A DNA stretch of 64,000 bases, taken from NCBI GenBank assembly GCA_033439255.1, contig CM065882.1:2480001-2544000 (forward strand), written 5' to 3'. This document shows, one piece after another, positions 1 through 64,000 of this stretch. The notes under the pieces were generated by a model. The model saw nothing but the letters and a program-made list of their open reading frames with translations. It had not been told where the DNA came from and made no database searches. The position numbers and the translations under genes are program-made. Origin of the DNA: Hericium rajendrae (lineage: Eukaryota > Basidiomycota > Agaricomycetes > Russulales > Hericiaceae). The stretch's first letter is position 1; each line of letters begins with the position of its first letter.

Positions 1-784
1 CTTCTGATCGTGTCTGAAGCTGATTATGAGGGGGTATGCTGATACAGGTACTGCATCGTCGTAGGTATCGCCAAACGCAATAATTTAGCACATCGGCCGG
101 AAAATATCCTCTGTTGACGGGGAATAACTATCCACGTTTCTGTTGATCATCCTTGTTCTTTCGCTAAGTGGATCTTAGCTCCCATGAAAGAAGCTCAAAA
201 TCTCAGATCGTTACTCACCGACTCTACGACCACGGGCCTCGGTTTCTCAATCTTGATGAGTACCTTCTCGACATTGCAGATCTGCGCCGTGTCTAGATAT
301 CCATCGAGGCTGTCGATGCTCTCCATGCTAGCTTCTGGCTTCAACTGGGATGTGTTTCATCAACAAATTGTGTCATGTCGACAACGAGACGTTGAAACAA
401 ACAAACTTTCTTCGAATCGGTCGGAGTGGGCTTCCTCATGGTAGAGCGTGGCAATGGCGCGATCTCACTGACTGCTCTCTTTTATCCCTAAAGGTCGCCT
501 TTTGCCATACCCGCCGCCGAACAAGGCGCTTTGTCCATTCTAGCGCCCAAGCGTAGCCAGTGACCCAGGAACAATGGGCAACAGCTTTGGCCGCAAGCAG
601 GCTAACAGGCCCGCCTTGTTTATCCGATCCGATCTATTCACAGCGTTCTTTTGTGCATGGCGGGCTGGGGATGCCACTGGAGAGCATACTTATAGCCAGA
701 ACAGCCTGAACAGTGTCTACCTCCGCAGCGGCCCTCATACTGTTGTTCATCTAACACATCATCCTATACTTTCCACTAGCGACA
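1..784. other. No gene recognised
   Basis: Short overlapping open frames occur here, but none has a recognisable motif, coherent splice sites or codon pattern. The stretch is probably upstream and 5' UTR sequence of the small gene that starts near 785. Confidence 0.5.
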
Positions 785-1421
785 ATGGATACCATGTATG
801 CTCAGCATCCCAACCTCGATCTGTCCCGCCGCCGCCGCCCCGTAAGTACCTTCCTCCTCGACCTTTCTACCCTCCTGACCCTGACGCCCACTTACAGTCG
901 GCTGTCTCCGTCGACTCCATGACACAAAACGGCATCCCATCTGCCCCGCCGCCAACACCCATGGCCCCGCTCACAGCGCGCGCCCCCTCTTCCTCCGACG
1001 CAAAATCCTCCATCCTCCGCCTCATGCGCAAGCTCCTCCTCTTCGTCCGCGCGCGCGCCCTCGCCCCCCGACTCTTCCCTCGCCTGCTCCGAGCACCGTG
1101 TCTACACCCTTTACCCAAGCGACCCCGAGCTGGCCTCGCCCGCGTCGCCCACATCCGGCTTCTACATGCCCCCGCGCCTCCCCTCCCCCCGCCGTCCCCG
1201 ACGCCCGCGCCCCTGCGCCGCCGCATCTCGTCCCTCGCGCAGTACCCCTTCTCGCGCGCGTCGTCCCAGCGCGCAGCCTTATGGACCTGGACCTGAACGC
1301 GAGCGTGCTGGCGCTCTTCCAGCGCGAGACGGACCCGACGGACGCGGTGGACGAGCTCGAGGTGTGCGTGCGTGCTGAGCGCGAGGTGTTTGGGGACAAG
1401 GATGAGCACGGGGCGGCCTGA
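785..1421 (+). CDS. Small unassigned Pro/Ser/Arg-rich protein, exon model uncertain
   Basis: An ATG at 785 opens a 57-nt exon ending at 841. A well-formed 56-bp intron follows (842-897, GTAAGT donor, TTACAG acceptor), and the frame continues with a Ser/Pro-rich stretch. The best coding signal at the 3' end is in another frame: a tail of about 45 residues from 1281 to the stop at 1421, rich in Asp, Glu and Leu (DLDLNASVLALFQRE). Joining the two needs either a second intron or a one-base indel between about 1020 and 1280, where the DNA is very GC-rich. I recognise no domain. It may encode a small intrinsically disordered protein. Confidence 0.35.
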
Positions 1422-2028
1422 GGGTTGTTTTGCGTGGATACCGTCAAATCATGTTTCTTCTCCAATGTGTGCTTTGTATTCTGTCATTCATTTCTGTATG
1501 CGATGTCTTGTAGTTGTATCTGCCTGTATGCATCGTGGTGTCTGCCATACTGTAAAATGACCTTAGCCAGCGGTGTTGGTTCACCATTTAGATCATCGCG
1601 TGCACCGGTTCTTCACTCGCGAGAATAAGCAAGAAGATATTCATACGGAGCACTGAACACTGGCATAATAATATACACAGAGGGGAGGCTAAGAAGGCAA
1701 GACCATGTACTTATGTATGATGCAAAAAAGCGCACAAGAACAAATGAAGGAGAGTTTACGGCGGAACATATGTAATAGCAAGAGTGGGGCTGACTCGCAG
1801 ACAAGACAGCAGAACAAGATGGACGAGGCGAAGAAGAACGAAGACAATGATATGGATGTTATGTATGCTGTGTATGACGATGGACGTATGGTGTATGTAT
1901 GGACTTATGCGTGGCAATGGGAGACAAAGGTGAAAATGAGGTGGAGGTCCCTGGGAGGCCAAACCCGGGCCGGAACAACACGAAGAAAGCAACACACCAT
2001 CGAATGACAGGCGCATACACCGTCACGC
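1422..2028. other. Convergent 3' region
   Basis: AT-rich sequence lies between the end of the plus-strand gene at 1421 and the end of the minus-strand gene at 2029. Frames here are short and without motifs. It probably holds the two 3' UTRs. Confidence 0.5.
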
Positions 2029-3641
2029 CTACCATCGGCCACCCCCGTTATATGGGAACGCGGGGTAGGGCATGCCGCCCGGCGGAGCATAGCCCGGCGC
2101 CGGCGGGTGCATCATGCCCATCCCAGGGATGCCCATCGTCATTGGCGGGTACGCAAACGGCGGGTGCATATGATACGGCGGCGCGGGTCCCAGCCCCGGG
2201 ACCGGCGGCGGGGGGAACGTGAACGTCCCAACCGACCCAGGCGTGACGCCGTTCGAAGGCGAGCGACGATGCGTGCCCCGCCGCCTGGTGCGCGTGGATG
2301 AAGCCTGCGGCGCCATGTCGATCCAGCCGTCGCTTCCCTTCTGGAAAGAGAGCCGCACGGAAGTGGCGACCGCCTCGCGCGTCAGGAGCGGCTTTTCCTT
2401 CTCGCTCCCATCCTTCGCCTTCGCCTGCGCCTGCGAGACAGACAGCCCGCGGCCGTCGCCGGCGCGCAGCCCGTCGACGATCACGCGCGTGCGCGACGCG
2501 GGCTTCTTCGTCTGGACCTGCGTGAGGAAGGGCGGGAGCGCGCCGGCCTTTGCTGCGGGCGAGTCCACGACGTAGAAGCCGTGCTCGTCCTTGCGCAGCG
2601 GCAGGACGCTGCCCGTGTGCTCGGAGTCTGAGCGCGACTTGCCCTTCGGGAGGTGGAGGTCGAGCTGAGCCGCGAGGCGCCCGGGCGACATCGGCCGGAA
2701 CAGATTCGAGATCGCGCTCGGCGTCGGGCGTGGGGAATCTGGATCCGGCTCATCATCGCGCTCATCGGACGAGTGGCATGCGATGTTCGTGGGCGCGATT
2801 AGGCCCTTCGGGGTGACGGGGAGAAGGTCCGAATCGAGCGAAGCCACGGAATGGTCGGCTACATCGGGCTCCTCGTCGGTGAGATCCGTACCGTGGTCCG
2901 TCTGGCGGAACGTGGTCGACGTGGATAATGATGATGATGATGATGCGGATGATGTGGGGGACGGTGAAGACGGGCGTAAGTCAAGGTCGAGGTCGAGAAT
3001 GGACGGCACCGTGTCAGGAGGGATGTCGCCGGTGTCGAGCGCGGCGGCGAATGCATCGTCCGAGAGGCGGTGAGGACGCCAGCGAAAAGACGTGAAGTCT
3101 CGTCCAACCAAGCTTCCTGTGCTGATGGACCGTGGGCAGCGATGGGGTCGTCACGGCCGCTAAGTAGAGCCACCCGCCGCGCTAGCGCGAGGACGTTGTC
3201 TTCTTCTTGATCCTGATGGACTGCGGAGAACCCAACGTCGGATTCGTACCTGTCCAGCACCTCCAGCACGCTCTGCACGCCCACCAAATCCTTCCTTAGT
3301 TCCACATCCCTGTTGCCTTCCTCCGCAGAGCACGGACAAAGGATGTCGTGGGTCTCCTTGCGCAACTCACAGCACACCCCCGCATTCTCGATATCCACTG
3401 GGCGAAAGAGTGAGCCGTGGTAATGTAGGTGTTTCTTCTTCAGCGATGAGGGTAGTAGCTTGGTCCGGGTAGACTGGGGAAACGCCCATGAGACGGTGGG
3501 CGCGGCATATGGTGTATGCCACCAATCTTCGGGGAGCAAAACGACCCAGTCGTCGTCAAGATCGCATTCATCCACTGACCCGGCGTTGTCTCCCGATGCG
3601 CTGTCCCGAGCGCTGTGTTGGAAAGGCGGGGGGAGCAGCAT
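2029..3641 (-). CDS. Unknown protein with disordered middle and Pro/Gly/Met-rich tail
   Basis: The first exon reads from the ATG at 3641 and encodes an acidic N-terminus (DECDLDDDWVVLLPEDWW near residue 25) with several Cys in the middle. The second exon, in another frame, runs from about 3110 to the stop at 2029. It is Ser/Asp-rich, then has a basic stretch (KGKSRSDSEH), and ends in a tail of PPPP, GMGMMHPP and GGMPYP. An intron must join the frames between about 3245 and 3080; one fitting solution is a 128-bp intron starting at a GTACGA donor near 3250. I recognise no family. A tail of this kind is common in RNA-binding or scaffold proteins, but that is only a guess. Confidence 0.6.
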
Positions 3642-3690
3642 GGGGCTGTGGGTGGGAGAGAGATGAGATACGATAGGCAGGGATGGGTGA

Positions 3691-3696
3691 TATATA
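3691..3696 (-). promoter_or_regulatory. Probable TATA box of the 2029-3641 gene
   Basis: TATATA lies about 50 bp upstream of the ATG at 3641 on the minus strand. Confidence 0.4.
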
Positions 3697-4264
3697 GAAA
3701 GAGGAGTGGGAGTAGGAGATCAAGAGCTGATCTGAACCAGCCTACGTGTGCGTCGAGGTCTGCGCGTGGCCACCCGCTGTCTGCGCCTCACACATCCTCA
3801 CGAGTCACTCGAGCCACGTCCATCTCGCTGCGCCCGCCCTGTCCCCTGCAGTATATCTTCGATCAGCACTGCCTATCACTCGCTACGACGCGTCGCCAAA
3901 ATCAATGGTCTAATCATCTCACTGCCACGTCTTGCCGACTCAGCCTCAAGTCCAATGCAGATGGTCACCATGCTGTCTCATTTACACAATCACTCTGTAT
4001 CAGGCGATGAGGAGATTCAGGTGAGTTTGCGCCTTGCGCCGTTGTGGTCTGGAGCATGAGGTACGCCCCCAAGTCCCATACTTGTACAGATGAGCCAGTC
4101 CCAAACCCCCATGTTCTGTGGCCGGAGATCTTCGCTGTTATACTCTGGCCAACACCATGACAGCTCGATGTATTCAGAGACGGCCTATAGTTTTCGGCAC
4201 AGCATACAAGCAGACCGGTATAGCTCAACGTCGCCGCTGGATGACGTCACTTTCCCCGCGCTCG
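3697..4264. other. Intergenic, no gene recognised
   Basis: Open frames of up to about 100 codons are present but have no motif. The stretch ends at the left terminal repeat of the transposon at 4265. Confidence 0.45.
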
Positions 4265-4844
4265 CATCAGCAAAAGTGCAAAGCTAGGATTTGGCCTTGC
4301 GGCGCCTGGCGGCGGATGGCCGGGATCGGCGGTCCGGGTGGCACAAGATCTACGCTGACGTGAACATGTATGACATCAGTCATTGTCCTAAGACTCGTAT
4401 CTGGCCTCCTCAAGGTCGAGGTCTCGCATATATGGATCTCAGCGAAATGGCGAGAACATATAAGCTCCTTTCCATTATTGATGCCAGCTTGTATTGTCGT
4501 GCCCGTCCTCGATGGCAGCAGATATGACATGGTGAGTTTATAACTACAATGGTGCAAAGCCTGCTTCTTCTAGCAGTTCTTCGTCAGTGTCCACGCCCCA
4601 CTTCCTAGCATACCCGACTCGTCCGTCATTGTGTATCAAGAGACGGTCACCAGTCTAAGCAGCCTCGGCAAGCCAAATTGACCCTTCAGACCTGATCGCA
4701 AGAGGTGCGATGCGCAACGAGGTGCGTACTGAAAATCATCTTGATTTCTGCTCTGCCTCAACCTGCTGTGCCCGAGAAGCAGAGCTATGCACGTCGTGCA
4801 CGGGCTCGCTGGCTGCCCGAGGCCTCACCCACTCCCCCCGTGCA

Positions 4845-5345
4845 CTGCCAGCTCCTCCCGCGTCTCGCGTACGCCGCCAACATCCTCCCCGCACGTCGCC
4901 AACACCCCCGTGCCCCGCCAACGCCCCCAGCACCCCATCAACGCTTTCCTTGCGGATGGTGCCAGCGCCTCGCGGACGTCCGACGCCCCCCGCTCCTCGT
5001 TGACCCTCCCGCGCCCCGCCAACGTCCTTCACGCCTCGCTGACGCATCCCCCAATGCACCCCGCGCGGCGCCAACGCCGTCAGCGCCCCGCATCCGCCGC
5101 CAGCGCCTCGCGCAGGCCACCAGTGCCCCACTTACGCTGCCAGTGCCCCGTGTACGCCCCGCCAACCCGCACACGCCCCGCACACGCCGCCCCACCGCGC
5201 TGACGACGCGCCCAACGCGCTGCGCTAACAACGCGCCGCACCGCCGTGTCGACGCGTCCAATGCGCGGCACCGCCCCAGCGCCGCCACGCCGACGACGCA
5301 CCCAACGCGTCGCACCGCCCCAGACGTGCTCCTCAACACACTCTT
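4845..5345 (+). repeat. GC-rich minisatellite inside the transposon
   Basis: Degenerate tandem units of roughly 24 bp built on CGCCAACGC and GCGCCCCGC run for about 500 bp. They create long spurious Arg/Ala/Pro frames on both strands. The same block in copy 2 lies at about 48940-49440. The block sits just upstream of the 5404-5688 frame and has probably replaced part of a gene. Confidence 0.65.
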
Positions 5346-5403
5346 GGAGCTCCGTGCCTCGCCGCCGTGACCAGTACGAACCTCTCGCGCACTGTGAGCG
5401 TAG

Positions 5404-5688
5404 AGTCCGGAACTTCCGCTTGCCATCTGCCTGCTCAAGTACTGCCTCCTGTACTCACAGCATGCGGATAAGCAGGCTACGGAACGTGTGCTCGAGCGCA
5501 TGGCGGGCATCGTGTGTGCGCCAACCGCGAAGCCCGTTGCGCCCGGACTACTGACAGGCGGATGGCATGCGCGCGTGCTGACACACGCGGTCGACGCGGT
5601 CATTGTGCGGTCTGTGCTGCTGACCGAAGGCGAACAGTACGAGGACCCGGGCGCAGCAGGAGTCAATGCCAACGGACGCGAGCAGTAA
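5404..5688 (+). pseudogene. Gene remnant or 3' exon inside the transposon
   Basis: This open frame follows a stop codon at 5401 and reads 94 codons of ordinary-looking protein, including LKYCLLYSQHADKQ and ERMAGIVCAP, ending in NANGREQ. It has no upstream start except inside the minisatellite, so it looks like the 3' end of a second transposon gene whose 5' part was lost or replaced by the repeats. The same frame is present in copy 2. I recognise no family. Confidence 0.35.
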
Positions 5689-5930
5689 TACCTGTACTCA
5701 AGCTATGTTCCGGACGGAATAGCTCCTCCGTCGGCTCGATGTAACGTACAAAAATTCGTAAACTGGAAGATATACATGTGAACTAAAATATAGCGAAGAG
5801 AAACCCCAGTTTGCACCATAAAATTATGTTGACGGTGGGCTGAGAATTGAAACGGTCATGTGACCTCGACGCGACTTGGGCTTTCGAATCTTGTCCCGTC
5901 CTCCTGCATCCTCTCTTGCTTCCCACCACT

Positions 5931-7372
5931 ATGTCCAAGCATCGCTCTCATCGTCGCTCCCACTCCTCTTCCCCTTCCCGCTCTCGCTCCCCTCGTCTTG
6001 CTCGATCTGCTAAACACAAGAAGTCAGGCAAGAGACACAGGATGTCACAGCCGGCACCGGAAGTGCCTCGGAAACGCACTCACGACGAATCGGACAGCGC
6101 GTCTGATGAAAGTGACAGCGAGCGCCCATCTAACTAGCAAAGGCATGTTTTCTCCTTCTCATCCTGCAGATTGCTGAGATACCAATCATCTCGAAGGAGC
6201 CTTAACGACGCAAAGACGATTACCCTCTATCGTCTAGCCGGTCGAGAGATAGGACGGATCATCGATCCCTTCTTGGACATCAAACAGCTCTTTATGTTCT
6301 ATGCTGCACTTGCCAATGCTAACACACCCGAGTCTCGGGCTGCACTGGCCGACAACATATATGGCAAGCTCAAGTAAGTGTAACGTCTCCTTTCTGCATT
6401 GATCACAGCATATATGCGGCTAATTTTGTAGGGATGAGCATGCAAAGCATGCATATATGACCTTCTACGAGAAGGTCGTTGGCATGGTGAAGGGCTTTCG
6501 CGACATCGTGGATGGTGGCGAGCAAAACACAGCCCTCATAAACGAGCTGCTAGAGGCGGTAAGTGAATACCCGCATATATGCACTTTTACTATGATCTAA
6601 GGTCGCATTGATGGTCTTCAAGCTTTCAGCAGGGATGTATGCTGTCCAATGCGATGACAGAAGCTACTTGAAGACGGAGATCAGCGACTACATCTTTATC
6701 CCCTTTCAAGAACCGATACAGAAGCATTCGAAGATGGGCCGTGGCCTCAACCGTGTCGATATAAAACGACTGCTTTGTCCCGTTCGGTATCTGCGCAAGT
6801 TGGATAGTGAACCTGAAGGGTATGTTCTGATGTTTACTACTGGTTAGGTCTGACCTTGCTTGCACAGTTATCGTCAGAAATTTATCCAAGGACAAAAGAA
6901 GATGCTCAAAAGCAAGACACAGACTCGGAAGACGAAGACGAGGATAGAGGTGGTCCACGTATGTTCTCAACTTCTGTTAGACTTGTCTTCTGAAACCATT
7001 TGCAGCTCGAATCCGGCGCTCAAGCCCTCGCGCGGTCACTGTCCCGTCCAGCCCACTCACACAGCCGTCAAATACGATTCCGACCGTGCTGTTCCTGTCG
7101 CCAAGAAGCGACGTTTGGCTGTCGCTCCGGGACCTCAGATGACAGCACGGTCTGCTGCTGTCGCACAAGGCAATGCCAGTGCGAAAGCGACCGAACCAAG
7201 ACCGCCTCAAACTGCGCGCGACCTCTTCAACAGCCCTGAGCCGGAGCCCGTCAGCAGCGCTTCTGCCGGAGTATCCAGCAAAAAGCCTATGAAGCAATAC
7301 GGCAAGGCTAAGGCTAAGGCTCCGCAGGTGCCTGTTCTGAACGGCATACGACCTGCCAGTCTGCTCGGGTGA
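5931..7372 (+). CDS. DUF6698-like protein, transposon copy 1
   Basis: The ATG at 5931 opens an SR-like N-terminus (HRSHRRSHSSSPSRSRSPR) followed by an acidic Ser/Asp stretch. Later exons encode a globular part: a helix around LYRLAGREIGRIIDPFLDI, then FYEKVVGMVKGFRDIVDGG, then YLKTEISDYIF, and RGLNRVDIKRLLCPVRYL. These match my memory of DUF6698, an uncharacterised family in many copies in Agaricomycetes whose members carry GFKDIL, the I-DYI motif and RLLCP. Clear introns end at about 6430, 6600, 6867 and 7005. A last exon carries a nuclear localisation-like KKRR. The first junction (about 6110-6175) and the stretch near 6896 are ambiguous in frame. Its place alone in a TIR element suggests a role in, or a ride on, transposition; that is inference. 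Confidence 0.65.
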
Positions 7373-7997
7373 AATGAGATCTGTACGTCCATATTTACTA
7401 GTGATACCTTCATTAATATTTTTGGTAGTGTTCGCGCACTATGGTGCCCTTCCTCAATGGTTCTCTTGCTAGTCTTTGTGCTATCATTCCTCTTGCTGCT
7501 GGACTTGGTCCTGCTTGTTCTCGTCAACCTCCGGTACTCAGTCTCATGGTCTTGCTCGTCTTACGCTGTTGCTCGTCTCATGCTCGTCTTGCTCGTCTCG
7601 TGCTCTTAGTCATGCCGATTTTTCGTTTTCGACTCGTACTTATGTGTCCCTAATTTCATTGACCTGTACTCGGCCACATGTACCTCTTCCTTCTCGCCTC
7701 ATGTAATGACTGACCCATTGATGTTTTCGGTATACGAATATATTGGGGTTTCGGATCTCACCATAGCATCGCGACTAAGTGTGATATCTGTAGATCGTTG
7801 ACTACCAGGTCAAGCGTACATCTCAGAGATTATACTCCATTAGAAAGTAAGATAAGGTCAAGTGTACAAATCGGGCCTTATACACTACGAAAAGTCATTA
7901 TAAGGCTGTCGTGCCTTGCGAGACCTTATAAGGTCCACCAGGTGCCATAAGGCGTTGTCGTGCCACCGTACCTCGCCAGAAAGCCCAACCACGATAT
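7373..7997. other. Transposon 3' non-coding region
   Basis: Pyrimidine-rich and later AT-rich sequence lies between the DUF6698-like stop codon and the hAT-like insert. It includes degenerate CTCGTCT repeats near 7550-7600. The last eight bases, CACGATAT at 7990-7997, are the target duplication of the nested insert. Confidence 0.5.
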
Positions 7998-10081
7998 GTG
8001 GAGGTCGGCAACTGCGGTTCGCAAACCGTCCGGGTCACGTGCCCGATCTGGCTGGAGAACATCAGCAAAAGTGTGAAAAATCTGTAAGGGCTTACAAGGA
8101 TATGTAAGGATTTACAAAGGTTACAATCGCTGCCGTCCGGTAAGGATGCCACATTTCGTCGCAAGGCTATACACGGGTACCTTAAGGATTTGCCATCGTC
8201 CCCATCCTTCGCAAGGCTTGCCAGCCCTGCCAAGGGTTACCTGGCGGGTTGGACTTCTCCATCGACATGGTACACGTGCAATGCCATATGGTCATTGTAA
8301 AGTGACACAAGGAGTGCTACAGCATTTAGATATTTTTATTTATTTATTTTCATCCTTGGCAGAGATAGTGACAGAGATAAAATCGAATACATTTTTCGCA
8401 GTTACGAACCTGTCTTAGATACATAGAAGCTATCTACGAGACACATCTGTAACTAAGCAACAACCATCTCTATGCGCACTGATGCGCCGTCGTACAATCA
8501 GTCAGCTGAAAATGGGATAGATCCCGAGCGATCCAGAAGCCAGAGGCGAGCGTTGCGCCCGTCGCGAGATATCCCGCCAGAGAATGTCTTCGAGGAGTCC
8601 CAGAAAGCAACACTTGATGGAAAGCACCACGAACGATTGAGAGTCCAGCCAATAGAAGGCCAACACAAGAAGACGCCAGCCTAGAGAATCCGGAGGGAAT
8701 AAACAGGCGCGACGACGATCCTTCGGAAAGCTTGAATAGCTGATATGCTTGCAAGAGGAGGGATTGGACGAAGACTGCGTACAACCGCGAAGGCTAGATA
8801 TCATGAAACGAATGAGATTTAGGGCCGGCCGCGACGCACCTTGGAGAAACGTCGTAGCGTTGCTATGGCGTCTCGAAAATATCGAGACGTGTACCTGTAT
8901 TTCGCGAGGGGTACGGCAGGCAGGCGAAGTAACTGCAAATGCGTCAAAAACCTGTCATCTAGACTGAAAGCCATTAGAGACCAGATCGGAGATTTTGAAA
9001 ACTCACCATCACGATGTCAAATTTTCAAGTTGTCGACAACCTTTTGTGAGGTATGTATTGCCCTTGTATACCCTTGTAGTGCCTTACATACCGGCGCCAT
9101 CTCGGTGGCGCGTGACAAACGTCACCGGGGAATAACAGAGTAAAACGTTTTTGCTGATGAAGAGGCGCGGAAAGTGGTCGCGGAGCACAATGCAGTTATC
9201 TGCATGTAGAAAAACCCGATAATGTTTGAAACAAATGTGGTAGTGTACTATACATGATATGATGCTGTATCCGAAGTTTTGACACATGAATCGAAGAACT
9301 AATGGAGGTAGAAAGTGGTAAAGTTAGCCCTCCTCCTCACTAACTGAAGAGTCCCCCCCTTCGGAGATTCTTTATGTATTAACCAGTCCCTAATCATAGA
9401 GAATCATTGTATCATAAAGCCCACTTATTCGTGCTGTATCTAGACCCTGCAAGATTGTGATCAGACCTGCTCGAAGGTGATCCTTCTTCCCGTTTGAGAG
9501 ACTTGGCGGCACAGTTACCAGCTGCTTCCGCGACAGCGCGCGAAGCCATGAAATCTGAGCCTTGATCTACACAAGTGCAGGGCTTCGAGCGATAAGTAGC
9601 GGAAGTCAAGCGGAAGTTGTGGTATATAATGCAGCGACGCGACGCGCTGAGCTCTCCGCAGACGCGTCTGATGCGTATTACATAACACGCATTTTGGTGA
9701 TGCCGAGTGATGCCGAGCGCTCCCGGTCTTGAGACAGGATGTACATGGATAAAATCACCTAGACCTCCAAAAACGAAGATTGGTTGACCATACGTCGTCT
9801 AAAATCGGGAAGAGCGAGGTTGTCATCGTGTTTTTCGCATACGGCTTCTGGAAGGTATCGAAACCCACGAAAATTAGACATTTTGAGCGCATTAAAGCTG
9901 CGCATCTCAAAATAAGGATCAGCGCCGAACTCTACTCGATTTTACAAGATTTACTATGTATGTCTACTAATATTTGAGGCTCTTGCGGAAGCTCTGCATT
10001 TACCTACCACCTCCCTTCGACGAAAAGCCTGAAGTGGCGCGGACGGCTTCGGAGTTTAAATCCCTATGCGTTGCCTACCAC
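7998..10081 (+). mobile_element. hAT-like non-autonomous element, long copy, nested in transposon copy 1
   Basis: The element runs from GTGGAGGTCGGCAAC to GTTGCCTACCAC, imperfect inverted ends sharing GTGG and GGCAAC. It is flanked by the 8-bp direct repeat CACGATAT (7990-7997 and 10082-10089). The other transposon copy has a single CACGATAT at this place (46288-46295, opposite strand), which is the unfilled site. An 8-bp duplication with short inverted ends fits the hAT superfamily. No hAT transposase frame is present, so the element is non-autonomous. Positions 8057 to about 9160 are missing from the shorter relative at 49447-50428. Confidence 0.85.
8470..8784 (-). pseudogene. Possible captured membrane-protein fragment inside the hAT-like element
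   Basis: A 104-codon minus-strand frame has alternating hydrophobic stretches (SSCVGLLLAGLSIV, LAGYLATGATLASGFWIA) that look like two membrane segments. It has neither its own promoter nor a matching downstream exon. It lies in the part deleted from the short relative, so it is not needed for mobility. It may be a host gene fragment picked up by the element. I cannot name the source gene. Confidence 0.3.
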
Positions 10082-10187
10082 CACGATATGATCTGATAAT
10101 TCGCACTTCTACCCGGTGAGCCTTGTGACCATCTGGCCCATATATGGTCACCTATTTCCATGTCGCACTCTTGCAGTTTTGCTGATG

Positions 10188-10495
10188 CGAGAATGCTCTT
10201 CTTCTGCATCGCGCAGCGGCATCATAACACGACACGCAGAGTCATTTACGTCCCAGGCCTCTATCGATCTCCAGAAGTCCTGTCAAGAGTCCCGCACGAG
10301 TCCACATAGTCGACTTGCTCGCATTCTCGCATCGGGCCGCGTTCTATCCCCAACACGCTCAGATCTGCCCTAACACCGCACTTCGAAGCCCGTCCTACCT
10401 CCACTCGGAAGCGCGAAGATGCCATTGGGCTGCATCTCATCTATCGATACTTCATCCGACAACATAAATATACGCCGCAGAGGTCATCCTCTGCG
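10188..10495. other. Intergenic, no gene recognised
   Basis: This is flanking host DNA between the right end of the transposon and the stop codon of the hydrolase gene. Nothing else is seen. Confidence 0.5.
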
Positions 10496-11444
10496 TCATG
10501 GCTCATAATCAAGAAAGTCACCGACGATCTGGACAAACCGCTCGCGTTCCTCCCACATCGGCGTGTGGCTCGACTTCTCGAACGTCACCCACTTCACCCT
10601 TGGTATGTGACGGAAGAACGGCTCGCAGACGAAGTCCTGCGCGATGTCATCGCGGCCGTTGATGACGAGCACGGGCACGCGGATCTCATGAAGGCGGTCG
10701 ATGATGCTCCACTCCCGCAGCGGGCCCGCGAACCTGTACGTTTCGTTTAGCCTCCCTTGGAAGGACTACACCAACGAAAGCGCACATCGCGATCCCGACG
10801 GTCGGATCGCCGTCCTTCCCAAAGACCGCATCCAGCGCACGGATATACTCCTCCGGCGGCGGCTTCAGCGTGCACCCATGCTTCGCATGGAACCGGAGCA
10901 GCGCCGCATGGTACCGCTCCCGGTCCGCAAAGCCCACCATCAAGCCCCGCCGCACCTCCTCCGAGAACGGCGCCACCAGCCGCGCCGTCGCGCGATTCCA
11001 CAGGTCCGTCGCGGGCAACGAGTCCGCGAGCACGAGATGCCGCAGCCCCGCCGGCCGCCGGCGCACCGCGAACTCCGCGCCAAGGACGCCGCCCCAGGAG
11101 TGCCCGACGAGGTCGAACGCGTCCTCGATGCGGAGCACGCGCAGGAGGTTCGCGAGCTCGGCGACGAAGAGGGCGATGGTCCAGAAGGATGCGGGCTTGG
11201 CGCGCAGGTGCGTGGAGCGCCCGTTGCCGAGCTGGTCGTAAAAGACTACGGGGATGCCATGCGTGTGCGCGAGGTCGGCGAGGGGGATCATGTAGTCGTG
11301 GATGAGCCCGGGACCGCCGTGCAGCACGACGAGGGGCCGATGCGTGTGCGGGTGGAGGGCGCCGACGAGCTTGTACCATGTGTGGTAGGTCTCGCCGCCA
11401 ACTTCGAATGGAATTGTGCCTTCTGTGATATTTGGAGTAGCCAT
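10496..11444 (-). CDS. Proline iminopeptidase-like alpha/beta hydrolase
   Basis: Exon 1 runs from the ATG at 11444 to 10786, followed by a 52-bp intron (10734-10785, GTGCGC donor, branch CTAAAC) and exon 2 to 10496, giving 298 residues. The alpha/beta-hydrolase S33 signature is complete: oxyanion-hole HGGPG at 42-46, nucleophile elbow GHSWGG with Ser116, the acidic residue in NGRDD and the catalytic His in SSHTPMWEE near the C-terminus. Family members cleave N-terminal proline from peptides or act as general amidases or esterases; many fungal relatives sit near metabolic genes. There is no signal peptide, so it is probably cytosolic. The length fits the family, and the substrate cannot be told from the sequence. 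Confidence 0.88.
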
Positions 11445-12469
11445 GGCACGAAGTGTCGATTACAGTCGGACGATAGGGGATGATGAGGATAGCGTGCGGC
11501 AGTTGCCGGTTTACGTTGCTCAGTCCTCGAAGACGGTGATTAGTGCAGAGATGAAGGAAGGAAGGGTTCACAACGGCTCCCATTATCATCGTATATAAGG
11601 TCGGAGCTTGGTGCCCGATACGACTCCCAGTGTGAGGCTTATCAGCTTATTCATTCCAAGCCCTGGAATCACTGAATTATAGCATTTCCGTGCCATACTG
11701 TCTGCTGCTGCTCCGTTGACTGTGCCCGATGCTCCACAGGAGCAGCGGCAGGTCTTCCCAGCGAAGCGCAGTTGTAGACATGGGCAGCGTCGGGGATGGT
11801 CAGCTTACTGTATCTCCCATTTCTTTGGCTGTAGGCATGAACATGTTTCTGCGTCGATCCAAATATATGTGTTTCAACTTCAGCGTTTGACGAATATCAG
11901 CATAAGGATACCGCCGTGAAGACATTGCAATTTTTTGTGGTCATGTCGACCACAACAATGGGCCTATTGCGACGATCGAGATCGACCGCTGCGCAACGAA
12001 GGAAGTATAAACCGCCCATACCGTAGTGGACGTCTTGAGTAGACTGGTGACCGAGTCTCTCGAACACAATATTTGACGGACAAGTCGAGTATTGTGTTGA
12101 GACGTCTCGAGGTCGCCAGCGGGGTCACCGACGCATCGCACCTGCCAACTCGGTATTCATAACCGTCGAGATGGAAAGGTCACCCGGGCTGGACGGCAAG
12201 AATCTCAATGGCAAAGCTGGTAAGGCATAGTCAAGCATGAGGGTAACGCTGTAGCGGCCCACTATGGCAGCAGGGAGGTGACGGGGATGGTGGGTGATAT
12301 ATAAGTACATAGGGTACAGACTTATCATGACTTCTCTTCGCATCCAAGTACGTAAAACCATACAGCATCGAAGCACATCATAAAGCAGAAGAGGAAGAAC
12401 ACATAACAATAAGTGCGTGGAGGAGCAAAAGGTATCGCGTAGAGGAAGGAAAACATAGATCCCACAAAT
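11445..12469. other. Intergenic with a possible transposon relic
   Basis: A TATATAAG on the plus strand lies near 11593. Around 12040-12090 a short stretch (TAGACTGGTGACCG, then ACACAAT and GACGGA) resembles the internal 4620-4660 region of the DUF6698 transposon. No gene is recognised. Confidence 0.35.
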
Positions 12470-13288
12470 TCAGACGCAGGACACCTCCGGCGTGCTAGGC
12501 CACACGGGCATCGGCGTCCGCTTGCGCGCACGCATCGACACGCTCCCCGCCGCGCGCACCTCGCTTCGACCCCGCGCAGCGCCCTCGCGTGGCTCGCGCG
12601 GCGCCGCGGAATGCCGGTGTTGCGCACGGTGCTGCCGAGCGTGTCGAGGCGCAGCGTGGGCTTGCGCGTGGGCGGCGCGATGCCGGATGGGTGGCGCATG
12701 GTGTGCGGGGTGGACGAAGTGGAGGGCGAGGCGGTGGCGCGGGCGTCGCGCAGCTTGAGCGCGTCGACGAGCGCTTGGAAGTTGGCTTTCTCGGTTGCGG
12801 GGAGGAGGGAGACGGGAGGTCCGGGAAGCGGTAGCCGGAGTGCTGCATGGTCGAGACAGGTCAGCTGGAGGAAGGGCAAGAGGGAGCGGTGAACGCACTG
12901 TAGGGCTGACTCTGCCGAGGCCCGCAAGGATACGCTCTGGGGATGCGCTGCCCGACGAGCGGCGGGGCATGGGTGGGCGGCGGATGCGCTGCGAGCCGCT
13001 GCTCTCGGACGTGGGGATCATGTACGCGTCGGAGAGCGAGACATCGCCGAAGACGGAGAGGGTGTAGCCATCGTCGTCGTCGATGTCAATGCTGAGCGCC
13101 GTGCTCGGGGTGGATGGAACTTCGTGCAGCGCAATGACGGTCACGGAGGCGGAGTTGCGCAGGGTGCGAGAATGGGTGCGAGAATGAGCCTTGGGCTCGG
13201 GCTCCTAAGGTAGACATGAGTAAAGGCTCGGGACGCTGAGGAGAGCACGAGAGATGCTCACAGTAGTAGTCTTGCGGATGCGGCCCAT
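12470..13288 (-). CDS. Low-complexity protein of unknown function
   Basis: Four exons fit exactly: 13288-13262, 13204-12911, 12864-12628 and 12583-12470, giving 223 residues. Introns are 57, 46 and 44 bp; the first has a perfect GTGAGC donor. The protein starts MGRIRKTTTEPEPK, has an acidic IDIDDDDGYTLSVFGDVSLSDAYM segment, an SGSASPERILAGLGR segment and a short helix-like EKANFQALVDALKLRD, then a basic Ser/Thr/Pro-rich tail. No family is recognised. The middle helix could be the only ordered part. The start was chosen because the first exon is in frame with a good ATG and a strong donor. Confidence 0.6.
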
Positions 13289-13861
13289 TTCGAAAGAGCA
13301 AGAGGTGACGCGGTGTTCAAGCTCGGACGGCTAGGCGAGGTGAAGACGGGGGGCAGGAGGCAAAAGCGGGCTTGGGCGCTGCCGCCCGAGCGGGCCTTTT
13401 GAGTGCGTGGCGCAAGGGCCACCATGAGGCAGGCAACCACAAAACACGCGAAGAACAATGGCAGTGCGCATGTTGCAACGTTGAGGCCATCGAGTGGTTT
13501 GCGGATGTGGTTCCAAAGCCAGCAGAGTTCCGAGCGCGAGGCGGGCAAACATGTGCAAAGGACGAGGACGCGGCGTGCGTCAGGCGTGCACGCTCAGGCT
13601 ATGCAATCATCACCATACCCAGAGGATACCTATCGAGGACATCAGCTGTTAGTATATGCTTTCGATGTGCTCACCCATCGGGTGTCAAGTTCAGGTTCTG
13701 AAGATGGGTGGCAGCAGGGGTACGCCACAGACGCGACGCGCGACGCGTCACGTAAATATCAACAAATAACGCGTAGCTCTTGCCGTCACCGGTTGTTGGA
13801 CCGACATCGAACAACTCTACCTGTCCCCATACTTGAGCCTTTGCAGTACGCTCACAATCGC
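13289..13861. other. Divergent intergenic region
   Basis: About 570 bp lie between the minus-strand gene starting at 13288 and the plus-strand Sld7-like gene at 13862. Open frames here are extensions of the Sld7 frame without motifs. It probably holds both promoters; no clear TATA box is seen. Confidence 0.5.
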
Positions 13862-15363
13862 ATGGCGACGTCTATTATGGAAGAGACGCCTGGATCTCTT
13901 GATCGACAGACGACATATGTTTACACGCCCCCCAGCCATCGATTACTCTACCGAGGCTCCCTAGCCGTCCCTGCATCCAAGATTCTGCTTGAAGGCATAA
14001 CATTTACAGTCCCTTTGACCTCAGCTGGCGTTGCAAAGAACAACTTGCTGGATAACCCAATTGCCCTTGCCCTGGAAAGTATGCGTGGGCGGCCTCTGAG
14101 CCTTGTAGGAACAACCAATCTGGACGCGCTGTACTTGGATAAGTCGGGAGATGTCAGTGTGTGCGTTCTGCTTCCTTTTCTCGAATTGTGGGCACTCACC
14201 GTTTCGTGAATCAGAGACGTAAATCCTCTCGCGACTCTGACAACGCTGTTCTTCAATACTCATCTCTGCGCCACACCTTTACCGCCATCGTCTCCTACCA
14301 CTCAAGTCGGCGTACGCATTACGCTCGGCGATCCAGGTACGTGCTGACTGTGCAGCCGCAATATTGTCTGTGGCCATATCTCTCTCCCAGGCGACGATAA
14401 CTCCTCCGACATCCTCATCTTTGGTACCATTCAGCCACCCACGGACTCACCCTTGAAGCATGATGCAGATGCAGACATACCAACACTACACCTCAAAGCC
14501 GCGCGTATTTTGCAAGCGCCCCTTCCAGCTGCCGCAGTCCCCGACACGGCAGAAGGTAGCACGTCACGCCTCCCGCGGCCCGACGACCCCTCGCCACGTC
14601 TCCCTCCCCTTATATCGTTCGGTCGAAAGCGGACATTCTCTGCCGATGACGACGATGCGCCATCTAAGCGCCAACGTTCCAACTCGAAGCCCGCAGGCCG
14701 TGCGCTATCGCGCTCTCAGTCCGTGGCGAGCGTTGGGGACGACGATGAGACAATGAAGCATGCACGCGATGTGATGATGAATATGCCCAAGGCCGGATCG
14801 TCGCAACTTGAGAGAGGGTCACGAACGCTGGCGCGGACTCCGTCGGTTAAGCAGGAAGACGCGGTATTCAAAGTGCCGCCATTACCTGCTAAGATCAAAG
14901 AACGAACTGATACACCCAGTGTGAAAGGCAAAGGCAAGGAGAGGGAGGTAAGCGATCTGAGCAAAGAGCTGGAGAAGGCCAACAAATCTGTGCGCGCGCT
15001 CTCCATCCTCCCTGTGGCCTAGCTGACGCAGACGGGCAGGTCATTAAGCAGGCCGCAGCTGATGCTCTGGCTACGATCGGCATCTCGAAGACACATGCAG
15101 AGTGGAAAGAGCTCTGGGGATCATATATCGTGGGACGGAATTTGCTATGGTCAGGACGTTCGTTCCACACTTAGTTGGGCCACGGCTGATCTCGGCTGCA
15201 GAGAGCCCAAATGCAGACGCGTGCGCTGGAGAAGCGCGCAGTGAATAGGCTCGTGAAGGCGCATATGAAGCTGTACGTTGATCCTGCATTCGTGGGTAGC
15301 GGTCAAGCTGCGATTTTGGGATCGGGGGTAAGATTAGGTGGCTCTGGCTGGGGCGAAGGATGA
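13862..15363 (+). CDS. Sld7 C-terminal-domain protein (replication initiation)
   Basis: Five exons: 13862-14160, 14215-14336, 14391-14989, 15040-15149 and 15202-15363. The N-terminal part is a beta-rich domain, the middle is disordered with KRQR-type basic patches, and the C-terminus carries the Sld7_C pattern: an Ala-rich helix (VIKQAAADALATIGISKTHA), then YRGTEFAMRAQMQTRAL and VNRLVKAHMKLY. In yeast Sld7 binds Sld3 and helps load Cdc45 at origins; basidiomycete proteins with this domain are assumed to act likewise. One base appears to be missing in the G-run at 15116-15119: the frame reads ELWG before it and IIYRGTEF only after adding a base. Without that base the protein ends before the last helices. 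Confidence 0.75.
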
Positions 15364-16184
15364 CAAGTTATTATGTTTCTGTATGTAGTACCCGTTGTGG
15401 TGCTTGAGTTTTGCGAGATACCGACCTTCTGATGTATCAGGATATTGCGCAGTATCCCAGATGGTTGCTGTTGTCGATTTCCTTCTGCAAAACGAAGTCG
15501 AGCGCTTGCAGCGACACGGAAAGGTTTGAATTTTACGAGGGCTGGCCATTCTCCTGTCTGGTGCCTTCAGTGCGCGACACTATCTAAAATTCCAGCATAT
15601 CCTTCTTCGTGGCAGTTCAAGTCCGGCTATCGTGTGATTCTCCATCCCGATCCACCATAAGAAGAGTTCACAAGCTGCAGTTTCCAAGCAACTGTCTGTT
15701 CGGCCTCGTTGACGTCCGCATTGGGGCGTAAGCAGTCCCGGGCGATCGACGGAATCCCCGATGTGCCCATCCTCATTCCTTCCGTTTACCATTCAACAAC
15801 TTCCTGTCGTCAAGTGCTGCCAAGTCGGTGTCATATTCTTCTGCTCGTCCATATACACAACTTGCATTAAAACAAGAGACTGCTTTTCGGTCCTGCATTC
15901 TGGTTGCTTTGTTCAAGGAGTTTTTCTTTTTTTTTTTCCTTGGGCCCATAAAACATAAGTTGCCGCACAGCGAATGCGATTCAATAATGTACGGCGGTCT
16001 GCAGCACCCCTCGCAAATGCGACGTGCTCTGATGTGCTCTCGACGGCCAGGCGCCAAACCCGGAAAGGTCTCAGTTGTTTGTCTATAGCGGTCAAGCTGA
16101 TTTGCAAGACCTTGTTCTTCCATCAGTCAGCTCACCGACGATGCAAGTTGAGTAGCATGGTCCCCAAGTGCCTTTCTTCGCGAG
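15364..16184. other. Intergenic, no gene recognised
   Basis: The stretch holds the 3' region of the Sld7-like gene and upstream sequence of the SDR pseudogene. A T-rich tract lies at about 15921-15938. Short frames carry no motif. Confidence 0.45.
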
Positions 16185-16192
16185 TATATAAG
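16185..16192 (+). promoter_or_regulatory. TATA box of the SDR pseudogene
   Basis: TATATAAG lies 79 bp before the ATG at 16271. The following leader (GGAAAATTCATCAACATACC) is nearly the same as that of the intact paralogue at 45173, showing that the promoter was duplicated with the gene. Confidence 0.6.
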
Positions 16193-16270
16193 AGCAGCTG
16201 TGACGCCAGGAAAATTCATCAACATACCCATAGCAGCTCATAGCCTCCGTTCTCATTTCATCACCGCACA

Positions 16271-18256
16271 ATGTCGAACATTAAAATCGTTGTGGTATGT
16301 CATCCACCTCATTTTTCATCGATATCGCTGTTGACGATCGTTCGATGACATTTGCTATGGCGAAGGTGACTGGGGCCTCTGGATTCTTGGGCTCCGTTAT
16401 CGTAGACCAGCTCCTCGACAATGGCTACATCGTTCGCGGGTATGGTAATCCTCAGCTTATTCTAAATATTATCTCATCTCTGTCTGTACAGCACTGTTCG
16501 CTCTGGCAAGGCCCAACGCGTGAAGGATGCCTATGCCTCGTTTGGAGATAGATTCAGTATCGCTATCATCGACGATCTCGCAACCGCCGATTTCACTGAA
16601 GCGTTCAAGGGTAAGTCGGACCAGCGGCCGAGTGTCATGCTCGGGTGTTCATCTCCTTATGCTAGGTGCGGATGCTTTGATCCATGCGGCCTCCCCTCTT
16701 GCCGGCTCTGCTTCTGCCGAAGTCGTTGTCAAAGTGAGTCGCTTCCTTTCTAGTTTTTGGCCTAGGTGCTCGATTGTCCGACCTCACAGACCGCTGTCAG
16801 TGGCACTATCAGGGTCCTAGAATATGCCCACAAGGCCGGAATCAAGAAGTTTTTTTTTTCCCAGTTTAAAGTCTATTTAGGCTTGCCCCCATGTCTAGAC
16901 TAATAATACATGTATGCGGTTGCCTTTTCGTCTGTCTCCGTTCTCTCTGAATCCTCTGCTCATGCTCCCCCTCTGGTCCATCTGTGACCGAAGTCCAGCT
17001 GAATCCGGAGGGTATTTGTCGACCTGGTAGGGGTCATTAAAGGTAGGGCACGTGCCCGTGTTGTGAAACACATTTTAAGCTGCCCTGTTGGCTGTGAGCC
17101 AGCCTCGCTGTAGCCATGTCTGTTGTCCTGCTCGTCGATGTGCCGCAGCTTCCGCTGGTGTGCGGATCGGTTGGTCTCGCCGCTTGTGCCGCCGGGCGCG
17201 TCCTTCTTGGGATCGGGTACCTACCGTGGGTGCGAGGGGTTCTCGGATGAGACACCCGGCCTGTCCGTCGAAACGCTTGGACTCATATACGAATTTGAGG
17301 AGATCCGAGAGGTGTTTCCCATCATTAAGGAGCCGCTCTAAATGAAACTCGTCGTCGCCGACTGCCCGCCTCGGCCGGTGACGAGAGAACGCATGTGCTG
17401 GGCATATCATCATGAAGTGGAACACTGTTTCCGGGCGCTCGCCACACGCCGGGCATACAGGTGAGTCAAGAAGATTGTTGCTACTGCCAGCACCATCTCT
17501 TTGAACCACCCGGCAGAGTTCAAGTCTGGAAAGACATACACGGAGAACGGTCAGTGTCACATATTTTGTCAATGACCGCAGTCGACTCACTTCATAGTCT
17601 AGACTGGAACACACAGACGCTTGAAGAGGCCCTGCAACCGGACTGCCCGCCGTTCTTCGTCTATGGCGCATCGAAGAAGCTGGCAGAGGAGGCACTCTGG
17701 AAGTATGCGAAAGAGCACCCCGAGCTGGACGTCGCCATAGGTTCGTAGCCTGCCACAGTGATGAGATCTTCGTTACTGAAGAGTCTTCTCAGTCCATCCC
17801 TCCTTCCTATACGGCCCTGTTGGTGGCGGTCAAGTCATCGACGTGCCCGCCAACGGCACGAACGGGCTCATTTACGCTCTGATCAGCGGACCTAAGGGCA
17901 GGCCGTTGGCCCACAGACAATGTCGGGCGGCTACACGCACGTCGCCGACGCGGCAGCTGCGCACGTCCTCGCGCTGAAGGCCCCCAAGTCCGATAAGCCG
18001 AAGCGCATCGTGAGCGTGGGTTCACGTGGAAGGAAGCAGTCGAGTACCTATATGGAACGCGCCCCACGCTGTGGGACCGCTCTGCCCATCATTCCGGAGG
18101 GCTATGAGGCGAGCATCGAGGGATGGAACCGTTACGATGTGAGCAGCTCCGACAGGATCATCGGGTTTCAGCAAGTTCAAGGACTGGAAGACGACGCTGG
18201 ATGAGACTATTGATGATATTCTTGCCAGGGAGAAGAGGCTGGGAGTATCGCAGTGA
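16271..18256 (+). pseudogene. SDR (cinnamoyl-CoA/methylglyoxal reductase-like) pseudogene broken by a LINE
   Basis: The copy begins MSNIKIVV and has a 72-bp intron before VTGASGFLGSVIVDQLLDNGY, the Rossmann fold start of extended SDRs. Exons then match the intact gene at 43804-45173: TVRSGKAQRVKDAYASFGD, IIDDLATADFTEAFKG, ADALIHAASPL. At HKAGIKK (16849) a 616-bp LINE fragment is inserted, and the gene resumes at 17474 with IVATASTISLNHPAE. The active-site YGASK matches YSASK of the paralogue. At least two later frameshifts occur, near 17905 (GRPLA then TMSGGYTHVADAA) and near 18023 (after VSVG). The 3' end (GLEDDAG frame, intended DWKTTLDETIDDILAREKRLG) stops at 18256. It can no longer make a functional enzyme. 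Confidence 0.88.
16850..17465 (-). mobile_element. 5'-truncated LINE (Tad1-like) fragment inserted in the SDR copy
   Basis: The insert is flanked by the 8-bp direct repeat TCAAGAAG (16842-16849 and 17466-17473). It begins on the plus strand with a T10 run, the poly(A) tail of an element lying on the minus strand. Its minus-strand frame encodes the end of a non-LTR polyprotein: CPACGERPETVFHFMMICPAH, the Cys/His motif usually found after the reverse transcriptase in fungal LINEs, followed by a short basic tail. The 5' part, including the polymerase, is missing, which is normal for target-primed insertions. The N-terminal half of the long minus-strand frame up to 17695 is only the antisense of the SDR gene. 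Confidence 0.8.
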
Positions 18257-18550
18257 GCGCGCAAGGAGACATGTTTCTGTCGTATCTACTACTAGATGGT
18301 GGCTTATATCCAATAAACCAGTTACTACAGATGTCGAGGCCGTGAGTATAGTTGTCCGAGCCTGAGTAAGGCTCGCGTGAATTCGAACTCTGGTGAATCC
18401 GACCCGACGTTGTGGACGACGACGCCAAGGACGACACAGCCACAAATTGTTGCATCCGCTGTCGCTTGCGCAACAACTCGACAATTCCGCATGAGAACGT
18501 TGTCTCCGGCATAGAAATTTGAAATTTGACCCCCTTTACCACTGCGACTC

Positions 18551-19934
18551 ATGTCTTTCGCCAACTTTGTCATGTCGGGCATTGAGCCTACCCATTCTAC
18601 ACCAGCTTCTTCTAAAACTGCAGTGCACATAGCTGATTCGGACTGCTCTCCTGTCATATCGTCTCCGACGGACATTATGAGCGTCTCCTCGACCGAGTCT
18701 TTCGGGAGCACCAACAGTGGCCAAGCCCCTGTTAACTCGAATGGATCAGCATCGCATGCAGCTGCTGATCCTCCACCCCAGTACAGGAAGCATGAAAGGT
18801 TTTACTTTGATGATGGGAATGTCACGTTCATTGTCAGTCTACTAGCCCCTGAGTCTGAACTCGGGGTTGTATGTCGGGTTGACCTCGAGTGCTTGATTTG
18901 GCAGGTACAAGATGTCGCATTTCGGGTCCATCGCTACTTCTTCCAGCGTGATTCGAAGTACTTCGCAGACATGTTCAAACAAGTCAGCGAAGAGGCAGTC
19001 TGGGAGGACGAACCAATCCACCTGAACGACGTCGCGAGCGACGAGTTCGAGGCGCTCTTGAAGCTGATGTATCCTCTGTGAGCCGTCTTGGCGATTCCAT
19101 GCCCCAACGTTGTCACTGACTTACACCGCCAACTCCAAAGCAAACTCTTCACGCAAGAACTCGCCTCCTCTCCGCCTGGACCGCCGTCCTCCGCCTCTCG
19201 ACGCTCTGGTCCTTCGTCTCCCTGCGCGCGCTCGCCATCGCCACGCTTCCCATCCTCGCGCTCCCTGTCGACAAGATCGTGCTCGGCCGCACCTACGACG
19301 TCCCCGCCTGGCTGTGCCCGGGCTTCGTCGCGCTGTGCCAGCGCGGGACGCCGCTGACACAGGCCGAGGCCCGCCGGCTCGGCGTGGCCGACGTCGTGAT
19401 GGTTGCGGGGCTGCGCGAGAGCATCCGGGCGCAGAAGGCGCCGTGGAGTGAGAGGTCCTGTTGTGAGCGCTGTCGAGATGTGCTTGAAGTCGCCTGAGGT
19501 CCTGGATCGCGGGCATCTGTTCCCCCTGGAGCCCGTGTCAACGCCAGCCCAATCTGAGGGCATGGACGTGGATGCGAAGGCGAAGGCCGGCGAAGCTGCG
19601 GGCTCTGGTGGACAGAAGGCCGTAGGCAGTGGTGTCGGTACGTCTTGCTATCTTGTTTCATGTCGCTCACCTCACCGAATGACTGTCTGTTCCCACAGGC
19701 AACGCAGCCGGAAAGACGCAAGCCATGAGCTCTGGTGCGCAACCTGTCAACATGTCGGTTCCTCTAGGATCGTGCGTTTTCGCGGCGCCAGACAAGAAAA
19801 ATTCATTCTTTGGCTTTGCGTCCCCTGTGGCAGCCCTCTCGCCTGTTGCACCTGCGCCTACGCCGGCACCACCGTCAGTCTTTGGGGTGCCCAATACGTG
19901 GCCAGTTACGAAGCATGCAGGTCAAGCCGCGTAA
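18551..19934 (+). CDS. BTB/POZ-domain protein
   Basis: A Ser-rich N-terminus of about 75 residues is followed by a BTB core: YRKHERFYFDDGNVTFIV, an intron (18835-18904), then QDVAFRVHRYFFQRDSKYFADMF and HLNDVASDEFEALLKLMYPL. After an 80-bp intron (19078-19157, the acceptor that keeps frame) comes the helical BACK-like part WTAVLRLSTLWSFVSLRALAI with LPVDKIVLGRTYDVPAWL. This layout matches the large Agaricomycete BTB family, thought to be protein-interaction modules or substrate adaptors of Cullin-3 ligases. A further exon after about 19548 and one after the intron 19639-19699 give a Pro/Ala-rich tail ending at 19934. The junction near 19450-19550 is uncertain (an 85-bp intron at 19463-19547 fits). 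Confidence 0.8.
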
Positions 19935-20280
19935 TGGTCTGTAGATCATGCCGTGGCCCGTTGCATCTCGGTTGTATGAGTGCAAGCAGAGCAAAGTCGG
20001 CTTAACTATTTGGATACTTGCCTTTTTGAATAGTTTGTTGAACAGTGAATACTGGCATAGGATACATGTGAGATTAGCGCTGTTCTTGTATCACACCAGT
20101 GGTCCACCGAGTATGTATGCCTCAGCTTGAAAGAAACATTCTGCAGAGTATGAGCCAGGAACCTGGAAATAGGCGAAAAGAACGATGATCTCCGACCCAA
20201 GACCATATCCCAGCCATGGCGTGCGACCCTACTGTAAAGCTCTCCGTCATTCACAGTCAGATTAATGCACCATCTTCACT
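19935..20280. other. Intergenic, no gene recognised
   Basis: About 350 bp between the BTB gene and the first cyclase gene, presumably 3' UTR and promoter. No clear element is seen. Confidence 0.5.
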
Positions 20281-20982
20281 ATGCCTGACCGCAAATACAT
20301 CGACCTGACGCACCCACTCAAGAACGGCATCCCCGCCTACCCGGGCGATCCCGTGTTCACTTGCACCCCGCACATGACGGTCCCGAAGGACGGCGTCGCC
20401 GTGGACGCGCTCGCGCTCTCCTCGCATTCGGGCACGCACATCGACGCGCCGTCGCATTTCTTCGATGGTCTGGCGACGGTCGACCAGCTGCCGCTGTCAT
20501 CGCTCGCAGACGTGCCGGCTGTGGTCGTGGACTTCACACCACGCGGGCTGGCGCCTCGTGCGCGGATCGGGTGGGCGGACTTTGAGGCGCACGTTGAGAA
20601 GATCGGGAAGATGGTAAAGAGGTATGGGGGTGGCGCGGTGCTGGTGCGGACGGGCTGGAGCCGGTTTTGGAGTGAGAAGCAGTATGTTGATCATCCGTAC
20701 CTCGATGAGGCGGCGGCGCAGAAGTTGGTGGAGATGGGTGTCACGATGCTGGGCGTGGATGCGTTCAGCCCTGACCAAACGCCGAACCCGGATGGAGAGG
20801 CTGTAGAGGACACGGGGTATGGTGTTCACAAAATCGTGCTTGGGAAGGGGCTGTTAATCGTGGAGAATCTGAACTTGGAAGGTCTGGGAGCAGAAGATGG
20901 GGAGATACACATCAATGTTGTACCGCTGAAGATTGGCGGATCGGATGGCTCTCCGGTCAGGGCGTTCGCATGGAGAATATAG
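20281..20982 (+). CDS. Cyclase-family metal hydrolase (kynurenine formamidase-like)
   Basis: This intronless gene of 233 residues opens YIDLTHPLKNGIPAYPGDP, the typical start of the cyclase family (PF04199), and has the metal-binding signature HSGTHIDAPSHF with His49, His53 and Asp55. Later conserved parts include VLVRTGWSRFW, GVTMLGVDAFSPD and LLIVENLNLEGL, and it ends in a GSDGSPVRAFAW motif. Family members bind Mn2+ or Zn2+ and hydrolyse formamides or isatin-type rings; some fungal forms sit in secondary-metabolite loci. The length is normal. It is followed 460 bp later by a related gene, so the pair is a tandem duplicate. The substrate is not known. Confidence 0.88.
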   Translation: MPDRKYIDLTHPLKNGIPAYPGDPVFTCTPHMTVPKDGVAVDALALSSHSGTHIDAPSHFFDGLATVDQLPLSSLADVPAVVVDFTPRGLAPRARIGWADFEAHVEKIGKMVKRYGGGAVLVRTGWSRFWSEKQYVDHPYLDEAAAQKLVEMGVTMLGVDAFSPDQTPNPDGEAVEDTGYGVHKIVLGKGLLIVENLNLEGLGAEDGEIHINVVPLKIGGSDGSPVRAFAWRI

Positions 20983-21445
20983 AATAAAGTAGAAGAACGT
21001 TTGGCCACCGCAACATGTTTCGGTCATGGATAAGCTTTGTCTACTGACCAGTTACTGACCTCGAGCGTGATATGGTAGGGTTTGCTTGTGTCATAGACCG
21101 AGATCGGGGTTAAGGTCCAAACATACGATAAACTTAGATCCTGATTGACATATCTCACCTGCTCATGTCTGCTCACCTGCTCATCGCTTCTGTACCTTGA
21201 CGCCAATCTGGCTTCCTAAAACTGTGTACTTAGCAGATCTTTGCGTCACATGAAGCCCAAAAACGGTCAGACGGCCCGCGCCATCACGTATAGCGGTCTC
21301 CCAGAAGGACATTGACAAAGCAGTGAGACAGACGAACCTACGAAACGTACATAAACCGTGTCCGTCGATAACGATGCAATCACGAATCCCATCCTTACCA
21401 CCTTTCATAGTTTACCGACGACCTCGCCCAGCCTAACGAATCGCG
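20983..21445. other. Intergenic between the two cyclase genes
   Basis: 463 bp with no gene. It probably contains the promoter of the second copy; no TATA box is clear. Confidence 0.5.
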
Positions 21446-22194
21446 ATGGCTTCCGCACCGAAAGGCAAGACAATCATCGACCTCAGCCAGCCGCTCACGA
21501 CCACGGGCGGGAGCTACTGCAATGGCCACCCACACTTCACATGCGAACGCATCTGCAACATCGCCGCGCACGGCTCGAACGTCTCACACATCTCCTTCGG
21601 TTCGCACACGGGCACGCACGTCGACGCGCCCGTGCACTTCTTCGACACCGGCGCGAGCGTCGGCGAGGTCGATATTTCACTTTGGTGGGCCCCGCCCTGG
21701 TGGTGGATGTGCGAGGGAGGAAGGAACGGGACGTGATTGGGTGGGACGCGTTTGTGGAGTACGAGGGGAGGATAAAGCCAGGAATGATTGTGCTACTGTG
21801 CACTGGCTGGGCAAAATATTGGGGCGAGGAGAAATACGAGGCAAATCCGCGACTCGATGTTGCCGTCGCGAAGAAGCTCGGTGAGCTCGGTGTCAACGTT
21901 CTGGGAATCGACACCCTCAGTCCCGATGGCATTCCTCTCGCGGGCGAGAAAGCCATATACGACGTACATCTCGAGGTTTTGGGACGCGGCGGGGTGATTG
22001 TAGAGAATCTAAACAATCTGGAGGAGCTCATGGAGGTGGAAGACCCGATTGTGAGTTTACTGCCGTTGAGGCTGGATGGGAGCGACGGGTCGCCAATTAG
22101 AGCTGTGGGGTGGCCGGCGAGCGAGAGTGAGTCCTTGACAACAATTGCGAACTGCTTTAACGCTGAATAATTTCCCCTAGCATTCGGCAAGTAG
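21446..22194 (+). CDS. Cyclase-family metal hydrolase, second copy, with apparent frameshift
   Basis: The frame starts MASAPKGKTIIDLSQPL and holds the same metal signature (HTGTHVDAP; His54, His58, Asp60). At 21671-21684 the frame breaks: VDIS is followed in the next frame by TLVGPALVVDVRG, so one base seems to be missing. After that the homology continues through CTGWAKYW, GVNVLGIDTLSPDG and GSDGSPIRAVGWP. A 54-bp intron (22127-22180) precedes a last short exon ending FGK at 22194. With the base restored it would be about 230 residues, equal to its neighbour. The break may be a sequencing error or a recent inactivating mutation. Confidence 0.75.
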
Positions 22195-22418
22195 AAGAGA
22201 TATAAGGCAGTAATATAGCGCTCAGGAATGTAGCGTAGAACGAATGAAAGACTATCTTCGAAATTCGCCGAGGAGGATATGAAGGGAGGAGGAAGAGGTA
22301 TGCCGGGCCGGCATGTCCGGGTGCATTGCTTGTCCTGCCACGTCTGTTTAGAAGGCGCGCTTGCTTTCACTTCCATTGCAACACGCTCTCGTCGTCCCAC
22401 TCAGTCAAGACGAGAGCG

Positions 22419-25400
22419 ATGAAGGTGATCATATCTTCCATCACCGCGACTCTTCTCCTTTCCTTTATCTCCCCATCGTTGGCCGTGAAGTCCCACGACT
22501 TCAAGACATGCTCCCAGTCCGGCTTCTGTCGGCGTGGGCGCGCCCTCGCTCAGCGGGCGCAGGCCAACAGTGATACATGGCGATCGCCATACTCGCTCGA
22601 CCCGAGCACCGTCGCTATATCGCCCAAGGAGGCCTCGTTCACCGCCGGCGTCAAGTCGGCGCTGTACCCCGAGATCAAGTTCGGCCTCGACGTGAGTGTG
22701 CAGGATGATGGAGTGGTGCGCGTGCGCATGGACGAGATTGATGGGCTCAGAAAACGATACGATGAGGCGCCTCTTGGGCCTTGAATGCGGAACCCGTCGT
22801 CAGCCCCAGCATCAAGTGGACTGTGGGGAAGAAGGATGTGCGTGCGACGTATGGTGATAAGAAGGACATCGAGTTTGCGGTTGAGTTTGAGCCACTGAGG
22901 ATCGTCCTGCGTCGCGGGGGCAAGGAGCAGGTGGTGGTGAATGGGCAGGGCCTGCTGCACATGGAGCACTTCAGGACTAAGAAGGCCGAGGAGAAGCAGG
23001 TCGAGGGTGGCGAAGAGGGCGCCGACCAAGTGCCGCTGGAGGTGAACACACGCGCATGGTTCGAGGGCGAGGAAGAGGATGCGTACTGGGAAGAAACATT
23101 CTCCTCCTGGACTGACTCAAAACCCAAAGGTATTTTACTATCATCGACGATCTGCATTCGCTGATCCGCGCAGGTCCCGAGTCTTTGTCGGTGGACATAT
23201 CCTTCCCCACCACGACCACGTCTACGGAATCCCGCAACACGCGACATCGCTCTCCCTGCCGACCACGATCGGCGACTCCCCCACCTACTCGGACCCCTAC
23301 CGTCTTTACAACACGGATGTCTTCGAATACCTCGCGTCATCGCCCATGTCGCTCTACGGCTCCATCCCGCTCATGCACGCGCACTCCGCCGACTCGACCG
23401 TCGGCGTCTTCCACGTCGTCGGCTCCGAGACGTGGATCGATGTCGGGCACGTGAGCCCGCGCTCCACGCAGACTCATTGGATCTCGGAGTCGGGCATCCT
23501 CGACCTGTTCATCCTGCCGGGCCCCACGCCCGACGCCGTCTTCGCGCAGTACGCGCGCCTCACGGGCACCGCGCCGCTCCCCGCGCAGTGGTCGCTCGGG
23601 TACCACCAGTGCCGCTGGAACTACATCAGCTCGGATGACGTGCGCGGCGTGCAGACGCGCTTTGACGAGGAGGAAATGCCGGTCGACGTGTTCTGGCTCG
23701 ATATCGAGTACGCGGAGGAGCACAAAGTATTTCATCTGGGACAAGAAGACGTTCCCGGATCCGGTGGACATGACGAACGACGTCGCGGCCGTGGGACGGA
23801 AGATGGTGGTCATCGTCGACCCGCATCTGAAGCGCGCGTCGAACTACCCCGTGTACAAGGAGGCGCAGGAGCATGACGTGCTCATCAAGACGAAGGAGGG
23901 CAATCAGGAGTTCGAGGGCTGGTGCTGGTCCGGCAGCAGCGCCTGGATCGACTTCTTTAATCCTGACAGCTGGGATTGGTGGAAGGGTCTGTGGAAGACG
24001 ACCAAGGGCGATAGCTGGACCTGGACGGACAGCACGTCGGACATCCACATCTGGAACGACATGAATGAGGTCGGTGCTGGTTTGTTTACCATTGCCCCCG
24101 TTAATTGACAAACACCGCATCAGCCTTCGATTTTCAATGGCCCTGAGATCACGATGCAGAAGGACAACATTCACTACGGTGGTTGGGAGCATCGTGATCT
24201 GCACAATATCAACGGCATGCTCTTGGTGAGCCTTAACCTATCGCGTCTGTGCCGTATAGGGTCTGACAGACAGTTATCAGCCTAACATCACGACTCAAGG
24301 TCTCTCCGCGCGCACAGACCCGCCTCAGCGCCCCTTCGTCCTGACGCGTTCTTTCTACGCGGGCTCGCAACGCTTTGGCGCGATGTGGACTGGTGACAAC
24401 CTGGGAACATGGGAGCACATGGCCGTCGGCATCAAGATGGTGCTCGCGAACAGCATCGCGGGCATGCCCTTCGCTGGATGTGCGTTCACCTTCCACGCAT
24501 ATCGTCAGGTTTACTGAAAACGGATTTCTACAGCGGATGTCGGAGGCTTCTTCGGCGACCCATCGCCCGAGATGCTCGTGAGGTGGTACCACGTCGGCGC
24601 CTTCTCGCCTTTCTTCCGCGCGCACGCCCACATCGACACGAAGCGCCGCGAACCGTACCTGCTCGATGAGCCTTACAAGAGCATACTCCATGACATCCTG
24701 CGCCTCCGGTACTCCATGCTGCCCGTCTGGTACACCGCTTTCAGAGAGACGAGCGTCACCGGTCTGCCGGTCGTAAGACCGCACTACGTCGTCTTCCCCC
24801 ACGATCCCCAGGGCTTCGCAATCGACGACCAGTTCTTCATCGGCGGCTCCGGGCTGCTCGTCAAGCCCGTCACCCGCCCCGACGTAACGGAGGAAACGGT
24901 CTACCTTCCCGAGGACCAGGTGTATTATGACTACTTTTCTCAGCACGCCTACCGCGGCGCCGCCAAGGGCAAGAACATCACCGTCCCCGCGGCGCTGCAC
25001 CAGGTGCCCCTGCTCATCCGCGGCGGCTCGATCCTCGCGACGCGCGAGCGCCCGCGCCGCTCATCGCCGCTGATGAAGCACGACCCGTTCACGCTGCGCG
25101 TCGCGCTCGACACGGCCGGCGGCGCGCGCGGCGAGCTGTACCTCGACGACGGCGTCACCTTTGCGAACCAGAAGGGCGGTTTCGTGTGGCGCGAGTTCGT
25201 CGCCGCGCGCGCGAAGAAGGGCAAGGACGTGGTGATCCGCAGCCGGGATCTGGGGAAGGCGCGGACGGCGGAGGCGGTTGAAGGCGCGCTGGCTGTATAC
25301 GATGCGCGCAATGCGTTCGTGAAGGAGATCGAGGCGGCGGGCGTGCGGGTGGAGAAGATCGTCGTGCTGGGCTTTGCGAAGAAGCCGAGCAGCGTGGCGT

Positions 25401-25540
25401 TAGCTGGGAAGGAGCTCGAGTGGGCGTTTGCGCCCGGCATGGCGGCGGCTGGGAAGAAGGAGGGCGGGGCGAGCGTGTTGACGATCAAGGATCCGAGGGT
25501 GGGAGTTGCGAGCGATTGGGAGATTGTAATCAAGGCGTAG
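22419..25540 (+). CDS. Glucosidase II alpha subunit, GH31 (ER N-glycan trimming)
   Basis: A signal peptide (about 22 residues, [11 protein letters not shown]) precedes the conserved CSQSGFC-R start of glucosidase II alpha. The enzyme removes the two inner glucoses from N-glycans in the ER and drives the calnexin cycle. Introns lie at 23130-23173, 24070-24123, 24226-24280 and 24480-24533. GH31 landmarks are [13 protein letters not shown], the nucleophile motif WNDMNE followed by PSIFNGPE, and the acid/base segment WTGDNLGTW. The C-terminal part, with [10 protein letters not shown], ends at 25540. Three single-base problems break the frame: one base missing near 22766-22771, one missing in the C-run at 23205-23208, and one extra in the A-run at 23724-23726. 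All other parts are well conserved, so errors are more likely than decay. Confidence 0.92.
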
Positions 25541-26024
25541 GTAGGAATCTACGATACGATACCGCTAGACATGATACATGCCAGAAAACGTAAAATGAAG
25601 CTTCTATTTATTGTTCACTAGCATGATCGATGAGGATCTGCAGAGTGCACTTTCCGCGCGTTTGCCTAAGGTGATGATGGAGTGCTGTTACTTATCGACT
25701 CGGAACCAACTCGGAACATACCCAGCGCAACATGGTTGTAGTACGGTACGGAGCACAGGTAGGATACAGCAAGACGGCGTGGAGCATTGACTTCCCGGGC
25801 AGTCTGCTTGTCGAGAACGGATTGACAACAGCGCGGAGTCTGCGTGAATGATTGCACCAGGCCGCCTCGCGTGGCATTGTCGCATTGCGCTCCACACGCG
25901 GGCCATGAACAATGCGCTTTGCCACCACCGCCACCGCCTGCCACTGTCCCCGCCGTCGTCAAAGCGCCCGATCACAATACACACGTGTGTGTGGACTTGG
26001 GGATGTGGCCTTGTCGCACCGATG
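25541..26024. other. Intergenic, no gene recognised
   Basis: The 3' region of the glucosidase gene and the upstream region of the next gene. Short antisense frames have no motifs. Confidence 0.45.
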
Positions 26025-26030
26025 TATAAA
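26025..26030 (+). promoter_or_regulatory. TATA box of the 26109 gene
   Basis: TATAAAA lies 84 bp before the ATG at 26109, the usual distance in this window. Confidence 0.55.
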
Positions 26031-26108
26031 ACACAGGCCCTGGGGCTCTGGGAGTCTCTTCAGCCAGCTGGCCCACCTGCATCCGACGACGACGACGACG
26101 ATCCCGAC

Positions 26109-26728
26109 ATGAACGCCGAAGAGTATGCAACCTATACGGCAGTGCCGCATATACAGATTGTCATCACTCCTCCTCTGCCGTCCAGAGAGAGTCTCCCCGA
26201 GTCGATGAGGCTGGCCTTAGACGCGGTGAGTCCTATCGCCCCACATTAGGTCAAAGTGGGCTGCTGACGCGTCAAACACAGATCCTAGCGCGAGCGCCCA
26301 TCGCTGAGCAGTCCTACGACTCCTATTCTGTCGCAGGCGACGAATGCCCACTATCGTTCGAAGACAGCACACACGCACCTCCATCCCCGACGATCTCCGC
26401 GTGCCCCGACTGGCCTACCGCGCCTGTCCTCGCACCGCCACACCACTCACAACCCCACCACCCTCCGGCGGTTGTTGATACCGTCGTGGAACCACCTGCC
26501 CGAACTGGGAGACTCCTGAGGCACGCCGACAGCCAAATGGTGCTGCGCCGGCCTATGCACGTCCAGAAGCGGGCCGATCCCGCCAGACGGCACGCTCGCT
26601 ACTTTGCGAAGGAGGAGCCGCTCTTGAAGGAAATGCTCAGCAAGAACAAATCATGGAACCGCGGTTTTGCGGGCTTCGGGATCCTTGGGACCGTTACCAG
26701 GACGATCCTCGGACTGAGAAACCACTAA
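26109..26728 (+). CDS. Small protein of unknown function with basic C-terminal tail
   Basis: Two exons (26109-26225 and 26282-26728) around a 56-bp intron give 187 residues. The N-terminus (NAEEYATYTAVPHIQIVIT) looks ordered; the middle is Pro/His/Ser-rich. The C-terminal 60 residues are basic with conserved-looking segments, ARRHARYFAKEEPLLKEML and SWNRGFAGFGILGTVTRTIL. The last part could form a short amphipathic or membrane-associated helix. No family is recognised. Good donor and acceptor sites and the TATA box support it as a real gene. Confidence 0.6.
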
Positions 26729-27783
26729 GGACTTTATCGTGATACTTCGTGCAGGACGGGAAGCGACGCGCTGTTGTAATTGGAATTATCACTCGTAGCC
26801 CCGCATCTGTGTTAGGTCAGATATAGCTTTGTGACATAGTACGTAGATGTAATGCGCACCGTCGTGTAGTATAATTTGGTTGATGTGGGAGTTATATAGC
26901 ATTCCAAGGCGCCAGCTGGCCCATCGACGAGATCCAGTGATCACGCTTGGGCAAAGAGCTTTGTTCGAGGCAACGAGATCCAGCACAGTTCCTGGTGGCC
27001 TTGAGCGTCTTCCAAGACAAGTCGCCAGTCCACTCCAACGTTCATGCAGGTGGATGGTGATGAGGCATTGATGTGGTATGAATCAGTCGGAAACAGCTGA
27101 TCAGATCTTGATTCTCCTCGGATGCGTAGATTCTGGGGAATGAAACGAGGTCAGGTTGGGTTTTAACCATTAGCCTACCATTTGCCTCTGGATATACTTG
27201 AACGTACTCCACCATTACAGTCCGGCTTGAGCTCGATCGCAGAGATGGTGTTTCCTTCCTCGTCGATGCCTCCAAGACGTCGTGGGAAACCGCCAAGATT
27301 GAGCGGAACCGGCTCACCGGCTCTCTTCTCTCTCTTCCGAACTTTTAAGTGAGTCTCTACGTACCTGATGAAGCTGAGCTACTGTTCTTAGTTACATCAT
27401 AGGTCGTGGAGCGACCAAAATCAACCTTTGATGTTTCTTCGGTGAGGCTCACCCGCGACGGTTGAGCGCTTTAACGTTGAACAGTCAGACTCTTCACTAT
27501 ACGGCAGCACATAGATATAGAAACATCATACTCCAGAGGCACTGCAACATGATTAGTACCTTTTCAACAGGACAGCAGGTTGACGTGATTGCTATTTATC
27601 ACTGTAAGTAGTGTGGTTCTCTTTCACCCTGATTCCGTCTTTCCTGGATAGATGTCTCTTCATATGTAACCTGTCTACGATAAAACCGGAAAGATCTTGA
27701 ACTATCGATTACGGGCTCCCAAAGCAGCACTCCGTAGTATGTACGAGTATCCTCCCAAAGTCAAGTCAGAGCAATCAATCGAC
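26729..27783. other. Intergenic with a possible minus-strand gene fragment near 26950-27420
   Basis: On the minus strand, a frame with GEPVPLNLGGFPRRLGGIDE and EEGNTISAIELKPDC is followed by a plausible 46-bp intron near 27133-27178 and a second frame ending VDWRLVLEDAQGHQELCW before a stop near 26945. This looks like the 3' end of a gene with no clear start. I recognise no family, and the rest of the stretch shows nothing. Confidence 0.3.
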
Positions 27784-28839
27784 TCATTCCCGCGTAAGAC
27801 AGATCACCGGAAAGCTTCCCATGGGTGAATTCATCTCCATCTTACCCTTCACCTTGAAGCCGATCTTCTGATATATCGTACTCTGTTGTCACAATGATGA
27901 AAATCAGGACAAAATCTGACATTGATGAGAAGTTACCCACATTCAACTCTTCGGCAGTGCACAGAGCTAGAATTGTCCCGTCAGCGATAGCCTATCGATG
28001 AAATGGTCAGTTTCGAAAACGCAGTTCGAATCCGAGAAGACATCGGGAACGGGGACGTGCCTTCGTGTATACAGTGTCGATCAGGGCTCTGGCTATGCCG
28101 CGTCTCTGATGTGCCGGATCCGTGACAATAAGGCTGGCATACCACGAGTCGACTTTGGCCTGTCATGCACTACTGAGGTTGCGTCTAATGCGCAGGGCAT
28201 AAGGACATACCTTGCCTAGCACCTGGCTTGAGAAGTCGGCGACAGTAGGTCCGTACTGCGGTGATATGACTCTCAGTATTATCGGCAGCAAGATACGCAG
28301 GAAGTTGCACAAACGGAGTCTTTCCACCAATCCTGCGTCTCCGGAGACAGGCTCGCGTATAGATCATTCAATCCTAGCGCACGCTGCTCTGCGCTAAGGA
28401 AGTGGGTCGTCTGTAATATGTCCTGAAATGCGTGTAAAGGAACGCGTACCTGTCATATAATTCTCTACCAGGTCCGAACCACACCCCCACACCGATGATC
28501 CTGCCGGTCAAGTTATCGGTCGCGAAGTAGACTGCGCCACTGTGCGTGCCGGCAGCGATGATGGAGCGGAAGAAAAGACCAGAAAGATCTAGGTTTCCGC
28601 CTGTGATAGCCTGCACGACAAAGGCTGGCCCGGCCTTGATCTGAGAATTTATCATGTTGGATGGGGAGCATAGCTCACCTTGGCCGAACGACCTAATGGA
28701 GACAGCGACCGCCTCATCGACCTGAGCATCTAATGAAACCGAAAGGAGATGAGTGCATGTAGAGACACCGCAAGCAGAAGTGACCTGTGAGCTCCTTGAC
28801 AAAATGAATCGAGAAGTCGGATGGCTCAGCCCTAGACAT
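27784..28839 (-). CDS. GNAT-family N-acetyltransferase
   Basis: The gene starts MSRAEPSDFSIHFVKELT at 28839. It continues in DEAVAVSIRSFG, GGNLDLSGLFFRSIIAAG, VYFATDNLTGRIIGVGVWFGPG and, after several introns, VDSWYASLIVTDPAHQRRGIA, the acetyl-CoA-binding motif A of GNAT enzymes (QRRGIA). The last exon holds YQKIGFKVKGKMEM, the closing GNAT strand, and ends at 27784. The layout matches a common Agaricomycete acetyltransferase family of about 220-250 residues. The intron after VYTK uses GC rather than GT at its donor. Two joins (after SFGQ and after LYD) do not keep frame cleanly and may reflect one-base errors. Its acceptor substrate is unknown. Confidence 0.72.
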
Positions 28840-29189
28840 ATCGTCAGATATAAAGTGTCAGATAATGGTCGCCACAAAAGACCATTTATGAAGGCGGCAG
28901 GCCCGAGCGTTAGCTTCGGACCCTGAGCTCATGATCGGATTCGGGCGTTGATCCTAGAGCTCAGAACGCTCCTGCTTGAGCATTCGAGCGCCAAACGCAT
29001 CCTGTACACGCCGTATCAACGCCACATCTCCGCGGCTCATCACACTTCGCATCGCGATGAATTTTGACCGGTCAAAAACAGTCGCGCAGATCATATTCGA
29101 CCCTAGCTAAAAAGCAGACATTGCCCTAGTCGCAACTCTTGATGTTCGTGGTATGCTTCTTGCTGGGATGGACTGCAAGATCATAGTTG
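28840..29189. other. Intergenic, no gene recognised
   Basis: Upstream region of the acetyltransferase gene. Nothing recognisable is seen. Confidence 0.45.
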
Positions 29190-29803
29190 CTGGGGTATTG
29201 GCTGAAGGCCAAAGGTCACCGCCGAAGTGGGCCGATAAGTCGGGGAAGGGTCCGGTTGATATCATTCACGGGGTGGAGCCCGTCTAGTATCAGCGGTACG
29301 TCAACATACTTCTGGTCTGTATCCCAGTATGCTTTGAAATCTGGCCTCCTTGTTCGAGATGATGAATTACTCGCCGTCGTCTGCCATGTACATGACACGA
29401 TACTCGTATACGTAGATCTTATCCGCTAAGTCTCTTGTCGCGCATAATTGCATAAGAGAAAGAGCATATTCCGGTGGATTTATGCCAGTTTGCCGAGCGG
29501 TCTGAGGTGAGGATAAAGACGAAATATTCTAAGTATGTCTAGATAACTGCGTGTATCAAGCTTTCGTTGACGACCTGCCGATCAACGGTTGAGAGGGGAT
29601 CAGAAAGAAAGGACCCGAACTTAACAAACGCACATCATTGTCTTGGGTAGACTGGGAGGATCTCTGGCAAGGCTGACAATGACAACGGTTGCAGTCAATG
29701 GGCGGTACAACGCGGCGTGCAGCTGATCATCCGACGTGATGCCCGTCAATTGGGATCGGGGGGCTGCGTCAGGTATGAGAGGTTGCTGTTGGCCCTGGGC
29801 CAT
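29190..29803 (-). pseudogene. Possible small gene or decayed gene on the minus strand
   Basis: An ATG at 29803 opens a coding-like frame (QPLIPDAAPRSQLTG, DDQLHAALYRPLTATVVIV). Downstream, in other frames, are RKLDTRSYLDILRIFRLYPH and INPPEYALSLMQLC, then KIYVYEYRVMYMADDGE and DFKAYWDTDQKYVDVPLIL. Splice sites that would join all of these are only partly convincing (one donor is GTGCGT near 29635). It may be a real multi-exon gene with frame errors or a decaying one. No family is recognised. Confidence 0.3.
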
Positions 29804-29953
29804 AATTCAGAGGCCTTGACTCCCAGGTGGAAGCGTCGGACTGAGAGTAAATTCACGAGTTACTATTCGAAAGCGACTCAATAACAGATCTAGATAGAAG
29901 CGAATATGCAAATAAGTTACCAGGTCGCGACAATAATCAGCAAATCAGCAAAA

Positions 29954-30733
29954 TCAGGTCGTCGCCGGATCTTTCGCTTTATTGATTAACACCTTCGTAT
30001 TCTTGATTGCACTTTCTCTGGCAGTAACTAGGCGTTTTGCTTTCGCCAAATCCATATCCTTCAGTATCTTCGAGTAGTCCTGCGGCTTATTGGAGCGACT
30101 AGCCTGGCTTTGAGATGGTGGAGCTTCGCTTGAAGTCGTCGACTTGATCTCCTGCAGCTCCGAGCGCAGACTGTCCAAGATATCATCTAGGCTGGATAGG
30201 GTGGAAATGCAGTCGTCCAGTTCATCCTTGACGCGGAAGGCACGACAGACCTCCCGGGCGCAGGTCTCGATGTGAGTGAAGCGTACAGGACCCAGCATGG
30301 TTCCGCCATACCTGTGAAGAAGCATGTAGTTGCCTGTTGCCAGCGGATGAAGAAGATGAACTGACCATCGACTAACAACGACGACTGCATCCATGACAGC
30401 CTCTTCTTTCATCACCTTGAGCACGCGCGCCCCGGCCCAGTTCTCTCCATCGTCCTCACTGCCTTCATGAACCACGAAGTCATCCTCCCCCTCCAATCCT
30501 GTCTTACCGGGCTTGAGCACCATACATCGCCACGCAGCAATTTCATGCGTGGCAGGCCTCGCGCCATGGGTGACCCGCTTCAAGTGGTTGACCGTTGATT
30601 GTGCTTGGGCGGGTGTGCTTGCCCGAAAGATATTCCCAACAAACGTAGACGCACGATCGCGGATTTCTTGTGAAGTAGCCTGAGACTCTGGCACAGACTT
30701 CGAGTGGGACACAAATGAGTCTAGGTTCGACAT
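29954..30733 (-). CDS. IMPACT/YIH1-like protein (UPF0029 domain)
   Basis: The gene runs from the ATG at 30733 with one 54-bp intron (30312-30365) that is a multiple of three, so the raw frame stays open through it. The UPF0029 core is clear: ASTFVGNIFRAS near residue 28, then THEIAAWRCM, WAGARVLKVMK and, across the splice, VVVVSRWYGGTMLGPVRF. The family (IMPACT in mammals, YIH1 in yeast) binds GCN1 and restrains GCN2 kinase in amino-acid starvation signalling. An N-terminal RWD domain found in full-length IMPACT is absent here; instead the C-terminus has a long helical region (DDILDSLRSELQEIK, then LAKAKRLVTARESAI). The GCN2 role is therefore uncertain; a function like the shorter bacterial YigZ group is possible. 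Confidence 0.82.
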   Translation of the reverse strand: MSNLDSFVSHSKSVPESQATSQEIRDRASTFVGNIFRASTPAQAQSTVNHLKRVTHGARPATHEIAAWRCMVLKPGKTGLEGEDDFVVHEGSEDDGENWAGARVLKVMKEEAVMDAVVVVSRWSVHLLHPLATGNYMLLHRYGGTMLGPVRFTHIETCAREVCRAFRVKDELDDCISTLSSLDDILDSLRSELQEIKSTTSSEAPPSQSQASRSNKPQDYSKILKDMDLAKAKRLVTARESAIKNTKVLINKAKDPATT

Positions 30734-30885
30734 GAAGAGTACAGTGCAAGCCGGAGCAGCAGCAGGAGAGCGCGCTTAGCAAGTCTATATCTGGATGAGA
30801 TTGTGCACTTTTTGGCCCAAATTTATTCCGCGAATGCCTGCAAGAAATTCAGACAGGTCCGCGTCCGTCGTCGACCAGCACCTCA
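30734..30885. promoter_or_regulatory. Bidirectional promoter
   Basis: Only 152 bp separate the divergent start codons of the IMPACT-like gene (30733, minus) and the mitochondrial gene (30886, plus), so both promoters must lie here or overlap the 5' ends. Confidence 0.5.
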
Positions 30886-32243
30886 ATGCTCTCTCCATCC
30901 CGCACGACCGTGCGCATCTCCCTCAATACCGCCTGGAGACGATGCTATTCGACGCCGGAGACAACGGCGGCGAGCATTACCTATGCAGTCGACGAGGCGC
31001 TAGGAGATGCTGCTGCTAAGAACGCCGAACGGCGTAAACCGCGGCAGTCGCGAGCGCAACCTCCACGTAGAAGTCGCTTTGACAGCGCGCTCGGGCCATT
31101 CGCGCATATCCGTCCATGGAAGGGTGTCCCGTCTATGTCTGCGGGCCTCGCGATTCTGCGCGAGGTGGAGCGGAAATATGGCAAAGTTGCAACCGTATTC
31201 TTTCATCGCGTGCGTCGTTGCTCTTCATTCGATGTATAAACTATTGGCTGACGCGTTCGCGTGAATCTGCAGGACGCTGAAGTGTTGGGCGGATATAAGC
31301 CTTTCTTCATGGTCAAGTTTGACGCCAGCGTGCCCTACGACAGCATCTCCATGGAGGGCGAGGTGTTCAAGGCCCGCGTACCGCGGACACAGACATTCCG
31401 TGAAGGCGGTGTCGGTCTTGATGATCTGCAAGGCATCCTGTATTATGACGCGGACGCGGATGCTCAGGAGGCAGATACTCCGACCAAACCTGCAGGAGTC
31501 GAAGGAGTGGACTGGGATTTGGAGGATATCAAAATCGCACGATCTCGTGAGCTACCATCGGATTCACTGCGAGCCTTTTCATGCGCTCATACTTCCGTAA
31601 CCTGGCAGCATACCACGCTGTTCGTCCATCAAGGCAGTTGTCATTGCGCCCGGACCAGTACCTGCAGTTTGCCGATAAGTGGACCGCCTGGGGTGGCTTC
31701 TCTACCCCGCTCAACTCCTCCACCGTGTCGGCGGAGGAAGTCCCATTAGCAGTGAGATCACCCGACCTGGATCTCGCAAATTCAAAATACCGCTCAATAT
31801 CGGAGAAGGATGGAAGAAGAATGCCAGAGCCCCTTCCTGTCACGGCGCAAGAACCAAGGCACGAGCCCGAGCTCGAACAAACGGAAGAAGTTCTTGAAGA
31901 AGAAGTTTCTGCCGAGGTTGAGCTGGCGCCTCTCGAATGGAAACCTCTCAGGTTCGATCGACAAGACCGCCCTTCGACGGCAGAAATTGATGCTTCCCCG
32001 GCCGAGGAGACCGAAGCTGAGGCACCTAAAGCGACGAAGCAGGCCGAGAAACCTCTGGCACAGATGTCGCGACGGGAACGCGTTCTGCACCAAGCGCGCG
32101 TGAACGCGAGGACGCCCCTGCCGACTGTAGATGAAGAGGCGCAAAAGGCAGAAGAAGCACGGAAGGCAGAGGAGGAGACCAAGGCTAAAGCTGAGTCCAT
32201 ACGGCAGAGGTTGTGGAAGCTCATGGGGGGTCGGGCACCCTGA
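30886..32243 (+). CDS. Probable mitochondrial protein of unknown function
   Basis: Three exons (30886-31209, 31273-31546, 31609-32243) give 410 residues. The N-terminus is a typical mitochondrial presequence, basic and lacking acids, with RRCYST near residue 20. The central part contains HIRPWKGVPSMSAGLAILREVE, GGYKPFFMVKFD and LRPDQYLQFADKWTAWGGFS; the C-terminus is a long charged coiled-coil-like region (AQKAEEARKAEEETKAKAE). This pattern suits an accessory factor of mitochondrial translation or respiratory assembly, but I do not recognise the family by name. Splice sites are strong and the total length is a multiple of three. Confidence 0.7.
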
Positions 32244-33119
32244 ACAAGTTGTTCAGCTATCTTTGCCACATCTCATAGACTGCTTATTACAGATCATTTT
32301 CAATGTGATCCACGCACGCATAATCACCTCTCAAGTTTCTATATCATACTGACATTCATCGTCCTGTCTGCTATGGTGCTGCCTGCATATCTTGAGATGC
32401 GTTGCGACTTAGGGACAGCGAGGCGAGTTTGCACCCCGATGGACGAGGGCACCACAGGTTACTAGTCGCCTCCGCTAGTCTTACATCTCGTAAGTCTTCC
32501 ACATGATTCTGAGCCCTGGACCGCAGCGCCTTTCCAGCTTGGTTCGAGAGCAACAATCGGTCATCGTAACATTTCCCAGTCTTCTCGGTCATTGTCTAGG
32601 TGTCCTGGAAAGTGGAGAGGGCGGGCTCGCATGGTATATCGCGGCGAAGAGATTCCACCCTTTCACTCTGCAACAGCCAATCAGGTCCATCCCCTGCCTA
32701 TACAACGAGCGTCGACGATCGAGGTGAGAGGGAAAGCGATACGAGTGTCGCGCGACGTCCGCGCACCTTTGCAGCGCCAGCTAACGTATCCCGCGCGATC
32801 TGCGTAATATTCAAGAAGATTAGACAATCCTGTCATCCCGAACCGTTTTGAACATTTGACATGGGCAGACATGGAGGCCAAGTGGAGACATCGTGCATTG
32901 CCCTGGTGTGTGAGCGCATGTGAGTGGAGCTGTTCAAGCATTTGCTCTGTCGAATCCTTCGACATAGAGAAGGGACACAGCAATGATCTCATATCTAGCT
33001 ATTGCCTCGTTGAACTATGATTGAATTGCACTTCACCTGTCTGCTCATTTCGTGTCAGGATCGCGGCGTTGTCTGACCAGTGACAGTCTGAGTACTTTCT
33101 TGGAGAGAAAACCAAGTTA
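32244..33119. other. Intergenic, no gene recognised
   Basis: About 880 bp without motifs. It ends at the MITE described next. Confidence 0.45.
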
Positions 33120-33331
33120 CAGCCGTTTACAAATCGATAGGCCTTCCCGAGCAAAATGATGTAAACATTGTTTTTGAGTCCAGGTGAAACTTACGACTCT
33201 GCAGCACCGCGCCAGACCTCCTGCCGTGCTGCTGCCATGTTGCCGTGCTGCCGTTGCCACCGGCTGTGAGAGAATCAAGCTCCACCTTGTATGTTGAACG
33301 TCCGACCAATTAATCGATTTGTAAACGGCTG
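33120..33331. mobile_element. MITE with TTA target duplication (PIF/Harbinger-type)
   Basis: A 212-bp stretch has perfect 19-bp inverted ends, CAGCCGTTTACAAATCGAT (33120-33138 and 33313-33331), flanked by the direct repeat TTA. The TWA duplication is typical of PIF/Harbinger elements. The ends differ from those of the full Harbinger element at 40064-43774, so that transposase is probably not its driver. No coding capacity. Confidence 0.75.
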
Positions 33332-33929
33332 TTACATAGCTAGATATTATTATGTAAATTAAAATTAAATCCTGGAAACTATCTCGCCCCGTAAGGAACG
33401 AACAGATCTAGAACGCTTGTTCACACTGCGGCCATGTCGACCAGGCCATCGCCGTCGGCTACTCCGGCGCGCCAATGAGCATTGAATATTGACGGGGATG
33501 TGCGAACAGTCGACTGCGGCGAAATGCACAGAGGTGCAATTTTTCCGGTTCTTCAGCAGGAAGAACCTGAGATTAGAGGCTACCTCGAGTTCAACTGGTA
33601 ACGAGAGCTGTGTGAACGAACGGGAAAAGGGCCCCAAGGGCGATGCAAGGGGGCCGAAGGGACCGCTGACATAATCGGGGCCATTGTGTCTCGCAGTGAA
33701 GGATCTCCAAACGCCTTGTTCTTGTGCACCACCATTCCAGAGCCAGAGCAGGCTCCCCGTACCCCCGTCCTCTTCCGACCGCAACGTTACCGATATACCA
33801 TACAATCTCTCCTCGTTCCCCGTTTTCCAAGTGGCATTCCACGCCTGCCAGTCTTTCCTTACCGGCTTCATCATTCAGGCCCAATCCATCACAGTTGCAC
33901 CAACTATCGTGCTCGTCTCATAGGCCACA
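33332..33929. other. Promoter region of the CSC1-like gene
   Basis: About 600 bp with overlapping non-conserved frames on both strands and no domain. Presumably promoter and 5' UTR. Confidence 0.45.
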
Positions 33930-36900
33930 ATGTCTGGCGTTGAGCAAGTCTTTTCCGAGAATGTCGACTCGCGGACGCTGGCGCCCGCTGCTGTCGCTTC
34001 CCAGTTGGCCCTTATGGGTGCCGTCTCGGTGCGTTGTAGTACATGTGCACTTGCAGCTCACGTCTGAACCAATCCATTCATGCAGGGAATCACCATTATT
34101 GTATTTAATATTTTACGCCCCTCAAACAAGGTACGTCATATTGTTTTTCCTACAGACACATGCCTAACTGACTGCGCAACGCAGATCGTCTACGAACCCA
34201 AAGTCAAATACCACGTTGGCAACAAGAAGCCTCCAAAGATATCCGACTCCATCTTCGGCTGGGTACCACCACTCCTTCATACCAAAGAGCCCGAGCTTGT
34301 AGAGAAACTTGGCCTTGATGCTGCAACATTCCTCCGGTTCGGCCGCATGATTCGATGGATTTTCAGCGGCATAGCAGTCATTGCGTGTGCAGTTCTCATT
34401 CCCGTCAACATCGTGTACAACTTGCGCAAGGTCCCCAAAGAAGACCGCGACATCCTCTCTATGATGACCATCCGCGACGTCGGCGGCAATCTCCTCTTCG
34501 TTCATGTGGGCGTCACATATCTTATCACCGCGCTTGTCATGGTAGCCGTCTGGATGAACTGGCGTCAGATGGTTATTCTCCGCAGGAACTGGTTCCGCTC
34601 TCCGGAGTACATGGAGGCCTTCTATGCGCGCACCCTTGCAGTTACCAACGTCCCCAAGAAATATCAGTCCGACGAGGGCATCCGAGCCGTTTTCGAGACG
34701 GTGCAAGTGCCGTACCCTACAACGTCCGTGCATGTCGGTCGCAAAGTGGGCCGGCTTCCTGAGCTCATCGAGTATCACAACGAGACCGTGCGCCAGTTCG
34801 AGCAAGTCCTCGTCCGATATCTCAAAGGTGGCAAGATTGCGAAAGAGCGTCCGACCATCCGCATCGGCGGCTTCATGGGCATGGGGGGTGTAAAGAAGGA
34901 TGCCATTGATTACTACACGTAGGTTTCTTATTTTTAGATTGGGGTGCGCATGTTTATTTTCGCACCCAGCGACAAGCTGCAGCGTACAGAGCGTGCTGTG
35001 GAGGAGTATCGGGAACAGATTGATAACCGCAAGCCGGAGAATTATGGGTTCGCATCGATGGCCGCTGTTCCTTACGCCCATGTTGTCGCTCAAATTCTCG
35101 GGAAGAAGCATCCGAAAGGCACTACTATCCAGCTTGCACCAAATCCGAAGGACATTGTGAGTGCATGAATACCGACTGCCATCTTTTCCCGTCCTGACCA
35201 GTCGTAGGTTTGGGAGAATCTGCGCATGACGGACGGCGAACGTATGAGGAAGCGAACCATGGGTTGGTTCTTAATGTTTATTGTTTGCTTCTTCAACACC
35301 ATTCCGTTGTTCATTATCTCTGTTCTGGCCAATTTGTCTTCCGTAAGTATCACTGTAAAATTTGTCCGAAAGACTTACCAACCTGGTCGTTGTTTTCATA
35401 GGTCGCTAGCTTCGTACCATTCCTGCTCAACTGGTCGAAATCTTCGCCGAAAAGCTTCGATTTTATCTCTGGTGTACTCCCTCCTATTGTATCTGCTCTC
35501 TTCGGCTTCTTTCTGCCCATCACCATGCGCTGGCTCTCGGCTTATCAGGGCGCGACAACCCATTCCCGTCTTGATCGTGCCGTACTCGCGCGTTACTTCG
35601 CATTCCTGGTCATCTCGCAGCTGGTTATCTTCACACTGATTGGTGTTATCTTCAGTGCGTACTCCTGAGGCTTCCGTTCCTTGCCTGGGTGCGGCTTACG
35701 CTATGGTCACAGACTCAGTGTCTTCAATCATTAAGCAAATCGGACAACACAAGAGCTTCGATGAGATTATGAACAACTTAGATAGTGCGTATTTCCTTCG
35801 TGGCTCGTGAGCATTACTTGCTGACGCGCTCTTGAAACACAGAACTGCCCGACCAGATCAACACCACGTACATCAATCAGGCTTCATATTGGTTGACTTT
35901 CTTCCCGTTCGTACCTTTGATAGATCACGTACCTATGTCCGGTACGATTGATGTCGCCTTGCTTCCAGATTGAGAGGCTTCCTCGTCCTCTTCGATCTAG
36001 CTCAAATCTTGAATCTTATCTGGATCTCATTCAAGAAACGGTGAGCCTTATTCACCTGTGCATTACCTGTGCATTACCTGTACTCTATAACGCGCGAGAT
36101 TCTAACATTTTGTCAGTGTGATGGGTCGTACGCCAAGAGATATCCGTGACTGGACTCAACCACCCGAGTTCCAATTCCCTATTTATTAGTGCGTTATTTC
36201 AATCGATTCCATCACCTATTTATCTCAAACGCACCCCCTTTACATTGCACTTAGCTCAAATATCGTGAGTTTTGTCATAAAATATGGCTAGAGCGACATT
36301 GACATGTGTTGTATAGTCATTTATGTGCACGGTCGGCTTGGTCTTTGCGCCAATCGCACCTCTTGTCGCTGTCGCAGCGGCAATTGTGCTTTGGATATCC
36401 TCGTTTGTCAATAAGTATCAGCTGATGTTCGTTTTCATAACTAAAGTCGAGACTGGTGGGGTGAGCATTAGCTTATTGGAGTTGCTCTATTTGCCAACCT
36501 AACGACACATCAATTGCAGCGCATGTGGAATCCGGTCGTCAACCGCTTGCTGGTTTCTCTCATGATGATGCAAGCGCTGATGGTACTCAGTACGTTTGCA
36601 AGTTTGTCATAAACTAGATTGATTCCATACTGAGGTTGCTCCAGCGATCGGTCTACAATATGGCTGGCGTTCATTCGCCTGGGTCGCTACCATTCCCGCT
36701 TTCATCTTCGTCATCTTCTTCAAGATGTATCTCGATCGGACCTTTGAACGTCGCTTCCGATACTTCGTCCCCACCGAGGACGAGCTGCGCGAGGCCACTA
36801 AGCACACGAGCAAGGGTGACATCAAGGGCAACCGCCTCTCGAAGCGTTTCGGTCACCCCGCGCTGCACGCTGAGCTGTTCACGCCTATGTTGCACGCGAA

Positions 36901-37602
36901 AATGATGCCGCTGCTATCCGAGGTTTACCGTGGCAAGATCAGCCAGGAGCAGACCAAGATGGAAGAATACGGTGGCCAGCAAATGGATGCCCAGGTTTTG
37001 CCAGGCGGCCTCAGGATCGCGGCAATTCACCAGGTGCGTTCTTCCGATAAACGATCTTTCCCTGAAAAGCTGACAGGCATCATAAGCGCGATCTCGAGTA
37101 CGATCCGGCACAATATCAACGCGACCGTGGCGAACTCGATTGGGATGCGCGTTCCGTATCGACTGCGAACATGCTTTCCGACACGGCATCTATCTATCCC
37201 TCAAGGTCCCTATTCTACGCCAACGGCCGCGCGTCTCCTGCACCATCAGGGCGTCTGCAAGCATATGATCGCTACCTCCAAAATGGCCCACAACATAGCG
37301 AAATCGAGCTTTCTCGCTTGGATCTGCCGTATACTGATGAGCAGCCCCTACTTCCGCCGGTTTCGAGATACAATGCCCCTAGCACCTCGTCGCTCCCCAG
37401 CTACGATTCGCCCGTGCAGCAGTATCCACCACCACCAGGCGTCGCTCCTGCATACATGGCCAGCACGGATGACTTCCGGGAAGCACCACTCCACCGGCCG
37501 TACCCCTCACGGCAGGGCTCGCAGTTCTCGCACGCTGCCTCGCGGAGTGGTGATCTCGATCAAACGATGAATATGGCGGGCCGCGGCGCATATCGAGGAT
37601 GA
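33930..37602 (+). CDS. CSC1/OSCA/TMEM63-type osmosensitive cation channel
   Basis: About fourteen exons from the ATG at 33930 to the stop at 37602. Early exons are 33930-34028, 34086-34130, 34185-34918, 34970-35156 and 35208-35342. Family parts appear in order: N-terminal membrane segments (QLALMGAVS; IVYEPKVKYH; FLRFGRMIRWIFSGIAVIA), a cytosolic PHM7-type domain (KRTEAAVEEYR-like QRTERAVEEYREQIDNRK; ENYGFASMAAVPYAHVVAQ), and the DUF221/RSN1 block of about seven membrane helices (GWFLMFIVCFFNTIPLFII; SYWLTFFP; PLVAVAAAIVLW; YQLMFVF). The C-terminal tail is disordered with PHM7_ext features. Members are hyperosmolality- or mechanically gated Ca2+-permeable channels in the plasma membrane, or lipid scramblases in some kin. 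The gene looks intact. Confidence 0.9.
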
Positions 37603-38201
37603 GAAGGGATGTTTTTTCAGCATATAACTTAGAAGGACAGTGCGGACTGCTGCTGCTACGGTCGTTTAATGGGTTTGTGTCGTGCTATATTTGTTGTGTT
37701 TGTGTTTGGATATTTCCGTCTCGCACCCCCTCTCTCAGTCGTTACTGATCTGCATTGTGCTTTCCTCCGTACGCTCATCATCCCTACTCGTCTCGCGATA
37801 CGTAGTACGTGTCGCTTTGGGTGTACGCACGCGCTTGCCGTGCCGCTGGCGCACGTAGTGGCTCACGGACCATGCAAGGGCGCGTCGGACTCGGGCGGGT
37901 TGTGGGCATTTGAAGTACTGGTACTTATCTTGTGGACCTAATATCGCTGTCTTTATGTTGCATATTGCATATGTCTCCAACGGAACGAACTTCAATGAAA
38001 CGCAATTGAGGTATCTGAAAGCAGACTCGGGTTGCTGGAAGTGGTCGATAATGTCGAGCACGTCTTGTTTGGCCGGGTTTTCCCTGACCATACGCTGCGT
38101 ACGTATTAACCTCCGATGTTAGGATGTAATAGTTTGAGTTCATTTGTTCATCTAGTAGATATACTGTAGTAAAACAATTGGGTATATGGTTCAATTCTTC
38201 A
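37603..38201. other. Convergent intergenic region
   Basis: 3' regions of the CSC1-like and hydroxyacid dehydrogenase genes. No gene is recognised. Confidence 0.5.
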
Positions 38202-39477
38202 TCACAATTTCGCTTGCAACTCGGGCACAACATCTTTGCCCTTCCCTACCGTCAAATAGTCCCTGATATTTGACAGAGCACGAACTTCCATCTTGCGCTG
38301 TGAGTCTTGCGTCTCGGTACCCATATGCGGCAGCAGCGTCGCCTGCGGGAACTCGAGCAGGCGCGGGTTGACCGCGGGCTCGTCGGGGTAGACGTCTAGT
38401 CCGATGGCACCCAGCTACCGGGGTCGATGCATGAGCAAATAAAAGATGTGCGCAGTTTGGAAGAAGACTTACATGACCATCTTCCAACGCACGAATCAGC
38501 GCCGCCTCATCAATCACCTTCCCCCGCGCGGTATTCACAATAATTGCGCCCTTCTTCAGCTTCCGGATCATCCCCTTCCCAACGAATCCTTCCGTATCTT
38601 TCCGCAACGGCACATGCACGCTCAGCACATCCGCCGCGCCCAAGAATTCGTCCAATTTCCCGGTAGGGAAGTACTCGGCCCACTCCGGCGCGTGCTCATT
38701 GCGTCGGCGCGAGTGGTAGATGATGCGCATCGGGAATGCGCGCGCGAGCTCTGCGAGGCGCAGCCCGATGCCGCCGAGGCCGAGAATGGCGAGCGTCTTG
38801 CCCGTTAGGTCATGCGTCAGCGATGAGGAAAGGCCTGATTTCCACGCGCCGGCGCGCAGATTGCGCTCGGCACGCGCAAATTGGCGGAAGGCAGAGATCA
38901 TGAGGTAGAGCGCGGTGGTGGCCGTCGCGTCGTCGACCGCGCCAGGTGTGTTGGAAACGATGATGCCTGTGAGGCAGGTGATGATCAGACAATTTTGAAA
39001 CACATCACGCCTAAGGGCGCAATTGGGAGACAGTAAAGAGCAAAGACGGTATTTACCCTTCTCCTTGCAGGCTATGACGTCGATCTGGTCATATCCTGCG
39101 CCGTTGTGCGCGATCCACTTTACGCTTGGCGCAAGTGCCTCAATAATCGCGCGATCAAATATGCCGATCCTGTCCGTAGACGAGTTGTGACGGTAGATTG
39201 CGATGGCACCTTCGTATTTTCCGCCTGATTTCAGATTCGCGAGGAAGTCGGCGCGATCGGGCGAGTCCATACGCTATAGAGGCCATGGATAAAATTGCCG
39301 GAGAATATAAGCCAACGAGATGGATTCCTACCACGACCTCTGCGAGACCGTCAAAGAGCTCTTTGACCTCGTCGTGTGCCCACACGATGTCGCCTATATC
39401 GTACGCGATCAGTCTCCCCGACATACGAATTATCGTCTGCCGGAAAACTCACCGCAAATCATGATACGAGGCGCCAT
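38202..39477 (-). CDS. D-isomer-specific 2-hydroxyacid dehydrogenase (glyoxylate/hydroxypyruvate reductase-like)
   Basis: Five exons (25, 62, 217, 494 and 213 nt) from the ATG at 39477 to the stop at 38202 give 336 residues. The first two exons (MAPRIMICG; DIVWAHDEVKELFDGLAEVV) were found by splicing upstream of the obvious ATG at 39270 and match the paralogue at 54403. The NAD(P)-binding motif GLGGIGLRLAELARAF, the catalytic Arg in NTARGKVIDEAA, the acidic residue in LDVYPDEPAVNP and the catalytic His in LLPHMGTET are all present. Such enzymes reduce glyoxylate, hydroxypyruvate or related 2-keto acids. The reading frame is clean, so this is probably the working copy of the pair. Confidence 0.9.
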
Positions 39478-40063
39478 GTCTATAGCTTATCTTTCGTCTA
39501 TACCTAGATACAAACCGAATAGCGGTGAAGAAGTGCAGAAGAGAACGGTCCCTGCCTTGTTTTATATTCTAGTGACAGCATGGTGATCAGGAGGACGGAG
39601 AGTACGGCCGAATCGGTCCGGTGCGGGAGCGCACCAGACTCGAGGATGGATAAATCGATGAATAAATTGGATCTAGATCTGAGGGTGGTCTCCTTGCCAG
39701 CCATGGCAGAAGTGGTAGCATTTCGAACTCATGACTAACCTTGGGAGGTTAGAATCCCGACGAAGGATTTGTCTCCGTGGTAACGAATGTACAGAGACAA
39801 CATTACCAAATTGTCGAGATGTTGCGCAAGCAACAGTGTGACAAACGACTTGGAGGCAACAGGTTGCAACTGTATCGCCACCGAGTACACAGTCAGGTCG
39901 ATTGCGAGTCTTTCTCGCAGTGACCGATTCTCGGCCTTGTCAGGTTATCCTTGGTGGATCAGCAATATTTATCCAAAAAAACAAATGGAAACAACAGTAT
40001 TCAGCTCTATGATCGCTGATATATTGGATTCAAGATAAGAATGGGCATGATCTGGGAAAATTA
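39478..40063. other. Intergenic, no gene recognised
   Basis: Sequence between the dehydrogenase gene and the left end of the Harbinger element. I looked for a tRNA near 39691-39767 and found no convincing cloverleaf. Confidence 0.45.
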
Positions 40064-40342
40064 GAGCGTATTTGCACCGCGTTTGCGACGACACTAAAGT
40101 CGAGCGGAAATTTCACTTGTTCAGGGACCGGTAGAGCTGTCAGCTGAGTTTGAATTACTATCCATCGTGCGCGATCGACTCTCCGCTCTCTGCGTGCCTC
40201 TCGACTCTATCATCATGCACGGTGCTGAGTGTCCTCCCGGGCCTCTAGCCTTTATACTCGTCAACACGTTCGGAGTTCAGAACACGCTTTGTTGAACGGA
40301 CGCGTCGCATCGCGTCGGTGCGTGACTTGCAAGGATCAGCAG

Positions 40343-40348
40343 TATAAG
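40343..40348 (+). promoter_or_regulatory. TATA box of the Harbinger partner gene
   Basis: TATAAG lies about 95 bp before the ATG at 40442, within the element. Confidence 0.45.
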
Positions 40349-40441
40349 AGAGCTGATAGCATTTGTCCTTCCTTGTCGACAGAGTCCTAGGCATCCTCTG
40401 CCCTTCGACACCTATTCTTTGTCCTTCGCTACCCTTTGGCT

Positions 40442-42111
40442 ATGGCTGACAGTCAGCTCCCTCGTCATCAGTCCCTCCCTCCCATCACGGCACTCGACAA
40501 TCTGTCAACACCACCCCCGACACTTTCCTTCAGTGCCCAACACCCAGAGATGTGGGAACCAGTGCCGAGCCCACCTGCCCCTCCTCCCGTCGAGCTGACC
40601 GAGCACCGAGCACCTGCGCTGGCCGAGCACCGAGCACTTGCGGTGACTGAGCGCCGAGTACCTGCGCAGGAGGCTACTTCCGTTGAGGCCGCTGAGGCGC
40701 TAGCACTGTCGAAGGTCCGCAGTGGCTTCACGGCCAACGAGCTGCTCACACTGGCTCGAACTGCGCTGGAGATCAATGTGTACACAGCGAAGCATGGGGA
40801 GAAGAAGAAGAAGTGGGCGGAGCTTGGGGGTAGACTGCGCCAAGAGGGGATGGTCCACTCAGATGCGGTGTTTCAGAGGAAAGTTGAGGATCTGCTTGTT
40901 TGGCAGGATGTAGGTCACATTTCATCTGAGTTATTTTGATGCAGATGCTGACTTGTTTTTCGCAGAACCCGGCGCGTGCGACTCTCACAGCGCAAGCTTT
41001 GCTTAAGCCTGAATCTGCCAGTATTCCCATTGCGGCCGTTCTTGATCGCTTGAGTCAGTCGAAGGCTGATGCGCTAGCGCGCACCGATGCAGAACAAGCA
41101 CGAGCAGTAAAGGTAAATACCTGTTTATGGGTGATATCACGAAGCTCATGATCATGACAGAAGTACAACGATGATCAGAGAGGAGGTCAGGCAATACGCG
41201 ATGCTGCTCTGCGTGCAAGCCGCGGCACAGTCTCTGGTCCCCTTTCCACTGCCCATCCCCCCGCTCTCGAGTCCGCGTCTGCAGCCCAGGTCAAGTGCGA
41301 GACCGTCAAGCGCGAGTCTCTCGACACGCGCGCTATCATGCGTGAGCCTCTCGATGCACGCGCTGTCAAGCACGGACCCCCTGCTGTCACCACCATCAAG
41401 CGCGAGTCCCTCGACATGAGCACTGTCAAGCGCGAGTCTCTCGACACGAGCGCTGTCAAGCGTGAATCTCTCGACACGAGCGCTATCAAGCGGGAGCCTA
41501 CTGCCATCGCTGCTATCAAGCGGGAGCCTCTCGCCTTCAGTCCCATCAAGCATGCTTCTCCCGCGCCTCTTGTCAAGATGGAGTCGACTGAGCTGCGCCT
41601 TCCGAGCTCTGATATCGAGCTCATTGATTCCAAGCCGGCTGACTTCATCGAGCTTGACTCAGACGGTGAAGTCATTGGGGGCCTGGGCAACATCACTACC
41701 TTCGTCACTGGCACCCCTCGCTCTGTTACCCACCCTGTAACCCCCCACTCTGTTGCCAGCATCACTACTCCCCGTACCGTTGCGCAGAAGGAGAATACCG
41801 TACCCGGTGCTTCCAGGAGGCGCACTGCGATCAAGCACCGTGCGGAGGAGAGCGATAGCGAGGATGAATCAAAGCCCGGCCCCAGTCGCAAGAGCAAGCA
41901 CCAGCGCAAGAGCACCAGCCTTTCGCCGTTGGCCGATATGCAGGCCTTCATGGAGCGCGAGTCACGGGAGCGGCGTGCACATGAGGCTCGTATGATGGCG
42001 CTCACAGAAGCCACGATTGAGCGTGGCAAAGTTGAGGCGGCTGAGCAGTCCCAGTTCCATGCTAACTTCCTAGGGCTTTTCCAAAAGCGCTTCTCTGCGG
42101 AGCGCAACTGA
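40442..42111 (+). CDS. Harbinger partner protein with SUMO-consensus array
   Basis: Three exons (40442-40909, 40966-41112, 41161-42111; introns 56 and 48 bp) give 521 residues. A Pro-rich N-terminus is followed by a helical region (ANELLTLARTALEINVYTA; KKKKWAELGGRLRQEG) that may be the Myb/SANT-like DNA-binding part expected in the second Harbinger gene. Residues about 249-347 form a repeat with VKRES or IKREP every ten residues; Lys250, 255, 285, 295, 305, 315, 325 and 344 each fit the SUMO acceptor consensus (hydrophobic-K-x-E). Then come DIELID and DFIELDSDGE, resembling SUMO-interacting motifs, and a C-terminal helix with MERESRERRAHEARMMAL. The SUMO link is inference. Confidence 0.82.
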
Positions 42112-42314
42112 AGTGCCGTCTCTGTTTCTTCCTTATAATTTTACTAATGTGGTCATATATTTCGGTATCATCATCTTCGTACTAAATCCACTGCTACCTT
42201 TCTTATAGTACTTTCCTTGCGCTAGCTCGGAGATCCTTTTATCTTTCTTATAGTCTCCTTTATAACCACTTAACTAGGTTGTCGAAATTAAGAAAAATTG
42301 TGGCTTTATATCTA
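42112..42314. other. Tail-to-tail spacer inside the Harbinger element
   Basis: AT-rich 3' regions of the two element genes, with several TATAATTT-like stretches. No gene is present. Confidence 0.5.
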
Positions 42315-43596
42315 CTAATCATGAAAGTACTCGAAGAGTCCAGGTGGATGACAATCAAAGTATTGTGCTACTTGGTTAGGGCGAAGGCAGTTCAGTGCAT
42401 TAGTCAAAAGAACACCAATGCGATAATATCTCCCAACTGGCGAAGAGTAAAGCTGCATCTTCCAAGCAGCGTTAAGGAACGGCCAGTTGTTTACCACGAT
42501 CCCAAATGCATGCTCGACCTCGATCCGAACTGCTGCCATCCGTGTGTTCCATTCCTGCTGCTCTTCCGTAATGTGAGCATGAGCATATGGGCTCATTATA
42601 TGAGGGCCGATGCCATATGCTGGGTCACCAAAAACCTGGAAGTACCGATCCTCGATTGGTGTATTCTCGTCCGTCCCCTCCTGTATCGCATGGACCGCAC
42701 AGACTTCCATGAGATGACTTGCATTGAGCAAGTGAGCATCGTTCCGACGGCCTTCCACAGGACCGAACAAATGACCGAACATCCCGTTAGGAAGGACGAC
42801 GGCTTGGAACTTGAGGGCGTGGATCTTCTTGTGACCATTGTAGGCTTGACGCTGGAACTCGGATGGTCGACATATCCGCCGAATAGTGCAATCGACAAAT
42901 CCAAACACGGAAGATGATGGAGCACCACGTTGGTGGATGGCAAGGGAATAGATGGCAAGTTTGGTGGGGTGAAGGAGGAAATCATGGTCAAAATCCAGGA
43001 GATGGCCCCAGCGATCATCAAGATACTGGACAAGTTCATTGACACAACGTGAAATCGAAGATTGGGAACGATCATATAGCATGGTAAGGTTGTACTGATC
43101 TGCAGCTGTGCGAAAGCGTGCAAGAAGCAGACAAAGTGCCTCGACCCGAGGAAAATTGTAGCGACCTTCCACTTTGAATTCTTCTGGGATGTCAAGAGCC
43201 TCAGCAACTTCAAATATCTCATTTGCAGTCATACTGTAGAAGTACGATTAGATCCATAGATAGCAGAAGACATGAATCGTACCGAAAGCGCCATACACAA
43301 TCAGCAGATGAAAGCGAACGAAGCCAATCCTCTGTGATCCTCTGACCACCTTGTGCTGGACGTGGCTGTTGTGTGCTCATCTCTCCGAAATCTACTGTGC
43401 TCAAGAGTTCTGCAGCTGATGTCGCATGAAATGACATAGCACCGGCTACACCTTGCAGCTTCTGAAGCGCCGAGATAGCTGCCGTGGGGCGGGGAGGTTG
43501 TAGAAAGAGTGGGGCTGTTAGGAGAAGGAAATCTCGGAGCTCCGGATCTTCTTGCATCCAGGCTTCGAGCTGCTCATTGTCCTGAAGTCCGTCCAT
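42315..43596 (-). CDS. Harbinger transposase (HARBI1-like, DDE_Tnp_4)
   Basis: Two exons (43596-43283 and 43233-42315, one 49-bp intron) give 410 residues. The N-terminal quarter is acidic and helical; a helix-turn-helix-like part follows (ALCLLLARFRTAADQY; DRSQSSISRCVNELV). The catalytic domain shows Asp219 in GFVDCT, GPVEGRRNDAHLL, Asp308 in FGDPAY and Glu345 in RIEVEHAFG, giving the Asp-Asp-36-Glu spacing of Harbinger enzymes. All three acidic residues are intact and there is no internal stop. In this family the transposase needs the partner protein for DNA binding and nuclear entry, and the partner gene is present. Confidence 0.92.
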
Positions 43597-43803
43597 GGCG
43601 TTGACAGCGTCAATGACTACTTCCGATTCTTACAGGAATATCGCCGTCGAAAACAACAACCGGTGTTTCCCGAGGTTTCAAACTCCGCTTCAATCTTAGG
43701 TCCGCCCACTTTTTACTTATGCGGTAGTCAGTTATCACTTAGATCACGCAATTCTATGCGCTGCAAATACGCTCTATTCCAATGACATGCAATACCCGCG
43801 GGC

Positions 43804-45173
43804 TCACGGAGGAGAGACTCCCAGCCTCTTCTCCCTAGCGACGATATCATCGATAGTGTCGTTCAACGTTGTCTTCCAGTCCCTGAACTTGCTGAACCCG
43901 ATGATCCTCTCGGAACTGCTCACATCGTAATGGTTCCATTCCTCGACGCTCGCCTTGTAGCCCTCCGGGATTATGGGCAGCCGGTCCCTCAGCTCAGGGC
44001 GCGCCTCATAGAGGTACTCGACTGCCTGCTTCCACAGGAACTCGCCGCCGACGTTCACGATGCGCTTCGGCTTGTCGGACTTTGGGGCCTTCAACGCGAG
44101 AACATGCGCGGCCGCTGAGTCTGCGACATGCACGTAGCCGGGCGAGCTCGCCTGGGGTTCAAGCGATCTGCCCTTGGGCCCGTTGATCAAAGCGTAAACC
44201 AACGCGTTCGTGCCGTCTGCGGGCACGTCGATGACCTGTCCCCGACCGGTAGGGCCGAATATGTAGCCGGGATGGACTAAGAAAGAGACTCGTCAGCAAC
44301 AGAGACGTCATCTCGGTGGCAGGCTACGAACCTGTGGCGACGTCCAGCTCGGGATGCTCTTTCGCATAGCTCCAGAGCGCCTCCTCGGCCAGCTTCTTGG
44401 ATGCGGAGTAAACGAACATCGGCGGGTAGTCCGGTTGCAGGGCGTCTTCGAGCGTCTGTGTGTTCCAGTCTAGGTTACGAAGTGAGTCGACTGTGCCCTT
44501 TGACAGAAAATATAAAACTGACCATTCTCCGTGAACGTCTTGCCGGACTGGGACTCCGCTGGGTGGCCCAGAGAGGCGACGCTGGCAGTAACGACTACGT
44601 TCTTGATGCCTGCCTTGCGGGCATAGTCCACAGCCCTGATAGTGCCGTCAACAGCGCTCTGGGGGCAAGGCAATCAATATCTGGAGTGCAATCTAGACAG
44701 GAAGTGGCTCACCTTGATGATGACCTCAGCAGAGGCAGCTCCGGGGAGCGGGGAGGCCGTGTGAATCAAAGCATCCGCGCCTAGGATGGGATGGACATCA
44801 GGGCATTGTCGTTCGAACGCTGGTCTGACTTACCCTTGAACGCTTCAGTGAAGTCGGCTGTTGCGAGATCATCGATGATAGCAACACTAAATTTGTTTCC
44901 AAACGAGGCGTAGGCGTCCTTCACGCGTTGGGCTTTGCCGGAGCGAACGGTGCTGTATAGACGGAGGTCAAACGTCGGTTAGAACAAGGCAGGTATGCAG
45001 CATACCCGCGAACGGTGTAGCCGGCTTCGAGGAGCTGATCAACGACAACGGAGCCCAGGAATCCAGAGGCCCCAGTAACCTATGCCATAGCGAAAACCGT
45101 CGAAATATCGTCAATACCTCTATACAGCGAAAAAAGGCGAAGGACGTACGACAACGGTCTTAATGTTTGACAT
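43804..45173 (-). CDS. Extended SDR, cinnamoyl-CoA/methylglyoxal reductase-like
   Basis: Seven exons: 45173-45150, 45079-45006, 44952-44834, 44780-44713, 44658-44523, 44469-44332 and 44276-43804, coding for 343 residues. The Rossmann motif VTGASGFLGSVVVDQLL and the active-site YSASKKLAEEAL (Tyr and Lys) are intact; DALIHTASPLPG and HPGYIFGP are further family marks. Such enzymes reduce aldehydes or ketones with NADPH; plant relatives are cinnamoyl-CoA and dihydroflavonol reductases, yeast relatives are Gre2 and Grp2. Promoter and leader match the pseudogene at 16271, so the two are duplicates in opposite orientation. The Harbinger element inserted just past its stop codon and may affect its 3' UTR. 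Confidence 0.92.
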
Positions 45174-45255
45174 TGTGCAGTGATGAAAAGAGCTCGAGAA
45201 TGAGGTGTGTAAACGCTGTGGGTATGTTGATGAGTTTTCCTGACATCATACCTAC

Positions 45256-45263
45256 TTTTTATA
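45256..45263 (-). promoter_or_regulatory. TATA box of the intact SDR gene
   Basis: TATAAAAA on the minus strand lies about 83 bp before the ATG at 45173, at the same place as in the pseudogene copy. Confidence 0.65.
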
Positions 45264-45617
45264 CCACAGGCCGGCAAGGTATCGGAAGACCATGCTGCCT
45301 GTGCTCGAGTCGTCGGGGAGCTGACTGATCAAGGATCGATGCCTCGTCATCCTACCTAACCGCTGGGCATTGTCAGCTTCCTACTGCCTTCGATTGACGC
45401 TCTGATGCCAGTTAACATCATGGCCAAATTCGATTGCAAAGCAGTTTGACGTGCTGCTCTGGTCTAAAAGATGTGTTCATCTTTGGAGTAGACAGACAAT
45501 TAAAACTTTCGGAGTCTAGCTACCGTGGACATCCTCAAAACTTTCACCACACGTCGCGGTGGTGAGATTGCTGGACGTGCGGCAAAGCATGGATTGTTGC
45601 TAAAAACGTTACTCTTA
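45264..45617. other. Intergenic upstream of the SDR gene
   Basis: No gene is recognised. The stretch ends at the 28-bp inverted repeat. Confidence 0.45.
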
Positions 45618-45978
45618 CAGCTGGATTCAAAACGATAGACCAGGACGCGTGCGCCCAGCTTCGGAGCTGGTGGGGCTCCCGATCAGATCTCCTGCGAGCC
45701 AAAGCTTGCGAAATGTATCCCTCGCAGGGAACTCTGTCCTTCTGGGCCGCGTAGCGACGTGCATTTCAGTCTGTTCAGCCTCGGTGATTTTTTCGTCGAT
45801 TTTGGGCTGATTGTCAACCTCCCACACCAACTTCAGCATCGCTGGTTGGTATAACGAAGAGGGAGTCTGGTGGAGTCGGCTTGCTTCGACCCCGCCGACC
45901 TGCCTCAAAAGGCCATCTTCGGAGCAGGTTCCGTAAGCGTGGAACGGGCGCTTTGGTCTATCGTTTTGAATCCAGCTG
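45618..45978. mobile_element. Possible small TIR element (TA-flanked)
   Basis: A 28-bp perfect inverted repeat (45615-45642 and 45954-45981) encloses about 310 bp. If the element starts at CAGCTGGATTC and ends GAATCCAGCTG, it is flanked by TA on both sides, the duplication of Tc1/mariner elements. A minus-strand frame across it (about 140 codons) has no motif. It could equally be a simple hairpin remnant. Confidence 0.45.
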
Positions 45979-46912
45979 TAAGCAGAGTGACGAGAAACCA
46001 GGGTTGGAAGGCAGTCCAATGTCTTAATGCAACTTGTATCAGTATGGACAGGCATTGACAAGCAGGAGAATTTGACGCTGACGTGGCCGCGCCGAAGCGC
46101 TGACGAATGGAAGTTGAGTGGAAACTATCCGTAGAACCAGTTGGGACACGTGTGCACCATCGACACGCGCGGGACGAAGGGCGCCTCGGCATCAGCAAAA
46201 CTGCAAGAGTGCGACATGGAAATAGGTGACCATATATGGGCCAGATGGTCACAAGGCTCACCGGGTAGAAGTGCGAATTATCAGATCATATCGTGGTTGG
46301 GCTTTCTGGCGAGGTACGGTGGCACGACAACGCCTTATGGCACCTGGTGGACCTTATAAGGTCTCGCAAGGCACGACAGCCTTATAATGACTTTTCGTAG
46401 TGTATAAGGCCCGATTTGTACACTTGACCTTATCTTACTTTCTAATGGAGTATAATCTCTGAGATGTACGCTTGACCTGGTAGTCAACGATCTACAGATA
46501 TCACACTTAGTCGCGATGCTATGGTGAGATCCGAAACCCCAATATATTCGTATACCGAAAACATCAATGGGTCAGTCATTACATGAGGCGAGAAGGAAGA
46601 GGTACATGTGGCCGAGTACAGGTCAATGAAATTAGGGACACATAAGTACGAGTCGAAAACGAAAAATCGGCATGACTAAGAGCACGAGACGAGCAAGACG
46701 AGCATGAGACGAGCAACAGCGTAAGACGAGCAAGACCATGAGACTGAGTACCGGAGGTTGACGAGAACAAGCAGGACCAAGTCCAGCAGCAAGAGGAATG
46801 ATAGCACAAAGACTAGCAAGAGAACCATTGAGGAAGGGCACCATAGTGCGCGAACACTACCAAAAATATTAATGAAGGTATCACTAGTAAATATGGACGT
46901 ACAGATCTCATT

Positions 46913-48353
46913 TCACCCGAGCAGACTGGCAGGTCGTATGCCGTTCAGAACAGGCACCTGCGGAGCCTTAGCCTTAGCCTTGCCGTATTGCTTCATAGGC
47001 TTTTTGCTGGATACTCCGGCAGAAGCGCTGCTGACGGGCTCCGGCTCAGGGCTGTTGAAGAGGTCGCGCGCAGTTTGAGGCGGTCTTGGTTCGGTCGCTT
47101 TCGCACTGGCATTGCCTTGTGCGACAGCAGCAGACCGTGCTGTCATCTGAGGTCCCGGAGCGACAGCCAAACGTCGCTTCTTGGCGACAGGAACAGCACG
47201 GTCGGAATGCGTATTTGACGGCTGTGTGAGTGGGCTGGACGGGACAGTGACCGCGCGAGGGCTTGAGCGCCGGATTCGAGCTGCAAATGGTTTCAGAAGA
47301 CAAGTCTAACAGAAGTTGAGAACATACGTGGACCACCTCTATCCTCGTCTTCGTCTTCCGAGTCTGTGTCTTGCTTTTGAGCATCTTCTTTTGTCCTTGG
47401 ATAAATCTGACGATAACTGTGCAAGCAAGGTCAGACCTAACCAGTAGTAAACATCAGAACATACCCTTCAGGTTCACTATCCAACTTGCGCAGATACCGA
47501 ACGGGACAAAGCAGTCGTTTTATATCGACACGGTTGAGGCCACGGCCCATCTTCGAATGCTTCTGTATCGGTTCTTGAAAGGGGATAAAGATGTAGTCGC
47601 TGATCTCCGTCTTCAAGTAGCTTCTGTCATCGCATTGGACAGCATACATCCCTGCTGAAAGCTTGAAGACCATCAATGCGACCTTAGATCATAGTAAAAG
47701 TGCATATATGCGGGTATTCACTTACCGCCTCTAGCAGCTCGTTTATGAGGGCTGTGTTTTGCTCGCCACCATCCACGATGTCGCGAAAGCCCTTCACCAT
47801 GCCAACGACCTTCTCGTAGAAGGTCATATATGCATGCTTTGCATGCTCATCCCTACAAAATTAGCCGCATATATGCTGTGATCAATGCAGAAAGGAGACG
47901 TTACACTTACTTGAGCTTGCCATATATGTTGTCGGCCAGTGCAGCCCGAGACTCGGGTGTGTTAGCATTGGCAAGTGCAGCATAGAACATAAAGAGCTGT
48001 TTGATGTCCAAGAAGGGATCGATGATCCGTCCTATCTCTCGACCGGCTAGACGATAGAGGGTAATCGTCTTTGCGTCGTTAAGGCTCCTTCGAGATGATT
48101 GGTATCTCAGCAATCTGCAGGATGAGAAGGAGAAAACATGCCTTTGCTAGTTAGATGGGCGCTCGCTGTCACTTTCATCAGACGCGCTGTCCGATTCGTC
48201 GTGAGTGCGTTTCCGAGGCACTTCCGGTGCCGGCTGTGACATCCTGTGTCTCTTGCCTGACTTCTTGTGTTTAGCAGATCGAGCAAGACGAGGGGAGCGA
48301 GAGCGGGAAGGGGAAGAGGAGTGGGAGCGACGATGAGAGCGATGCTTGGACAT
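46913..48353 (-). CDS. DUF6698-like protein, transposon copy 2
   Basis: The gene mirrors 5931-7372 of copy 1, with the ATG at 48353 and the same SR-like N-terminus, GFRDIVDGG, EISDYIF and RLLCPVRYL segments. Long middle frames are identical to copy 1. In the last exon an extra base near 47210 (ACGCATTCC instead of ACGATTCC) shifts the frame before the KKRR stretch, so either this copy has an altered tail or one of the two reads is wrong. As in copy 1 the junction near the end of the first exon is unclear. Function is unknown; see copy 1 for the family argument. Confidence 0.62.
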
Positions 48354-48595
48354 AGTGGTGGGAAGCAAGAGAGGATGCAGGAGGACGGGACAAGATTCGA
48401 AAGCCCAAGTCGCGTCGAGGTCACATGACCGTTTCAATTCTCAGCCCACCGTCAACATAATTTTATGGTGCAAACTGGGGTTTCTCTTCGCTATATTTTA
48501 GTTCACATGTATATCTTCCAGTTTACGAATTTTTGTACGTTACATCGAGCCGACGGAGGAGCTATTCCGTCCGGAACATAGCTTGAGTACAGGTA

Positions 48596-48880
48596 TTACT
48601 GCTCGCGTCCGTTGGCATTGACTCCTGCTGCGCCCGGGTCCTCGTACTGTTCGCCTTCGGTCAGCAGCACAGACCGCACAATGACCGCGTCGACCGCGTG
48701 TGTCAGCACGCGCGCATGCCATCCGCCTGTCAGTAGTCCGGGCGCAACGGGCTTCGCGGTTGGCGCACACACGATGCCCGCCATGCGCTCGAGCACACGT
48801 TCCGTAGCCTGCTTATCCGCATGCTGTGAGTACAGGAGGCAGTACTTGAGCAGGCAGATGGCAAGCGGAAGTTCCGGACT
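48596..48880 (-). pseudogene. Gene remnant in transposon copy 2
   Basis: The counterpart of the 5404-5688 frame (LKYCLLYSQHADKQ, ERMAGIVCAP), again headed by the minisatellite instead of a start codon. Its conservation in both copies only reflects their recent common origin. Confidence 0.35.
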
Positions 48881-48939
48881 CTACGCTCACAGTGCGCGAG
48901 AGGTTCGTACTGGTCACGGCGGCGAGGCACGGAGCTCCA

Positions 48940-49438
48940 AGAGTGTGTTGAGGAGCACGTCTGGGGCGGTGCGACGCGTTGGGTGCGTCGTCGGCGTGGC
49001 GGCGCTGGGGCGGTGCCGCGCATTGGACGCGTCGACACGGCGGTGCGGCGCGTTGTTAGCGCAGCGCGTTGGGCGCGTCGTCAGCGCGGTGGGGCGGCGT
49101 GTGCGGGGCGTGTGCGGGTTGGCGGGGCGTACACGGGGCACTGGCAGCGTAAGTGGGGCACTGGTGGCCTGCGCGAGGCGCTGGCGGCGGATGCGGGGCG
49201 CTGACGGCGTTGGCGCCGCGCGGGGTGCATTGGGGGATGCGTCAGCGAGGCGTGAAGGACGTTGGCGGGGCGCGGGAGGGTCAACGAGGAGCGGGGGGCG
49301 TCGGACGTCCGCGAGGCGCTGGCACCATCCGCAAGGCGTGGAAAGCGTTGATGGGGTGCTGGGGGCGTTGGCGGGGCACGGGGGTGTTGGCGACGTGCGG
49401 GGAGGATGTTGGCGGCGTACGCGAGACGCGGGAGGAGC
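48940..49438 (-). repeat. GC-rich minisatellite, copy 2
   Basis: The same degenerate repeat block as at 4845-5345. It is interrupted at 49439 by the hAT-like insert and carries small length differences from copy 1 (for example near 49335). Confidence 0.6.
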
Positions 49439-49446
49439 TGGCAGTG

Positions 49447-50428
49447 GTGGTAGGCAACGCATAGGGATTTAAACTCCGAAGCCGTCCGCGCCACTTCAGG
49501 CTTTTCGTCGAAGGGAGGTGGTAGGTAAATGCAGAGCTTCCGCAAGAGCCTCAAATATTAGTATACATACACAGTAAATCTTGTAAAATCGAGTAGAGTT
49601 CGGCGCTGATCCTTATTTTGAAATGCGCAGCTTTAATGCGCTCAAAATGTCTAATTTTCGTGGGTTTCGATACCTTCCAGAAGCTGTATGCGAAAAACAC
49701 AATGACAACTTCGCTCTTCCCGATTTTAGACGACGTATGGTCAACCAATCTTCGTTTTTGGAGGTCTAGGTGATTTTATCCATGTACATCCTGTCTCAAG
49801 ACCGGGAGCGCTCGGCATCACTCGGCATCACCAAAACGCGTGTTATGTAATACGCATCAGACGCGTCTGCGGAGAGCTCAGCGCGTCGCGTCGCTGCATT
49901 ATATACCACAACTTCCGCTTGACTTCCGTTACTTATCGCTCGAAGCCCTACACTTGTGTAGATCAAGGCGCAGCTTTCGTGGCTTCGCGCGCTGTCGCAG
50001 AAGCAGCTGGTAACTGTGCCGCCAAGTCTCTCAAACGGGAAGAAGGATCACCTTCGAGCAGGTCTAATCACAATCTTGCAGGGTCTAGATACAGCACGAA
50101 TAAGTGGGCTATATGATACAATGGTTCTCTATGATTAGGGACCAGTTAATACATAAAAAATCTCAGAAGGGGGGGACTCTTCAGTTAGTGAGGAGGAGGG
50201 CTAACTTTACCACTCTCTACCTTCATTAGTTCTTCGATTCATGTGTTAAAACTTCGGATACAACATCATATAATGTATAGTACACTACCACATTTGTTTC
50301 AAACATTATCAGGTTTTTCTACATGCAGAAAACTGCATCGTGCTCTGCGACCACTTTCCGCGCCTCTTCTCCAGCCAGATCGGGCACGTGACCCGGACGG
50401 TTTGCGAACCGCAGTTGCCGACCTCCAC
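49447..50428 (-). mobile_element. hAT-like non-autonomous element, short copy, nested in transposon copy 2
   Basis: This 982-bp element has the same ends as 7998-10081 (GTGGTAGGCAAC and GTGGAGGTCGGCAAC) and is flanked by the 8-bp direct repeat TGGCAGTG (49439-49446 and 50429-50436). Copy 1 has a single CACTGCCA at the matching place (about 4845-4852), the unfilled site. Relative to the long copy it lacks about 1.1 kb (8057-9160). Its small frame at 49919-50116 differs from the long copy at seven of 65 codons, far more than the host transposons differ, so the two inserts came from separate sources. Confidence 0.85.
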
Positions 50429-50436
50429 TGGCAGTG

Positions 50437-51014
50437 CACGGGGGGAGTGGGTGAGGCCTCGGGCAGCCAGCGAGCCCGTGCACGACGTGCATAGCTCTGC
50501 TTCTCGGGCACAGCAGGTTGAGGCAGAGCAGAAATCAAGATGATTTTCAGTACGCACCTCGTTGCGCATCGCACCTCTTGCGATCAGGTCTGAAGGGTCA
50601 ATTTGGCTTGCCGAGGCTGCTTAGACTGGTGACCGTCTCTTGATACACAATGACGGACGAGTCGGGTATGCTAGGAAGTGGGGCGTGGACACTGACGAAG
50701 AACTGCTAGAAGAAGCAGGCTTTGCACCATTGTAGTTATAAACTCACCATGTCATATCTGCTGCCATCGAGGACGGGCACGACAATACAAGCTGGCATCA
50801 ATAATGGAAAGGAGCTTATATGTTCTCGCCATTTCGCTGAGATCCATATATGCGAGACCTCGACCTTGAGGAGGCCAGATACGAGTCTTAGGACAATGAC
50901 TGATGTCATACATGTTCACGTCAGCGTAGATCTTGTGCCACCCGGACCGCCGATCCCGGCCATCCGCCGCCAGGCGCCGCAAGGCCAAATCCTAGCTTTG
51001 CACTTTTGCTGATG
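50437..51014 (-). other. Left part of transposon copy 2
   Basis: Sequence matching 4265-4845 of copy 1 in inverse orientation, identical over a 96-codon frame. No gene is recognised in either copy. Confidence 0.5.
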
Positions 51015-51585
51015 GGTATCCCGTCAGATAGGCTGGGGCTGGTCGGCCAGGTTGCTAACGCCCTGATGCAGACGTCAGCACTCGGGTGACCGAACTGCGC
51101 TGAAACTGGAACTTGAAACCTCTTCTTACCGATGGAGTATCGGGATATGAAACATACCATCGCAGGGTCCAAGGGACTACTGTCAGGACTAACACGGGAT
51201 TGGCTGAGGTCAGAGTCGGCGAAGGTGTACTTATTAATGCCGATTCTTGATTGAAGGACGAGCACGTTAATCGTCTCGACTGATAAGGGCACCCATACGT
51301 CAATAGCATCACTACCGTGTAAACCAACCCACCTTCACAGGGTCCGATCCAAAATTATGGCAGTTTAAATGGCCCGGCATTGAAGAACTTCAAGACAGCG
51401 AAAGGAATGTGGGCAGCTCAAAAACTCGGATATCGATAGACTCCAGGAACCTGTGACACATTAAAATGAACACTACGAGCACCTTCCAAGTCCAAATCTA
51501 TTTATCAACTGTCCTAACCCTCATCCTCATCTCATCGACTAGCCATACTCGTCGCGCGGGGTAACATAGGTCATATAATTCATCT
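51015..51585. other. Intergenic, no gene recognised
   Basis: Host flank of transposon copy 2 and the 3' region of RER1. Nothing recognisable is seen. Confidence 0.45.
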
Positions 51586-52482
51586 CTACTTGCCGTTGCT
51601 GCCGTACCGTGTCTTGCGTCCCCAGTCAAACGGCACGTAGCGGTACTTGATCATGTGCCTATTTATAGCCTGTCAGTAACCGGAGAAGAGAGGGTGGGAA
51701 GAAGGATGCATACTGGAGCTGGCGCCTCATGGTGAGGACGAAGAGTACACAGAAGTACATGACAAGGATGGGCCAGTACACCGGGACGTCAAAAATCGTC
51801 GAAAACGTCAGAAAGAAGCAGAGGATTGATGCGCGGGTAGTCGACAACCTGTATATCGTAGGTTACAACAGAACTAGAGTCAACTTGTCAACTGAGATGC
51901 AAACCAGAATTTCCACTCCGGCAGCCTGCGCACGAAGGGGCGGAATTCATCGTCGCGGGAGCTAGGGAGTGGTGAGCTGCTTCCGTCGGTGCCGCCCTCT
52001 TCAATCTCGTCCGCCATAAGGTCCTCCTGCAGCGAAGGATCGAACCGAGGCTGAAGGAACGCTAACAGGAGGTTCAGGATATATATTGCGTGCGCGTCTG
52101 CGTGATGTGTTAGACCATGGTATCCTCGTGGTATGCCCAAGACCAATACATACAGCAGACTGTGGGGACGAGATGATATTAGACTTTGAAAGATCAGGAG
52201 AACCAGGAGCTGACATACCAATGTACCACTAATGGGAAGAGCAAGAGAGAATAGACGTTAGCCGCTGTGTCGCGTTCAATAAGACCACGCACTCACGCCC
52301 TGTACTAATATAATCCGTAGTTCAAACAATGCAACGACGACTGCGGCACCAATCCAACGGTAAAGGATATGAGGTGTTGCGCGATCGAGCAACTGTTGGT
52401 ACTGCCGCCTTGCTTTGGCTATGTGGTTAGAAAGCGGCTGCAGGGGAGCGGGGAGGTCGGAAGTCGGTTCTGAGGACATCAT
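51586..52482 (-). CDS. RER1: RER1, Golgi-to-ER retrieval receptor
   Basis: The gene runs from the ATG at 52482 through five or six exons to 51586. It shows the RER1 core: [20 protein letters not shown] at the first membrane segment, [37 protein letters not shown], then [38 protein letters not shown] and a C-terminal KTRYGSNGK. Rer1 is a four-pass cis-Golgi receptor that returns ER membrane proteins by COPI. Splice sites late in the gene are clear (for example the intron before HMIKYRY near 51665-51710). The region of the third exon, after WYIV, does not keep frame in any simple splicing and may hold an error or a very small exon. Confidence 0.92.
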
Positions 52483-52744
52483 GGTTGGTTATCTGAAGGT
52501 TTGCTTGGCTGTGACGACGTTTTAGACAGAAATTATCATAAGAAAAGACAGCCTAAGGTTTTTGGGTACGAGACCGCAGAGGAGGGTGGGACGCGGTGGT
52601 CAGTTGTCAACGAACACGACAACAACAGCGGCCACCTCACTGCACTGCAAAACACTGAGCGCCGTTGACGCCCAGCCATTTATTACGTAATAATTCAATT
52701 GAGTTATTTCCCCGCAGGCGCTGCTTTGCTCATCGTTCATCACG
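52483..52744. promoter_or_regulatory. Bidirectional promoter of RER1 and the kinase gene
   Basis: 262 bp separate the divergent start codons at 52482 and 52745. No TATA box is clear. Confidence 0.45.
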
Positions 52745-53978
52745 ATGAGCGCGTCGCCGCCGCCAACGGTAGCGCCCATTGTCGCGCACATCCGCCGTCA
52801 TCTGCTTGAGCCGCCGTCATCTGCCGCCTCGCCCCGTCCTCCGCTCTTTGTCGCAATCCAGGGTCCGCAGGGCTCCGGCAAGACGTTCCTCACACAGCAT
52901 GTCGCCGCCGTGTTGACTTCTGGCTCAACCGAGCACGTAGCATTGCGCGTCGCGACGCTGTCGATTGACGATCTGTATCTCGAGCATGACGATCTGACGG
53001 CACTTGCAGACGCCCACCCGACCAACAAGCTCCTGCACGGTCGCGGGCAGCCCGGAACGCACGATGTCCGACTGGGACTTCGGACGCTCCAGGCGCTCAA
53101 GTCTATCAATTTGCCGGGCGCGCCTTCGCCTGTCAGAGTGCCCTTCTTCGACAAGAGCCTATTTAATGGTGAGGGCGACCGTGTGCCAGAGACGGAATGG
53201 ACCGTCGTGGAAGGCCCACTGGATGTCGTGCTCTTCGAGGGCTGGTGCGTCGGCTTCTGCCCACAATCCCGCGATGAGATCGAGCGGCGCATGGGTGAAA
53301 CTCCTCCCGGTCTTGATGGTATCTTTGACATGAGCCAATACAAGTTGGGAGATGTGCTCGAGGTCAACGACTTGCTTGTGGATTATATTGATTGGTGGAA
53401 TCTGTTTGATCTGTTTGTCCAGGTGCGAATTGATTTTGTCTGCCGCCTTCGTCGTTTGCTCGAATTGTCTTGGCTTTTATCACTCATGGGCGATTGCAGA
53501 TCGCGCCTGCGACGAGTCCATACGTGCATATTTACAAGTGGCGACTGCAGCAGGAGCATGCCATGAAAGCTCGGAACGGAGGAAGGGGCATGTCCGACGG
53601 GCAAGTTCAAGCGTACGTCTCCCTGAAAATGATCCCATCACTTCAAACGTTGCACTCTGCTGCTTGTGTCGTCATCTTTGCAACCCCTGTCTTACCGTTC
53701 TCTGGACTTTTAGATTTGTTGACCGCTACATTCCTGGATACCACTTCTTTGGCAGTGGCATCCTTCAAGGCGGTACCGATCCTCTCACCGGGGAGAAGAT
53801 AGTGCCACCATGGTTGCCTCGAGATGACCGTCATGGGGCTGGCAAACTGCTTCGAGTGACGATCGGAAAGGATCGCGAGCTTCTGCACACTTTAACCCTA
53901 ATTAATCCCTCGATTGCCAGGGTTGTTATACCAGTGGATCAAATGGTGTGTGTCTATTCAAGAGTCTTGAGTATTTGA
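52745..53978 (+). CDS. P-loop kinase, D-glycerate 3-kinase/Tda10-like
   Basis: Three exons (52745-53422, 53500-53612, 53714-53978) code for 351 residues. The Walker A motif GPQGSGKT lies at 40-47. Family marks follow: LSIDDLYLEHDDL, LLHGRGQPGTHDVRLG, VPFFDKSLFNGEGDR and VVLFEGWCVGF (Walker B-like). The second exon has VHIYKWRLQQEHAM, and the third begins FVDRYIPGYHFFG. This matches the YGR205W/Tda10 group, related to plant D-glycerate 3-kinase, the last enzyme of photorespiration; in fungi the substrate is not settled. The protein is slightly longer at the C-terminus than yeast Tda10 because the frame continues to 53978. Confidence 0.88.
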
Positions 53979-54402
53979 TAGCGACTTATTCTACGTGCAA
54001 TAGCGGAATATGAAGTAGCCAACAGTGTATAACATTTATTGATATTTGCTATCTACTCAGGATGATCCTTTACGCGCATATCCGCTCAATAAAATCCAAC
54101 GAGGCAAATCCAACGAGCCGATCTTGGTCACTGTTGTTCATTGGTCGTTCATGCGTTGCTTGCCGATAAGCTATCAGTCGAGTGCGGCTATGATATCAAC
54201 ACTTATCATCTCATCGAGTCATTTGGACTTCTTCGGTGTATAAGGTCATCGAGTCGTGGTACATTCCTGTATTGAAGACCATTACTCGATTATAGCTTTG
54301 GCAGCAAAGATAGGTCGATAAACCCGTGCCAGACGCGTGAGCAAGTGCATTTTTTGCACTTGTTTAGACTGATGTTGAAGTCCAGACAAGACAAACGCAG
54401 CT
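53979..54402. other. Intergenic, no gene recognised
   Basis: 3' region of the kinase and upstream region of the second dehydrogenase gene. A short inverted repeat (AAGTGCATTTTTTGCACTT) lies at about 54343-54361; no gene is seen. Confidence 0.45.
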
Positions 54403-55681
54403 ATGGTGCCTCGCGTTATGATATGTGGCGAGTCTCTGTCTGCGTCATTATAAATATTTATAAATAACGGGAACAACTGCTACACAGGTCATATCCAGTA
54501 TGCACAGGACGATGTCAGTGCGTTGTTCGCAGGGATCGCAGAAATCATTGTGCGTAATCGCTGCCCTCCCCTTGCCCAACTTAACGTTCAGTGCCGTCAT
54601 AGACCATGGATTCTCCCGACCGTGCTGATTTCCTCGCCGGTATGAAGCCGGGCATGAAGTACGACGGCACCGTTGGGATCTATCGCCGTAACATGTCCAG
54701 GTTAGACATCGGCGTGTTTGATCGCGAGCTTGTCTGCGCGCTCGCGCCGAGCGTGAAGTGGATCGCTCAACTTGGCGCTGGGTATGACCAGATTGACATC
54801 GCCGCGTGCAAGGGAAAAGGTGAACAAGCGAATTTTGTTAGCCTCGAATCAGCATTTTCGCTATCTTAATATGTGCTGACATGGGACGCTACGTTATAGG
54901 CATCTTCGTGTCCAATACCCCCGGCGCCGTGAACGACGTGACGGCCACGACCGCGCTCTACCTCATTATCTCCTCTTTCCGGCACTTCGCCCACGCCGAG
55001 CGCGCCCTACGTGCCGGCGCATGGAAATCTGGCCTGTCCTCCGCAAACACGCACGATCTCACAGACAAGACGCTCGCCATCCTCGGTATGGGCGGCATCG
55101 GGCTGCGTCTCGCAGAACTCGCACATGCGTTCCCGATGCGCGTCGTCTATCACTCGCGCAGACGCATCGCGCACGCCCCGAAGTGGGCCGAATACTTCCC
55201 TGCGGAGAAGCTGGATGAGTTTTTGCGAGTCAGCGGATGTGTTGAGTGTGCATGTGCCGCTGACGGAAGGAGACGGAGGGACTGGTTGGGAGGAGATGAT
55301 TCGGAAGCTGAAGAAAGGTGCTATCATTGTGAACACGGCGCGAGGAAAGGTGGTCGATGAGGCGGCGATGATTTGCGCCCTGGAAGATGGCCATGTGAGT
55401 CTCCTGCCAATGTGGTCTTTCGCATATTGCTTTGTCACTCATGCGCCCGCGTAGCTCAGTGCGGTTGGACTGGATGTATACCCCGACGAGCCTGCGGTCA
55501 ACCCGCGCTTACTCGACTTCCCGCAGGCGACGCTGTTGCCACATATGGGGGCGGAAACACGGGATTCACTACACAAAATGGAGGTCCAAGCTCTGACGAA
55601 TATCAGAGATTATTTGACGGCGGGGATGGGGAGGATGTCATCCCGGAGATGCGGGCGGATTCCTCAAACGACTGTCTCTGA
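54403..55681 (+). CDS. D-isomer-specific 2-hydroxyacid dehydrogenase, second copy, frame disturbed
   Basis: Exons correspond to the copy at 38202-39477: 25 nt (54403-54427, MVPRVMICG), 62 nt (54488-54549), 217 nt (54603-54819), 495 nt (54900-55394) and a last exon from 55455. The first intron uses a GC donor (GCGAGT) where the other copy has GTGAGT. NAD-binding GMGGIGLRLAELAHAF, NTARGKVVDEAA, LDVYPDEPAVNP and LLPHMGAET are all present. The fourth exon has one extra base, most simply in the T-run at 55220-55224, which breaks the frame before ESADVLSVHVPL; a second break lies in the G-run at 55628-55631 close to the end. It may be a recent pseudogene or suffer from sequencing errors. Confidence 0.82.
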
Positions 55682-55852
55682 ACTGGACGAAAAGAAGGCT
55701 GCCCTGCAAATGTGTCCGTATCATCCATCGTCTATTAATTACTAATGTCTACATGTGAAGTGGGACCCTATTAATTTAAAGTGCCTAAGTCAACATCCAT
55801 ATTCATTAACCCCCACACCAAACCAAGACCACGCCGATTTCCCAGATCCCAA

Positions 55853-56909
55853 CTAATTCAGATTTTGCACTTTCATCCACTCCTTGTCGTTCGCGTTGAA
55901 ATCTACGCCCTTCCGCTTCCACCACTCTCGTGCCCTCTCGCCACCGCCAATCGCATCCTCCAGCGCCTCCTCGATATCGCACATCCGGTACTGAATCGGC
56001 AACATGCTCCTATCCCACCACTCCAGCACCTCGGGCCGATCATGCCGCGTCGCGCCCACGAGCACATCCTGCTCAAAGAACAGCTGCAGCCCGCTGTTGA
56101 GCCACCACTGCAGCACGTCGACGCGCCCGTGGCAGCTCGCGTGGTACAGCGCCTGCTTGTCGTACGTGAAGTCGAGCCCGGAGTGCGCCCACCACGCGAG
56201 CGCCGCGACGTGCCCCGCCGCGCTCGCGGTGTCCATCACGCGCCCGACCTTGAGCGGCAGCGCGTGGCGCGCCGCGCGCCACCACTCGAGCACGCCGAGC
56301 TGGTTCTTCGCGCTCGCGTGCTCGAGCGCCGCCTCGGTGTACTCGAACGGCAGGCCCGACGCGCGCCACCAGTCGAGCACGGCGACCTGCCCTGCGCGTG
56401 ACGCGCCGTCGATCGCGTCGGCGATTGCGCGCGTCGGCGGCACGGGGAACTCGGCGGGGTGCTCTGCGCGCATCGTGAGCCACCAGTCGAGGACCGCGAT
56501 ACGCCCGTAGTGCGCGGCGACGGTGAGGATGAGGTCGTGTTTGTAGAGCCGCCGGAAGAGCGCGCGGTGTGTGTGGAAGAGGTAGGTCAGGATGTTGGTG
56601 TAGCCGAAGCGCACGGTGAGCGTCGCGCCGACGGTGGTGGGTGGGATGCACGGCGGGGTCGGACGCGACGAGGAGCGGGAGGTAGCCTTGTAGGAGGGCA
56701 TGGTCGGTTGGCGACGCGCGCGTCCAGGATAAAGGCTGGGGGAGAGATGTGGGAAGGCCAACTGCCTTGCAAAGTTCCCAATCGCCGAGGTTGTCCATGA
56801 TATCGGCCATGATCTCGACTGGGAAGGGGGGTAAATTGACGTGTCGGGCGCGTGGCTGTGTCGAAAGTTGTGTAGATGGACCAGCGGAGTTCATTGGTTC
56901 GTGACGCAT
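55853..56909 (-). CDS. F-box-like protein with W-rich ankyrin-type repeats
   Basis: The N-terminus from 56909 has LPPFPVEIMADIMDNLGDWEL, similar to an F-box start in this fungal family. A series of about seven repeats of roughly 35 residues follows, each with a VLDWW, VLEWW, ALAWW or VLQWW helix end (GRIAVLDWWLTM; GQVAVLDWWRAS; GHVAALAWWAHS; GRVDVLQWWLNS; RPEVLEWWDRS). These resemble divergent ankyrin repeats of Agaricomycete proteins. The C-terminus ends at 55853. Near 56631-56650 the frame shifts by one base (DPAVHP then PTTVGATLTVRFGY), again fitting a one-base error or mutation. A role as substrate adaptor of a ubiquitin ligase is possible but not shown. Confidence 0.68.
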
Positions 56910-57250
56910 GAGTGGAAGGGCATAGGAGAGCTTTGACTCTCCCGGATCGTGAAGCGATTCCTGAGTGGGGCCGCGTTAGATACAGAGGATTCTTGAGAAG
57001 CGGAGGCGGGGACGTTGGTTGAAATCTCGCGGTCGTTGGAGGGAAAAGTGTACTGATGGAGGTCGTGATGTGCTAGTCGCGAGGCTAGCTCAATGTCATT
57101 CCCTGCAGTAGACAGAGAACGGACAACGCAAAAGAGGTAGAGTTGTTCGTGGCTCAGTCTGCGATACGCATCGTGAACGAGGTCTATTGCAGAGGGAATC
57201 GAGGAATGGGGAGGGGGAGAATGACAGTTCTGCACTTTGATTGGATCCAT
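56891..57250 (-). CDS. Small open frame upstream of the ankyrin gene
   Basis: A 119-codon minus-strand frame with an ATG at 57250 lies below a TATATAAGG near 57365. It contains IDLVHDAYRRLSHEQLYLF, which reads like ordinary protein. It overlaps the start of the ankyrin gene in another frame, so it may be the first exon of that gene or an upstream frame. No family is recognised. Confidence 0.35.
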   Translation of the reverse strand: MDPIKVQNCHSPPPHSSIPSAIDLVHDAYRRLSHEQLYLFCVVRSLSTAGNDIELASRLAHHDLHQYTFPSNDREISTNVPASASQESSVSNAAPLRNRFTIRESQSSPMPFHSCVTNQ

Positions 57251-58124
57251 TGCTTCCGGCTGAGATAGAGAATATCAATCAGCGAAATAGTTCCCTTGCA
57301 GAGAAAAGCTTCGCCGCAGCAACAATCAAACTTGAGAGAGTCTCAAGTCGATACGCATGTGCGGACCTTATATAAAGACATGCATGCCGTCTTGCATACA
57401 TACCCCTTTCATTGAGCAAACCGACCGCCGAGGGGAACAGAGTCGACCGATAGAAATAGTCTGTCCTGCGCCGTCTATGACATGTCCAGAGCTGGACTGC
57501 GAACATCTGGATCTGCACGAGGCCGCGACGACATCGGACTTAGGCTAGGCTCGGAGTGCACGGCGACACTGAACGATACTCCACGGTCTCCGCGCGTCAT
57601 GCTAGCAGCGAGCAGAAGCAAGAGAAAGGACTCGCCTTGGTATCCCAGCACATACTACAGCATCCCGCCCCTAGAGTATCAAGGGGATCCGAGTTCATCT
57701 TGTCCTTCTCCAGACCTGATGCGTTCGCGAAATAGGCAGAGAGCAACGAGGTGTCTTATTTTGTTTTATAAGTGAATTACACGTGGCTTGCCAGCTGGCA
57801 GGAACGTGTATGATGGTGGTAAAGAAGAGGCGATAAGGAGGACGTTGGGCTGAGTTTGCAAAGACGAGGTGTGGCCTTGAGCATCTGGGTCCGCTCCACT
57901 TTTGCGGCAACACTAAGCGCCTGTCAATTGCTTACGTTATCTAGCAGTCGGCACCCACCGACCATACTCTGCTGCGCCGCCCGCTCGGGACGAGGCTCGT
58001 CGGCACCTCGAACCAATGAGATTCCATTCGTTCCATCTTCGCTCCATCGTTACAGTCGAATTGCCGTCTTCCTGTCTGCCCGCTGCAAGCCCTCCAATAA
58101 ATACCTCGAGCTGGTTTCTGTCTA
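57251..58124. other. Intergenic, no gene recognised
   Basis: Divergent region between the ankyrin and glycosyltransferase genes, with a minus-strand TATATAAGG near 57366-57374. Frames present carry no motif. Confidence 0.45.
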
Positions 58125-59514
58125 ATGTCAGTACTTCTCCATCTAGCGCGCGTCTTTCGTTTCTGGCTCTTTGCGTATACTGCTCTGGCTGTGATCTACA
58201 CTTCTGTCTACCTGGTCTTCTGTCCTTTTGTCAACAAATGCTCGGTCAGTTTTGCACCTCGCATCCCCAAATGGGCACCTGATCGTCTTTCTTCAACCTG
58301 GTCTGCTCTGTCCACGGAAGCACTGCATCTCCTACTCCTACACTGGATGCGCACGTCAAGCAACCATCCATTGGCTGGTCTTCTCTGCTCGCCAACCAAA
58401 ATGGACGGTTGTCCGGCTTGGATTCAATCTCGTCAAATTCTATGATTTCTTGGCCTTTTCGAGCTCCATTGTCTCCAACGTATCAACGAGTGTCGCGAGT
58501 CCGTTCATGATGCCTGAAAGCCTCTTTCTCTCTAAAGCCTTTGCCAACTCCATGCAACCCATGAATATTATCCCCTTCTTCTACCGAGCCTCTGAATCCT
58601 TCCCCGCGGACGACATCACCATCACCACCCTCGTCACGCCCAACCGCCTCCCCATCCTCCGCAAGCTCGCCGACCGCTACCCAGGCCCGCTCTCCGTGAC
58701 CCTCCACCTCTCGCTCTCCGCCTCCACAACCCCCACCGCCGACCTCGAAGCCCTGCACGCCCTCCTCCGCAGTACGCCCGCGCTCGCCGCGCGCGCGACA
58801 TCCACGTCGTGCTCTCGCCCTTCCCGCGCGCGTTCAACGCGTGGCGCAACATCGCGCGCCTGCTCGCACGCACGGATTTCGTCCTGCTGCTCGACGTCGA
58901 CTTTGCAGTGTGCACCGCGTGGCGCGCGCCCGTGCGCACGCTGCTGCGCGCAGGCGGCGAGATGGCGCAGCGCCTGCGGGAGGGCCGCGCTGCGCTCGTG
59001 TTGCCCGCGTTCGAGTATGCGCGCGCGGAGGACGGGATGGAGCAAGCGCACTTTCCGCGCGACAAGGCGGTGCGTGCGCCTTCCTCCTCTCAACGTAAAA
59101 TACTAACAAGTGTTCCCTATGTAGGCCCTGCTCGCGCTTGTGCAGGCGAAGCAGATCGCGCCGTTCCACGCAGCGTGGGCACAGGGCCATAACAGCACGG
59201 ACTACCCGCGCTTCTACGCCGCGCGCCCGGGCGAGATCTACCGCGTCGCGCACTACCAGTCCGCATACGAGCCGTACGTCATCGTGCGGCGCGACGCGGA
59301 CGGGTGGTGCGACGAGCGCTTCACGGGCTACGGCGGGAACAAGGCCGCGTGTCTGTTCGAGATGTACCTCGCGGGCGTGTCGTTCTACGTCCTGGGCGAC
59401 CATTTCCTGATCCACCAGAGCCACGCGTATGAGGAGGAGGCGCGGCGGAATGAGGTGCGTGGGATGGATTGTTACGTGTTGCACGTGCTGAAGCGAGTTG
59501 TAGAGGCGGCATAA
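58125..59514 (+). CDS. LARGE-type glycosyltransferase (Glyco_transf_49)
   Basis: The first exon encodes a short cytosolic tail and a signal anchor (RVFRFWLFAYTALAVIYTSVYLVF), typical of a Golgi type II enzyme. The catalytic part follows in later exons: NIIPFFYRASESFPADDITI, ITTLVTPNRLPILRKLADRYPG, FPRAFNAWRNIARLLART, the DxD metal motif in VLLLDVDFAVC, and in the last exon (59125-59514, after a 55-bp intron with a perfect TACTAAC branch) PFHAAWAQGHNSTDYPRFY, YEPYVIVRR, FTGYGGNKAACLFEMYLAG and FLIHQSHAYEEE. The family includes LARGE and B4GAT1 kin and adds sugars to glycans; the fungal acceptor is unknown. Near 58788-58797 the frame shifts by one base in a GCGCGC run, and the join of the first two exons is unclear. 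Confidence 0.82.
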
Positions 59515-60188
59515 TCGCAAGATATACGCGGATTTCAAAGAGGAGACGTGTTTACGGTGCGTTTCTCGGGTCGTGATGTGTATGTTTGCCAACGCGTAGT
59601 GCAGATATTTGAAGCGGCTCTACGATCAAGGAGCCTTGAACACAACGCGTGGACACAACGCACAAGAAGAGTGTCGAAAGCTGAAGGGGATCAGAAGAGT
59701 TGTAACACAGGTTCGGCCGGATCTGACCGGTAAATATTGCTGGATCTGACTTTAACCTGCTTTACACAGTTGTTAGATGGTCAATGAAAAGCTACATTCT
59801 TATTTTACGCTCACGTTCTCATTTTCTGCACTTTGCTATCGTTACGGACCTATGAAGGCCATGTAGTCCGATATTTCCATATGTTAAGACAGCTCTGAAA
59901 AACAGCTCGATGCATGTGCCCCTTTGCTAGTGTCGCAAACATCGACCCGTTGAACAAAACTACAACGATGTCTACGTATCATACATGGGATAATTAGTAA
60001 AAATTTACAAGGGCGATAGTGCTCCTTTTTCCTGCGCAAACCTAGGCTGACTCCACAACGCCGCCGAGACAGAACGAACCGAGATATGCAAGCCGACAGG
60101 CCGTGGGAAAACGGTGTTTTGTGCAGGTTAGGTACGCAAGAAAAGGAGATTGGGGATGTCGCGCGCTCGCTGTGGAAGACATGAAGAA
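59515..60188. other. Convergent intergenic region
   Basis: About 670 bp of mostly AT-rich sequence. Nothing is recognised apart from 3' UTRs. Confidence 0.5.
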
Positions 60189-61116
60189 CTACGATGATGG
60201 CTCTGTGAGATGCCTACAATGTCGTACGATTAATCCCGGATCATGAAATACAGACGATGAGACTCACTGCCCAAGTAATTTGTTCATTTCGAACATGCCC
60301 ATCTTGTTCACCTTGAAAATGGCGCGGAAAGCATCGTCGCACATGATCTGTCTCTTGTCGGATGGATTTTGCAGGTTGTTAGCTCGGATGTGGTTCCACA
60401 GGCCTTTGACGACCTGGGGACGCGACATCGTTTCCGTCTGGAGCAGCGCGGCTAGAGGCTCGCTATTCCCGCGATGTAATCAGCGCGAAACGACCTCATC
60501 TGAGGAAATTCGGACTGTACCTCAATATATACTCCTTGGCAAATCCACCCTTCCGCTTGGGCTTCGTCTGCTCGTCGCCCTCGTCCCCATCCGACACTTC
60601 CGCCGCGCTCTTGACCTTGCGCCGCTTGGCGCTCTTCGTGCCGTTCGCCTTTCCTCCGCGGACCGTAGCGCGGGACGTGCGCCCGTTCAGCTCATTGTTG
60701 ACCTTGCGCGCAAACTCCTCATCCGCATCCACCTGCTTCTTGGTCTTCTTCTTCGGCGGCGCCTTCACAGGCACCTCCTCCCCGTCCTCCGCCTCCTCAT
60801 CCTGCTCCACCTCAGCCGCCGCCACCTCGCGCCGGCGCTTTGCGGGCGGCGCGTCGTCCTCGTCGTCGTCGGCCGCCTCGAGCTGCACGCCCGCCTGCTC
60901 GCACATCTGCACGAACACGGACGTGATGAGGTCGTCGACCTGGCTCTTGTGCGCGCGCACAAAGCCCGCGGGGATGCTCGCGTCCTCCGCGAGCTGCCGC
61001 CGCACGCGCTTCGCGCTGATCGTCTGCAGGTCGACGCCGGGCGCGCCGAGGATCGCGCGCACCTTCGGCTCGAGCGCGGCAACGCTCATGGGTGGGTCGG
61101 GGGTCGGGGAAGTCAT
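60189..61116 (-). CDS. DEK_C and SWIB/MDM2 domain chromatin protein (Tri1/Uaf30-like)
   Basis: Three exons (61116-60521, 60462-60268 and 60213-60189) give 271 residues. The N-terminus (VDLQTISAKRVRRQLAED; PAGFVRAHKSQVDDLITSVF) is a DEK C-terminal-type fold. A long acidic and basic linker (DDDEDDAPPAKRRREV; PPKKKTKKQ) follows, then the SWIB core across the splice: EPLAALLQTETMSRPQVVKG, NPSDKRQIMCDDAF and MGMFEMNKLLGQHL. Yeast Tri1 and Uaf30 have the same order of domains; Uaf30 is part of the upstream activating factor for rRNA genes. The length and order fit that group. The gene looks intact and clearly nuclear. Confidence 0.9.
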
Positions 61117-61707
61117 TGGTTCGGTGGTGTGGGGAGTAGAGTGGCAGTTACGGTACGGAACACGAAGGGCGAGATGATCACGAGATGAGACGGTACGCGG
61201 GCGCGTTGGGCGAAGGATTTGAGCGGTGGGTCCTGTGCGCGGTGCGGGCGGGCGCTTGTCTTGTCACGCATTGCATGCGCGGGGAATGCTTATGTAAGGC
61301 ACGAGTTCGCCGTCCGCGGGAGCTGTTGCGGGCACGCGCAGGCGTTCTCCGGCCTCCTCTCGAGTTCTCAGCCACCGTTTTCCATAGCGCACAAATGAGC
61401 AACACCTGATTTATTTTCCAGGTGGTATCCGCAGGACGGATGTGCTGGCAAATCACGCGCCGCTATTCCTTTCGCATCTACGAGAGTTGCCTTTCTGGGA
61501 GCGTGTGACCGCACAATGGACACGTCAGGCTGAGGTTCCGCGACGATGCACCTGCACCCTGTGATAGTGGCAAACCAATAACACCTCCTCCTTTCGCTTT
61601 CACGATCTCGAACAATTGGGTCACATCCCAGCCTTTCGGCCTGCTCGAGGAACTCTATATTTCGAGGCCATTCACCTACACCGCGACTCGGGAAGCGCCA
61701 CCCTCAG
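61117..61707. other. Divergent promoter region
   Basis: About 590 bp between the DEK_C-SWIB gene (minus) and the SEL1-like gene (plus). No gene and no clear TATA box. Confidence 0.5.
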
Positions 61708-64000
61708 ATGGGGCATTCACGGCATGCTCGTGCGCGCAAGGCGAGCTGGCTTGCATTCGGGCTCATTGCGCTCGCTTCTGCGTCATCGTACGCGCTTGAC
61801 ACGTCGTCTATCAGCAGTGTTAGTGAGATAGAGAGCTCGGCAGTTACGGTGAGCAGAAGCTTTGTCAGTCGCGTTTAGAATGGGAGTTGACGCTGTGCAG
61901 TCTTCCCTGTCCAATACTCCCACATCATCGGAGGCATCGAATGTGCAGGTGAGCATACTTCTTCACTCGTTACGAACCTTGTGCTCTCCGCTTGCGCGTT
62001 TCATGGATCATGTTGTCCTGCTGAAGTGAACGTGTGACCTTAACCTTAAATCAAGTCTTGGGACTTCCTTTGCCAACGCTGCGCTGTCCAAAACAGTTAT
62101 CTTGGATCGATTCTGACGCGTGTTTTTCTAGTCTGCAATACAGACCGCTGTTCCAGCAGATACTGCGAATGAAGGTCCGCGACTTATCCGCTCATCTTTG
62201 CTGATTTCGACTCACCATAACTCCAGCTGCACGAGCCTACCGTCAAGCGATCTATACCCTCAACTCGCTCACGTCTCTTCCCGTTTCATACGCTTCCAGC
62301 CCGGCCATTGCATCTTCGTGGTCCTCCTCCAGTCCCCTTCTCTCTTACATCTTCCCCAATTTTCAGGGCCAAGGCCCGGCAGGCTCCTTGCTCCGCATCC
62401 TTAACCGCCTCCGTCAGCGCTTCCAGATCGCATCGCGCGCAGGACAGGATGTGGCAGGCGGGAGACGGAGGCGGGACAACGAGTTGCACACCCGCGCAAT
62501 CAAAGTCGTTGATCTGTTGCAGCATGCGGCGGAACTTGGGCATATGGACGCGCTCTATGTGCTAGCGAAGATTTCATTAGTATGCACCATTTGTTACTCC
62601 ACTGAAACAACTGTTGACGACGTTTCAGCTGCCACCAACGCCGCATTTTCCTGGGGATCCGGCATTGGCCTACCAGTCATTCCAGGCACATGCTGACCAA
62701 ACGGGCAATGGCACATCCCAGGCTGCACTCGCGTTCTTCCACGCTACGGGATACCATGACATTGTACCAGTTGGTCAGGCCAAGGCGCAATTGTTTATAC
62801 ATTGCTGCACATGGCGGGGATCGCGGCGCCAAATGGCATTGGGATATCGGTACTGGTCAGGCATCGGCGTCGCGGAGGATTGTGGCCGCGCAGTGGAATG
62901 GTATGAGCATGCAGCCGGACAAGGTTCGTCTTTGACTAAACTCTTCGCCCACGGAAATTTGACTTGATGTTTGAACACAGCGATGGCGAAGTTCATGTCG
63001 GGACCTCCTGGAGGCAGGACTCTCCCTTTGACACCCAGCCGCATATCTGATCTGGATGGTGGCGTGTTCGGCTTCGGCGCGAGCGTCGCATCGACATCAT
63101 TGAACACCCATCGGCCGGCCATCAAGGCTGCGAGGGCGCGAAGTGCTGGTGAGACATGGGAAGACATCCTCGAATACTATATCGTACGTCCTCTCCTAAT
63201 GACCCACACCAGAGTACTGATTCGCCGTTCACAGTTCAACGCCGACCGTGGCGAGACCGACTTCGCCTTCCGCCTCGGCAAGATTTTCTACCAGGGCAGC
63301 ATCTACAGCGCGCCGGGTGGGACCGCATCGGGCGGCGAGGGCGTCGGGCGGCTGCCGCGTGACTTCGAGCGCGCGCGGTACTACTTCGAGCGCATCGCGC
63401 GCCAGATCTGGCCGCACGACCCCATCGATCCGCTGTCGCACAACTCGCGGCGCGAGGAGGGCAGTGGGCCCGTCGGATATGCGGCCGCGGCGGCGGGCTA
63501 TCTCGGACGGATGCATCTGCGCGGGGAGGGCGTGCGCCCGAATGCGGCGGTTGCGCGGATGTGGTTCGAGCGCGGCGCGGAGTATGGGGACAAGGAGTGC
63601 CACAATGGATTGGGCATTATCTGGCGCGATGGGCTGGTGAATGGGCGGAGGGACCAGAAGCGGGCGGTGCACCACTTTGGGGTTGCGGCGGGGCAGGATC
63701 TGGCGGAGGCGCAGGTAAACCTGGGCAAGTACCATTACGGTGAGTCTTGGGTTTCGATATCTCTGGTCTGTTGGAAGCTCACGTCCTACCAGCTCGCAAG
63801 GAGATGAAGCTCGCGACGACCTATTTCGAGACGGCGACACGTCACGGATCTCCATTCGAGGCATATTATTACCTAGCACAGATTCAGTCCGCGCAGATGA
63901 ACATGATGCCACCGCACATGAAGACTGGCGCGTGTTCCATCGCACTGTCCTTCTACAAGATTGTCGCGGAGCGGGGGTCCTGGGACGACGACTTGCTGCG
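61708..64000 (+). CDS. SEL1/HRD3-like ERAD component, incomplete at the window end
   Basis: The ATG at 61708 opens a signal peptide (basic start, LAFGLIALASASSYA). Downstream exons hold Sel1-like TPR repeats: VVDLLQHAAELGHMDALYVL, ALGYRYWSGIG with GRAVEWYEHAAGQ, FAFRLGKIFYQGS with DFERARYYFERIARQ, GYLGRMHLRGEGV with RMWFERGAEYGD, and HHFGVAAGQDLAEAQVNLG. These mark SEL1L/Hrd3, the ER lumen scaffold that hands misfolded glycoproteins to the Hrd1 ubiquitin ligase. Two one-base problems lie close together, in the T-run at 62794-62796 (one too many) and in the A-run at 62831-62833 (one too few); together they cancel over about twelve codons. The gene continues past the window. Confidence 0.88.

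What the first reader, a model, noticed from the sequence alone, without database searches (positions are those of the whole stretch)
4265..51014. A DUF6698-like gene rides in a 3.83 kb TIR transposon, present as an inverted pair
Two elements (4265-10187 plus, 46190-51014 minus) share exact ends (CATCAGCAAAA), nearly identical interiors and equal net sizes (3,831 and 3,835 bp), with different candidate 2-bp flank repeats (CG and GG). Neither encodes a recognisable transposase; the only clear gene is DUF6698-like, a family with many copies and no known function in Agaricomycetes. Either DUF6698 is a cargo or accessory gene mobilised in trans, or it is part of an unknown transposition system. 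This could explain why the family is so expanded.
Basis: partly seen in the sequence, partly recalled or inferred. Interest (0 to 1): 0.82.

Follow-up and report, generated by a model that had tools for sequence, protein, structure and literature searches.

The report
Mushroom jumping gene carrying DUF6698 gene
Two nearly identical mobile DNA elements without a recognisable transposase carry a gene of unknown function, and their ends match a recently described fungal transposon group (PlavakaB), so they are most likely moved by an enzyme made elsewhere in the genome.

Summary
Copies A (4265-10187, +) and B (46190-51014, -) share ends and 3,831/3,835-bp cores differing by three indels and no substitution. 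Each has a 2-bp target duplication (CG, GG) and unrelated flanks. A third, 1,100-bp element with the same ends (8060-9159, duplication AA) lies inside A; B holds its empty site. The protein is DUF6698 (PF20414, E=2.4e-07), but only profile positions 3-70 of 206 match. Pfam found no transposase in 95 of 112 copy-A ORFs and no Plavaka in 342 of 343 outside ORFs.

The transposition system is not unknown: Kojima 2025 gives CATCA..TGATG termini and 2-3 bp duplications for PlavakaB. I read A and B as non-autonomous elements with PlavakaB-type ends, mobilised in trans, carrying a partial-domain DUF6698 gene, frameshifted in A and open over exons 2-6 in B.

Whether DUF6698 is passenger or helper, and whether transposons explain the family's expansion, could not be tested: no genome was held. 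"DUF6698", "PF20414" and "IPR046521" occur in no paper of the library.

The parts
4265..10187 (+). Copy A of the DUF6698-bearing element (5,923 bp with nested inserts; core 3,831 bp)
46190..51014 (-). Copy B of the DUF6698-bearing element (4,825 bp with nested insert; core 3,835 bp)
4265..4281 (+). left TIR of A, CATCAGCAAAAGTGCAA
10171..10187 (-). right TIR of A, CATCAGCAAAACTGCAA on the minus strand (16 of 17 positions equal to the left TIR)
50998..51014 (-). TIR of B on the 5' side of the gene
46190..46206 (+). TIR of B on the 3' side of the gene
4263..4264 (.). TSD of A, CG (second copy 10188-10189)
46188..46189 (.). TSD of B, GG (second copy 51015-51016)
5931..7372 (+). DUF6698-type gene in A; exons 2-6 about 6170-6373, 6432-6558, 6602-6819, 6868-6958, 7006-7372; frameshifted relative to B in exons 5 and 6; exon 1/2 junction unresolved (in-frame TAG at 6135-6137)
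46913..48353 (-). DUF6698-type gene in B; exons 2-6 about 48114-47911, 47852-47726, 47682-47465, 47416-47328, 47280-46913, open throughout (334 codons); same unresolved exon 1/2 junction
6602..6819 (+). exon 4 (copy A), which carries the main PF20414 match
8060..9159 (+). third element with the same 11-bp ends, 1,100 bp, no Pfam family at E<=0.01 in the ORFs scanned; nested in the 8-bp-TSD element of A; TSD AA
7998..10081 (+). nested element of 982 bp (interrupted by 8060-9159), TSD CACGATAT (7990-7997, 10082-10089)
49447..50428 (-). sister nested element in B, 982 bp, TSD TGGCAGTG (49439-49446, 50429-50436); contains the empty site of the 1,100-bp element

Best explanation
A and B are two recent copies of one non-autonomous cut-and-paste DNA transposon with PlavakaB-type ends (CMCT clade, related to CACTA/EnSpm). 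A Plavaka transposase made by an autonomous element elsewhere in the genome would recognise the CATCA..TGATG termini, and perhaps YAAGG-rich subterminal stretches, excise the element and insert it with a 2-bp target duplication. The element carries a multi-exon gene whose protein holds the first third of a DUF6698 domain between a basic Arg/Ser-rich start and a basic tail. Shown: the ends, TSDs, the empty site of the third element, the lack of a Pfam-recognisable transposase in the ORFs scanned, the DUF6698 match, and near-identity of the cores. Inferred: the identity of the mobilising enzyme and that it acts in trans. Open: whether the gene is a passenger (slightly favoured) or a helper.
For: Six exact CATCAGCAAAA ends against 0.02 expected. 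Three of three elements have 2-bp TSDs. The empty site GGAGAAGAGG in the nested element of B shows the AA duplication. Flanks are unrelated. Cores differ by no substitution in 3.8 kb. The only Pfam family at E<=0.01 in 95 of 112 ORFs of 35 aa or more around copy A is DUF6698 (four chance-level hits at E 0.03-0.07: DDT, Astro_capsid_N, PKS_DH_N, DUF2417). Kojima 2025: PlavakaB has 5'-CATCA..TGATG-3' and 2 or 3 bp TSDs, all TET-bearing Plavaka families are PlavakaB, and CMCT elements mostly end CA..TG with 2-5 bp TSDs. PMC8290104 (passages) classifies non-autonomous elements by terminal motif and TSD; PMC9674265 (passages) describes non-autonomous fungal hAT elements using the transposase of an autonomous relative with matching TIRs. 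YAAGG count per 300 bp: 11 at the left end of the 1,100-bp element and 8 at the right end of the core, against mean 0.94 and maximum 4 in 524 overlapping background windows.
Against: No Plavaka transposase was found in the window ORFs scanned, and no autonomous partner could be sought. Assignment rests on about five terminal bases plus TSD length. PMC8290104 says its non-autonomous elements mostly span under 1,000 bp; these span 3.8 kb. The YAAGG motif was picked after seeing the sequences, and two of the four ends are not unusual (right end of the 1,100-bp element 3, reached by 5% of background windows; core left end 2, reached by 26%). In a fairer test, 5-mers chosen from the 1,100-bp element alone were enriched at the core's right end (1 of 350 background windows as high) but not convincingly at the left (42 of 350), and 6-mers showed nothing. 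Only three elements in one window were available, and empty sites for A and B themselves were not seen.
Confidence: 0.82

Rival explanations
1. DUF6698 is not a passenger but an accessory protein of PlavakaB-type transposons (a subterminal DNA binder or anti-silencing factor, in role like TnpA of Spm, recalled, or the TET/JBP enzymes carried by some PlavakaB families). A and B would be deletion derivatives that kept the helper and lost the transposase.
For: Exons 2-6 are open over 334 codons in B with four introns of 43-58 nt that have GTAAGT or GTATGT donors. The protein is basic: exon 1 pI 11.6, exons 2-6 pI 9.6, with a KKRR stretch. PlavakaB families can carry a second gene. Subterminal YAAGG clusters resemble a binding array.
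Against: Only a third of the domain is present. Copy A is frameshifted and exon 1/2 is unresolved in both copies. The 1,100-bp element with the same ends lacks the gene and still moved, though it could have been helped in trans. No autonomous element with both genes was seen.
Confidence: 0.3
2. A Pack-type capture: the element picked up a fragment of an ordinary host DUF6698 gene with its introns, and the fragment has no role in transposition. (This and the helper reading are alternatives within the best explanation.)
For: Truncated domain; no resolved exon 1/2 junction; frameshifts in A. Precedent: histone H3 captured and amplified by a hAT transposon in Pseudocercospora (PMC6710886, abstract read).
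Against: The truncated gene has a frame that stays open to a stop and a tail of its own, which a random fragment need not have. A parental host gene was not found, but fungal genomes could not be searched.
Confidence: 0.5
3. The inverted pair is a segmental duplication or an assembly artefact, not two transpositions.
For: Inverted paralogous stretches exist in the same window (16184-18249 with 43814-45264; 38239-39168 with 54708-55630). The two cores differ only by indels, which can be assembly error.
Against: Similarity stops at the TIRs, flanks are unrelated, the TSDs differ and the nested inserts are at different places with different TSDs. The paralogous stretches are only 77-81% identical and, from those coordinates, the two pairs have different centres.
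Confidence: 0.04
4. A new transposition system in which DUF6698 itself is the recombinase.
For: No known transposase domain was found in the element ORFs scanned.
Against: The ends and TSDs match PlavakaB. The protein holds only a third of DUF6698. The 1,100-bp relative moved without the gene on board. Non-autonomous elements are common (recalled).
Confidence: 0.03

Closest known systems
PlavakaB DNA transposons (CMCT clade; Kojima 2025, PMC12730594)
   Same: CATCA..TGATG termini, 2-bp TSDs, and the presence of a second, non-transposase gene in some families
   Different: no transposase recognised in these copies; the carried gene is DUF6698, not TET/JBP
Non-autonomous CACTA/EnSpm derivatives and Pack-CACTA elements of plants (recalled; Pack-CACTA seen only as a term in the listing)
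   Same: short CA..TG TIRs, suggestive subterminal repeats, carried gene, no transposase
   Different: termini are not CACTA; 2-bp rather than 3-bp TSD (recalled for plants); host is a fungus
hAT elements that captured histone H3 in Dothideomycetes (PMC6710886, abstract)
   Same: fungal DNA transposon amplifying a captured gene
   Different: different superfamily and gene; in P. fijiensis all copies but the original were inactivated by RIP
DUF6698 family (PF20414)
   Same: 31.1 bits against a curated cut-off of 23.7
   Different: profile positions 71-206 are not matched; own basic tail

Membership tests
PlavakaB transposon (non-autonomous) | termini 5'-CATCA..TGATG-3' | tested here: met
   all six ends of three elements; definition from PMC12730594 section 3.2.2
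PlavakaB transposon (non-autonomous) | 2 or 3 bp TSD | tested here: met
   CG, GG, AA; AA shown against the empty site
PlavakaB transposon (autonomous) | Plavaka transposase (PF18759; C(2)C and H(3-4)H motifs) | tested here: not met
   Pfam only, motifs not sought apart: no such family among 95 of 112 ORFs of at least 35 aa around copy A, 152 of 152 outside ORFs of at least 110 aa and 190 of 191 of 72-109 aa; that PF18759 is in the library was assumed. Hence only the non-autonomous label is used
PlavakaB transposon (non-autonomous) | an autonomous partner with the same ends in the same genome | not testable with these tools
   no genome held
DUF6698 (PF20414) | score above the curated cut-off | tested here: met
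   31.1 bits against 23.7, E=2.4e-07
DUF6698 (PF20414) | whole domain (206 positions) | tested here: not met
CACTA-like (CMCT) element | repeated subterminal motifs at both ends (recalled) | tested here: inconclusive
   YAAGG 8 at the core's right end but 2 at its left; post hoc motif; fairer test mixed
Pack-type gene capture | a parental host gene elsewhere in the genome | not testable with these tools
   no genome held; no second DUF6698 in the window ORFs scanned
hAT or Zisupton (nested 982-bp elements) | 8-bp TSD | tested here: met
   CACGATAT and TGGCAGTG, each with an empty site in the sister core; 8 bp is the usual hAT and the Zisupton length per passages of PMC12730594
hAT or Zisupton (nested 982-bp elements) | transposase or characteristic terminal sequence | tested here: inconclusive
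   no transposase family in the ORFs scanned; termini not compared with known families

The most novel reading that the evidence does not exclude
DUF6698 proteins are a transposon-borne accessory family: a large, uncharacterised Agaricomycete protein family exists in many copies because PlavakaB-type (CMCT) elements carry it as a helper, for example a subterminal binder or anti-silencing factor, much as some PlavakaB families carry TET/JBP.
Probability: 0.25. Interest if true: 0.7.

Novelty: new variant of a known kind. Interest (0 to 1): 0.42.

Why it matters
If the link is general, a protein family now called 'unknown function' would be recognised as transposon cargo or helper, which would correct gene counts in mushroom genomes and give a second accessory gene for PlavakaB beside TET/JBP. 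The window gives exact ends, TSDs and a near-identical pair, so a genome-wide search is straightforward. If it is not general, this is an ordinary non-autonomous transposon with a captured gene.

Tried and rejected
Segmental duplication: rejected. Tc1/mariner, Harbinger and piggyBac types: rejected, because the TSDs are CG, GG and AA rather than TA, TWA or TTAA (those rules are recalled). The DDE_Tnp_4 gene at 42318-43247 (Harbinger-type by recall) as source: unlikely for the same reason. A second gene upstream in the core (three short peptide candidates): no Pfam match at E<=1. Hidden C-terminal DUF6698 part elsewhere in the window: no hit better than E=2 by tblastn. A profile of two sequences, the comparator and the window's own exon 4/5 part, also picked exon 5 (E=0.001 in B, 0.08 in A), but that is circular. 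Relatives of the protein: none confirmed in viral contigs, prokaryote contigs, plasmids (183-aa part) or PDB; the contig scans reach close relatives only. The left-end 19-mer in viral contigs: none. Other CATCA..TGATG pairs in the window, 100-12,000 bp apart, with 2 or fewer mismatches in 12: 33 pairs listed, 7 with an equal 2-bp flank, of which three are A, B and the 1,100-bp element; the other four were not pursued. Structure of exon 4 alone: mean pLDDT 51.7, single sequence, unusable, so no fold search was run. Exon 1/2 splice site: enumerated, no convincing donor. Papers: 'DUF6698', 'PF20414' and 'IPR046521' (accession recalled) gave 0 papers; the 2014 PNAS paper on KDZ and Plavaka elements (identifier recalled) is not held. 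Listings were seen; of them only PMC12730594, PMC8290104, PMC9674265 and PMC6710886 were opened.
Full report
Observation. The window holds a long inverted pair, A at 4265-10187 and B at 46190-51014. Both begin and end with CATCAGCAAAA, an 11-mer found six times in the window against 0.02 expected. The remaining two occurrences bound a third element, 8060-9159, which lies inside A. The TIR of A is 17 bp with one mismatch.

Mobility. A is flanked by CG, B by GG and the 1,100-bp element by AA; a 2-bp match has probability 0.065 here. The nested element of B is uninterrupted where that of A holds the 1,100-bp element, so it is an empty site and shows the AA duplication. Flanks of A and B (1.5 kb a side) have no blastn similarity. 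Both cores were hit by a 982-bp element with 8-bp duplications, CACGATAT in A and TGGCAGTG in B, at different places, and each core shows the other's empty site. The two 982-bp elements differ at 29 of 982 positions. Order inferred: copies A and B arose, each took an 8-bp-TSD insert, then the insert in A took the 1,100-bp element. That no substitution separates the cores suggests all this is recent, or that the cores were homogenised by gene conversion.

The gene. Exons 2-6 of copy B are open for 334 codons, joined by introns of 58, 43, 48 and 47 nt with GTAAGT or GTATGT donors. Pfam places the protein in DUF6698 (PF20414, E=2.4e-07, 31.1 bits, cut-off 23.7), but only residues 122-188 against profile 3-70 of 206. 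So the gene has a truncated domain followed by a basic tail. Relative to B, copy A has a 2-bp and a 1-bp difference in exons 5 and 6 that shift its frame, and both copies have an in-frame TAG before any convincing first intron. Thus neither copy is shown to make a full protein. The three A/B differences are all indels and could be assembly errors.

No transposase. Of 112 ORFs of 35 aa or more around copy A, 95 were scanned; DUF6698 is the only family at E<=0.01, with four chance-level hits at E 0.03-0.07. Outside the elements, 152 of 152 ORFs of at least 110 aa and 190 of 191 of 72-109 aa were scanned at E<=0.01: families found include GH31, cyclase, D-2-hydroxyacid dehydrogenase, Rer1, RSN1/PHM7, Sel1, ankyrin, weak NACHT/AAA matches and one DDE_Tnp_4 transposase, but no Plavaka and no DUF6698. 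I assume PF18759 is in the library; I did not test that it is.

Identity. Kojima 2025 (PMC12730594; [quoted passage not shown] The ends and TSDs here fit. Because no transposase was recognised, I label them non-autonomous with PlavakaB-type ends, as others classify such elements by TIR and TSD (PMC8290104, passages). Against this, that paper's non-autonomous elements mostly span under 1,000 bp.

Subterminal signals. YAAGG occurs 11 times in the first 300 bp of the 1,100-bp element and 8 times in the last 300 bp of the core, against a background mean of 0.94 and maximum of 4 in 524 overlapping windows; the other two ends have 3 and 2, which is not unusual. The motif was chosen after looking. 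Choosing 5-mers from the 1,100-bp element alone gives 1 of 350 background windows as high as the core's right end, but 42 of 350 for the left end, and 6-mers give no signal. This is suggestive only.

Mechanism. Most likely a Plavaka transposase from an autonomous element elsewhere acts in trans on these ends. The gene is either a captured passenger (0.5) or an accessory factor (0.3). The 1,100-bp element, which lacks the gene, shows that the gene need not be on the moving DNA; it does not show that the protein is unnecessary. The truncation and damage lean towards passenger.

Limits. No genome was held for the window, and the collections that could be scanned here are viral, prokaryotic or plasmid by their descriptions. 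They gave nothing, nor did PDB sequences, as expected for a fungal sequence. In the open-licence library no paper contains DUF6698, PF20414 or IPR046521, so I found no printed link between DUF6698 and transposons; that is a statement about those searches only.

Noticed in passing
7998-10081 and 49447-50428: 982-bp elements with 8-bp TSDs and imperfect GTGG.. ends (hAT- or Zisupton-like), 29 differences in 982 positions, one inside each DUF6698 element at different places.
   Followed up: partly
8060-8360 and 8860-9159: The left end of the 1,100-bp element carries YAAGG at 10-bp steps (offsets 25, 35, 45 from the end) and its right end at 73, 83, 93, one helical turn apart, as in a protein-binding array.
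   Followed up: partly
4840-5380: GC-rich degenerate repeats (units such as CCCCGCACCCCGCCAACGC) make up part of the element's 5' non-coding region and give long ORFs on both strands without Pfam match at E<=0.01.
   Followed up: no
42318-43247 (-): DDE_Tnp_4 transposase ORF (Harbinger-type by recall), E=1.5e-19; its ends were not sought.
   Followed up: no
38239-39168 / 54708-55630 and 16184-18249 / 43814-45264: Two pairs of diverged inverted paralogous stretches (77-81% identical); the first pair is D-2-hydroxyacid dehydrogenase, the second has no Pfam match in the two ORFs tested.
   Followed up: partly
41305-41551: Tandem repeat of 30 bp (and 120 bp) inside a 317-aa ORF without Pfam match.
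   Followed up: no
4265-10187 against 46190-51014: All three differences between the cores are indels and none is a substitution, unusual for natural divergence; possible assembly errors, two of them in the coding region.
   Followed up: no
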